Assembly (NCBI RefSeq): GCF_000003815.2
Contig: NC_049983.1
Span: forward strand, 1,571,034-1,635,033
Direction: 5' to 3'
Source: Branchiostoma floridae
Lineage: Eukaryota > Chordata > Leptocardii > Amphioxiformes > Branchiostomatidae
DNA: 64,000 nucleotides
The translations under genes were made by a program, and so were the position numbers. This document shows positions 1 through 64,000 of the stretch, piece by piece. Numbering within the stretch: position 1 is the first letter of the stretch; each line of letters starts with the position of its first letter. The notes below the pieces were generated by a model. The model was given only the letters and a program-made list of their open reading frames with translations, did not search any database and was not told the DNA's origin.

Positions 1-1
1 T

Positions 2-652
2 GACTATTCTGCTGCAGAAAAATCCAATTTGGACCGTCATTTAGCAAACCACACCGGTGAAAAACCCTACATGTGTGGGGAGTGTGGGTACAGAACAACT
101 CGAAAGTCTGACTTAGCGAAACATATGAGAACTCATACTGGTGAAAAACCCTACAAGTGTGAGCAGTGTGACTATTCTGCTGCACAGAAAAGTGATTTAT
201 ACAAGCATCTAGCAAAACACACTGGTGATAAGCCCTACATGTGTGGGGAGTGTGGGTACAGGACAGCTCTGAAATCTACCTTATCCATACATATGAGAAC
301 ACATACCGGTGACAAACCCTACAAGTGTGACCAGTGTGACTATTCTGCTGCACAGACGTCCGCCTTGAACCAACATCTAGCCACACACACCGGTAATAAG
401 CCCTACATTTGCGGGGAGTGTGGGTACAGGACAAATCAGAAGTCTCATTTATCCAAACATATGAGAACTCATACCGGTGAAAAACCCTACAAGTGTGACC
501 AGTGTGACTATTCTGCTGCAGTGAAATCCAGTTTGGACAGGCATCTAGCAACGCACACTGGTGTGAAGCCCTACATGTGCTGGAAGTGTGGGCACAGGAC
601 AGCTTACCAGTCTAACTTAGTGAAACATATGAAGACTCATACCGATAAATAA
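2..652 (+). CDS. C2H2 zinc-finger protein, 3' part (ZNF1)
   Basis: Open frame running in from the left edge (frame starts at base 2, no start codon in view) to a TAA at 650-652. It encodes the second half of one finger followed by seven complete C2H2 fingers of the form C-x2-C-x12-H-x3-H joined by HTGEKPY-type linkers. Fingers alternate between two kinds: one with the core CGECGYRT and one with the core CDQCDYSAA. Proteins of this type are usually nuclear, sequence-specific DNA-binding factors; nothing here shows a target or an effector domain (KRAB, SCAN or similar would lie upstream). It resembles the two other finger genes at 49.8-50.7 and 58.2-59.9 kb closely enough to be a local paralogue. 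The short C-terminus after the last His (THTDK) and a degraded finger just behind the stop suggest the array was once longer. Confidence 0.9.
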   Translation, partial: DYSAAEKSNLDRHLANHTGEKPYMCGECGYRTTRKSDLAKHMRTHTGEKPYKCEQCDYSAAQKSDLYKHLAKHTGDKPYMCGECGYRTALKSTLSIHMRTHTGDKPYKCDQCDYSAAQTSALNQHLATHTGNKPYICGECGYRTNQKSHLSKHMRTHTGEKPYKCDQCDYSAAVKSSLDRHLATHTGVKPYMCWKCGHRTAYQSNLVKHMKTHTDK

Positions 653-702
653 ACTTACAATTTGACAAGTGTGGCTATTTTGCTGCATAAAAATCTACCT
701 TT
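653..702 (+). pseudogene. Degraded zinc finger behind the ZNF1 stop
   Basis: Directly after the stop the DNA still aligns with the standard CDQCDYSAAQKST finger coding sequence (TACAA..TGACAAGTGTGGCTATTTTGCTGCA..AAATCTAC pattern) but is out of frame and lacks the first Cys codon. It is read as a finger lost from the coding array after a stop codon appeared upstream. The identification is by eye against the neighbouring fingers. Confidence 0.6.
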
Positions 703-2044
703 ATAACTTCTCCCAACGTTGTAGCAGCTAGAACACCATATGTAGTTGCAACATGCATGTAAGAAGAACATTTTACGTGTTCTTTTGCTATATTTGAGAA
801 TAAGCCATCTCACAGTTAAGAGCTTGCGTATGCTGTATGACTTGGGTTACGATGTGATGTCACCTATTTTAGTTCTAAATATTTACGTTTTTTTCTATTG
901 AGGCGACTGCCTTCAGCATTTTAAAGATTCTGTAACCTTCAGTTGTGCGGAGTTTGCTGAGAAGGGCGGTTATGCCGACAGACACTTGAGTCAGATTTGA
1001 GTCTTGAAAATGACCAGATGGAAGATAAGGCGACCCACATGGGAAAGTCTTTGATAGTTCATGGGGTAAATGATCTCTGTTGTTACAGTGTATTACTTTG
1101 AGTGGCTTGGTATGCGACCGAGTGCATATGATAACACTGGGCTTTCGGACTAAGTGTAAAGTGAGCCGCTGTAACATAAGATGTTTTTTTTCCAGTGATT
1201 GTCATTGCTGATATGTAAGAACATAGCTGATTAGTGAACATAAGGAAGTTTTAGTAAAAGTAAAAATCCCATTCCATTGTCTCTTGTGTGGTATGTGCAA
1301 GATATTGTGCTGGCCGTACAAGGTCACAGGTCAGTTTTATTTTCTTGACATAATACGTAACATCCAGTTATAACCGTGCTATGTGCAAACACCAGAACGA
1401 AGAAATAAAAAAAAGAAGAGAAGAGAGGAAAGAAAAGGATAGAAAAAAAGAGGAAGACTGACTTCATTAAGATCCACAATAGATGAAGTAGACTTATAAT
1501 TTATGCATGGTGATAGGCAGTGTTTCTGTAGCTACCGGCCTAGAAATAGTGTGACCGTGGCCGCGTTGCACAGGTGGCCGTTATAGACTATTTCTTAATG
1601 CTGAGGTCAATTGGAAAAATCCAAGGGACCGCCAAAAAGTGACCACAGTGGCCAGGTGGTCGCAATGCAAAGCTTGCCGCTAATGCAGGTTTGACTGTCG
1701 TAGTCTGTAGTCAAAATTTCAAAAATCTTCCAAGTGGAGCTTGCCCGAACTCCGCTAGGATTGTCGCGTCGTAAGTCAGCAATAAGTTGCCGCCACGTAC
1801 GTAATGTTTTTGCCGCAGCCACTAGACTGTTGCCAGCCTTTCAGAATTCGAATACAGCATTGCTGGCCTTTCTAACTTTGGCTTAAAGGGTTGTCGGCTT
1901 TCGTTGTGTTGTCGGTTTTCGTGAAAATTGTGTTTTGGCCCAAGCCTCATTTTCGGTTATCCGTACGCCATGAATGTGAAGTGGCTTCCTGACCAGGTTC
2001 CTCTGAGGTGCTGTGTAAGTAAAATTGCAGTACTGCGCGTCATG
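703..2044. other. Intergenic, no gene seen
   Basis: No open frame here has coding character. A purine-rich stretch lies at about 1404-1455. The part at 1550-1680 repeats GTGGCCGC/GTGGTCGC words in the manner of an old dispersed repeat. The rest is AT-rich unique-looking DNA. Confidence 0.5.
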
Positions 2045-2856
2045 TATATATATATATGTCAGGGTAGAGACTCCGATCTGGTAGAAATGGCGATTCTACC
2101 GGTAGAGATCCCGATCGGAGTTTCTGTCGACAGAGACTACGATCGAGATCTCTACCAATAGAGATCACATTTATCAAAGTCTGTGTGCCTTCATATCCCT
2201 GAATATTGATAGGGAATTGTCAAATATGTGAATTTATTGGGCTTAAGTGATCATCACAAGAGTTAGTTCAAATTTGCCTCAAATTGTGTCACTTAGAGAA
2301 GAAATTTAAGCCCAATAAATTCACATTCTTATGCATATAAGTAGTAGGTAAAAACAATGACTAAACCTGATAACTGAGTGTCTAATTTAGTATTAAGTAC
2401 CAGACAAGTCCAGCAACATTCTCATTAGAAATGACTCAAACAAGATGGGGCTAATAACCATTTTCTGTTTTATCCGAATTGTGAATAATTTATTGCTTCA
2501 CTATCAATGAGTAACTATCACTCTACACCAAGTTAGAAGTAGTATAAAAGTTTTTCTTCTTCTTCTTTCGTTACTGCTAAGCCCCTGTAAAAGGGATTAT
2601 CAGCAGTGCGCATGCAAACATTGAAGGGCCATATCGAGATATCTAACAGTAGAATCGGTGATTGTGCTGGCAGAAATCCTGATCGGGGTCTCTGTTGACA
2701 GAAACTCCGATCAGGATCTCTACCAACAGAATCGGCAATTCTACCGGTAGAGATCGCGATCGGGATTTCTGTCGACAGAAACTCCGATCGGGATCTCTAC
2801 CGGTAGAATTGCCGATTCTAACAGATCGGAGTCTGTACCCTGACATATATATATAT
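2045..2856. repeat. Foldback element with palindrome-rich arms
   Basis: The left arm (2045-2160) and the right arm (about 2640-2856) are inverted copies of each other. Both begin at the outside with (TA)n-TGTCAGGGTA and GACTCCGATCTG. Each arm is built from repeated self-complementary words: CTACCGGTAG, CCGATCGG and CTGTCGACAG. The right arm holds more copies than the left. The middle (2161-2639) is AT-rich and noncoding. A non-autonomous foldback DNA transposon is the simplest reading; no target duplication could be defined because the ends run into (TA)n. Confidence 0.7.
2227..2325. repeat. Inverted repeat (20-bp perfect stem) inside the foldback element
   Basis: TGTGAATTTATTGGGCTTAA at 2227-2246 is matched perfectly by its reverse complement at 2306-2325. 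The 59-base centre adds a little more pairing (AAGTGA with TCACTT). It could be a nested MITE or a remnant stem of the surrounding element. Confidence 0.75.
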
Positions 2857-2906
2857 AGATAGATAGATATAGATAGATAGATAGATAGAGATAGAGAGAG
2901 AGAGAT
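2845..2906. repeat. TA / AGAT / AG microsatellite
   Basis: A TA run passes into AGAT repeats and then AG repeats on the + strand, at the right end of the foldback element. Confidence 0.9.
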
Positions 2907-3984
2907 GATAAAAAACAGTTCTAGATTTTTCTTTATAATTGGCTTGATTTCTTGCAAGGTCTTTCCCTTTCTGTCAACACCTGTCTTGTGATTAATGACA
3001 GTCTCAGGGCTCTGAATCCAAACAAGCCCTTCAACTGTGGTTTGAAAAATAACCAGCCAGCAGTAAGTTCAAACTAAAACTTCACTGTACCTACATTTTG
3101 TAATTCTATGTCTGTATGTGCCTTCAGGTCAATAAGTAAAGCTACCCTTAACCATATTAACATCATAGATATGTGGCAGTATGAAAAACTAAGATGCATT
3201 GTAATTATCACACTTTGCATTAATTATGCGAATTAGGCCCTTATTTGCATGAATGATATCTGTACATGTTCCACCTTACATATATAACATATCTTACATT
3301 TATCAAGGTCCTATTGTGGAACACATTGTAATAGTAGGAGATCGTCATTATAAATGCTAATCAACTATTAATTTCTATAAATTGCATACTTCTGCAGGTA
3401 AGACGTAAAGATCTCGGACTAAAGTTTGCCAAATCCCTTCTTCTTTCTAACTTTCCCAACATCCTCCCACCACACCGCTCTGAGGCACATAGTATAACCT
3501 CATAATGCTGACAACCTTAGACAGTTTAAATGCCAAACATCACGCTTCAGGAACACCACGCTACCATATGTCGCCGACCTCTTAAACGCACATTACACAA
3601 TTAAGTGTCACATTTTGATAATTACTTATCAGATGGACATTCTCTGTGTCATTAAATGAATACACCACTTCTTTCCCATAACATTTATAACCATTACTCT
3701 CAAATACAACCGACCATAAACATACATACCATCCACAAAAAAGCAATAAATATTTCATGGAGGTATGAGGTCCCCGAACTCTAGTTCATGAACATACGTA
3801 ACTTTCCAATTTATCTCTGAAGCAAAAGCCAAGGGATCCCTGAAGGGCCTGACCAGTGAAGGGCTGCTAGAATTGGCAACTTATTATGCGATCAAAAAAA
3901 TACAAACCTCATTAAGGGAGAAAAAAAGAACATATATATACAATAACTGCGTAAAACATCCATTCATGAAGAGTATGGTGTCTG
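2907..3984. other. Intergenic; holds a dispersed-repeat end
   Basis: No gene seen. At 3757-3792 the stretch TTCATGGAGGTATGAGGT..CCGAACTCTAGTT is the same terminus found at 23400-23430 and 24455-24488, so the AT-rich DNA before it (with TTTGCATGAAT and similar words near 3245) is probably an old copy of that repeat family. Confidence 0.5.
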
Positions 3985-3990
3985 TTTATT
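3985..3990 (-). promoter_or_regulatory. Candidate poly(A) signal of kelch unit A
   Basis: AATAAA on the minus strand, about 110 bases past the unit A stop. Position is reasonable for a short 3' UTR; no transcript evidence is available. Confidence 0.35.
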
Positions 3991-4098
3991 ACTGGTGTTA
4001 GATTCGGACACAGAACTTCCATTGTAAGGGTGGTCGGAAAACAAAGATGAAATCTAACAGTCCTCTGGGCTGTGCTCTGTAGGTCCTTATCCTGCACA

Positions 4099-7000
4099 TT
4101 AATGCTGAAAAGCTTTTGAAGTGCCATGTGTTTGTGCCCCTGTAAGATATGGTAGGTACATACGTGCTACCCCGCACTGCTGGCGACCAAACGGACGATA
4201 TTCCTTACCACGCCTAGGCATGGTGGCCTTCATATCTTTCCAAATAGCAGCAGACTCGTCATACACGTATACCAGATATTCGGCTAATGACTCTTGTTTG
4301 GCAATGTCATAGGCTCCTGACAATATATATAGTCGGTTCCCCAGTGCAAATAGATTTGCAAATTCAATCATCACACGTTCTCCTAGATTCAGAAGTTCTC
4401 CTAGATGTGGCAAGCCTCGCAGTTTCTGCCAGCGGTCTAACGCTGTATCGTACACAAAAGTCTGAATGCACTGACCATCTGTACATGTACAGAAAATCTT
4501 TGTTCCTACGGCAACAGCTGATGTGAATGGACGAATGGAACTCGGTGAGGTCCGCCTGTACCACCTGTCCTTGCTAGGGTCGTAGCAATGTACTTCCATG
4601 TATGTGAGGAAATACAGGTATGTACCACAGGACAATATTGGATTGTAGTGTGAACCTCTGTCATGGTGCAGCTGTGAACACTCTTGCCACTGATTTGTGT
4701 GCCGGTTGTACTTTCTCATCTGCAGCAACGGATTGTTTCTTTCAGGATAAACAGAAATGTAATACAAAATGTGATTGACTTCACAAAGGCGATCGAGGCA
4801 CATAAAATCATCTTCTGGTCCCTTAGATATCGAGGACACACTTGCTTGTTCCCACACGTTTTTTGCATGATTGTACTTAAACAGGGACAAATGCATCTCA
4901 TCCTCTGATTGTTTATTTTGCAGGATGTAGATGTCGTTATCACTGGTGACTGTCATGGCAGTGTAATCAGGAAAATCTTCAGGCCTGTAACTGCAGCTGA
5001 TGTACTTCCCTTCCCGTGGGTTTAAGAAGAGAAGATCCTTTGAACTGGAGAGGACGAAATACATCGAAAATTGTCAATTTATGTCGACTAGAAACTCATA
5101 CATTCTACAAAGATGAGACTGAAATCGCAGCATGCTGTGTTTTAGCAAATCTTATCTTTAATGAGAATGCCCTTTATAAGCAGGAATCATACAAATAGTA
5201 CATGTATTGAATGTGGAATGAAATTTTCCAAGAATTGTTCACCGGTTACACCGTCAAACAAATAGTATACTAACCCCCATGTTTGATAGTACAACACGGC
5301 CATTTCCGTGGTCATCCCAAGCCTCGGCTTCAGTTTGAAGATCCCTTTCTGTACCACATTCATGATGACCTCAGAACTCCCAGGATCCTCCCTGACCAGG
5401 GCGTGTTCTAAGATGGCTGCCGTGTCGTCTGAGGTCAGCAGGTTAAAACGAATGTGAGTGAGGATGCTGGGTAGGTGGTGCAGTCTGTAGGGTAAAGAGT
5501 AGGGATGGGTTCAAGTTATTTCCTGGTATAACAGAAGCTTCTTCTATGGACCTATCATGAATCTCCTTTTAAAAGGCAATCCACCATTTGTTCCCAAGTT
5601 AGTTAAAATAGTTCTCATTGTTGTGCATTATGTATGTCTTTTTAATGTTGTAATCTGCGTCTGTTTGTGTATACATGTAATTGTGAAGTTGTATGTTAAC
5701 GATGTTTAATGGACTAAATAAAGTATCAAAATATCCTGGACAATTATCCCTGATAGGGCTAAAGTGAAATGTGTCCATGATTATTTTCATTTCATGAAAA
5801 CTACAGTGAACTCGTTTAGAGCACAGGTAAATTGGCCATAGGCCTTCAATACTAGTTAGTAAGCTTTGGATAAACCAACAACATACACAAATGTACCAAT
5901 ACACACCTGTCCTCCCTGCTGTACTGCACCCATCTCACCACAGCCTCCCACACTGTTGTCTCCTCTTTAACGTCCAGCTCATCATGGCTGATGATCTCAG
6001 TCAACTGATTCACACTCAGGCTGTAGAACCCTTCACTGGAGGCAACCTGTAAAGGCACAGACTACATGTATATGTATGTTACCTGGCTCATGTACTATGC
6101 AAAACAACCTTTCATTGGTAAAGCCTTCTTAAAACTAAAAAAAAAAACAGCATTGGGAGGTGGGTTCTATTCTTTGAAATAATACTGAAGACAGCTGTGC
6201 AGGGTACAAAATTCATATTTGTAGATGAAATTCTGTAATATAAAGATCACCACACTTACAGGGATGCAACCAAATATAATTTTCAAACGTTTTGTAATCA
6301 TTTCAAACACAAAGAATTTTATGACAGATTCCAACCACCCTTTTATTCACCTCACCCTTGCAATAGAGGAGAGAAAAAAAGAGCCGAAGATTCCGTTTGA
6401 CAGGGCACGTGGTGCGCCATGAGGAAATGGCAGGAGGGGTCTTGCTTTGGGAACCAAACGAGCCGCGCAGGCGTGGCCGCCCTTCGGTCACACTCAAGAA
6501 GCTACTGCTGGAGGACACGGGTTTGCAGGCTGGTGAGCTCCGTTCGATCATGCTGGACAGGAACATGTGGAGACGATGGTGTCACTTCTCCGAGGATGAA
6601 CTGAACTGAACTAAAAAAGGAGTGACCTGCTATAAAAATAGATGACCTACCTCAACAAAGTTTCTATGAATCAACTGCAGACAACGGTTTTGGACAATGT
6701 CCACAGAGTAGACATCAGCAAACTTGTACAGGTCCACACAGGTGGAGTGCTCCACGTTCATGGCCATGTAGCTGCTGCAGGTGTCTCTCACATAGTCCAG
6801 TTGGAGGAGGTCGGCTGCCTGGTACAGGGGCTGCACTTTGTCCATTGACACATGGAGGGTTCCCGAGTAGATGTAACTCAGGATCTCTCCAAACATGCCT
6901 GCATCCAAGCCCTGAAAACGATGTAACACTAACAGATAAAGATCAAACATTTATCAGACAATAAACATGTACGATATTATCAGAGTACAGATAATGTCCA

Positions 7001-7766
7001 AGCAGATCCTATGATAGCATAATATAGTACCCAATACAAATAGTAGCCGATGCACGGTCCTGGGTAGGCTACACTTCTTTGCCAGTTTTTGATACACATT
7101 CTACTCAATGCTGCCATAGGATCTGCATGGAGGTTGTTATATAGACACGGTATTATGATCAGAGTAACATTATGTACAACAGGGAAATTTATCAAATTCC
7201 TTTAATTTGAATGAGGTAAAATTTTCATCCCATTCTTCAATTTTATCTACAAAATCTCTACTACCTGCACATCGTCATATGCGTAATTTTTATTGTACAT
7301 GCTGGTAATAGCTAATTGTTATATGTGGCTGGCAAAGTTGACCTTTAACCCCTAAATACCAAAGATAAGTAGGGAGGAGGGCATAGTGGGGGACATGAAC
7401 TTGTCTAACATTTGGGTAAACAATAGATTTGGCCTGTTCTAGATGTACTCTGTGATACTTAGCATTTCCAACAGTTACGTGCTCCACTCTATTGTAACCA
7501 CACAATCCTACGTTTAAAACAACCGTCTTCTGCCGACTTTCCGCCATGTCACTTGTAAACATGGCCCTGAAGTAGGGGCTGGCCGCGGACAGAACAAGCC
7601 GATGGCAGAGAAACCGCCGGCCCTCGACTTCAAGGACGACATCCTGCAGTACCCCAGCCTTCTGTAAGTCACCCACAGTTCCAAGAAACCCTTGCAGATA
7701 GCTCTCTTCTTGGTAGGAACGAGGACGAACTGCGCTGACGTGGGGTTCTTGGTGTGCGGCGGCCAT
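4099..7766 (-). CDS. BTB-BACK-kelch protein, unit A (intact)
   Basis: Five coding exons on the minus strand: 7512-7766, 6651-6911, 5907-6046, 5275-5484 and 4099-5044. Lengths 255, 261, 140, 210 and 946 join to an open frame of 603 residues. All introns are GT-AG, with phases 0, 0, 2 and 2. The start is the ATG of MAAAHQEP, conserved between units; an in-frame ATG lies 10 codons upstream. Residues about 25-135 form the BTB domain ([20 protein letters not shown], then [10 protein letters not shown]). Residues about 140-245 form BACK ([21 protein letters not shown]). From residue 289 there are five or six kelch blades with the usual Trp but without a clear double glycine. Family knowledge: such proteins bind Cullin-3 through BTB and recruit ubiquitination substrates through kelch. 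The exon 1 donor is AAC|GTAGG instead of CAG|GTAGG as in units D and E. Ortholog not determined. Confidence 0.85.
6365..6612 (+). mobile_element. LINE 3' tail in intron 2 of unit A, opposite strand
   Basis: The + strand encodes [10 protein letters not shown], then [14 protein letters not shown] and [10 protein letters not shown] before a stop. This is the arrangement (L-GHV-R, a GRP-T-K box, a final RW patch) seen at the C-terminus of many non-LTR retrotransposon reverse transcriptases. It is followed by a short GAACT repeat typical of such tails. Truncated at the 5' side and not functional. Confidence 0.6.
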
Positions 7767-8973
7767 GTTGATGATGATGGCATGACCCCGGGTCAAAGGG
7801 TAGTTGGATTCGACACATACTGATTACCCCCATAACATAGCAGAAAGAGATGGACACGGATCACTGATGCTGTGAAGCACCTACGACCACTGTAGCAGAA
7901 AAAGTACTGACATCATTCCTTGAAATAGAGGGATGCTTACCATAGATCCAGGTCTACTATAATCAGATCTTGCACTGGTTTTGTGGCTTGTATTGAACCT
8001 AACATTATTAACGTTACCGATCACTGCGTGTATACAATTTGTACATTTTTTTAGTCTCCCTTGTTGCTTAGTTCTTTTTGTGCCGTGTCGCAGTCTGTAT
8101 ATACTGACTGATAGTAGAAGTTGGATAATACCTTAATTTTTAAAAATGCTAACTTTTGTTTTGACTATTGATATTTTCAAGTATTTACATGTTATGGCTT
8201 GATATGTTATGGATCAATTGTGTTGGAAACTACAGATCGACATTTTGTACTATTCGGGATGATGTTGTGATTTTTCCATGTTAATGATGCCTCTGAGGGG
8301 GCGAGAAAACAGTTTGCATAGATGGAATTACGACAAAAGTATGCATAATTTATCTGTGAATTTCTGAGTAGATCGATCGGATCATTAAACACAATAGTAT
8401 TTCACGAAACGACTTCTTTTTCTTTCTAGCAATTAACATTCAAAGTTTAAAGACGGTAAAAAGCATATTACAGTTACATTTTTTTATGGAATATGTATAT
8501 AAACTGGGCCGAATCTACTGTGAGTAAATTATGCAAATGATCATGTAACCATATAAATGTAAGGCGAGTAACAAATACAATGTTAATAACGCCACACAAA
8601 ATACTGTAACATAGACGTGAAATTTCCTTTGCCTGTGTGCCACCGTAGTTACTTTACTGGGACTCACATACATGTACCAACCATACCCTCACCAAATACT
8701 ACAATGGATACCCAAGTTTACTAACTAGGAATGCACTCAGAATAAATGTATCTCGTAGCTACTGCTGCGAAGCTGTTAGGACACAGATCATTAGTTCTGT
8801 TTTTACAGAAGGAAATTTGTCAATCTGTAAACCGTTTTACTTCTACCAAAGTATAAAATCTGGTACATCTATCCCACTTTTGAGCATTTGGCAAAAACCT
8901 AAGATCTAAACTAAATTAATCAGTTAAACAACCATTCAACAATTAAACAAAGTCAATTTTGCCCTGTCTTGTT
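7767..8973. other. Intergenic between units A and B
   Basis: Upstream DNA of unit A and downstream DNA of unit B. The conserved CATCATCATCAAC leader precedes the unit A start codon. Around 8630-8770 the sequence aligns with DNA downstream of unit G (36225-36380), so it is shared 3' flank of the duplicated units. No other gene seen. Confidence 0.5.
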
Positions 8974-10004
8974 TTATGTCCCATTGAGATATGGTAGGTA
9001 TATACGTGCCACAGGGGAATAAGAACCACGCACTTCATAGGTTTTATGCGGTAGAATGGCCTTCAAGTCTCTCCAGGCATCAGCAGACCTGTCATACATA
9101 AACACAAGATATACAATGCCTTCCTGGGAGTCGCTAGTACAGGTTAACAACACGTGCAGCTGGTTCTCCAGTGCGAAAAAAATGGTCCGATAATAAACAT
9201 AAAAGTTTTCTAGGTTCGGCAAGCCCTTCAGCTCCTGCCAGCGGTCTGACTCTGTATCGTACACCATAGCCTTAGTGAATATAAAGTCCGAGCAAAAAAA
9301 TTCCGTTCCTATAGCAACAGCTGTGCTGACATCCGAGTGTTGGTGGGGTCCTCTCGAACCAACGGTCCTGTTCGGGTCGTAGCAATACACTTCCGTGTCC
9401 GTGAGGAAATACAGGTCTGGACCGCAGGACAATATACTACAAACGACACTAGAATATTGTTAAGTCTCAGTTGTGAACACTCCTGCCACTGGTTTGTGTG
9501 CGGGTTGTACTTTCTCATCTGCAGCAGTGGTCTGTCGTCTTCAGGATCAACAGCAGTGTAATACAGAACCCCATCAACTTCATAAAGGCCTTTCTCATAC
9601 ATGTTATCTTCTGGTCCCTTAGATATTGAGGACACACCTGCTTGTTCCCACGCGTTTTGTTCATGGTTGTACTTAAATAGAGACAACTGATTCTCCTCGT
9701 CTGATTCCTCAGTATGCAGGATAAAGATGTCGTTATCACTGGTGACTGTCATGTCACGGACATAAGGGAGGTCGTAACTGCAGCTGATGTACTTCCCTTC
9801 CTGAGGGTTAATGAAGAGGAACTCCTTGATTACGGAACTGGAGAGGGTTAAAAAACACAGTCAGTAAACCTGGAGCGATAATTCATATCTTTTTATTGGG
9901 ATGAGGCTAGAATCACATGCACTGTTCTATCTTATTTTGTAGCTCCTTGAGAAGCATCCTTTAAAGCATTAGTAGGAATTAGATTAATAGTAGAACAAAA
10001 TGAC

Positions 10005-10640
10005 GGTACAATGGCCTAGTGGGTAGACTGTTCGCATTCGGAAGGTCGTGAGTTCGATCCCGGCCAAGTCATACCAAAGACTATACACCTTTCTCACGCG
10101 GCGGCCATGATAGATCTAAAACGAGTTCAATGTGGCAAACAAAAGGCTGTCCATCATAATTACCAGTTCGACCAATGGTAGCCTGCCAATTAGGAAATCG
10201 ACCAATAAGTGAATGGCTGCAAATTCGTTAAAAATTTGCATTATTATGTTTTTATTTTGCATCTCTTAATGGACTATGGGGTCAGTCTACACTACTCTGT
10301 ACATTTTTCGGTGCATAACACTTCTTGTAATATTTATTATTCCATCTTCTATCGTGAAAATTTGTGTGGTTTGGGGGAAAACTAAATGGGACCTGATTTT
10401 AGAAATAAGTTTTGTCTGTTTGCCTCATTGACCTCTTCTTGGATCTATCATGGCCGCCGCGTGAGAAAGGTGTATAAAAATGGCACATGCTGCTTTCTCT
10501 GCTTAGCACTCAGCATTCGGGAAAGAGTATGGAAGTTGAACACACACCACTACCAGTGGACTAGCCCTCTGCTGTAGTGATTGCGTTGTGTGTGGTCCAG
10601 GGCTAATGAAACAGAGATGGGCACCGCCATATGCGCCACA
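10005..10640 (+). mobile_element. tRNA-derived SINE, interrupted by a TIR element
   Basis: A tRNA-like head has box A TGGCCTAGTGGGTAGACTG near 10012-10030 and box B GAGTTCGATCC at 10050-10060. It is followed by GGCCAAGTCATACCAAAGAC. The body resumes after the inserted element at 10473 with AAAATGGCACATGCTGCTT and TGCTTAGCACTCAGCATT, a string I recognise from SINEs of marine invertebrates. The 3' limit (about 10640) is approximate. Confidence 0.65.
10086..10472. mobile_element. 387-bp TIR element nested in the SINE
   Basis: Perfect terminal inverted repeats of 31 bases begin CACCTTTCTCACGCGGCGGC and end with the complement, GCCGCCGCGTGAGAAAGGTG. The element is bounded by TATA at 10082-10085 and 10473-10476, read as the target duplication. 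Removing the element and one TATA rejoins the SINE cleanly. The 325-base centre has no coding frame, so this is a MITE-like non-autonomous element. Confidence 0.85.
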
Positions 10641-10833
10641 AATGGGCACCGCCCTTGGCGCGGGAAGGGTTTAACTTTTTTAACTAACATTATGCAAGGA
10701 TTAATCACGACTAACATTGTACAAAGTCAGACAAATAAAAAAAAATACATGTCTGACTAACCTACGGGGATAGTTCAACAGCACAGCCATCTCTGTAGTC
10801 ATCCCAGCATTATGAGTTCAGTCTTCTTCTAGT

Positions 10834-11118
10834 CATCCCAGCATCATGAGTTCAGTCTTCTTCTTGCTGATCTTGAGCCCTGTACTGATTGATGTTTCCT
10901 CCAGATGAGCTGTTTTGTCCTGCATCTGCTTTTGGTTGTGTGAGAGAAGTGCCAGGTCATCGGCAAAATCTAGGTCTTCCAGTTGTGTCCATAATGTCCA
11001 TTGGATCCCAGTACTCTTCCCTCTAGTAGCTGTCCTCATGATCCAGTCTATTACCAGGAGGAAAAGAAACGGAGACAGTAAGCAACCCTGTCGCACTCCT
11101 GTCTTCACCTCAAAGCTT
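10834..11118 (-). mobile_element. Reverse-transcriptase fragment of a non-LTR retrotransposon in unit B
   Basis: The minus strand reads VKTGVRQGCLLSPFLF (RT block 4) and, 30 residues on, FADDLALLS with the catalytic Asp pair, then LKISKKKTELM. It sits between exon 1 and the end of exon 4 of unit B and is in frame with exon 1, giving a 149-residue chimeric open frame from 11282. A 34-bp direct duplication (10800-10833 and 10834-10867) lies at its exon 4 side. The RT is only a fragment, so no activity is expected. Confidence 0.8.
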
Positions 11119-11243
11119 TCCTGCAGTACCCCAGCCTTCTGTAAGTCGCCCACAGTTCCAAGAAAGCCGTGCAGATAGCTCTCGTCTTGGTAGGAACAAG
11201 GACGAACTGCGCTGACGTGGGTTTCTTGGTCCGCGGCAGTCAT

Positions 11244-12356
11244 TTGATGATGACGACATGACGCAGGGGTCAAAGGGTACATCGGCTAGAGAATCACTGA
11301 TAACCCACATAATGTCGATGTAATAGTTCGATGTCCATATACCCAGAATACGATGTTGATGATGATGATTAATCCAAGGGTCAAAGTGTGTGTTGACAGA
11401 CACTGATAATCCAAATGATGTGGCAGTTAGAATGCTTACACCTTTCCTAGAGATGGAAGAATGACTACCATAAGATGTAAATCACTAAATCAAGATATAT
11501 GTACCACTTGCAAGGTTTTGTTTTACGTGCCGTTCTACCAAATTCCGTCAATACTTCTTAAAATTCACCGACAAAAAGGAAACAATTCTCCTTCTAACAT
11601 CACAAAACCCACACATAATATAAAAGGTGGCATCTTTCGTCTTCCACTGTCTTTGAAAAAGGACTTGAACCCAATAACCCAAGGATCTAGAGCTTTCAAT
11701 AGTTTTAGACAAGAATAGACACCTGTAATATTGTTTTTACATTGTTGTAACCTCCCATGTTTCCTGCAATTAGCCCACAGGCAAGAATTTGCAATAAACT
11801 TTATTTATTATCAGCTTTGGTAGTAAAAATATGCCCCATGCCTGTAATGTTTCTTCTCGATTTAGTATGCGGGCACGTGTCTGTATGTGAATACATCCAA
11901 TTCCAATCAGATGTTGGGCCTGCTGATAGCTTATATAAGAACCAATATTACACCAGTTTGTATCTTTCTTTTAAAACATGATTCAACTTTGTCATGATTT
12001 TACTTGGCACGTCTTTGCATTTCAATGTTGTTGAAAATAGATGTTTCACAATACATGTGATAATGTAGTGCGCCGGTAAAGGTTACACATCCAGGTAATA
12101 AGAAATACCCCAAATCAGATACTCATGCAGCTGGATATTATTTTGGAAACGTCAGACGTCACAACGTTAGCATCCACTAGTAAATGTGATAATGTAGTGA
12201 TTTTTCTGTGCTAAGAAGGCCTTCAACTTTGAGAAAATTCCAAAAAAGTGTTTCATAAATGTTATGATGACACGATTAGTTCATGTCCCCTTCAAAGTAA
12301 AAATGTTCTTCAGACAGAATAGAACAAAATGACGACTATCTTTCCAGCAGTACATA
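11244..12356. other. Intergenic between units B and C
   Basis: No coding frame of quality. It contains the unit B leader region and AT-rich DNA. Confidence 0.45.
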
Positions 12357-12362
12357 TTTATT
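12357..12362 (-). promoter_or_regulatory. Candidate poly(A) signal of kelch unit C
   Basis: AATAAA on the minus strand about 540 bases past the unit C stop. The surrounding bases (ATATTTATTG..AAAATGATACAAAAAG on +) align with the same spot downstream of units E and G, which supports a shared 3' end. The DNA from 12363 to 12900 would be the 3' UTR. Confidence 0.5.
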
Positions 12363-12900
12363 GTTAAAAATGATACAAAAAGCATTATTCTGGAATTATA
12401 CATTATATCTGCGATGCATGTCTATAATCTGATGTGCCTAACTTTACAAATGGCTTAAAACAAACAAACGTTAACAGTAAATAACACACCTGTGACGCAA
12501 TAAACCTAAACATTTTGTACAATGGTAATGGCATCACAGAAAAAAAATATATGGAAAATGCCATTAGAATCACATAGGACTTAATGTAATGTTAAATAAA
12601 TATCGCCTCAGTCTGCTACCCTCCTATAGTTTACTGAAACTACCCCCTCCCCCAATCGCCCCAACCAAATACAACGAGGGGAAATTAACAGATTTTAGCC
12701 AGTGTATGTATTTCTGCTGTTAGGTTTTAAGACCAATACAAAAAAAGATGGAAACATGTCTATAAATCTACCACTACAATATAAATCCCATAGTTGAGAC
12801 TTTCAGCAAAACCCGTGATCTGAACAAAATGTTATCGATCTACCCTGCCGGGCACTCTATGCATCCTTTACCTAACGACAAAAGCGTCAGGAATTATGTT

Positions 12901-15900
12901 TTATGCCCCCCTAAGATATGACAGGTATATACGTGCCACAGGGCAATGAAAACCATACGTAAAATACTCCGTATTAGGCAGGGTTGCCCTCATGTCTGTC
13001 CAGGTATCAGCAGACCTGTCATACACATATACTAGATTGATGAATCCTTCTTGGGAGTCACTACAGCAGGTTAAGAAGATGTGCAGTTGGTTCCCCATTG
13101 CGAAGAGACTGGGAACATTATCAATATCAAAGTTTCCTGGGTTCGGCCAGCCTTGCAGTTTCTGCCAGCAGTCTAACTCTGTGTCGTACACCATGGTCTG
13201 AGTTAAGTTCATGTCTGTGCAGAAAATCTCTGTTCCCATGGCAACGGCAGTACAGACTTCAGGAATGTACCCTGGTGAGGTCCGCTTGCTCCAACGGTCC
13301 TGGCTTGGGTCGTATCGATGCAGTTCCGAGCTCGTGAGGAAATATAGGAATGAGCCACAGGACAATGCTACATAGTAGTCGTAGTATTCAGTAATGTCAA
13401 TTTGCTGTGAACACTCCTGCCACTGGTCCATGCCCTGGTTGTACTTTATCATCCTTATATCGCCTTCGGATACATCAACAAAAAGACAGCATAAAATCCC
13501 ATTAACTCCAATAAGGTACTTTCTGTTGTATCTCGAATATTCCATAGATATTGAGGACATACCAGCATCTTCCCACACATTTCCCGCATGGTTGTACTTA
13601 AACATGGACAACTTATTGTTACTCTCTTGCTCACGAGTCAGGACGTAGATGTTGTTATCGCTGGTGACTGTCATGGCTGTGGAATCAGGAAGGTCTTCAT
13701 TCCTGTAACTACAGCTGATGTACTTCCTTTCCAGGGGGTTTATGAAGATGACGTCATTGGCACTAGAGAGGAAAAAGTATATCAGAAACTGTCAATAAAA
13801 CTGGACTGGAAACTCATAACTCTTTAGGGATGAGGCTAGATCACAACTTGCACTGGTCTTTCAAATTCTGTAGTCTCTTCATTTATTACATTCAGGCCCT
13901 TAAACTGTGGAATGGTAGTGTACAATGATTTTTTTCAGTTAAAAAAAATCAAACAAATAAATATTTACCGACCCACTGGCCTGATTGGGCAGCAGGGCCA
14001 TTTCCGTGAACATCCCAAGCCTCGGTTTCAGATCGGGGTTTCCTTTCTGTACCACATTACTGATGACCTCAGAACTCCCAGGATCCTCCCTGACCAGAGG
14101 GTGTTCCAAGATGGCTGCCCTGTCGCCTAAGGTCAGCAGGTTGAAACGGATGTGAGGGAGGATGCTGGGCAGGTTGGGCAGTCTGTAGGAACAAGGTAGT
14201 TGTGTGTTCAGATGATTTCTTGGTATCAAAGCAGCTCCTTACTTTTTTTACTCAGTTTGTCTTGATATGCACCAATAGAGAATTAACACAAACCTGTTCT
14301 CTCTGCTGTGCTGCACCCATCTCACCACAGCCTCCCACACTGCTGTCTCCTCTTTAACATCCAGCTCATCGTGGCTGATGATCTCAGTCAGCTGATTCAC
14401 AGTCAGGCTGCAAAACTCGATGGTAAAGGAAAACTGTGGATGCAGATTACATGTACATGTACCAAGGCACTGCGGAAAAGCGTGTCTTTATATTGTGCTT
14501 TCATGCAATATGTATATGAATATGTCATATAATATGGTCTTTTTCAAAACGACCAGCACTTTTTTTCTATCTGTATCCACGTCGCCGGTATAACTACCGA
14601 TCGGTGTAACACACTGCCTTAGCCCGGGACCTCAACTTTATAGGGGTTGCTTCATGTAGATGTACTGTCACACCTAACCTTTAAACCAAAAATGCTTAAA
14701 AGATTTAGTTTAAATGCGCCCTTTCCCCATAATATTTGTTATGATGGGTTCATTTTATTCAAAATATTGCATACTTCATTGAAGGGTACATTTCCTTTCC
14801 CATATCATATAGTTTCTAAAGTTCTTTGAACCATATTGCAGTGTATGCAACATAGATGCGTAATTGAATTGCTATTTTGGACACTGGCCTTACACAATAT
14901 GAAGACTAACCTCAGTAAATTGGCTCGCAATCCCCAGCAGACAAGCTTTACGGACAATGTCTACAGAGTAGACATCAGCAAACTTGTACAGGTCCACACA
15001 GGTGGAGCGCTCCACGTTCATGGCCATGTAGTTGCTGCAAGTGTCTCTCACATAGTCCAGTTGGAGGAGGTCGGCTGCCTGGTACAGGGGCTGCACTTTG
15101 TCCAGGGACACATGGAGGGTTCCCGAGTAAACGTAACTCAGGATCTCCCCAAACATGCCTGCATCCAAACCCTGTAAACAATATAACTTAACAATGTTCA
15201 AACATTTACCACATATAACAATCTCATTATCAGGGTATTATATACAGTAGGGGAAATATATCAGTATCACAGCTTCTTTGATTTAGGACCAAATTCACAT
15301 CCCATTCTCCAATTTAATCTACAACAGCTATTTGCGTATTTAGTTATATGTTCCTGTTAACTAAGCGCAACTGAATTTTCAATTAAGAAATACATACTCA
15401 TAAGGTCGCAGCCCACAGTATTTATCCGCGACCCCCGTGGTCTATTACGCAGGGGTTAAAAAGTAGTGCGTCCGAAATCTGGACTCGCCTGTAAACACCG
15501 TAACGTGAAAGACAGCGGAGGATGAGCTTTGCTATATGGTAGTATAAGGAGTCGACTTTCAGGTGATATGAGTAAGGTTTTGATGTTTGTCCATTTGGTG
15601 TATAAATGTGCGTGACCTTTACAGCTGACTGCCTGGGTGAGTCGGCTGCAGTTCCGTATGGCCCCGCATGGCCCTATTTAAAAGTGGGCGTCATAATAAA
15701 AAAAAAAAAAACACAACTTTTTTTGCTTTTCAGTCATTTTGTAGATTCAACCCTCAACTTCAACATACTAGTTCGGCGTACTTGAAAACTGCACCCTACT
15801 ATGATTTTATCGGCATTGATGTGAGTCACCTTGCGGTCCTTAACTATAGAAATCCCCATAGGCGAAAAACTGTGTTCTGCTACCATAACGGGGGTCCCGT

Positions 15901-16615
15901 GCTCGAGGAGGTGCCTCGACCACGTTAAACAGCCTCATTACTCATACTGGGTACCTACTGGCTGGCAAAATACACCAGATGATTATACAATTTTGGCTCG
16001 CAAAGTTGACCTTTAACCCCTAAATACAAAAAAAAAAAGGTCAGTAAGTGGGGAGGGGGGTATAACGGGGGATATGTCTAACATTTGCGTTTACAATTGA
16101 TTTGGCCTGTTTTAGATGTACTCTGTGATACGTAGCATTTCCAAAAGTTACGTGGTTCACTATATTCTAACCAAACGTTAGCCTCTACCAGGTTTCGTGG
16201 ATCGGTGATCTAATTGTAGAAATTGGACAAATAGAGTCTATAGTACGCTAGGGGAGTTAGCCGGCCAGAAGAGTACGTTTCCTCACCACGATGTGAGGAT
16301 AATGATTCTACCGATCCACGGAGCCTGGTAGAGGCTAACCAAACAAAACGCCAACCATACTTGTATAACAACAGTCTTCTGACGACTTTCCGCCATGTCA
16401 CTTGTAAACATGGCCCTGAAGTAGGGGCTGGCCGCGGACAGAACAAGCCGATGGCAGGGAAACCGCCGGCCCTCGACTTCAAGGACGACATCCTGCAGTA
16501 CCCCAGTCTTCTGTAAGTCGCCCACAGTTCCAAGAAACCCGTGCAGATAGCTCTTATCTTGGTAGGAACGAGGACGAACTGCGCTGACGTGGAGTTCTTG
16601 GTGTGTGGCAGCCAT
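12901..16615 (-). CDS. BTB-BACK-kelch protein, unit C (intact)
   Basis: Exons on the minus strand: 16361-16615, 14911-15171, 14294-14433, 13973-14182 and 12901-13762 (255, 261, 140, 210 and 862 bases). They join to 575 residues. BTB, BACK and kelch domains are arranged as in unit A. Exon 3 opens with FSFTIEFCSL where units A, D, F and G have VA(S/A)S; only unit E shares the FSF form. The exon 4 donor must be GG|GTCGGT to keep phase 2 and the family length of 210; a stronger-looking GTAAAT three bases inside the intron would put the frame out, so this splice deserves a check. The kelch exon is fully open. Predicted Cullin-3 adaptor, from family knowledge. Confidence 0.83.
15885..15985 (+). repeat. 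Dispersed repeat, copy 1
   Basis: GGGGGTCCCGTGCTCGAGGA and CACGTTAAACAGCCTCATTA recur, in the opposite orientation, at 38265-38370. A middle-repetitive element in intron 1 of unit C. Confidence 0.65.
16178..16338. mobile_element. Small MITE next to exon 1 of unit C
   Basis: Imperfect terminal inverted repeats of about 28 bases (TTAGCCTCTACCAGG..CGTGGATCGGT against its complement) lie between copies of CCAAAC at 16171-16176 and 16339-16344. The element sits in intron 1 only 23 bases from the exon 1 donor and is absent from the other units. Confidence 0.75.
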
Positions 16616-18488
16616 GTTGATGATGATTGTGTGACCTCAGGGTCAAACGGAAGGTAGACAAACACCGATTACCCACATAATGTAGCAGTACGAGTGCCAG
16701 AATCATCTCTCAAGATGAATGACGATAGTAAGATACAAGGTATCGATATATGTAGTGCTATCTTCAAGGTTCTGTTTTTAATTATAGATGCCATTTACTT
16801 GTTATTACTGCCTTACGCTCCAAGCATCGATACACCCATAGCAATATGTTCTTGTACTACACTGGACAACGAACCGCTTCCACTGATTTACAATATTTTT
16901 CGGCTTGACAGAACGGGCACGTTGATGCATGTGACTGAGGGTGCATGAATTGGTCAATCTAAAAAGTACAATGTAAGCGTAGAATAAGCATCTAACATAG
17001 ATACAGTTTTAATGTGCCGTGTGACTGCATATGGTTGCCTATGCATGCATGGTAATTGCATACAAGTTTCCTGATTGTTATCAGTTTTCTGACGATTTTT
17101 TTATTGCACATAACATTTTCTGATTGCATACCGGATTTTTCCTAAGGTAGGCCGTCAGAAGACTGAACAAAAGTGACATTAAGATGATAAAACGACCACG
17201 AACATTTCCCTTTTACTGTAGTCAGAGATCATCCTACCCTATAGCCATTGCAACTCATATAAAAGGACACGACTCTGTTTTTTAATCATTTATTGATACT
17301 AGGTTTGGGTTAATAAGAAAAATTATCTACTAATCATTATTATCCACACGTGACCTTATCATCTCATAACTCTACTTAAACTGAAATAGTCACTTACTTT
17401 TTATACTAAAGACAGCTATTCAATTGATGAATACCATGGATATTTACTGTTATAAGAAATGAGAAGACAGTCTAATACAAAAACTGGAATACAATATCTT
17501 GAACACATATAAAAACACAGAACATCAGTTGGTCTCAAATTAAAGGTATTACATCCTATTTCCTGGAAACTTAACAATATAAACACCAAACAAAATAGGT
17601 CACTAATTAATTCCAAATTGTACCTTCTTATATTCTACACAAGCTAGCCTCTCCTGATATGAATCTAGTCAAGGTCCTGGAGTCTGCAACGGATGCAGAT
17701 CTATGTGTATGTACTTCAAATTCAACTTGTTTCGCTGTAGTTTTATTTCATGGTGGGAGCCAAACATTGGGTTTATTTCGGTGTGTATCAAGTTCACAGT
17801 GGAAAAATATTGTGTCAAGTAGTTATACAAGGGAAGCATATTTATGGTGCTACGAATTCACGGTGGAGGTCACAGTGAAAACTATGAAAATAAAACCACG
17901 ACGAAAGTTCCATGACTTCCTGGCACTTACTAATGTCGTCACAGAGATCCTGTCTCTGCCAGGACTAGGAATTACCTTATGTTTACCGGAATAATTCCAA
18001 CTGGTCACATATATCTGCGACCTTCAAATGAAAAAAAGAAATTTAAGAGACACGCAATGTCCCCCAGCTATACACAGTTTAGATATACAGTAGTGCATTA
18101 CGCTGGGGGCATTGGGAATCTATTCAGACACATATACTTATATTGCAGATATGTGTGAAAGGATAGACTAATGCTGCTAGCCCTGGCCTGTGGAAAAGCT
18201 TCTGTGAAATGTGTTGCACTTGGGATCTGTCAAACACAATGTTTTTCAAAGAGGCGAACATAAGCAAACAGGCACATAAATGTAATGGAGTGTTCACAAT
18301 ATAACCTTGATCACAATCTGTTACTTTGTCCTCAGCATTATGCAATAATTATCCGATTTTCACCAGATATATCAGAAAAGGAAGGGTACCCTTAAGTGAT
18401 ATGAAACTTCTAACAAGTGGACAAAATTGGCAAACTTTTAAGATTACTGGTAGAAATCACCGAATCTTAGACAGTTATAGTGTTGACA
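16616..18488. other. Intergenic between units C and D
   Basis: No gene seen. About 17690-17935 is a weathered copy of the MITE found intact at 39016-39227 (recurring TTCACGGTGG, AAAATAAAACCACGACGAAA-type words); it accounts for the longest open frame here. Confidence 0.5.
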
Positions 18489-21400
18489 TTATACACCGTT
18501 TGCACCCTCAGTGCTAGCTGTACCCTGTGTGTTCAGATGCGGCAGGTACATACGAGCCACAGGAAACATTGGGTCAAACATATACCAACGGCCTTCGGAC
18601 AGGATAGACAACTCTTTCCAAACACGTTCACACTTGTCATACACACAAACCAGCCAAACTTCTCTCAACTCCCCTGCAGTATAGCCATGTACCACTGCAT
18701 GCAGCTTGTTTTCGAGCACAAAGAGACTGATGTTTTCAATCCCATAACCTGTGTTCAGCCACCCTGGAAGCTCATGCCAGCTGTCTGCCTCTGTGTCATA
18801 CACCAGTGTCTTGTTTAAGTCATAGTCCGTGCTGAATATTTCTGTGCCAATTGCAACTGCGTTATAGACTTCAGGAATGTGCTCTGACCAGGATTTTCCG
18901 CACCACTGGTCTGCCTTTGGGTCGTAACAATACAATTGTGTCCGTGTAAAGATATAGATGTGGTGATTGCAGGATACCGCCACGTTGTAGTCCAACTGCC
19001 CGTCATGCTGAAGAGTGGAACAGTTGTGCCACTTGTTTGTGTGCTCGGGTTGTACTTCTTTAACACCACCTCAGGCAGTGATGATGTCACAATGAGGTAA
19101 AAGCTGTCCATCAATTTCCATAAGGTAGTCAGAAGGTGGGTAGTGGTCGCTTGGGTCTACCATACATACTGAAGACTTACGTTCCCAATTGTTCTTGATA
19201 TGGTTGTACTTAAACAGAGCATGCTTTTGGCTGGACTCTCTAGCCAGAAAGTAGATGTCATTATCAGTAGTAACTGTTCCTGCGACTGGACATATGTCGT
19301 AGTGACACCTGATGTACTTCCCTTGCCCTGGGTTCATCCACAGCATCTCTTTTGTGCTGTAAAGGATGAGATGAAGCATTCAATGTTCAGTCACATTAAG
19401 TCTTATCTATAAAATTCATCCCACATTCATGCCACAGCAATTGTACTTGTTGGTCCTCGAATGTAAAAAATGTATATATATATCGCTAAAGGGGAATACC
19501 AACATAAACCCGGAAAGCCCTTCCCTTCGTACACAAAGTCTAAAAGATTGAAAATGGTTAGATGTGAGTTTTTTCCCCAGCCTTCTTTTTTCTCATATTG
19601 TCGCCATGCTGCATATTGCTAAGAAATACCAGGGAACCAAGAAACCAATAGGTGTGGCCCCTTTCAAACTTTCACAAAGTTACTGTAGACTTATTAATAA
19701 CTGTACACAGGATTAATAAACGTGCATTCAAAGCACACAAAAAATAAGTCTGTTATTAATCTTTAACATTTGCAGCAAAAAGCGAATGAAAACCTAATGT
19801 ATCATTTTTAATGAATGAACAAGAGCCATATTTCTTTTGCTGCGGAGAGACAATATTGCAGTTGTCATTGATGGAAAAGGGGATATTTTACTTATTGCTG
19901 ACACTGATGCTGATTAAACGAAAGGAGCACGAGCCTGTACTTATTTTCAACACACCTTTCAGTGAAAAGTAGAGCCATTTCCAGTGTGTCCATCCCGACC
20001 CTCCTCTTCATGTTGGAAGTCTCCTTTACCACGTTCCTGATAGCAGATCTCCCAGGATCCTCGCTGATCAGGGGGTGATCCAAGATGGCCACCATGTTGT
20101 ACGGGGTCAGCAGGTTGAAGCGGATGTGAGGGAGGATGTTGGGTAGGTGGTGCAGTCTGTAGGGTACAGGATGGGGTGGATTTATCTGACATTTTGGTGC
20201 AACATCAACATTGTCAATGAATTATGTTTATTCCATGATAGAACCGTCAGTTTTACCTAAAAACACAAACCTGTCCTCCCTGCTGTGCTGCACCCATCTC
20301 ACCACAGCCTCCCACACTGTTGTCTCCTCTTTGACATCCAGCTCATCGTGGCTTATGATCTCAGTCAGCTGATTCACACTCAGGCTATAAAACTCCTCAC
20401 TGGAGGCAACCTGTGGCAGTAGAGTACATATACTGTATGGTACGGTGAAATGCAAAGGCTTCTTAAAACTGATGATAATGATGAAGAAAACTGAAAAGCA
20501 CTGAAAAGTAGGCTATAAAAACTATTTATATCTTTCTGCTGTTAAGAAATTCCTTTTTTTTAGATGACATCTTCTAAGATAACAGTCGCTTTACTTATAA
20601 AGAAACTGTAATTTGTATTTAGCAAACTCTAGAGTTTCAAGAAGGATTTAAACCACCTATGTATGAGAGAAAAGCAAAACAGAAATGAAGTGAAGTTGTC
20701 AAAATAGCATCAGACCAACCTCAACAAAGCTTCTTTGGATAAACTGCAGACAAGCTTTTTTGACAATGTCCACAGAGAAGACATTCGCAAACTTGTACAA
20801 GTCCACACAGGTGCAGCGCTCCACGTTCATGGCTAAGTAGCTGCTGCAGGTGTCTCTCACATAGTCCAGTTGGAGGAGGTCGGCTGCCTGGTACAGGGGC
20901 TGCACTTTGTCCAGGGACACACGGAGGGTTCCCGAATAGATGTAACTTAGGATCTCCCCAAACATGCCTGCATCCAAGCCCTGCAAAACAGTAAATCGTA
21001 ATAATGTTCAAACATTTAACACATGAGGTATCATTATCAGGGTGTATAAGGAAGGGAAATATATCACATTTGCTTGTTTATCTTATGAAGGTCATTATCT
21101 CTACTACTTCTTATGTGTACTTAATCTGTGTCCGATAACTGTAAATAATTTTTTTTTTTGTGTTAAAAATACATGCTCATTATAATGTGGCCACAAAGAT
21201 GAACTTTGACCCCAATATGAGGCCACTAGGTGGGGAGGGGGGCATGATGTGGGGCAAATGAAAGTTTGATTTGTTCATTTTGGTAAAAAAAGGATCTCAA
21301 CTGCTTCACATCTTCTCTATGGTACGTAGCATCTTTGCAAGTTCTCTGTCTACTCTATTCTAACTCTATTCTACACCGACCCTACCTGTAAAACAACCGT

Positions 21401-21640
21401 CTTCTGGCGACTTTCCGCCATGTCACTTGTAAACATGGCCCTGAAGTAGGGGCTGGCCGCGGACAGAACAAGCCGATGGCAGGGAAACCGCCGGCCCTCG
21501 ACTTCAAGGACGACATCCTGCAGTACCCCAGCCTTCTGTAAGTCACCCACAGTTCCAAGAAACCCGTGCAGATAACTCTCGTCTTGGTAGGAACGAGGAC
21601 GAACTGCGCTGACGTGGGGTTGTTGGTCTGCGGCAGCCAT
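18489..21640 (-). pseudogene. BTB-BACK-kelch unit D, kelch exon frameshifted
   Basis: Exons 1-4 are open and well spliced: 21386-21640, 20720-20980, 20271-20410 and 19956-20156 (exon 4 is three codons short). The kelch exon (18489-19356) changes frame twice. An extra base in a T run near 19096-19102 leads to a stop after about 85 codons. Two extra bases at the NPHTNKW codons near 19038-19042 restore the frame, and from there the sequence is open to the end (VARMYLPHLN). As read, the product stops in the first third of the propeller but keeps BTB and BACK. The two lesions sum to three bases, so a sequence or assembly error should also be considered. Confidence 0.75.
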
Positions 21641-22342
21641 GTTGATGATGATGACATGACCCCAGTGTCAAAGGGTAGCTTGACTTGACTAACTCTGATT
21701 ACCAACATAATGTAGCAGTAAGAGTGGTGCCATCTCTCGGGAAGGAAGGATGTCTGCCATAAGATACAGAAAACCCATACCGTCATTTGACAGGGATTTG
21801 TTTACTCTTTATCGTGCAGTTAATAAGTTAATATACAAACACATCTCAAGCTACATATTTAACATTACTAAGAAACGAGAAGAAGCCGAACAAATGTATT
21901 AGAATAGTTTTAGAATCTATGTTTTAGAGTAGTCTTAGAAACCATGTTTACTGCTTTACTACCCTCTGTATCTATATGCCTGTACTTAGCCCGATAGGGC
22001 ATGAATGTGCAATAAAGGCTATTATCAATTAATTAAAGTTAATCTGAGTTTTCGATATTGAAAATATGCCCCAGAGACACAATGTGTTTTCACAATGCTT
22101 ATATATAAAAGTTATTAAAGTACGTCAGCACGTCTGGCTGTATACTAATATATCCATCGCTACACTGTGGTCAAGCTGAACTTGTCGATACATACATTTA
22201 AGGTGATATTTATCCTGTCTCGATATTCTTTTTACAAAGTGTTAATGTATTTTTATTTTAACTTTTTACAACATAAAGTGCTTTACTTTTGACAACTTAA
22301 AGTGCTCTATACATGTGGTGGCTTAATGCCCTAGTAGCCTTA
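21641..22342. other. Intergenic DNA shared with the F-G interval
   Basis: The sequence from about 21690 onward aligns with 35340-35740 (for example GGAAGGATGTCTGCC, TTTGTTTACTCTTT, CTAGTAGCCTTATT), so both intervals descend from one segmental duplication. No gene seen. Confidence 0.6.
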
Positions 22343-23454
22343 TTACCTCCATGAAATGTCATGGAGGTGAAATGTCATGGAGGTTATATTTTACCCCGCG
22401 TTTGTCTGTGTGTCTCTGTGTGTGTGTGTGTGTGTGTAAACAAAATAACTCAAGAACGGTTAGGCGGATTGGTTTCATACTTGGTGTGTTGGTAGTGTGT
22501 GATAAAAGCTGGAAATGATTAGATTTTGGGCCCCCTAGCGGCTCCCCTTGGTACTGCAGCGCAACTTCCGGTTTTGCTATCTCGGTGTTCTGAACATGCT
22601 ATGGCCACGATTTTTAAGTATTAGAAAGCTCTTGTGCTCAGGAATGAATGACATAAGTTTGGGCCCCCTAGCGTCTAGTTTTGGGATAGCAGGGGCATTT
22701 TTGTCGAAAACTTCTGAAGAGGATAACTCAAAAAGGGAACAACGGATTTTCATGATTTTTGGTATGTAGGTACCTTAGACAATGTTTTATAAGGTAAAAT
22801 ACCAATTATGCAAAAAGGAATACATTTACATAATCAATGAGAATATTCTATCATAGCAGTTTTTCTATGTATCTCTTGTCCTGGACATGATATGGTCTTG
22901 ACGTTTGGCTGGTAGATAGCTTGCAGTGTCATGCCAAAGTGGAGCAGGATTCAGCACCCTAACATTTAATTTTGGAACTGCAGGGGCGTTTTTGTCAAGA
23001 CATTCCAAAGAGGATAACTGCAGAAAGGATTGACGAATTGGCATCATTTTAGGCATGCAGGTAGCTTTGGCAAAGATGTTCATAATGATATGTATGTTAT
23101 GCAAATGAGGACTTAATTTGCATAATTAATGAGGGAATTGTATAATTACATTGTTTGCAATAACTGGACTTCAATAAATGTAACACTTGTTAATTATGAT
23201 AGGTGGAATATAAGCAGAAACCAAATATGGTAATGAGGAACTAATTTCCATAATGTTTGTAACAACGCAAAACCGCCTATTGATTAATGATTTTATAATT
23301 TTGACATGTGTATATTAGTCAATGATGATTAACACCATGCATAAATTATGTTTATGTGTTAGTCAATTGCATGCATGAAATTCACAAAAGCTCTGAATAT
23401 TCTTGGAGGTATGAGGTCGCCGAACTCTAGTTATATTTTACCCCGCGTTTGTCT

Positions 23455-23513
<59 letters not shown>

Positions 23514-24488
23514 CAAAATAACTCATGAATGGTTGGGTGGATTGTTTTCATACTTAGTGTGTTGATAGTGTGTGATGAATGCTGGAAATGATTAGATTTT
23601 GGGCCCCCTAGCGGCTCCCCTTGGCACTGCAGCGCAACTTCTGGTTTTACTATATCGGTGTTCTGAACATGCTATGGTCACGATTTTTAAGTATTAAATA
23701 GCTCTTGTGTTCAGGAAGAAATGACATAAGTTCGGGCCCCCTAGCGTCTAGTTTTGGGATAGCAGGGGCATTTTTGTCAAAAATTTCTGAAAAGGATAAC
23801 TCAAGAAGGGAACAACGAATTTTCATGATTTTTGGTATGTAGGTACCTTAGACAATGTTGTACAAGATAAAATACTAATTATGCAAAAAGGAATACATTT
23901 GCATAATTAATGAGAATATTTTATCATAGCAGTTTTTTCTATGTATCTCTTGTCCTGGACATGATATGGTCTTGACATTTGGCTGGTAGATAGCTTGCAG
24001 TGTCATGACAAAGTGGGGCAGGTTTCAGCCTCCTAAAATTTAATTTTGGAACTGCAGGGGCGTTTTTGTCAAGACATTCCAAAGAGGATAACTGCAGAAA
24101 GGATTGACAAATTGGCATCATTTTAGCCATGCAGCTAGCTTGGGCAAAGATGTTCATTATGATATGCATGTTATGCAAATGAGGACTTAATATGCATAAT
24201 TAATGAGGGAATTGTATAATTCCATTGTTTGCAATAACTGGACTTCACTTGTTAATTATGATAGGTGGAATATAAGCAGAAACCAAATATGGTAATGAGG
24301 AACTAATTTGCATAATTTATGTAAAAAAATGCAAAACCGCCCATTGATTAATGATTTTAAAATTTTGACATGTGTATGTTAGTCAATGAATAACACCATG
24401 CATAAATTATGTTAATGTGTTAGTCAATTGCATGAAATTCACAAAAGCTCTAAATATTCATGGAGGTATGAGGTTGCCGAACTCTAGT
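22343..24488. repeat. Two tandem copies of a 1.05-kb dispersed element
   Basis: Copy 1 runs 22384-23430 and copy 2 runs 23431-24488. Both begin TTATATTTTACCCCGCGTTT followed by (TG)n, contain GGGCCCCCTAGCGGCTCCCC, and end TGGAGGTATGAGGT..CCGAACTCTAGTT. The outer left edge ACCTCCATGAA is the complement of the start of that right-end motif. The paralogous segment at 35738 lacks the whole block, which fixes the insertion limits to within a few bases. No coding frame. Confidence 0.85.
23456..23510. repeat. (TG)n microsatellite
   Basis: About 27 TG units in copy 2 of the element; copy 1 has only about 12 units at 22416-22437. Confidence 0.95.
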
Positions 24489-25421
24489 TAGAAACTAAAA
24501 CTTGATAGATAGACGTTTTGCAATTATTGGGTTGTTCTTGTGATTTTATTTTCATATCAAGATTGCCTCTAAGAGGCGGGAAAAGTAACAAAACATAGTT
24601 GCGAAAAGAATCAAGATTGCCTCTAAGAGTCGGGAAAATTAACAAAACATAGTTGCGAAAAGAAATCTGTAATATCTTATATTCTACCCTCATAGTGAAA
24701 TTATCTTTGGAAGTAACGAAGTGTGTTTTCATAGAAGGCATCACGACACAAATCATACATGGTTTATCTAAAGACTTCTTTGAAGTATGCGAACATTCAC
24801 CTGGATGTGATGCTCTAATTAAGGGCTTTGTCCAGTACCCTATTGAGATTGAGATTGAGATGACAGTGCTTAACAAAACCAGGGCACTTTCTTTAAATCA
24901 GTAAGCATTTATTGCAAAAACGACACAAAAAGATGCGGATTGAACATACTGTGCGTAACTTGGCAATGGCTTTATACGCAAAACTATAAGTTAAATAAAG
25001 AATACAATGTTGAACATGCCACATAAAAAGATGTATGTAACAAAAATCCATCCTACATTTAATTACGTGAGTAGGGCTCCAATAACACCCACCTCTATAA
25101 TCAAACAGTATTATAAATGGCATAGGATACTAACTAGAAAGGCACCCAATGTAATGTTATATTGTATGTACTCCTGTTAAACTTTAAGGCACAGAAAATC
25201 AGTTCAGTCATAATACAGAAATATGCCCTTATCAGTAAGAAAAAATGAAGCAATTCTGTAAATCTTCTTACTTCTACTAAAGTATAAAATCTAGTTCATT
25301 TATAGACTGTAGAACATTCAGTAAAAGCCAAGATCTAAACAACTTGTCGCTATTCAGTCCTAACCTATACTCAAAATGTTCTTATCCTGCACATTAACAC
25401 TAAATAAGAAGTGATGTGTTT
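24489..25421. other. 3' flank of unit E
   Basis: Aligns with 35740-36614 downstream of unit G (for example CGTTTTGCAATT, GCCTCTAAGAGGCGGGAAAA). A candidate poly(A) signal AATAAA (minus) lies at 24908-24913, about 510 bases past the unit E stop and homologous to the one of unit G. No other gene seen. Confidence 0.55.
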
Positions 25422-28400
25422 TTATGTACTCTTAAGATATGGTACGTACATACGTGCCACGGGGGAAGAAGAACCAAACGTATAATAATCATTATTATTA
25501 GGGAGGTTTGCATTCAGCTTTGCCCAGGCATCAGCAGACCTGTCATAAACATATACCAGATATACCATGTCGTCATGGAGGTCGCTATCACAGGCTAACA
25601 AAATGTGCAGCTGGTTCCCCAGTACGAAAAGGCTTTGACTACCATCAACATCGAGGTTTCCTGGCTTCTCCCAGCCACGCAGTTTCTGCCAGCGGTCTGA
25701 CTCTGTGTCGTACACCATCGTGTGAGTGAAAGGGGAATCTGTACAGAAAATCTCGGTTCCCATGGCAACAGCTGTACAGACACTATGAAAGATCCCAGGT
25801 GGGGTCCTCTTGCACCACCGATCCTCCACTGGGTCATAGCGATGCATTTCCTTGTTTGTAAGGAAATAGATGTGTGAATCACAGGATAATACTGCTACGT
25901 CTTCAAAAGCCATGTCAAGCTGCAGCTCTGAACACTCCTGCCACTGGTTTGTGCGTGGGTTGTACTTTCTCATTTGCTGCAAAGACCGACCGTCATTAAC
26001 AGCAAGGTAATAAAAATTCTGATCAACTTTAAAAAGGTGTTCCTCATACAACGAAAAGTCGTCTTCTGGTCTCTCAGATATCGAGGGCACACCTGATTGT
26101 TCCCAAAGGTTTACTACAGGGTTGTACTGAAACAGGGACAACTGCTTCTTATTCTCTGATTCTATAGTTTTTAGGATATAGATATCGTTATCACTGGTGA
26201 CTGTGATGGCTGTGGAATCAGGAAGGTCTTCTAGCTTGTAACTACAGCTGATGTACTTTCCTTCCTGAGGGTTCATGAAGAGGAGCTCGTTGGAACTAGA
26301 GAGGAAAAAATACATCTGTCATTATAAGTGTCCAAAGTAAAACTGGACTGTAAACTTATAACATTAACTTCGTATAGGGATAATGCTGAAATCACAGCAT
26401 GCACTGTACAAGCAAGTCTTATCTTGTAGCCCCTTAAGAAATGTCTAAAAGTATAAAGATGAATAAGAATAGTGCATTTATTGCAGGAACACAGAATTTG
26501 GAATGACATTGTGCAATGGTTTTTCACAGCTAACAAAATTTAACAAATAAGTAAGTACCCCGGGGCTGCATTGTACAGCAGCGCCATTTCCATGGTCATC
26601 CCAAGTCTAGGCTTCAGGTTGAGCTTCGCTTTATGTATGACATTTCTGATGACCTCATTACGCCCAGGATCCTCCCTGACCAAGGGGTGATCCAAGATGG
26701 CTGCCGTGTCGTCTGTGGTCAGCAGGTTTAAGCGGATGTGAGAGAGAATGCTGGGTAGGTGGTGCAGTCTGGAGGGTACAGGGTAGGGGCAGATTTAGCT
26801 GGCTGCCTGATATCACATCACATTCTTAATTAATTATTTTATGTTCAAACCTTAATTTGCACCTATACCCACCTGTCCTCCCTGCTGTGCTGCACCCATC
26901 TCACCACAGCCTCCCACACAGTTGTCTCCTCTTTAACATCCAGATTATCGTGGCTGATGATCTCAGTCAGCTGATTCAAACTCAGGCTGCAAAACTCCTC
27001 ATTAAAGGAAAACTGTGATGCACAAAGTACACAAGTGCAAGGTGTTCTGATGTACAAAAACAATACGTGTATAAGATTATATACTACTCAACAATAGCAA
27101 TCAAACGCTCAACAGAATGCGGTGTAAATGACTTAATTTTGTTCTGACATATACGAATGTGCATTTTTTTTATGGCTAATCTGAAAAGCAATCAAATGCC
27201 CTGTATGTATACAGCCTCTGTTACTGCCCATTATGTATCACACCGACTTTTCAGGCACATGGCATAGATGCAATCGGTTGTACCTTAATGGAAGACCTGC
27301 CATACCTAACCTCTTAACACCAACTTTTTCAACATTCTTTGTTATAGGGGGTCTATTTTTCTTAAATATTGCATACATCAGCAAAATTAATATTTAATCG
27401 TATCACAAAATTTGTGCTACAGTAGCTCTTTGGGCTAATTCATTAGGTAAAGATATAATGCACAGCTTACCAGCCCAATAGGAAGACTAACCTCAGAAAA
27501 GTGTCTGGCGCTCCACTGTAGACATTGCTGCTTAACAATGCCCACAGAGAAGACATCAGCAAACATGTACAGGTCCACACAGGTGGAGCGCTCCACGTTC
27601 ATGCTCATGTAGCTGCTGCAGGTGTCTCTCACATAGTCCAGTTGGAGGAGGTCAGCTGCCTGGTACAGGGGCTGCACTTTGTCCAGGGACACATGGAGGG
27701 TTCCCGAGTAGATGTAACTAAGGATTTTCTTAAACATACCTGCATCCAAACCCTGCAAAACAGTAAATCATAACAATGTTCTACCATTAAACACATAAGG
27801 TGTCATTATCAGGGTGTTTAGAGAAGGGAAATGTATAAAAAAAATTGCTCTATTATTATATGGACGTCAATTTTTCCCCATTCAGTTATTTTATCTACTA
27901 TAGTACATGATCTCTACTAATATGTTGTACTAGTAGTAACTTCATCTGTGCCCGATAACTGTAAAGATTACTAAAGAATTCTTTTTGTAAAAAAATACAT
28001 GCTCATTATAAGGTAGCAGAGTACATTTTACTGGACCCTGCGACCTTAATGTGGCCACAAAGATGAACTTTGACCCAAAAATTTCAAGAGGTCAGTAGGT
28101 GGGGAGGGGGGTTGGCAAAAGGAGGGACAAAGGAAAGATTAATGAGCAAGGCTATTGACACACTCAGTGTGCCGATAGTCTGACAGGCTATTGACACACT
28201 CAGTGCACTATTTTTTTTTACACTAGAAACCACTAAAATGAGAAAATCTTACGATAGTATTTGACAGTCAACACTCTGAAAAAACAAGTGGCATTCTATG
28301 TCCATCATCAACCGAAAATACGATCTTTTTCACGCGTTACCGCACCATTTTTGACATCGGAATCTGTCATACAATAAGGTGCTAGTTTTACTGTCACCGC

Positions 28401-29659
28401 ATGTGATCATGTTGGCTCTGTTTTGGAACACGTTTTCAGCTGTGTTTACCGACGAATTCCTGCCGTTTGGGAGAATTTGTGGCCTCAAAACTTATATTAC
28501 AAGTGAAGCGAAGTTATAGTTGTTGTTTTACTTCCATCACTTTTAATGTGAAAGAACTTTATAGCGTCATAGCGAGATCGACCGATATGTTACGAGTACC
28601 GCGTAACCACTAGCCTGTTTGGATGACATAGCGGCGGGGAAATCCGCGCCGCTTCGACCAAAAAAAAAAGTGAATTTTGAGCAAAAATACCGCAGAAATA
28701 TGGTTAGAAAAACCCACATTTTATTATTTCAGGGGTCCTTGGCCCAATTAAAAAAAAAATAATAAGTGTACCGTCCAAAATAAGAACGTAGCGGTTGGAT
28801 TCTGCCGATCTGCGGCTGAAAAAAATAAACGTACCTAAACACGCACTCATGAAAATGCAGATCAAAAAGTCCCAAAGGTGGGTTTTGATGGTTCTGGTCG
28901 CAAGACTAAAATATTCTTATATCAAATGGATGTTTAAAAAGGTAAAAGGACAATTGAAAAAAAAAAAAAATCCAGCGCGGACTCGAACCGGGGTCGGAGC
29001 TGGTAACATGGATTCACGGGTCAACGCACTATCCACTACGCTACCGGCCAATTTAGGAAATGAGGCTGTATCAACAGGTATCAAAATGTAGGACATAACT
29101 TGAATACGTCCGTTCATTCCAAGATTCAAAGATTCTTATGTCTAATCTTCCGAACAATGTCTAACCAACTGTTGCTTGTGTAAAATGTCGGAAAGTCATG
29201 TTACAAGCTCTGATTGGCTGGCTAGCATCTCGGTGTGTCAATAGCCTGTTTGGCTATTGGCACACTGAGTGTGTCAATAGCCACAGCAAAGATGAATTCA
29301 TTCGTTTTTGTAAATAATGGACTTCCCGTGTTTTGTATTTTTTCTAGCATCTTCAGGTATCTTCTGAAGTTATCTGTTTCACTCCATTTTGACTCCAGGC
29401 CTACCTGTAAAACAACCGTCTTCTGACGACTTTCCGCCATGTCACCTGTAAACATGGCCCTGAAGTAGGGGCTGGCCGCGGACAGAACAAGCCGATGGCA
29501 GGGAAACCGCCGGCCCTCGACTTCAAGGACGACATCCTGCAGTACCCCTGCCTTCTGTAAGTCACCCACAGCTCCAAGAAACCCGTGCAGATAGCTCTCG
29601 TCTTGGTAGGAACGAGGACGAACTGCGCTGGCGTGGGGTTCTTGGTCTACGGCAGCCAT
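25422..29659 (-). CDS. BTB-BACK-kelch protein, unit E (intact)
   Basis: Exons on the minus strand: 29405-29659, 27492-27752, 26873-27012, 26559-26768 and 25422-26295 (255, 261, 140, 210 and 874 bases), joining to 579 residues with the family's phases 0, 0, 2 and 2. The start is MAAVDQEP; an in-frame upstream ATG gives eight more residues (MGHVIIIN). BTB contains [25 protein letters not shown] contains [13 protein letters not shown], and the kelch part ends [16 protein letters not shown]. The kelch exon is closest to that of unit G (SSNELLF, YISCSYK). Intron 1 is long because it holds a 1.13-kb TIR element. Predicted Cullin-3 substrate adaptor by family; substrate unknown. Confidence 0.86.
28150..29282. 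mobile_element. 1.13-kb TIR element in intron 1 of unit E
   Basis: About 50-base terminal inverted repeats (28150-28199 and 29233-29282, 4 mismatches seen) begin GGCTATTGACACACTCAGTG. The motif is itself repeated within each end. The interior has no transposase-like frame; it carries a tRNA-like sequence at 28972-29049. Target duplication not clear. Absent from the other units. Confidence 0.8.
28972..29049 (-). other. tRNA-like sequence (pseudo-tRNA or SINE head)
   Basis: On the minus strand, TAGCGTAGTGGATAGTGCG (box A-like, 29025-29043) and GGTTCGAGTCC (perfect box B, 28979-28989) are spaced as in a tRNA gene and followed downstream by a long T run, a Pol III terminator. The acceptor arms do not pair convincingly, so a functional tRNA is unlikely. 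Confidence 0.6.
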
Positions 29660-29912
29660 GTTGATGATGATGACATGACCCAAGGGTCAAAAGGTACGTC
29701 GGCTAGAGACCATAACTGATTACCCACATAATGTAACAGTTCCATGTCGATATACCCAGAATACGAGAACGAGGCTAACAAGTTTGGCCGTAACAATACC
29801 TGTGACATGTAGAAGATTAACGTAAACGAAGGAAGGTTGCAATTCATAACGTAAACAGCAGATTTTTTCATTTTTGCGACTAACAGGAAGTTTCTGTTTT
29901 GCCTGCCCTTAA

Positions 29913-30830
29913 CCCTATTCAGACCGGGGGGGGGGGGGGGGGGGCTTTTGAGGCTTACGCTAGAGCCACCAAATTTGGAGAGTTTTCCTAAAATATTGTT
30001 GGCAACAATTTTACGAAGTTTGAAAAATTTTCAATTTTTTCTTGTTGCCATGGCAACCGTTTGTTGAGAGTCAGTTTTGCCAAAAATCACTATTTTTGGT
30101 TCTAACAATGTATTTTTTACATTTGTTTGCTATATTACTGTGATTTTGTTACATAAATAAAATCTTATATTATTTAACATATCTTTCATAATTATATATG
30201 CATAAATTATGCTAATTTGATGACGTCATCAGCCCCAAATCCAAGATGGCGGACCGTATGGCCAGATCAAGAATAACAAGCTAATTATCCCTTAAAATTT
30301 GTAACTACCTGGTATTTTTTCATCAAAAACCATCGAAATGAATGAATTGTCTATTTCCATTGCCCTTTGTTATTATTTGTTGCAAAAAAAGTATTTTTAA
30401 AAATTCACGGTGGTGGATATAATATGGCGGAGCCCAACTCGTATCTTAGATGTGCATGACGTCATTTTATGACGTCATATTGACGTCATTGATGTTGTTA
30501 TTGGCAACGCAAGGCGTAACAAACATTATTACTCTGTTATCTGCACTTGTTGTTACATTTTTTGTAGCATCACTTGAAGTTTTCTGAGAATACCCTTTTT
30601 TCATGGGTTTGGCCAATATAATCAAATTGATGACGTCATAATTACGCCATCTTACGTCAACGTAACGTCAAACGTCTTCTGCTTGTCAGATATTATGTCG
30701 ACATCATGTCCTAAAAATTTGGTGGCCCTACGGCTCGTCGTTTTAGTGTTATAGGACTTAGAAGTGGAGGTCCTCAAAAGCCCCCCCCCCCCGGTCCAGG
30801 GATGACCAAAAAAGCCCGGTCTGAATAGGG
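29913..30830. mobile_element. PiggyBac-like non-autonomous element 1
   Basis: Terminal inverted repeats CCCTATTCAGACCGGG and CCCGGTCTGAATAGGG are flanked on both sides by TTAA (29909-29912 and 30831-30834), the target site of piggyBac transposons. The 918-base element has poly-G and poly-C runs just inside its ends and no transposase frame. It contains several TGACGTCAT words (30210-30640). Confidence 0.85.
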
Positions 30831-30834
30831 TTAA

Positions 30835-31721
30835 TTTAGATTTTGGTTTTGTAGTCACACTTTTCCTAACAATTGACGTTACGTTTTTACACGTCTTGGT
30901 ACGATGTTAATGTATATAATGTTACATAGTAACCAGATGTTGGGACTGTTCATGACTTACATTGGAACGTTACTTCATAAGCCCAATTAAGCATGCTATA
31001 CAGGTACGATCGGTGCCGTTAGTTTATCAGAGATCATTCCGACTACCAGCTGTAGTGCCATTGAAACTTCTAAAAACGAGACATCTTATTGCTTTCATCA
31101 TTTAATAATTGTTTCAAGTACATACAAAGGTGGAACTAAATTGACTTACTCATTTGTACAGATCATAAAATTACAGGTGTTAAGTTCATGGAATTTTGGT
31201 ACATAATGATGCATATACATTCCGTTCAGTACAAATTCCTGTATCAAAAGTAAGTAATTAATGATGGGGATAAAATCACCAACACGACAAGAAGGAGGAG
31301 CATTTCTTGCTTGTCACCAAAAATAAAGCTTGGTATGATAAACAAAGGGTTCCAACTCCAAAGCATACAACTTTTCCACATTTTTGATCGCTGCAATTAA
31401 AACTACAATACCAAAATAAATACTACCGAAAATGAACGACACATCAACTTCATCCCATATGAAATACAAAAAAAGAAAGTCAATCAAAAATTAAACAATG
31501 TTTCTAACTAACTCCATCCCTATTGCACATAGTGATACACACACAGAATTCCAGATGATCAGATGTTTCCTTTTACATGTGATACAACCAAGGGCTGCTG
31601 TCTTAGAAGCAAAGTGCTACTTACAACAAACAAACATACTTAAAGTATACTTATGCCTCTGAGAGGATATACAGCAAAAGTTGGCAGCTGCACTAGTGAC
31701 ATAATCAAACTCATGTGTCAC
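30835..31721. other. Intergenic; 3' side of unit F
   Basis: AT-rich, no gene seen. It should contain the unit F 3' UTR; no convincing poly(A) signal was chosen. Confidence 0.4.
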
Positions 31722-34596
31722 TTAGGTCTGCAGTGCTATATATGTCAGCACACCTGGCAGGTAGACACGTGCCACAACAGGTGGACAGTCCCAGTCCATG
31801 TCAGGCAGGGTGACATCCAACTCTCTCCAACTACCTTTACACCTATCATAGACAAGTACATGTTGGCGTTCTGGATCATCAGTATTTAAATACACATGTA
31901 GCTGGTTCTCATGTACAAATAAATTAGCACTGTAATCCTCAGCCTCGATAGGACTTTCCCAAGCTGGAAGCTGCTGCCACCTGTCTGCCTCAGTATCGTA
32001 CACTGACACAGAAGTAAAGTCAATGTCTGAATGGAAGATCTCAGTACCCATTGCAATACTGGACCAGGACATATCGGTAAAATCAGTCAGTGGGGCTCGG
32101 TTGAACCAGCAATCCTCCTTTGGGTTGTAACAGTGCAGATATGTTGAGCTTAGCAAATAGAGGCAACCATTTGACACTGATGGTTCCATGTACGAAAGGT
32201 TAACTTTGAGCTGGGAACAGTCCTGCCATTCAACCGTGTTGCTGTCATACTTCTTCAGGGTAAGGTTCTGTGTCTGTGACGGGTAGGTCCAATTACAACC
32301 AAAGTAATAGAGATGTTGATCAAGAGCCAAAAGGTATTGGTCTGTTAGCGATCCGGGAAGCTTCTCCACTAATGACTTCTGTTCCCAGACACCCTTCATT
32401 TGCTTGTACAACAGCAGGGACATATGAACCTCTGTCTCCTTTGTCAGAATGTAGATCTCGTTGTCACTGGTGACTGTAGCACCGATGATATGAGGGATTT
32501 CAGGGAAACTCCAGCTAAAGTACTTTCCTAATCTGGGATTTATGCCATGCATCTTGTTGGGACTGAAAAAAAAAAGAAATTTGAGAATTTAAGAACAATG
32601 CACACATCTAGCTTCATTCGTATGGGAAAGGATTAAGATTGAGGTCAACTACATCCAACATCATATGTTTCAGCTAGTCTGTAGATGGGGCCACAAGGGC
32701 AGCAAAAATTTGTATAATGTCCACACCAAGCTTTAGTTAAATAAGTTCAGACCTGGTTTCAAAGAAAAGGGCCATGTCCTCTGCACCAATCCCAAATCTT
32801 GGCTTCGAGTTGGATGCGCCTCTCAGTACCACATTCCTGTTGATCTCAGAACTCCCAGGATCCTCCCTGACCAGGGGGTGATCCAAGATGGCTGCCGTGT
32901 CAACAAGATGGCTGCAGTGTCAACTGAGGTCAGCAGGTTGAAGCGGGTGTGAGGGAGGATGCTGGGTAGGTGATACTGTCTGTAGGGTACAGAGTAGGAC
33001 CAACGTTTTGCGGACATGTTTCAACATCACTTAAGAAATTTCTGGGATGTTGAATCTGGTATTATAACCTACGGAAGTGGTAGTAATGAAGTTTCAAAGT
33101 TTATGTAGTCATTTAATGTGTACACAGAATTACCAACCGGTTAGAGAAATAGGAGATATCTATAGATAACACCCACCTATCCTCCCTGCTGTGCTGCACC
33201 CATCTCATCACAGCCTCCTACACTGTTGGCTCCTCTTTAACGTCCAGCTCATCATGGCTGATGATCTCAGTCAGCTGATTCACACTCAGGCTGCAAAACT
33301 CCCTGCTGGAGGCAACCTGCGAAGACACAGATTACATGTACATGTATGTTACGTGGCTCATGTGCAAATCAAGTGTTCATAGGTAAAGCCTTCTTAAAAC
33401 TGAAAAAAAAAACATTGGGAAATGGGTTCTATTCTGAATTCTGACATAATACTGAAGGCCACTGTGCAGGGTACTAAAATTACAAAAATGCAACCAAATA
33501 TGATTTGCTAACGTATTGCAATAATTTTTAACACAAGGACTTATTTTTGTAGAACCTCAAGGCAGATTATAACCACCCTTGTATTAACCTAACCCTTGTT
33601 ATAGAGGAGAGAAAAAATGAATTGACCTAAGTGCTATAAAATTAAACGACCCACCTCAACAAAGTTTCTATGGATCAACTGCAGACAACAGTTTTGGACA
33701 ATGTCCACATAGTACATATCAGCAAACTTGTACAGGTCCACACAGGTGAAGCACTCCACGTTCATGGCCATGTAGCTGCTGCAGGTGTCTCTCACATAGT
33801 CCATTTGGAGGAGGTTGGCTGCCTGGTACAGGGGCTGCACTTTGTCCAGGGACACATGGAGGGTTCCCGAGTAGATGTAACTCAAGATCTCTCCAAGCAT
33901 GCCTGCATCTAAACCCTGCAAAACAGCAAATGGTAACAATTTTCAAATGCTCAACACATAAGGTATTATTATCAGGGTGTATAAAGAAGGGAAATATATC
34001 GTAAATTTTCTTGATCATTTTCCTCCCATTCTGTTTTTTATCTACATAATCTTTACTACTTCTTACTAGTTCTTCATCTCTTGCTGTTAACTGTAAAGAA
34101 TCCATTTTTTGTTCAAAATACATGCTCATTATAATGTGACCGCAAAGCTAGACTTTGACACCCAAATCCCTAAGAGCTCAGTAGGTGGAGAGGGGGCATA
34201 TCTAGGGACAAAGGAAAGTTAAACGTTTGTTAGTTTTGGTAAACAATAGAATTCCACTGTTTTAGATGTTCTCTATGGTACGTAGCATCTTTGGAAGTTC
34301 TTTGTTTCACTCTATTCTAACTCTATTCTACACCAAACCTACCTGTAAAACAACCGTCTTCTGCCGACTTTCCGCCATGTCACTTGTAAACATGGCCCTG
34401 AAGTACGGGCTGGCTGCGGACAGAACAAGCCGATTACAGGGAAACAGCCGGCCCTAGACTTCGAGGACGACATCTTACGTACCCCAGCATTCTGTAAGTC
34501 ACCCACAGTTCCAAGAAACCCGTGCAGATAGCTCTCGTCTTGGTAGGAACGAGGACGAACTGCGCTGGCGTGGGACTCTTGGTCTGCGGCAGCTAT
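31722..34596 (-). pseudogene. BTB-BACK-kelch unit F, exons 1 and 4 broken, kelch exon open
   Basis: Exon 1 (34343-34596): the start codon is ATA instead of ATG and abuts a mariner insertion. One base is missing near 34474, so its length is 254 instead of 255 and the frame is lost after DLQNAGV. Exon 2 (33655-33915) and exon 3 (33177-33316) have normal lengths and sites. Exon 4 (32753-32979) carries a 20-bp tandem duplication (32885-32904 and 32905-32924) that breaks the BACK frame. Exon 5 (31722-32562) is open for 280 codons with an intact acceptor. Its kelch part is the most divergent of the seven, for example MHGINPRLGKYFSWSF. Splice sites are all still GT-AG. Confidence 0.83.
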
Positions 34597-35167
34597 ACGA
34601 GGTGCGTGCAATAAGCAATGTCCCTGACCCATTTCCCATAGCAGGAGATTAATGAAACTTGACACAGATATTAGTCATTCCCTTCATAGAAATCACCCAG
34701 AGTTATGCATTTCTCCCATCGTTTGATGCAGCTCTGGACACCGTTTTTGTAGGACACCCCAGGTTGGTCCTCCAACAGATGCCTCATCAATGGCAGAAGA
34801 GGGACGACCAGGTCTGGGAGCTGTTTCCACAGACTTCCGGCCACGTTTGAATTCAGGATGCCAGCGTTTTACAAGGTCATATGATGGGGCATCATCACCA
34901 TATGTTTCTTTCATGTCATCAAAAGTCTTCTTTGGTGTGCGTCCTTTCAAATACAAAAACCGGATCACTGCGCGACACTCAACTGGCTCCATTTCACACC
35001 TGGTCCATTTCGCACCTGACTCAATTCAAACACCAGTAAATCAGAAACCACAATTAGTTCAGAGCTGTCTTTTGCAACATAACCCATAGAGATATAAATC
35101 ATTACACATACAAAATTTAATTTAGATCAAACGACTGAAAGGGACACTACTTATTGCACGCCCCTCG
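34596..35167. mobile_element. Mariner deletion derivative at the unit F start codon
   Basis: Inverted ends of about 30 bases (TACGAGGTGCGTGCAATAAG; right end the complement of ACGAGGGGCGTGCAATAAG) are flanked by TA (34594-34595 and 35168-35169). Removing the element and one TA restores GCAGCTATGTTGG, the exon 1 leader with one base change. Inside is a mariner transposase remnant on the minus strand. Confidence 0.85.
34693..34992 (-). pseudogene. Mariner transposase, internally deleted
   Basis: A 99-residue frame starts MEPVECRAVIRFLYLKGRTP and continues through SYDLVKRWHPEFKRGRKSVE and RPGRPSSAIDE. This is the N-terminal helix-turn-helix region of mariner transposases (the SETMAR-like type). 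It then jumps directly to a C-terminal-like ELHQTMGEMHNSG. The catalytic DDE/D core is missing, so no transposase activity can be expected. Confidence 0.8.
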
Positions 35168-35245
35168 TATGTTGGTGATGATGGCATGACTCCGTGGTCA
35201 AAGGGTAGTTAGACTTGATAAATATGTACATTATGGCATATATAT

Positions 35246-35248
<3 letters not shown>

Positions 35249-35313
<65 letters not shown>
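35249..35313. repeat. (TA)n microsatellite
   Basis: About 32 TA units. Polymorphic length is likely. Confidence 0.97.
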
Positions 35314-35315
<2 letters not shown>

Positions 35316-36614
35316 AGACAAATATCATCGGCAAAGTCCGTCCAGGTATATAGCAGTATGAATGCTACCATCTCTCGTGATGGAAGGATGTCTGCCTTAA
35401 GACACAGAAAACCAATACCAACATCCGTACATTTGACAGGAAGGATTTGTTTACTCTTTTTTCGTGCAGTTAACTTGAAATTTCGATATTGAAAACATGC
35501 CCCAAGAGACACAAGGTGTTTCCACAATGCTTATAAGTAAGTCAGCACGTATGGCTGTATACTTATAAATCCATCTCCATACTGTCGTCACGCTGAACTT
35601 GTTGATACTTACATTTAAAGGGATATTTTAAGTCTGTCTGCATCTTCGATTTACAACGTGTTAATGCTTTTTATTTCGACTTTTGACAATATAAAGTGTT
35701 CAATTCATGTGGTGGCCTCATGCCCCAGTAGCCTTATTGGAAACTTAAACATGATAAATACACGTTTTGCAATTCTTGGGGTGATATTGTGATTTTATTT
35801 CATATCAAGAAGGCCTCTTAGAGGCGGGAAAACTGATAAAACAAAGATGCGAAAAAAATCTCTAATATCTTATATTCTACCCTCCTAGTGAAATTATTTT
35901 CAGAAGTAACGAAGCATGTTTTGATAGAAGGCATCACGGCACAAACCATACATGGTTTATCTATTCACTTCTTTAAAGTGCAAACATAACACTACCTAAC
36001 AAAATCATGGCTCTTTCTTTCAATCAGTAAACATTTATTATAAAATGATGCAAAAAGATGCGGATTGAATATAATGTGCGTATCTTGGCAATGGCTTTGT
36101 GAGCAAACATATAAGTTGAATAACAAATACAATGTTACACACGTCGCATAAAATTATGTATGTAACATAAAGTGGAATCATATGTTGAATGATGGTAAAG
36201 TTTCTAAAGGGCATGGTATCTTTACCTGTGTGCCATCCTACTTGTAGTTACTTGACTAGGGCTCCCATACCCATACCACCACCACTCACCAAATATATTA
36301 TGAATGGCTTAGGATACTGACTTGAAAGGCACTCAGGGTAATGGTATCTTGTAATTACTCCTGTTAAACTTTAAGACACAGAAACTCAGTTCAGTATCTT
36401 ATAGAAAAATGCCACTATCAATAAGAAAGAATGAAGCATTTCTGTAAATCTTATTACTTCTACTAAATCATAAAACCTGGTACATCTATTACACTATAGA
36501 ACATTAAGTAAAAGCCAAGATCTAACCAGAATGTCACTATTCAGTCCTTACCAAAACTCAAAATTTTCCTATCCTGCACATTAACACTGAATAGCGTATG
36601 AATTGATGTCTTTT
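35314..36614. other. Intergenic between units F and G, with unit G 3' end
   Basis: Aligns with the D-E interval (21.7-25.4 kb) apart from the 2.1-kb insertion there. A candidate poly(A) signal AATAAA (minus) lies at 36034-36039, about 580 bases past the unit G stop, in a context shared with units C and E. No gene seen. Confidence 0.55.
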
Positions 36615-39600
36615 TTATGTGCTCTTAAGATATGGTAGGTATATACGTGCCACAGGGGAATAAGAACCAAATGCATGATACTCCTCATTAATAGGGAGAT
36701 TTGCCTTCAGCTCTTTCCAGACATCAGCAGACCTGTCATACACATATACCAGATATACCATGTCGTCATGGAGGTCACTAATACAGGTTAACAATATGTG
36801 CAGCTGGTTCTCCAGCACGAAAATAATAGGAAAACGGGCAACATAAAGGTTTTCTGGGTTCTCCAAGCCTTGCAGTTTCTGCCAGCGGTCTGACTCTGTG
36901 TCGTACACCATCGTGTTATTGAAAGGGAAATGTGTACAGAAAATCTCTGTTCCCATGGCAACAGCTGTACAGACATAAGGAATGATCCCAGGTGGGGTCC
37001 GCTTGGTCCACCGATCCTCCCTTGGTTCATAGCGATGCATTTCCTTGTTTGTGATAAAATAGATGTGTGAACCACAGGATAATGCTGCTGCGGCGTCAAA
37101 AGTTATGTCAAGTTGCAGCGGTGAACACTCTTGCCACAGGTTTGTGTGTGGGTTGAACTTTCTCATCTGCTGCAAAGACCGACCGTCATAAACAGCAAGG
37201 TAATATAAAGTCCCATCAACTTCAAAAAGGTGTTCCTCATAGATGTCGTCTTCTGGGCCCTTAGATATCGAGGGTACACTTGCTTGTTCCCACAGGTTCT
37301 TTGCATGGCTGTACTTAAACAAGGAGAACTGATTCTTATCCTCTGATCCTTTAGTGTTAAGGATGTAGATGTTGTTATCACTGGTGACTGTGATGGCTGT
37401 GAAATCAGGAAGGTCTTCAGGCTTGTAACTGCAGCTGATGTACTTCCCTTCCTGAGGGTTGATGAAGAGGAGCTCATTGGAACTACAGCGGACAAAATAC
37501 ATCTGTCAAACTCTCGAAATTAAAACTGGACTGGCAGCTTATAACTTTCTACAGGGATAAGGCTGAAATCGCAGCAGACACTGTTCTGCAAAATGTTAAG
37601 AAATGTCTAAAAGACTTCGCAGTTATTGGATGAACAGTACATTCATAACAATTAATTCTATTGCAGGACCACAGAATGTGGAAAGATAAATTGCACAATA
37701 GCTGTTCACAGCTGGTATATACGTACTCTCCGGCCGTATTGTACAGTAGCGCCATTTCCGTGGTCATCCCAAGCCTCGGCTTCAGGTTGAGGTTCCCTTT
37801 CTGTACCACATTTTGGATGACCTCAGAACTCCCAGGATTCTCCTTGACCAGAGGATGTTCAAAGATGGCTGTCGTATCGTCTGAGGTCAGCAGGTTGAAG
37901 CGGATGTGAGGGAGGATGCTGGGTAGGTGGTGCAGTCTGTAGGGTAAAGGTAGGTGAAGATTTAGCTGGTTGCCTGACACTATGTATCACATCATTTTTT
38001 TAATTAAGTTTATGTCATGTTTAAACTACAATGTGTACCTACACCCACCTGTCCTCCCTGCTGTGCTGCACCCATCTCACCACAGCCTCCCACACTGTTG
38101 TCTCCTCTTTAACATCCAGCTCATCATGGCTGATTATGTCGGTCAGCTGATTCACACTCAGGCTGCAGAATTCCTCGCTAGCGGCAACCTGTAGAGGACA
38201 AAGTACTTAGCACATGCATGTGTATAGTACTGTGGAAAGCAACCTTTATAGGCAAATAATATCGAGTGTATTTGCAGCCAGTGCCACAGGCAGGTACCCA
38301 ATGTGTAGGGTAATGAGGCTGTTTAACGTGTTCGAGGCCCCTCCTCGAGCACGGGACCCCCGTTTTACGTACCTCCCGGAAGACGATTTCGTGGAAAACT
38401 TCGTGAGGCTACAGCAATCCGGACGTCCTTGGTTGGTCTCCAATCCAAGCACTATCTGGACCGCGCGTTGCTTAACTTCCGAGATCGAGGGATCGGGTGT
38501 ACCAACGCTTAAAGCTAAATTGCACTGAATTTTTCCTTTGTATTATTCTTTAAAGCATCTTAAAAGGTTACAAAATTCAAACTTGTAGACTATAATATTT
38601 AAGATAACGTCACTCTACTTATGTAGGATAAAAAAACACTTAATTTGAAACGTTTTATAACAAGTTTATAATACACAAAGTGATTCTTGTATAACTTTAA
38701 GGACAGGTGACAACCACCCTGGTATGACAGGAAAGTCTTAAGATCAAAAATCTTTGCCCAGGGTTTCTATGGTTCTACATAGAAGACTATCTCCTACCAG
38801 GATGTCAGTTGCTAAATTGACTCCTCACATACTTCCAACATCAGATATGGCTTAGACCCAGTGGGAGATATCTACCCGTCTGGCTACCAAGAGCAAAAAA
38901 ATTGGTATTACAACAGAAGACAGGAAGACATTTGCATATTAATCAAGATTTCAAAAATAATGTCCACAAATATTTCAAGAAATTATTGTCAAGCACAGGA
39001 AACGGGCGAAGATAGTACTGTAAATGCAGAAATGTTCGCGGTGGATTTATGTTCGCGGTTTTCGCGTTGGCCATTTCACCGCGAATTTAAAACCACCGCG
39101 AACATTTTTCCAGGGTATTAAGATACTACAGTGCATGGTGCTACCGTGAAATTAAAACCACCACGAAAAGTCCTTTTTCCCGCTACCGCGAAATTAAATC
39201 CCCGCGAACTTAAATGCATTTACAGTACCTGCAAGCACCAAACCGAAGTTTAGTTGTTCACAGGTTTTGTTTTTTTTTCACACAAGAGCTCGGGCGTAAT
39301 GTTGTATCAGGGCCTACAGTTCCAAATCCTTGTTTAAACTGCATTTCAGCAAAGACCAGCCCCTGTCAAGTTTGAACTACTTACATTTTGCAACTTGTAA
39401 CTGTCTTCCTCAAATCTCAATATGGCTTATGGTGATATTCATAGTTGACCAGTGTTCACTCAGGGGCTTTGTAGGACTGTACAACAAGTTGTATCTGGGT
39501 CAAATTGAGAAACATTCCAGGCAGACCATGGCAAGCTATGCTTTATAATGTTTGTAAGCTGAATCGTGAAGCTATGCTGAATTGTGTGTAGCCATACTTC

Positions 39601-40753
39601 GATTCTTTATCTGTTCAAGACTACTGACTTATGTGCATTTCAAAACTGATTCGAAGAGTAACTTCAATACTTGCTAATCTGTATTAGCCTGCCTCCACTG
39701 ATGTGAACACAGCGGTAGTTGGGACCAGACTAAGGGCTGGTAGTTAACGTGAGCCGAATTTATTGGGTGATTTTAGTGACCTACTATCAATACATCACAC
39801 CCACCTCAACAAAGCTTCTATGGATCAGCTGCAGACAAAGCGTCATGATATGGTTTACAGAGAAGACATCTGCAAACTTGTATAGGTCAACACAGGTGGA
39901 GCGCTCCACGTTCATGGCCATGTAGCTGCTGCAGGTGTCTCTCACATAGTCCAGTTGGAGGAGGTCGGCTGCCTGGTACAGGGGCTGCACTTTGTCCATT
40001 GACACACAGAGGGTTCCCGAGTAGATGTAACTCAGGATCTCTCCTAACATGCCAGCATCTACACCCTACAGAACAGTAAATCGTAACAATGTTCAAACAT
40101 TTACCACATAAGGTATCGTTTAGGGTGTATAAAGAATGGAAATATATCACAAATTTGCTTGATTATCTTAAAAAGGTAAATTTTTCCTTCAATTCTGTTA
40201 ATTTACCTACATAATCTCTGCTACTTCTTACTAATACTTCGTCTGTTTCTGATAACTGTAAAGAATTCTTTTTTTTTTTGGTGAAAAATACATGCTCATT
40301 ATAATGTGCCCACAAAGTTGAACTTTGATCCCAAATTCCAAAGAGGTTAGTAGGTGGGGAGTGGGCATAACGAGAGACAAAGGAAAGTTATTTTTAACAT
40401 TTGTTAGTTTTGGTTAACAATGCATTTCCCCTGTTTTAAACGTTCTCTATGGCATCTTAAGAAGATCTCTGTTTCACTCTATTCTACACCAAACATACCT
40501 GTAAAACAACCGTCTTTTGACGACTTTCCGCCATGTCACTTGTAAACATGGCCCTGAAGTAGGGGCTGGCCGCGGACAGAACAAGCCGATGACAGGGAAA
40601 CCGCCGGCCCTCGACTTCAAGGACGACATCCTGCAGTATCCCAGCCTTCTGTAAGTCGTCCACAGTTCCAAGAAACCCGTGCAGATAGCTCTCGTCTTGG
40701 AAGGAACGAGAACGAACTGCGCTGACGTGGGGTTCTTGGTGTGCAGCAGCCAT
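36615..40753 (-). CDS. BTB-BACK-kelch protein, unit G (intact)
   Basis: Exons on the minus strand: 40499-40753, 39805-40065, 38049-38188, 37727-37936 and 36615-37482 (255, 261, 140, 210 and 868 bases), joining to 577 residues with phases 0, 0, 2 and 2. The start is [15 protein letters not shown]. Exon 2 begins [17 protein letters not shown], where the other units have GLDAGMF. BACK reads [13 protein letters not shown] and [14 protein letters not shown]. The kelch exon is open to [13 protein letters not shown] and closest to unit E. It is the first unit in the direction of transcription. Predicted cytosolic or nuclear Cullin-3 adaptor by family; substrate unknown. Confidence 0.86.
38265..38530 (-). 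repeat. Dispersed repeat, copy 2
   Basis: The reverse complement of about 38265-38370 matches the copy at 15885-15985. The copy here is longer and sits in intron 2 of unit G, next to exon 3; an open frame that crosses it is not a gene. Confidence 0.6.
39016..39227. mobile_element. 212-bp MITE with TACTGTAAATGCA ends
   Basis: Ends TACTGTAAATGCA and TGCATTTACAGTA. The interior repeats ACCGCGAA / TTCGCGGT words in both orientations. A second good copy lies at 43572-43776 and an old one near 17690-17935. It is in intron 2 of unit G. Confidence 0.8.
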
Positions 40754-42709
40754 GCTGATGATGATGTCATGACCCCAGGGTCAGGGGTTAGCTGGGTAGA
40801 ACCGACTATTACTGATTACCCACATAATATAGCAGTATGAGTGCAGAAGATTAGGAAAAACTATACCGGTATTTGTACCGCTGACTGGAAATATTTCTTT
40901 ATTGTTTTTTTTTTCTAGAAGTTAATTTGAATTTTCGTTTGTTATTGAAAATATGCCTCACGAGACACATGTTAGCACGTCTGTAAGCCGTTACACTTTT
41001 AATATATAATCGAAGTTTATTAGCCCGTAGGCTAATTGAAGGTACATGTTAAACACAAAATAGGGAATATGAATATATTGAAATGTTTTATTGCAAATTC
41101 ATGCCAATTGGTCTTATTGAAGTGTAAAAAAAACCAAATACATAAATAAATAATCTAAATAAATAAATAATCCAAATTCTAACATGCACAGATTAAGTGC
41201 TTGTATGTATATACAGAATGTCGAGTAAGATTCTAAAACTTACGTTCCTTTTGCGGGTTTTGACTTCTTTTTTGAAAACAGTTGAAAATGAATTGTCCCA
41301 CATTTTCTGTGATAGATTGATTTGATGATCTTAGCAGAAGGTGTGTCTTATGTTTGTGTGTGTGTGTGTGTGCGCGTGCGTGTGTGTGTGTGAGTGTGTT
41401 TAATGAAAAGTTCGGTCTGATTTCGGACACTCAAGGCATGATTTGGGGTAAAGGGCTGTGTTCGTGAAACTCTAGTACTAAGACACGACATGCAACTACG
41501 TAAATAATGACAAAATTGTGCTATAACTCTGTTACCTTTATCCCCAAATTTCCCTATCTGTATCCGTATCTGTATCTTTATCTATATAGCCGGTATAACC
41601 GCCGTTCGGCGTAACACGTTAAACACCTATCTACTGTAAAAAAATTAAAAGATGAAAATTATGTTTCCTACAATCAACCATTGTAAGGCATTGTTGACCA
41701 TATCATTTTACGGAATGTGCTTGTAAATTAATAAAAGGTATTCTTAGAGGACAAGAAATTCAACAGTGCTGACTGTTATATAAGTATTGACGATGGTAGG
41801 CACAATGCTTCTACTTTGCTACAGGGATACACTTCTATATATAAGTTTCCTTGCAACGAATTGTTGCGAAATGTACACACATTGTGAGATCGCGTGGCGT
41901 TAGAATTTTCAATAACTAGCATATATATCTTGATAAACTAACAACCATAGCATAGCCGACATCACATTCCTATTGTTTAACTTTTCTAAATTGTAGTTAA
42001 GAGAGAAAACGCCATCTGGTTTTCAGATTGGACCAACACGTTGACATTTTACTAATTTTCTTTAAAATGCATGGATGAGCAAAATTTCTTAGGTGTTCTT
42101 ATTAATTGTTGCTTTGAATTGAGGTCAATATTCTTGAAACGTAAGTTAGAGATTTGTAAAGATCAGTTATTTAAACTCACTGTACTTAATTCCAGGCAAC
42201 TACTTTAGCCGTCTTTTCAACGATACAGCAGTCCATAAAAACATGCTGGCCAAAACAGACATATGTAAGACTTAGGTCCCATTTCCGAAACGCCAGGCTG
42301 GGATGTATGCGAAAACGAAAAATATAAGTACTTACCAAACAGTATACACAAATTATGATCCTGACTAATTTCTTTTAGGTTCTCTATGTTTTGTTGCCTT
42401 TCTTATAATATTTTTTCTGAAATCTACCCGGCTCCGGGCTGATAATTGGGACCTAGGCCTAATAAGGGGGACACTTCTAATTGCATTTGTATATGAATTA
42501 TAAACTGAATTGGTATGTTTAGGAAGAAAGACCCATATACAACGATTCATTACTTTTCAGTTAAAGGTAAAATGTAGAGCACTATGTCTTTTTGCCATTT
42601 TCTACACTGTTGTGTCAAGTGTCTCTCCTCTGGAGGAAAATATGGCTTTAAAATCACAGTACAGAAAAATTCCAACCACACATGCTTCTCTACAGCCAGG
42701 TGTAGTAGT
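40754..42709. other. Intergenic between unit G and the Rac gene
   Basis: No gene seen. A (GT)n-rich tract lies at about 41351-41400. At 41555-41617, GCCGGTATAACCGCCGTTCGGCGTAACAC is a hairpin-forming repeat whose relative lies at about 14570-14620 in intron 2 of unit C. Confidence 0.5.
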
Positions 42710-47303
<4,594 letters not shown>

Positions 47304-47947
47304 TGTCCTTGTTTCAGGGGAAACTGCGCTTTCTGCACCAGGAGGAAAAGTCCAAATGCCAGGCAGAAACAGAAAAACCCTATTCACTAGTTTCACAATT
47401 CCCATAATCCTTTGCTATGGGGATTCGGAAATGGATGTTATATAAGTTGCTTTCAGTAGTCTCATTGTACGAAATAAAGGTGGAACAAACTTAACACATA
47501 AGATATTGCGTTGTTCGGCAAATATAGTACTACTGTTATTAGTACTTGTAATTTTTCGTTATCAAAATCAAGTAGCCAACACGTCGCCACTGTGGCAGTT
47601 AGTTGGTTTCGCCCGATGACCTAACGGGTCACGACTTACGTTTTTTCTGCAGCCTTTGTTCGTTGCTGTCAGAAAGTGAGTAAACCTTGTCCTGTGCTCA
47701 GTTCCGCACCAAACTGCCATCTCTGTGATGTGTTCTGTGCTCACATATTGGTGAAAAAGTTCCTGTGTCCGCGGAATCGATTCCTGGTTCCGGGCAGCCA
47801 TATTGGAACGCCGAGGCAAAGGATTTTGGGAAGTTTGAAAACGGTGAATAACCAGTTTTGCTAGTTTGATGACAATTGTCTATTCCACAGTGGACACAAT
47901 CAGACAAGTAGCCCGGGGTGTTGTTGGTTCAAATTTTAATGTTTCTT
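47304..47947. other. Upstream region of the Rac gene
   Basis: The Rac 5' leader (minus strand) contains GCGCAGTTTCCCCTGAAACAAGGACA just before the ATG. No clear TATA box. Open frames at 47570-47820 have no recognisable protein. Confidence 0.4.
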
Positions 47948-48247
47948 TTAAACATTCTTGTAAAAGAGATAATCTTAACCCTAAACCCACTGAAAATGGA
48001 TAGAGAAAACCGCCAACAACCAAGGGAGGCAGACAGACAAGGGTAAAATATACTGGAACAACAACAAAAAGGGGGGCAGACAGACAAGGGTAAAATATAC
48101 TGGAACAACAACAAAAACTTTTAAACATTCTTGTAAAAGAGATAATCTTAACTAATCTAAACCCACTGAAAATGGATAGAGAAAACCGCCAACAACCAAG
48201 GGAGGCAGACAGACAAGGGTAAAATATACTGGAACAACAACAAAAAA
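47948..48247. repeat. Tandem repeat, about 173-bp unit with a nested 45-bp unit
   Basis: TTAAACATTCTTGTAAAAGA begins at about 47948 and again at 48121. The inner unit GGCAGACAGACAAGGGTAAA..ACTGGAACAACAACAAAAA occurs three times (about 48029, 48074 and 48206). Confidence 0.85.
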
Positions 48248-48336
48248 AAACAATGATATCGCTACGTTAACCGATGTAATACAAGCTGATATAAAATACA
48301 GGTCAAACGGTGTTGCAAAAAACTACCACTAATTAA

Positions 48337-49280
48337 CCCTCATCCGACCGTATGGGGTCATTTTTGACCCCAGACGTATATTTTTATCTGCCATAGCAAC
48401 ATTTTTCATCGGAGAAAAAATTTCTTCCATGAATTTGTTTGTATACATGTCTTACAACATCGACCAATTTTTCACCGAGTTTTGACCATTATTGTATCAG
48501 CTATACTTGAAAGTTTGTGTGTGGTTCGGTGGGGTCAAAAATGACCCCAGCCAATTATGAATCATTAATTACGTAAATATCAAGAAATTTCAATAGAATA
48601 ACAGGCATTCATCAGCATTGCTATTACAGCAACAAGCTTATAGTTCCTTAGTTGAATAAACAACGAATATTTCCTAAGAAATATAGTATTTTAGTGTAAA
48701 AACAGGTTTTTCGACATTCTGCATAAATTATGACAATGAGCACTAATTACCTATGCCAATGAAAGGGAAAATGTTTCTAGTAAATTAGGAAACGATATAT
48801 GGACAGAACGTGCAGAAGGAACCAACAAGAAAGATAGTTGCGTGAAAATATACAAGAGTTATTGTATGTATGTGTTTAGGTGACGGGCTATGGTGCATAA
48901 TTAAGTAATAAATTCGTTACACTTCACAAATATTATATCTTTTCTTGTCAAATAATATAATTATGCTATCAGAATGTTTGTCGCATCAAAATTATTGTTT
49001 AAAAATTGATGAGACAAAACCATTGTTACAGTAAGTGGAGTATGGTAGATTTTTAGAGCAAAATGTGGTTTCTCCTTATTTTCTGCATAAATTATGATAA
49101 TGAGTCATAATTACTGACACCAAAACTTGTCAAAATATTTTTCAAAGATTGTTGAAACAGTAAATGCATGATAATGACAAAATAAACCAACAGAAATATG
49201 TCTATGGGCAAAACAAAATGGGGTCAAAAATGACCCCATACGGTCAGATTCGTCGTAAAAATGGAACGGTCGGATGAGGG
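48337..49280. mobile_element. PiggyBac-like non-autonomous element 2
   Basis: Ends CCCTCATCCGACCGT and ACGGTCGGATGAGGG, flanked by TTAA at 48333-48336 and 49281-49284. Three copies of the hairpin GGGGTCAAAAATGACCCC (or its complement) lie at 48354-48371, 48531-48548 and 49220-49237. No transposase frame. A decayed relative lies at 61478-62060. Confidence 0.85.
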
Positions 49281-49664
49281 TTAACCAGTGGAATACAAGC
49301 TTATCTGCGTAACAAAAGGTAGTAACTGTGCTTATCTTATGGCTTCTGGGAGCAAAACATGATTAATATTCATAACGGTATACTCTATGTTACAAGGATT
49401 GAGTGCTAGAGGAGTGGTAAATGTGCTAATTTACACTATAACTAATTTTCACGAATGTAAGTATTTAAACTCTTAAGTCTTTTCATTTGGGACCTTTCTA
49501 GTCGACCATTGTGGTTTGTCTAAGAGCTAAAAATGCTGAACCTGAACAGAGTACATTCAAACGCAAATAAATTAATTGGACCAGATTGTCGTAATAACTA
49601 TCGTGTAACTGTCGTGCTGTCAGGTAACGGTCGTGCTGGTTGCAATTGTTGTGTTACGTCATTT

Positions 49665-49797
49665 TTCCCGTACGAGTTCTCATGTGTCAAAACAGGTTAG
49701 ACTTTCCAGCTGTCCTGAACCCGCACCTCTTACACTGTGTATTGCTGATTTATGGATGTCCAAAGTGGATTTCTGTGCTGCAGAATAGGCGCACTGG
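49665..49797 (-). pseudogene. Decayed 3' fingers of ZNF2
   Basis: Downstream of the ZNF2 stop, and one frame off, the sequence reads YQCDQCAYSAAQKSTLDIHK, a full finger. Another shift then gives CKRCGFRTAGKSNLF followed by a stop codon and HMRTRT. These are two former fingers separated from the coding array by an extra base near 49807-49820. Confidence 0.85.
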
Positions 49798-50712
49798 TCA
49801 CACTGGTAGGTGGTTTTCTCCTGTATGGGTTCGCATATGTCTGGATAACTTAGACTTTTGAACAGTCCTATATCCACACTCTCCACACATGTAGGGTTTT
49901 ACACCAGTGTGTATTGCTGATTTATGGATGTCCAAAGTGCATTTCTGTGCTGAAGAATAGTCGCACTGGTCACACTTGTAGGGTTTTTCTCCAGTGTGTG
50001 TTCGCATATGTCTGGATAACTTACACTTTTGAACAGTCCTGTACCCACACTCTTCACACATGTAGGATTTCTCCCCACTGTGTATTGCTGATTTATGGAT
50101 GTCCAAAGAGCATTTCTGCCCTGCAGAATAGTCACACTGGTTACACTTGTAGGGTTTTTCTCCAGTATGAGTTCTCATATGTCTGGATAAGGTAGATTTT
50201 TTAACTGCCCTGTACCCACACTCACCACACATGTAGAGTTTCTCACCAGTGTGTTTTGCTGCTATATGTTCGTCAAGGTTGGGTTTCTTTGCTGCAGAAT
50301 AATCACACTGCTCACATTTGTAAGGTCTTTTTCCTGTATGTTTTTTCATATGTTGATACACACTTGGCCTGTGGGCGGTTCTGAACCCACACTTCTTACA
50401 CATGTAGGGTTTCTCACCGTGTTCTTTCACCAGATGTGTACACAAATCCTTTTTATGCATTGTAGAATAGTCACACTGGTCACAACGATAAGGTTTTTCT
50501 CCGATACGGGCTCCCATGCGTTTAGACAAGACAGACACCCCACACATCAATTGTTTGTCATCAGCGTTAATCGACTTGACTTGTTGTGCTTCTATCTGGT
50601 CTTCTGCATTTCTTACTTTGCTGTGGCAGTCAACCTGGAAAACCCCCGTGAGAGGCCCATCATGGAAGTTGTTATCTACTTCGGTGTGATACCTTTGTTT
50701 TGTCGTGTCCAT
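49798..50712 (-). CDS. C2H2 zinc-finger protein ZNF2, truncated by a frameshift
   Basis: Minus-strand coding exon from ATG at 50712 (MDTTKQRYHTEVDNN) to a stop at 49798, 304 residues. A strong acceptor (TTTTCTCTCAG|GTTC) ends 7 bases before the ATG, so the leader is spliced and the ATG is the first in this exon. The acidic, low-homology N-terminus of about 75 residues has no known domain. Eight C2H2 fingers follow. Several of the DQCDYSA-type fingers have HxxxxH spacing (IHKSAIH), unlike the HxxxH of ZNF1 and ZNF3. The last finger is followed by THTGENHLPV and a stop: one extra base changes the usual EKPY linker and ends the protein early. Probably a nuclear DNA-binding protein; target unknown. 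Confidence 0.85.
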   Translation of the reverse strand: MDTTKQRYHTEVDNNFHDGPLTGVFQVDCHSKVRNAEDQIEAQQVKSINADDKQLMCGVSVLSKRMGARIGEKPYRCDQCDYSTMHKKDLCTHLVKEHGEKPYMCKKCGFRTAHRPSVYQHMKKHTGKRPYKCEQCDYSAAKKPNLDEHIAAKHTGEKLYMCGECGYRAVKKSTLSRHMRTHTGEKPYKCNQCDYSAGQKCSLDIHKSAIHSGEKSYMCEECGYRTVQKCKLSRHMRTHTGEKPYKCDQCDYSSAQKCTLDIHKSAIHTGVKPYMCGECGYRTVQKSKLSRHMRTHTGENHLPV

Positions 50713-51095
50713 TATGAACCTGAGAGAAAATGAATGCATGATTAAAAAAAAAAAGTCATCGATAATTTATACAGAAGATACTACACTGGTCTATATTGTT
50801 CTGATTTGATCAGGATATAAAAGTTCGATGTACTACAACTTACATCTAACAGCAATTCTGGCATGTTGTACGATAAGAAAAAAACAACAAAGGAAAAATT
50901 ATGAGCAGGCTAGGTGAATTATGACCAGGTAAATTAGGCAGGTCCAAGCTAGGTCAGTAAGAGGATGCAAAATTGGTTACTCAAATCCTTTGTTCTCTTT
51001 TCAAAGTTTTATGAATATTTGAACATACTGTTTGGTGTTGTTTGTATCTGATGAAAATGAGGATCCCCTAAGCAGTAAACGAACTAGGACAAACT

Positions 51096-51206
51096 AACTA
51101 CGGCCGTGTGAAACACCCGATCCCCTCGATCTCGGAAGTTAAGCAACGTGCAGTCCGGACAGTACTTGGATGGGAGACCACCAAGGGAGACTGGATGCTG
51201 TAGCCC
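51096..51206 (+). rRNA. 5S rRNA-like sequence, probably a pseudogene
   Basis: Begins AACTACGGCC, contains GATCTCGGAAGTTAAGCAAC (box A region), CAGTACTTGGATGGGAGACC (box C region) and ends GGATGCTGTAGCC. It aligns along the whole 5S gene but the 5' third is about 8 bases short and the box A region is altered; no T run follows. It could also be the head of a 5S-derived SINE. Confidence 0.8.
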
Positions 51207-51282
51207 GGCTAAGAATTCACGAATTCGTCTTTTGTAATTGCAGGGAATCCCAATATCCAGTGTGGTGCGGTCCAGTGTAATA

Positions 51283-51362
51283 ACTTCGCTTTGTTGCACC
51301 ATTCGGACAATTGCACGAAATGCACTGGCAAATGGAATGTGCAAATAAGCGGCTTCTACTGT
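51283..51362 (+). repeat. Dispersed repeat with copy at 56857-56942
   Basis: AACTTCGCTTTGTTGCA..ATTGCACG..GCAAATAAGCGGCTTCTACTG matches AACTTCGCTTTACTGCA..ATTGCACG..CATCTACTGTA at 56857-56942. Confidence 0.65.
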
Positions 51363-51937
51363 ATTATTATTGTCATTGTTATTATCATTATCAGGATGGA
51401 TTCTACCAATATTTAATCGTTGCTTTCAAAGGTCACATCCAAAAGTTCCTTAGACACCATTTAATACCCTTTATATATGGTTCCATTTATATAGCCTTGA
51501 AATTGCCACTTCACCTGCTGCATACTATATGACGTACATGCGGAGGTGATTACGGAGCCAGTTTTGTTTCGGCCCCCCTCCCCCTTCATTTCCTGCCATA
51601 TTCACATCTGGAATAAAACAATAAATTATCAACTTACTATAGTTTTCCCTCCACAGAATGGAACGTAAATTCGGAAGCTTGATAAGAAAACACTTGGCTG
51701 TTCACAGTTAAGTCTTAAATTACCTGTTTCTTACAACGGTTTTTCTCCTCACGTAAACGGGGACCCGAGGTGCTTTCCTTCTCCGTCTTATCGGGGTCAG
51801 AGGTAAAGGTGAGCCAGGTGAAAGGTGACTATTAGGTCCTGATGGCACAGATCATGTCCTTGTCTTTTGTCGCCACATTAAGCACAGCACGAAATCTGGT
51901 ATTTAAGCAAGCTTAAACTCAACGTAAACGCGACGTT
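51363..51937. other. Intergenic, upstream side of ZNF2
   Basis: No gene seen. The minus strand holds a possible donor (ACAG|GTAATT near 51722) and, at 51793-51806, a GGGTCAGAGGTAAA stretch like the one in the ZNF3 5' exon, so a ZNF2 leader exon could lie here; not established. Confidence 0.3.
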
Positions 51938-52322
51938 TCTGCACCCTTTCCGCAACTTAACGACATCTATCCGTGAACGTAAAGGTTCCCTTTAATGTTA
52001 CCTTTACGTTGGCACTTAAATGTGCGTTTCGGCACTCCTTCACGTGCCTTTCCGCAACTATTAGACGCTTAAAGGCGTCGTTAATGACAGTTTTTCGTAA
52101 CCTATACGGGCGGAAAGCACGCGTTTATTAAGACCTTTCTGCACCCTTTCCGCAACTTAACGACATCTATCCGTGAACGTAAAGATTCCCTTTAATGCAC
52201 TTATATGTACGTTTCGGCACTCCTTCACGTGCCTTTCCGCAACTATTAGACGCTTAAAGGCGTCGTTAATGACAGTTTTTCGTAACCTATACGGGCGGAA
52301 AGCACGCGTTTCTTAAGACCTT
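51938..52322. repeat. Tandem duplication of a roughly 200-bp unit
   Basis: GCACCCTTTCCGCAACTTAA through CGTAACCTATACGGGCGGAA and GCACGCGTTT occurs at about 51938-52137 and again at about 52140-52322; the second copy lacks about 16 bases. Confidence 0.9.
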
Positions 52323-52529
52323 TCCGTGATCTTTTGACCACATTTACAGTCGATTTCCGTCACGATTTCCCCACGTTTATGTGTCGTTTACACACCCTGA
52401 AAGGCACGTGAAGAAGTGCAGAAACGTACTTATCCGAACGCTTTCCGTCATCTTTCCTTGGACTATAGTTGTCATTTATTTTTAGTAAAGGCGGCGTAAG
52501 TTTAAACCTTTCCGCATCTTTAGGTAGGC

Positions 52530-53669
52530 TTTATGTGTTTTGTGTGGCTTGAATTGGAACTTTTGCATCGGGTATGCGTGTCTTATTTGGTGTGAATCAT
52601 ATCTACACCGGTATCTATGGCTTCGCCGTCTAAGCTATCTTGTGATTCTAATTGTGGACTTGGATTGGTCGACCGAGGGAACAATCGGTGTACAATATCC
52701 ATGCACGAATCTCCGCTACATTTAAGTCCACAATTTGGAGTCCAGTGTCGGGCGATACGCCTGGAAAGACTCATTTCAAGCAACATAGTTCCATCTGGCC
52801 ATCACATTAGGAAAAATCCGCTCAGATTCCCGAAGACGGGTACTGTTTTGTGATGAACAGGCCGTGCTCTCCATGTCTCCGCCAGCTTATGCTGGTCAAG
52901 ACGACACTGTCTTGAATTCACCCTGAGTTGTGCCCCGTTGAAGACTCTCCAACATACGTACTCCGTTTCCGGCAAGCCGTGAGTGTCCTATGGTTATGTC
53001 CGTTCCGTCCTGTAGTTCCGTTGGAATCCATTTGCGGCAAAGCCACGCCGATAATCCGTGTGTTGAAACGGGTCCAAGGCTCCTTCTTGACTTGTCCCGA
53101 AACAGACGCCCTGCAAACTGGTTTCTTCTATAAATTATGGCATATTCGTTAGGTTTAAAAAACCCACCTTTGTCTGTCATTGGATAACGCGCTATCACAT
53201 GACTGACCTCTTCTGGGAGCTGCTAATTAGAAATCCAATGCCGCGTTGTTCGTTATTCATAGTTGACGGCGAATAAATTTGAATTTGAAAAACGTAACAC
53301 CCTTTGTACGCTGTTTAGCCAAGGTTAAGCTAAACACAACAATACCACACTAGAAAATACCAGCCTTTCTGGGAGAACGTGATTATTGCTTGTAGATAAT
53401 AAATGTTCTTCCAGAAGATATGAAAGTTTTTTGTACAATTATATAAACAGCAAACCCGCTATATTCCCATGATACGTTACCGGGTAGTGAGGACGCTATG
53501 TCGTCGGGATGCCAAGCTGCAAGGCACAGCCACCCGCGAGCGACATACTGGACAGGCCGCCCAGTACTAGTCCTCTTACCCTGAACGGGAACAAGGCCGT
53601 AATTATGACCACCAATCTTCGGGGGCATGTACGCAGTGCTCCCGGCGACTGTTGTTTCCTTTCAACAAG
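52530..53669. other. Unique-looking DNA inside the 51.9-56 kb repeat domain
   Basis: More GC-rich than its surroundings and without the CTTTCCG word. Only short broken frames on the minus strand (for example 52896-53198); weakly transposase-like but not assignable. Confidence 0.35.
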
Positions 53670-53689
53670 GAGGTTAAATGTTTAATTTC

Positions 53690-55650
53690 CTTGCTTTCAA
53701 CGCTACCTCTCCAACATCTTTTTCTGTAACTAGTACTATCGATCTCCACCTCTGTAAAGAAAGTTCAGAGAGTTTTCTGAAAAGTAAGGTCAAAGGCAAA
53801 GGTAACGGAACGATATCGGTAACATACGATACTACTGGAAAAAATAAACGCTACCTTTCCGACATCTTTCTTGCACCTGTACATAGCATCTTTTTGTGTA
53901 AAGTGAGCTCAATGGTAACGTAAAGACACTGGAAAGATACCATATGTTATATTTATGTTTCACCCATGAGGATATTTTGATTTTCCTGGTTTCGTCAAAC
54001 ACGCTAACACAGAATGAGTTATTCAGGCGAAGTCGCTACTTTAGTGAACGGCGCATGTGGTATATTGAGCGGAAAATACTCGTAATTTGGTAAAAGCAAT
54101 GCCTCTTTTAAAAATAATAATTAACGCTACCTTTCCGACATCTTTTTTGCATCTATACATTCCAAAAATTGTATCTGCTATATGTAAGTTTTAACCAAGA
54201 GTAAATGTTGCTTATCTTGGTTAAACTCAACACGTTAACACAGCAGGGGCTATTCAGGCGAAGCCGCTGCGTTAGTGAGGGCGCATGTGGTATATTGAGC
54301 GGAAAATAATGCCTCTTCTTCAAATAATGATTAACGCTACCTTTCCGACATCTTTTTTCCACCTATACATAAAAGGGGGGAGGTTTGCTTAAACCTCCCC
54401 CAAATGTAACGGAAAGACATCGGAAAGATTGTATCTTTTATCATAGCTTTCACACAGGACGAGATTTGCTTTTCTTTGTTAAACTTAACACGCTAACACA
54501 GCAAGAGCTATTCATTTGAAGCTGCTGCTTTAGTGGACAGCGCATGTACTTTATTGAGCGGAAAATACTCTTAATTTGGTAAAAGCAATGCCTCTTCTTC
54601 AAATAATGATTAACGCTACCTTTCCGACACCTTTTTTCTACCTATACATAAAAGGGGGGAGGTTTGCTTAAACCTCCCCCCTTTTATGTAAAGTCAGCTC
54701 AAATGTAACGGAAAGACATCGGAAAGATTGTATCTGTTATATGTAGCTTTCACACAGGAGGAGATTTTCTTTTCTTGGTTAAACTTAACACACAAACACA
54801 GCAGGAGCTATTCATTTGAAGCCGCTGCTTTAGTGAACGGCGCATGTGGTATATTGAGCGGAAAATACTCTTAATTTGGTAAAAGTAATGCCTCTTCTTC
54901 AAGTAATGATTAACGCTACCTTTCCGACATCTTTTTTCCACCTATACATAAAAGGGGGGGAGGTTTGCTTAAACCTCCCCCCTTTTATGTAAAGTCAGCT
55001 CAAATGTAACGGAAAGATATCGGAAAGATTGTATCTGTTATATGTAGCTTTTACACAGGATATTTACTTTTCTTGGTTAAACTTAACACGCAAACACAGC
55101 AGGAGCTATTCATTTGAAGCCGCTGCTTTAGTGAACGACGCATGTGGTATATTGAGCGGAAAATACTCTTAATTTGGTAAAAGCAATGCCTCTTCTTCAA
55201 GTAATGATTAACGCTACCTTTTCGACACCTTTTTTCCACCTATACATAAAAGGGGGGAGGTTTGCTTAAACCTCCCCCCCTTTTATGTAAAGTCAGCTCA
55301 AATGTAACGGAAAGACATCGGAAAGATTGTACATGTTATATGTAGCTTTCACACAGGAGGAGATTTGTTTTTCTTGATTAAACTTAACACGCAAACACAG
55401 CAGGAGCTATTCATTTGAAGCCGCTGCTTTAGTGAACGGCGCATGTGGTATATTGAGCGGAAAATACTCTTAATTTGGTAAAAGCAATGCCTCTTCTTAA
55501 AAATAAACGCTACCATTCTGACATCTTTTTTTGCACCTATACATAAAAGGGGGAGGTCTCCATAGACCTATACTAATAAGAGTATGTAAATGAGATCAAT
55601 TGTAACGGAAGGGCAATGAAAAGATATCATCTCCTATTGGTAATTTCCAC
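53690..55650. repeat. Satellite array, about 300-bp unit, with hairpins
   Basis: AACGCTACCTTTCCGACA-type starts occur near 53848, 54122, 54333, 54612, 54913, 55210 and 55507. The last four spacings are 279-301 bases. Most units carry the palindrome AAAAGGGGGGAGGTTT-GCTT-AAACCTCCCCCCTTTT (for example near 54652-54687 and 54950-54986) and end TTGAGCGGAAAATACTCTTA. Confidence 0.92.
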
Positions 55651-56299
55651 CTTAGAGAACCACGAAAATAAAAAAAAAAGCGAAGGTCAACTGATTGCAT
55701 GTGAACGTATGGTCGGTTCAAAGCCTGTAGATGTTTTCTGTACATAAGCAATACCCGTTTCATATACGGCACATATAAAGATGCTTAAAGGTTATGTAAA
55801 GATATTACATGTATTTAATATGCCTTAACGAATACGGAAAGGTTACGGAAATGTAAAACCATGGTTTCCGTGGTCTTTACGATACCGTAAACTCTTCGGA
55901 AATATTTTCCCACCTTTAGGCTACATTTAAGTATCTCGGAAAGTATGCTTTAATATTCCTTTTCGTGCTGTGAAGGTTGGATACTTGACAGGGTCTGGCC
56001 GTTTGTACAGTTTAACACATAAGTCATATCATCATTGTTCTTTGATATCGATTAGGTGGGATTTGAAAAATTAATAATCACGTAATCAACAATGACGCGA
56101 AAATTTGCTATTTACTCAGACCCTGATACATTCTAAGGAAAGAACTGCCATCTAAACGGAGATATCGTACCTCTTTGAAAAGTATTCAGCATTTGTAGAA
56201 TTGATTGAAGTGATAGTTTATCTTATTTATAACCATTATTCTTAACCTTTAGTTATGAAAAGCTTGGATATGATTTAGACCGGTCAGCGATGTAACGTT

Positions 56300-56640
56300 G
56301 ACATGTTATGAACCTTGAACCTTGAACGTGGACATCGGGGATATGACAGGGATAATTTCGGCGCATGGTTGGGCAGATTGCAAGAGCGAATGTTATGACT
56401 TACAATATGTGTGTATTTCTAGATGTGCAGTTAGTTTACAACTACCCGAAAATCATCAACAGTGCATGAAGAAATCCCTATCATCATTCAGTGGTGCAGT
56501 GTTGTGGAACTCTCTTCCACCTAAACTAAAAAAAAAGGAAAACAGGCTAATTAGAACGGTTGATTTATATCTATGGCTGATTGAAAACTCCCAACTGGCG
56601 ACATTTTTGTCCCTTGACATTTTTGTCCCTTGATCAATAA
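56300..56640 (+). mobile_element. C-terminal scrap of a LINE ORF2
   Basis: The frame contains KSLSSFSGAVLWNSLPPKLK, the FxGAxLWNSLP motif found at the end of CR1/L2-type reverse-transcriptase proteins, then a duplicated TTTTTGTCCCTTGA tail (about 56603-56633). Heavily truncated. Confidence 0.65.
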
Positions 56641-57059
56641 ATAATAATGACATTAGATATATAAAACAGCCCGACCGGTTCCGATTTGAAAGTGTGACCC
56701 TCTCACACGCATTGAAGGGAAACAACTGTTTTGTAAAATAAGACATGGAGCAACGAGTTTCTCTCCATTCTACTTTAATGCTGCTGTCATATGAAGTCAA
56801 ATGACACAGCACATTGCAACTTGTACACTATAAAGTATACAGTCGAACTGTAACTGTAACTTCGCTTTACTGCAAACGCCTGATTATTGCACGGAAAACG
56901 CTGCCAATTTTGGGCTTGCAATTAAACGGCATCTACTGTAACTTTGTTGCTGTGGCACTATATTTAGAGTTTAGAAAATAATGAAAATATGGCACGAAAC
57001 CCTGCCTATATCATCTCTCCTACCAGATTTCGCCTCTTGCCTGAGACTTAGACCTTTTT

Positions 57060-57289
57060 TTTTTTTTGCTGCGCTCAAAACCATGAGAGTAAAACGTTGT
57101 GCGGTGATCGCTGATTTGACCGATTGTGAAGCGTGTATCAGGCTTGTGACCTCTCACCTTTGCCCCGAAGGTAAGCTCACATCCGCCATTTTTTTTACGT
57201 CTTTGTCTCCGGTATATGTCCGAAGAATTGTCGACATTTAACGTAGTCACCACGAGTCTTGGAGAACACTAACCAACTTAGAACTACGG
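57060..57289 (+). promoter_or_regulatory. Probable promoter and noncoding first exon of ZNF3
   Basis: The stretch GCTCAAAACCATGAGAGTAA..GTGACCTCTCACCTTTG..TCCGCCATTTTTT.. ends at a donor CTACGG|GTAAGA (57289). It is repeated with the same donor position at 63325-63552. CCGCCATTTT resembles a YY1 site. Start of transcription unknown. The DNA between 57290 and 58230 would be intron 1; nothing else is seen in it. Confidence 0.55.
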
Positions 57290-58236
57290 GTAAGACACGT
57301 GGTTGCCGTTAGTGCTTCCAGCTTGATGCTAATTGAGTGGTAAAATAGAATAAGTAATGTGTTTGTGATTGGTGTTTTGATGGGGAGGGGGGCAGTGGTA
57401 CTGTAATGTGTGGGATGTATACGGGACCACTTGCACGTGAATATCTCTCACTTAAGACTTTCTATAAGTCTTCATAACTTCGGTCCTAGTACTTAATAGA
57501 CACGGAGCTGTCTTCTGCTACTTTAACAATTTGTATGACATGAAGAATTACTAGTAATTGCTAATTATAAGGAAGGGTGAAGCCTTGTATATTCCTTTTC
57601 CTTGGACTAACACGAATGTGTATGGTTGGATGGATAGAGTACCATAGAATGTGGCAGGAGGATTCTTGTGGGAGGCATATTGCAATCTTTTTCAAATTCC
57701 TTTATAATAGATATATGGTGTTCCAGGTTGCAGCGTCCCTACCTTGAATCCTGAGGAAGCTAACTTCAGATTCGACACCGTTGTCATTTACAGGTAAATG
57801 GTTTCATAAGGTACCAGATCAAAATGAAGTTTCATATGATAACCTTTATCAATTTGCCTTCATGAAGAATGCTCCATTGTAATGCATCATTAAATAACGA
57901 TGATGATTTCATGTACAGTTTTACAAGGTGCAAAATATTCCAACCACAGTTCCACTATAAGGCTAATCTTTCCAAGACAAGAGTGAGTAGTATGGAGTGA
58001 GAATGATCTATCACAATCATTTAAGGGATTTATATATGATCGCCCACATAAATTAGACTAACATTTTCCAAAGATTAAGTTTGTCACGAGAAAATTGTTT
58101 TCTCAACACTTTTTAAAAATATTTGTACCTGAATACATGAGAATTGGGAGGTAGTGAAGGTAGCAAGTTAAGAAAGTTAAAGTTTGTAGGCAAACACAAA
58201 ACCTAATGTTTACTATGTGTCACACTTCTAGCAGAA

Positions 58237-59895
58237 ATGGAATATTTCATCCGTGAACATTCTATTGGACATCCTGGGAAGGAGATGGGGCATCCTGAAC
58301 ATCCTGGGAAGGATATGGACTCTCTTGGACACTCTGGGATCGAGATGGACTGTACTAAACACCCTAGGAAGGAGAGTTACAGCAGGGAGACCCAGACAAC
58401 AGACATGGGCCTGCAGCAGGAAACGTGTGATGTGAACTTTTCCCAACCTGGCAACACATCAAACTCACAGGTACAGGAGAGCAAAGGCAATGTGCAAATT
58501 ATTGTGGTTAAACACACGGGTGAAAAACCCTACACGTGTGACGAGATGGACTTTTCTGCTACACAGAAATGCAATTTGGACCGACATCTAATGAAACACA
58601 TGGATAAAAAACACTACATGTGCGGAGTCTCAGGGGAGTGTGGGCACAGGACAGGTCGAAAATCTCACTTATCTGTACACGTAAAAACTCATACAGGTGA
58701 CAGTCCCTATGTATGTGGCCAGTATGACTATTCTGCTGCACAGACAAGCGACTTGAACCAGCATATAGCAGCAAAGCACGGTAAGAAATCCTACATATGT
58801 GGAGAGTGCGGGTACAGAACAGCTTATAATTCAAATTTATCCCAACATATGAGAATCCATACAGGAGAAAGACCCTTTAAGTGTGATAAGTGCGACTATT
58901 CTGCAGCCCAGAAATCTGCTTTGTTCAGACATCTAGCAAAACACAAGGATGATCGCTACTTTTGTGTCGAGTGTGGGTACAGGACACCTTATAGGCCAAT
59001 GTTATCTCGACACATGCGAACCCATAAAGGAGAAAGACCCTACAAGTGTGACCAGTGTGACTATTGTGCAGCACGGAAAACTGATTTGAAGAAGCATCTG
59101 GCAAAACACACTGGAGAGAAACCCTTCATGTGTGGGGAGTGCGGGTACAGGACATGTAATAGGTCTAACTTATCCGTACATATGAGAAAGCATTCAGGGG
59201 AAAAACCTTTTAAGTGTGACAAGTGTGACTATTCTGCTGCACAGAAATCCTGTTTGGACAAACATGTACTGAAACACACTGGTGAGACGCGCTTTATGTG
59301 TGACGAGTGTGGGTACAAAACAGCTTATAAAATAACCTTATTGCGACACACGAGAACCCATACAGGGGAGAAACCCTACAAGTGTGACCAGTGCGACTAT
59401 TCTGCAGTACAGAAATACGACTTGGACAAACATCTAGCAATACACACTGATGAGAAACCCTACACATGTGTAGAGTGTGGGTACAGGACGGCTAAGATGT
59501 CTAACTTATTCAAACATATGAGAACGCATTCAGGGGAAAAACCCTACAAGTGTGACCAGTGCGACTATGCTGCTGCGCAGAAATGTTCTTTGGACCGACA
59601 TCTAATGACACACACTGGTGAGAAACCCTACATGTGTGGAGAGTGTGGGCATAGGACAGCTGAAAAGTGTAACTTATCCCGACATATGAAAACACATACA
59701 AGAGAAAAACCCTATAAATGTGACCAGTGCGACTTTTCCGCAGCAGAGAAGTCCACTTTGGACAGACATCTAACAAAGCACACCGGTGAGAAACTCTACA
59801 TGTGTGAAAAGTGTGGGTTCAGGACATCTCGAAAGTTTTCCTTATCTGTACACATGAAGACTCATACAGGAGAAAAACCCTACAAGTGCTTGTGA
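58237..59895 (+). CDS. C2H2 zinc-finger protein ZNF3, 552 residues
   Basis: Single open coding exon from ATG 58237 to TGA 59893-59895. An acceptor (TCACACTTCTAG) ends just upstream of the ATG, as in ZNF2. Residues 1-85 hold repeated (G)HPGKEM / HSGIEMD units (about four of 11-12 residues) and no KRAB or other known domain. Then 16 finger units follow. Units 1 and 3 have lost their second Cys (CDEMDF, CGQYDY) and unit 2 has an insertion between its Cys pair, so 13 are canonical. CGECGYRT-type and CDQCDYSAA-type fingers alternate. The protein ends YKCL, two residues into a seventeenth finger. Likely nuclear DNA-binding protein; target unknown. Closest to ZNF1 in finger sequence. Confidence 0.93.
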   Translation: MEYFIREHSIGHPGKEMGHPEHPGKDMDSLGHSGIEMDCTKHPRKESYSRETQTTDMGLQQETCDVNFSQPGNTSNSQVQESKGNVQIIVVKHTGEKPYTCDEMDFSATQKCNLDRHLMKHMDKKHYMCGVSGECGHRTGRKSHLSVHVKTHTGDSPYVCGQYDYSAAQTSDLNQHIAAKHGKKSYICGECGYRTAYNSNLSQHMRIHTGERPFKCDKCDYSAAQKSALFRHLAKHKDDRYFCVECGYRTPYRPMLSRHMRTHKGERPYKCDQCDYCAARKTDLKKHLAKHTGEKPFMCGECGYRTCNRSNLSVHMRKHSGEKPFKCDKCDYSAAQKSCLDKHVLKHTGETRFMCDECGYKTAYKITLLRHTRTHTGEKPYKCDQCDYSAVQKYDLDKHLAIHTDEKPYTCVECGYRTAKMSNLFKHMRTHSGEKPYKCDQCDYAAAQKCSLDRHLMTHTGEKPYMCGECGHRTAEKCNLSRHMKTHTREKPYKCDQCDFSAAEKSTLDRHLTKHTGEKLYMCEKCGFRTSRKFSLSVHMKTHTGEKPYKCL

Positions 59896-59957
59896 CTTTT
59901 TTTACAGCACATCAATCAGCTCCACGGTCCAATTTATCTCAAATAAACACCCATACA
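59896..59957 (+). pseudogene. Decayed fingers behind ZNF3
   Basis: After the stop, ACTTTTTTTACAGCACATC recalls the GACTATTCTGCTGCACAGAAATC core. Further on, SNLSQINTHTEK in another frame recalls SNLSQHMRTHTGEK. Two fingers shortened by deletion; a poly-A run follows at 59960-59977. Confidence 0.7.
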
Positions 59958-61477
59958 GAAAAAAAAAAAAAAAAAACATATCTGAACGATCACGCCAGAT
60001 CGCTACTATCACTGATCTTGGAGGCTGTGTGGGGTGGTTTATGCCTGTCGCTAAATTCGGTAACAAACGTTACCACCACGAGTGCGATGGTTGATACGGT
60101 TATATCTTCTATGAATAAAACTAGAAATGGCCGTTTTGTGACGCTTTAGAGATTTTCTGGCTTTCTAAAGAAACAAGAAAGGGTCAGTGACTGCCATTTG
60201 TAGTCCAACTTGTGTAACAAAATACTGTACAGAAATAACTGTAACAAACGTTACCATTGTTCTATGCTTTCTACGCTTTCTATTTGACCTTGTGTAAAAA
60301 AGATACCCACTTTTTAAATGTCCCTAGGGATGTCCACTTATATTTAAATGATAAAGCCAATACTGTTAATCATTTTGAAGAAAAAGGGGTAAAGTTTACT
60401 GTTGAAACACCCCGTAATACATAACCAAAGGGTAAGAAAATAAGAAGTCGCATTTTTTGGCAATCGTTAAAAGTGGAATTTTCCTAAACAAACAGGTAGA
60501 TTTCACTGAAAAATAAGCCGATTTATTTGACATTATTTACATTTCAATGAGAACAAGTGGAATGGTCTTGTAGAACTAATAGCCTATTAGAAAGTTTTTC
60601 TGTAGTCTTAGCCTTGACCTGGGTCCGATAACTACTCTTTAAAAAGAAATTCATATGAGAGGTAGACATTTTCTGGTAGACTGTCGAGCATTATAGCATA
60701 TCTTTTAAGAGGCTGGCTAAGTAAAATAACTACTATAGTTGTAGATTCTTTACATAAGATAGTTTTAGTACCTACGCATAGATTTCCTTTTTCTTTCCGA
60801 GTTCAAATTAACTGTTTTTTCCAAAGAATTCCTTGTAGAATGTTAGATGTCATGGAAGTTTCCAAACATTTTGGAGTTTTAATTTGTTTTAGTCTAATTT
60901 GTTCGAAAGTACAACCTTACGTTTGCAACATATTGCAGCACTATACCTAATATTTCATGCCCTGATATTCTGAGTGCTTATTCTGTATTTTGTTAAGCTC
61001 ATAGCAATACCTTTTACATGTCTGAGAATGTAATGGAGTTTGGTGAAGATCATTCAAAATAAAGAAATGTAAATTATACGAAGCTATTGATACTGTGTTG
61101 ATTTACATAGTGTAACGATTCTGACTGCATTGTTACATATAGGGTTTATGTTTATGTACAATCGTTGCGTTCTTTTGGCTTTATTTTTCATTCAAGGGGA
61201 TTAAAAATTCTAAATGTGAATTGAACAAAAAAAAAACTCGTTTTTGTTGACTTGGCATGATTGGACATAGAGGTAAAAACATTAGAAAAAGTTTCCAAGG
61301 CACTGCTGGTAACATACGTGTTATATCATTTGAGACCTTTTAGGCCAGTTTAACATATAAATGCACGTCATAAACGCCGTACGTTAGTAAATCATGTAGA
61401 TCGTAGATTTAAGTAGACATGGGGGGTCGCCATACTACGAAAAGTAGAGCTGAAATGGATTTTGAACATGTTTAAAA
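59958..61477. other. Intergenic, ZNF3 3' region
   Basis: Possible poly(A) signals AATAAA at 60114-60119 and near 61058. Otherwise AT-rich; nothing else recognised. Confidence 0.45.
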
Positions 61478-62060
61478 CCCTCAAATCACCGTATAGGGTC
61501 AAAACTGACCCCAGGCAGGGTTCTCCCCAGAGAGTGGAATAAGGGAGGCCCTCCACTATACTCTCAGCCAGCTCCACTATACTATTTTTCAAATTTAGTG
61601 TGTTTCTTCCCTATTTCCTTTGTTAGTTTTGCTAAGATTAATGACAATTCACAGATTTTTGTACCAAGTGGCATCACTTTTCCAGTCAGCATTGTCTGAA
61701 AAAACTTGTGAATGAGCAATGATCAAAACAATAGTAGTTTTGCCACTTCACAACAAAGGAATAACAACAGTATATTACACTTGTAGTATTTGACACCCTC
61801 TGTCATTGCAAAATCAACCCATTTTCATGAAAGTGCAGCGCGTTGGTGCGGGTTATTTTTGCCAGCCCCTCCACTATACTAAAAAATTCTGGGGAGAACC
61901 CTGCCAGGCGTATATCAATATGTACCATTATGGCATTTCTGGTCGAAAACAAATTTCTTCCCATAACTTTGTTTCTATATATGTCTTATAACTTCTCATA
62001 CGTTTTACCGAGATTGGCTCATTGTTGATTAAGTTATCCTAGAACGTTTATGCATGGATA
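61478..62060. mobile_element. Decayed relative of piggyBac-like element 2
   Basis: CCCTCAAATCACCGTATAGGGTC..TGACCCC matches the left end of the 48337 element. After the nested insertion, CGTATATCAATATGTACCAT..AAATTTCTTCCCATAA and ATATGTCTTATAAC follow the same order as at 48375-48455. The right end is not found. Confidence 0.7.
61515..61904. mobile_element. 390-bp TIR element nested in the piggyBac-like relative
   Basis: Ends GCAGGGTTCTCCCCAG and CTGGGGAGAACCCTGC, flanked by CAG at 61512-61514 and 61905-61907. Removing it rejoins TGACCCCAG with GCGTATAT, as in the uninterrupted element (TGACCCCAGACGTATAT). TCCACTATACT is repeated near both ends. Confidence 0.82.
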
Positions 62061-62499
62061 AAAGCAAAAGCGTTCATCCGGTTATCTAGAGGAGATAAAT
62101 CGCACGACGCAAAAAAATGTATGTAAAAAAATACCACAGCGCGATGGCTGATTTTACCTACGATTTACTTGCGATCATTATATTGACGCGGATAAAATTA
62201 TAGTAGGGTGCATATCACGACAAATGAATATGTTGGACAGTTGGAGTTGGGGTATAGCGTACAAAAAAGTAAAAAGTTTCTTTTTAAATTTGACGGAATG
62301 TTTTAAATGGGACCATGCTGGGTCAAGCGGATCTGGAGTATCTTGTTCACTCGTAATTTTAGCGTCTTTAGCCTAACTTTTAGTAGCAATATAGGTAACA
62401 TTTAAATTTTGGCGACGACTCGGGGGCTAGCCCAACAGTAAAGAGTGCGTCAGTTTGGCGAGAAATCCCAAAATTCGATAGGTATTTTTTGAATTTTCC

Positions 62500-62960
62500 C
62501 GCTTTTATCCTTTGGAAGGGAATAACTCTATACGGAATTGACGTATAGGTAGCTTTATATATTCCTTGCATAATAAATGCTAATCATGCAAATCAGGGGC
62601 TAATTTGCATTATATATGAGAACAGTTTTTAAATTCACAATATTCCGTAATAGGATACTCAAAATATTGCATATATTACTGAAAAAGAAAAAAAATAGTA
62701 GCCTGCTAACTGTATCTGTCCGATTTGCAAAAATTCCCAGAATTGCACAGCAATTCGTCGCGCGTGTGCAGTTGCATCATCTCTTTGGAGGAAAATAACT
62801 TTGGAAAGGCTTGACGGATCGTCGTGATTTTTAATATGGCAAATGTTACTGAAAAAAAAAGAGAAATATCATCATACATATATTGTTATTTTGGTACAGA
62901 ATATGATCAGCTGATAATTACTTATCCAAATGAGGTCCTCATATCAAAAGTAATGAGAAA
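62500..62960. repeat. Diverged copy of the 22.3-kb repeat family
   Basis: Words such as GGAATAACT, CTAATCATGCAAAT, GGGGCTAATTTGCAT and CTTTGGAGGAAAATAACTTT follow the order seen near 22990-23130 (AAAGAGGATAACTGC, ATGCAAATGAGGACTTAATTTGCAT). No coding frame. Confidence 0.5.
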
Positions 62961-63309
62961 CATTTACAATAGGCCACTCGTCACATGAGACCACCATTTC
63001 TGTTGACAGCAATGCCTCACAAACATTCATTTTGTTTTGGACCCACACGTATGTTTACACAATATACTTGTTACAAAGAGCACCAAATTGAGAAGGACCA
63101 GATGCCTGGTGGAAAGCACTTAACGTGGTGTACTGAATTGGTGTGTGAATTTATTACTATTGTCTGGTATATCTTACTCCATTGCCTAACCTGTGTATGA
63201 TATGAAGAGGTATGCCTAATCGTTTTCTTAGAACTACGACTGTGTTTCTTTTAGAAAGATCCAAGCCACTGCTACATATCGCCCCAACCGAAGCCTCTGC
63301 TTCAGGAAT

Positions 63310-63552
63310 ATGATTTTAAATCTTTGTTATGCTCAAAACCACGAGAGTAGAGCGTTATGCGGCGAACTGCGATTTGCGCCATTTGGCAAGTGTACATTAG
63401 GTTTGTGACCTCTGACCTTTGCTCCGTTGATGAGCTGTGTCCGCCATTTTGTTTTATGTCGACTCGTCGTCATTGCAATCATCTCCTCCAAACTGACGCG
63501 ATTTAAGGAATTCCAGAAGCCGTGGAGAGCGCTATCCACCATAGACCTACAC
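63310..63552 (+). promoter_or_regulatory. Second copy of the zinc-finger gene 5' exon
   Basis: GCTCAAAACCACGAGAGTAG..TTTGTGACCTCTGACCTTTG..TCCGCCATTTTG.. matches 57060-57289 and ends at the homologous donor CTACAC|GTAAGC. TGACCTCTGACCT at 63406-63418 is a perfect DR1 nuclear-receptor-type half-site pair. It predicts another finger gene whose coding exon lies past 64000. The rest (63553-64000) holds a G run at 63643-63658 and (GGGTAA)n-like bases near 63798; no gene seen. Confidence 0.55.
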
Positions 63553-64000
63553 GTAAGCAACGTGAGTGTCGATAATGCTTCCTGGTTGGTGATTGTTTAG
63601 CGGTAAATTAGAATTATATAGGTATGTGTACGATCGATAGTTCGAGGGGGGGGGGGGGGTATGGAAACTAATGAGTGATGTAACGGCTGCCCATCATCGA
63701 TTTGTACCTTCAGTTTACGGTTAGAAATCTTCTTGCTCGTCTTCTTTCGGTTACGTGTCAACTTCATTTTAAAAACTCTGACACGGTGGGGGGGAGGGTA
63801 AGGGTAAGGGTACCCTTGGTGTACTTAAATCCTTAAAATCCACATAGAGAAAAACACAAGAATAAGGTGAAAACCCTTACCTGTCACGTGTGTGATATCC
63901 ACCTCCAATATTCTAACATATCACCAGCTCACCGCCTGTATCTCAAAAGAAGATCTTAACAGCCAATTATACAATGTATATGGGCTTCAGCAAAATAAAA

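Follow-up and report, generated by a model that had tools for sequence, protein, structure and literature searches.

In a cluster of BTB-BACK-kelch genes of the lancelet Branchiostoma floridae, the first exon is uniform and the kelch exon diverse also at silent positions, with a dS difference between exon 1 and the kelch exon of about four- to five-fold, and conflicting exon trees point to exchange or gene conversion among the family members. The window analysed here is a stretch of 64,000 nt of contig NC_049983.1. Within it, the cluster spans positions 4099–40753 with all units on the minus strand, as originally predicted. It contains only a few members of a large family, dispersed through the genome in well over a hundred copies. 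The predicted combination of a constant dock and a variable kelch part holds and extends genome-wide, with 147 matches to exon 1 across 14 contigs and at least 135 kelch exons.

Cluster layout and predicted proteins

Seven units (A to G) are present in the window, four of which are intact (A, C, E and G) and three damaged (B, D and F). Identical exon lengths and phases had been claimed for all seven. This applies to A, C, E and G, which have exons of 255, 261, 140 and 210 nt followed by the kelch exon, phases 0, 0, 2, 2 and GT-AG borders, but not to the broken units B, D and F, and the description as seven equal units was rejected. For exon 4 of unit E, the in-frame donor GTCGGT was chosen, 4 bases upstream of the out-of-frame GTAAAT. 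Chance is excluded because the units reappear as direct-repeat families of 113–300 nt with up to seven copies. The intact units consist of the following exons:

40499..40753, minus strand: unit A exon 1 (BTB part), 255 nt, ATG start
39805..40065, minus strand: unit A exon 2, 261 nt
38049..38188, minus strand: unit A exon 3 (BACK), 140 nt
37727..37936, minus strand: unit A exon 4, 210 nt
36615..37482, minus strand: unit A kelch exon, intact (basis including Pfam and a structure model)
29405..29659, minus strand: unit C exon 1
27492..27752, minus strand: unit C exon 2
26873..27012, minus strand: unit C exon 3
26559..26768, minus strand: unit C exon 4
25422..26295, minus strand: unit C kelch exon, intact
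16361..16615, minus strand: unit E exon 1
14911..15171, minus strand: unit E exon 2
14294..14433, minus strand: unit E exon 3
13973..14182, minus strand: unit E exon 4, 210 nt, weak donor GTCGGT
12901..13762, minus strand: unit E kelch exon, intact
7512..7766, minus strand: unit G exon 1
6651..6911, minus strand: unit G exon 2
5907..6046, minus strand: unit G exon 3
5275..5484, minus strand: unit G exon 4
4099..5044, minus strand: unit G kelch exon, intact (basis including Pfam)

The damaged units comprise the following features; exons 2–4 of unit F were looked for in the window, with no match.

34598..35167, minus strand: Mos1/mariner-type insert in unit B, 570 bp, at the TA created by an ATG to ATA change
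34343..34596, minus strand: unit B exon 1, broken by an ATA start, a 1-nt deletion and a stop
33655..33915, minus strand: unit B exon 2
33177..33316, minus strand: unit B exon 3, with an in-frame TAG
32753..32979, minus strand: unit B exon 4, 227 nt, with a tandem duplication of ~20 nt
31722..32562, minus strand: unit B kelch exon, open over 279 codons despite the broken 5′ exons
21386..21640, minus strand: unit D exon 1, open
20720..20980, minus strand: unit D exon 2, open
20271..20410, minus strand: unit D exon 3, open
19956..20156, minus strand: unit D exon 4, open, 201 nt
18489..19356, minus strand: unit D kelch exon, frame lost and then regained, with a TGA in between
11120..11242, minus strand: unit F exon-1 fragment, interrupted by a reverse-transcriptase element (RVT_1)
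8974..9837, minus strand: unit F kelch exon, frameshifted

Judged from their sequences, the cluster genes encode BTB-BACK-kelch proteins, which are probable Cullin-3 adaptors. In unit A, BTB (101.4 bits), BACK (94.9 bits) and Kelch_6 (32.5 bits) each scored above the Pfam cut-off, with BTB preceding BACK. Kelch_6 was above its cut-off in units A and G, and Kelch_1 barely so in unit B. The closest solved structure in the PDB was KBTBD2, matched over residues 37–471 of 577, and the kelch profile matched KBTBD2 over 14–281 of 288. The predicted kelch structure contains 22 strands (pLDDT 75.8, pTM 0.79), which in the model can be read as a six-bladed kelch beta-propeller. At the BTB site aligned to L-S-E of KBTBD2, M-x-E was found in 42/42 distinct exon-1 copies; we take this to be the phi-X-E Cullin-3 motif.

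Divergence along the gene and conflicting exon trees

Equal divergence in all exons, the outcome named beforehand as speaking against the original prediction, was not observed; instead, dS forms a gradient, lowest in exon 1 and highest in the kelch exon. Mean dS for exons 1 to 5 was 0.085, 0.248, 0.288, 0.279 and 0.442 in the four genes from the window, and 0.198, 0.262, 0.238, 0.435 and 0.846 in seven genes picked by their kelch exons, which give the fairer figure because genes chosen by exon 1 are biased toward a similar exon 1. The dS of exon 1 was below that of the kelch exon in all six pairs (permutation p 0.0002–0.061), and four-fold sites followed the same gradient, except that exon 3 was low like exon 1. 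Exons 1 and 2 had been described as almost word-for-word identical. This is correct for exon 1, with a pooled identity of 93.9% in six units (A–E and G), but not for the whole of exon 2, in which mean dS climbs from 0.13 in codons 1–55 to 0.37 in codons 56–87 (17 genes).

The pN/pS of exon 1 was 0.61, not below that of most exons. Among 17 genes it was 0.75 in codons 1–40 compared to 0.24 in codons 41–85, and purifying selection acts on this second half of the exon, while dS was low in both halves (0.079 and 0.068, respectively). Because exon 1 has a dS ~5 times below that of the kelch exon, and a pN/pS similar to that of most exons, purifying selection at the protein level does not by itself account for the uniform 5′ exons, and it was rejected as the only reason why exon 1 is uniform. 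In a comparison of 17 genes, 13 of which had been chosen for exon-1 likeness, the 76 between-chromosome pairs differed in exon 1 about as little as all 136 pairs (0.070 vs 0.073).

AU tests were performed on a core of 22 genes, from which L051, L053 and L060 had been left out for exons that were missing or of poor quality, and L059 and L061 for being distant. The kelch data rejected the tree of exons 1–2 by 689 log units, the values against the kelch tree were 127 log units for the exon 2 data and 56 for the exon 1 data, and exon 1 data rejected the exon 2 tree and vice versa while both rejected the kelch tree, but these tests borrow the trees of other exons, which are poorly resolved in places, and the conflict may be exaggerated. 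The conflicting exon trees point to an exchange of exons or gene conversion among family members. A longest-run conversion test on silent codons was not significant, and the PHI test gave no recombination signal (p 0.33) on 42 exon-1 copies, left from 45 after removal of duplicates and with L020 skipped. Both direct tests being negative, constraint on synonymous sites stays a rival. Hence, of the two causes originally proposed for the uniformity of exons 1–2, purifying selection is insufficient alone, and the exon-tree conflict speaks for gene conversion or exon exchange, while the two direct tests were negative.

One suggestive stretch was found between unit G and L049, which match at 96% across exon 2 together with 23 nt of intron. 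Similarity drops sharply at the exon-1 borders, with a third-position diversity of 0.05–0.08 compared to 0.32 in the first 20 intron bases (ungapped); synonymous constraint would also give such edges. Distances of exon 1 and the kelch exon were correlated (Mantel r 0.58) in a set of 25 genes without L053 and L060. GC3 was 0.56–0.59 in exon 1, 0.65–0.74 in exons 2–4 and 0.45–0.55 in the kelch exon, giving no clear sign of biased conversion. Thus, among the marks of concerted evolution, we found low synonymous divergence confined to part of the gene and conflicting trees of gene parts, a mark weakened by trees that are unresolved in places, and no statistically detected conversion tracts.

Replacement change at the kelch substrate face

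Strong purifying selection on the kelch exons with no excess of replacement change, the other outcome considered adverse to the original prediction, was not observed either. Strong purifying selection is not acting on the kelch exons, whose pooled pN/pS is 0.59–0.74; their replacement changes cluster in the BC and DA loops, which form the substrate face. An overall kelch ratio of replacement to synonymous change above 1 was not found. In the four window genes, pN was 0.349 in the BC and DA loops versus 0.181 in the AB and CD loops (p 0.0003) at equal pS. When codons within 3 of a gap were removed from the set of 22 genes, pN differed between these loops with p 0.0005 and the ratio with p 0.018. 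Across the 22 genes, pS too is raised in the BC and DA loops (p 0.028), and the AB and CD turns, which lie on the face opposite, are conserved (0.39 vs 0.84 for BC and DA). A ratio above 1 at the substrate face was seen in the window four only, not in the 22 genes or in close pairs. Three close pairs, independent of each other, had no elevated ratio on the substrate face (0.50 vs 0.50), because pS is also higher there.

Codon models M0, M1a and M2a were implemented in Python. The gene-wide kelch omega was 0.74 (M0, 22 genes). The M2a site test gave a 2dL of 139.7 for the kelch exon, which shrank to 121.4 without gap columns, to 31.4 without codons nearer than 3 and to 10.4 without codons nearer than 5 to a gap; many alignment gaps sit in the kelch loops. 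M2a was also favoured in three of the four control exons (1, 2 and 4, not 3), and once codons within 5 of a gap were removed, its sites lay off the substrate face in 4/5 cases. Positive selection read from M2a alone is weakly supported at best, given the significant control exons and the shrinking signal, and positive selection on the kelch substrate face is unsettled.

Possible explanations and related families

The cluster in the window belongs to a dispersed BTB-BACK-kelch family, and we lean towards the view that the family has a shared Cullin-3 dock, that its 5′ exons are exchanged and that its kelch faces diversify. Each protein would dock to Cullin-3 via the common BTB/BACK part and present its private kelch face to a substrate. 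Gene conversion or recombination would swap 5′ exons between members, on different chromosomes too, keeping the dock alike, while kelch exons would escape this exchange and diversify, so that a common scaffold carries a repertoire of target readers.

It is rather unlikely, in our estimate, that exons 1–2 are instead alike through selection acting directly at the nucleotide level (on splicing signals, a small-RNA target or mRNA structure), with tree-like descent and no exchange. The sharp edges of exon 1, the lack of an internal recombination signal in the PHI and longest-run tests, and the part of the kelch distance signal that exon 1 retains agree with such constraint. However, slow tree-like descent would not lead one to expect the conflict among exon 1, exon 2 and kelch trees, a point weakened by the poor resolution of the trees, and the amino acids of exon-1 codons 1–40 vary freely, yet dS is low there. 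Ordinary birth-and-death duplication under relaxed constraint, in which loops vary because they tolerate change and neither diversifying selection nor a repertoire exists, appears still less probable. It is in line with three of seven window units being broken, with the kelch omega, the flat ratios in the three close pairs and the frequent alignment gaps in loops, but relaxation does not produce a several-fold dS gap between exons of one gene, and the turns opposite the substrate face remain conserved.

Because exon-4 donors and kelch acceptors have the same phase, the cluster could in part be a splicing array that joins the constant exons of one unit to the kelch exon of the next. Unit B, a dead constant part with an open kelch exon, and unit D, the opposite, would fit; the probability that the kelch exon of B escaped by chance is 0.018–0.069 for 6 to 4 lesions, weak evidence with the lesions treated as independent. 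Given that the kelch exon of unit F is frameshifted and A, C, E and G are each complete alone, we judge this arrangement very improbable.

Beyond the favoured reading of exchanged docks and diversifying kelch faces, we tentatively raise the possibility, doubtful as it is, that the lancelet lineage, which is without antibody-type immunity, holds a germline repertoire of well over 100 Cullin-3 target readers, with a dock exon homogenised across chromosomes and a diversifying kelch substrate face. This would be the E3-ligase counterpart of fish NLR-B30.2 and might degrade foreign intracellular proteins. If true, the pairing of a homogenised effector exon with a diversifying reader exon arose in Cullin-3 adaptors too, beyond NLR and TRIM families. 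With more than 100 natural kelch faces on a common scaffold, the family would also help to show how the choice of substrate is encoded in kelch loops, and it would allow one to ask whether lancelets employ ubiquitin ligases as innate recognition molecules.

Outside this family, the pairing of a near-identical docking end with a differing target-gripping end is known from large immune-receptor families. The BTB-BACK-kelch Cullin-3 adaptors of the KBTBD2/KLHL type share the domain order, and KBTBD2 is the best match among solved structures, a likeness that means best PDB match only; the lancelet family differs in having more than 100 copies of one subfamily with a common 5′ part. A conserved effector part with a variable reader also characterizes the nematode MATH-BTB and F-box expansions. 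Another such expanded family, finTRIM, is discussed in PMC4852459; all of these involve other domains and lineages than the lancelet kelch family.

The closest parallel is zebrafish NLR-B30.2, with a conserved exon and a diverse reader exon. This family comprises nearly 400 genes that share a single exon structure and lie for the most part on one chromosome arm, with a NACHT exon barely diverged within groups and a diverse B30.2 exon of high dN/dS, the two exons being held to be affected differently by gene conversion (PMC4852459). In the lancelet, by contrast, the shared portion probably docks to Cullin-3 and the portion that varies is a kelch propeller, and the likeness concerns gene layout, not an immune role. 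Zinc-finger genes lie nearby in both: the zebrafish genes are interspersed with multi-zinc-finger genes (PMC4852459), and C2H2 arrays flank the lancelet cluster on both sides within the window.

Units of the cluster and extent of the family

Seven kelch units lie on the minus strand from 40753 to 4099 and are lettered A to G from the 5′ end. Four of them (A, C, E and G) are complete genes, whose exons measure 255, 261, 140 and 210 nt plus the kelch exon, in phases 0, 0, 2 and 2, as the original prediction stated for all seven, but units B, D and F are damaged. Unit B starts with ATA and carries a 570-bp insert (34598–35167) with inverted ends, a Mos1-type HTH domain and TA on both sides; the TA target of this Mos1/mariner-type insert was supplied by the ATG to ATA change of the start codon. 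Further lesions were found in exons 1, 3 and 4 of unit B, and 279 codons of its kelch exon are open. Units B (31722–34596) and D (18489–21640) are mirror images, the former with dead constant exons and an open kelch exon, the latter with open constant exons and a broken kelch exon. In unit F, exon 1 is a fragment cut by a reverse-transcriptase element, the kelch exon is frameshifted, and exons 2–4 were not found by sequence match.

The BTB, BACK and Kelch_6 domains of unit A all score over Pfam's cut-offs. Its best solved relative is KBTBD2, with a match spanning residues 37–471 of 577. The kelch profile aligns to KBTBD2 across 14–281 of 288, while one designed propeller scores slightly higher.

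The searched genome comprises 513 Mb on 431 contigs, with the window at C5:1571034–1635033. The exon-1 protein yielded 147 matches with E below 1e-15 on 14 contigs (150 scored, 429 candidates), including a few fragments such as both halves of the unit B exon 1 and the fragment of unit F. This list seems nearly complete because the last three scored sequences drop to 43–52% identity. The kelch exon of unit A gave at least 135 matches (all 135 scored, of 244 candidates) and the BACK domain at least 150 genome-wide (150 scored of 545 candidates). The combination of a near-uniform predicted dock (BTB/BACK) and a variable reader (the kelch exon) is a real phenomenon, larger than originally reported and seen in a genome-wide family of probable adaptors. 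Further dense runs of BACK matches, many in long open frames, occur at C8:19.03–19.06 Mb, C4:29.15–29.49 Mb and C1:24.01–24.12 Mb and are apparently more adaptor expansions.

Silent-site divergence and the history of the 5′ exons

Mean dS for exons 1 to 5 of the four intact window genes was 0.085, 0.248, 0.288, 0.279 and 0.44–0.45, and exon 1 was lower than the kelch exon in all six pairs; permutation p ranged between 0.0002 and 0.061 and stayed under 0.001 for five of them. Because choosing comparison genes by exon-1 similarity, as was done for 15 of them, is biased, eight were added by kelch similarity alone. Exon 1 lies within the fetched stretch in seven of these, and in the eighth (L060) it begins 4 bases before. 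The seven gave mean dS values of 0.198, 0.262, 0.238, 0.435 and 0.846; four-fold sites followed the same trend, except that exons 1 and 3 were equally low.

Purifying selection or gene conversion had been proposed to keep exons 1–2 uniform. In these gene sets, pN/pS of exon 1 was 0.41–0.61. Among 17 genes, codons 41–85 are under protein constraint, as pN/pS was 0.24 there versus 0.75 in codons 1–40, but the uniformity extends to the silent sites of both halves (dS 0.079 in codons 1–40 and 0.068 in codons 41–85), so that selection on the protein covers the observations in part.

Exchange among family members is favoured over constraint with moderate confidence. In AU tests on 22 genes the exon groups rejected each other's trees, except for overlapping sets (exon 2 with exons 1–2; exon 4 as tree for exons 3–4), which indicates that 5′ and kelch exons probably differ in history, with low support for several trees. 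Exon-1 pairs between chromosomes were as close as all pairs (17 genes, exon-1-biased set). Unit G and L049, a family member 0.78 Mb away, are 96% alike over exon 2 plus 23 nt of intron, against a difference of 32% of the aligned bases between the two kelch exons. Conversion is opposed by a negative longest-run test for tracts and a negative PHI test for recombination within exon-1 copies, by the correlation of exon-1 and kelch distances (r 0.58) and by the sharp borders of exon-1 similarity. However, such borders are also expected of conversion confined to exons, since the introns no longer pair, and exchange is thus still favoured.

Variation on the kelch substrate face

An AlphaFold2 model from five open kelch exons had 22 strands (pLDDT 75.8, pTM 0.79), which we assigned by hand, from strand order, to a predicted six blades. 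In KLHL20, BC and DA loops shape the substrate surface (PMC6720452). Mapped on the model, pN/pS in the window genes was 1.17 in BC+DA versus 0.59 in AB+CD loops (ratio, p 0.0095; pN, p 0.0003; pS equal). For 22 genes the values were 0.84 and 0.39 (p 0.0001), with pS also higher in BC+DA (p 0.028). Removal of codons within 3 of a gap left 18 BC/DA and 33 AB/CD codons and p values of 0.0005 (pN) and 0.018 (ratio). Three independent close pairs showed higher pN on the substrate face and no pN/pS difference between faces. The location of kelch variation at the substrate-face loops of the predicted fold is well supported.

Positive selection on this face is only suggested. M2a fitted the kelch exon better than M1a (2dL 139.7), but it assumes a single tree, which exchange between genes violates, and it was favoured in exons 1, 2 and 4 too. 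Thirty sites had a posterior above 0.9: 22 in BC/DA loops, whose boundaries we set, six in strands at most three residues from such a loop, two in an unassigned C-terminal stretch and none in AB/CD turns. After removal of codons up to 5 positions from a gap, the signal fell to 2dL 10.4, and four of five sites lay in strands.

Parallels and neighbouring features

None of the titles and abstracts listed on amphioxus or Branchiostoma kelch genes, KLHL tandem duplication and gene conversion, or kelch genes with positive selection in innate immunity describes the family, with subscription papers partly covered, and the body of the lancelet pangenome article mentions neither "kelch" nor "BTB". The evolutionary pattern is already known, and the present adaptor family is a new variant of it: the published account of the zebrafish NLR-B30.2 genes (PMC4852459) describes the same logic, including interspersed multi-zinc-finger genes, and C2H2 arrays likewise flank the kelch cluster on both sides:

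1–652, plus strand, C2H2 zinc-finger array
49798–50766, minus strand, C2H2 zinc-finger array
58207–59895, plus strand, C2H2 zinc-finger array

Direct repeats inside and beside the cluster (22400–24233 and 53970–55501) measure about 1073 bp (92–95% alike) and about 300 bp (60–93% alike). A palindromic TGACC-n-GGTCA element, which we take to resemble paired nuclear-receptor half sites, precedes the ATG within 120 bases in 19 of 42 exon-1 copies; it lies roughly 30 bases before exon 1, for example around positions 40783 and 29689 on the minus strand. TTTGACC occurs in these 120 bases in 31 of the 42.
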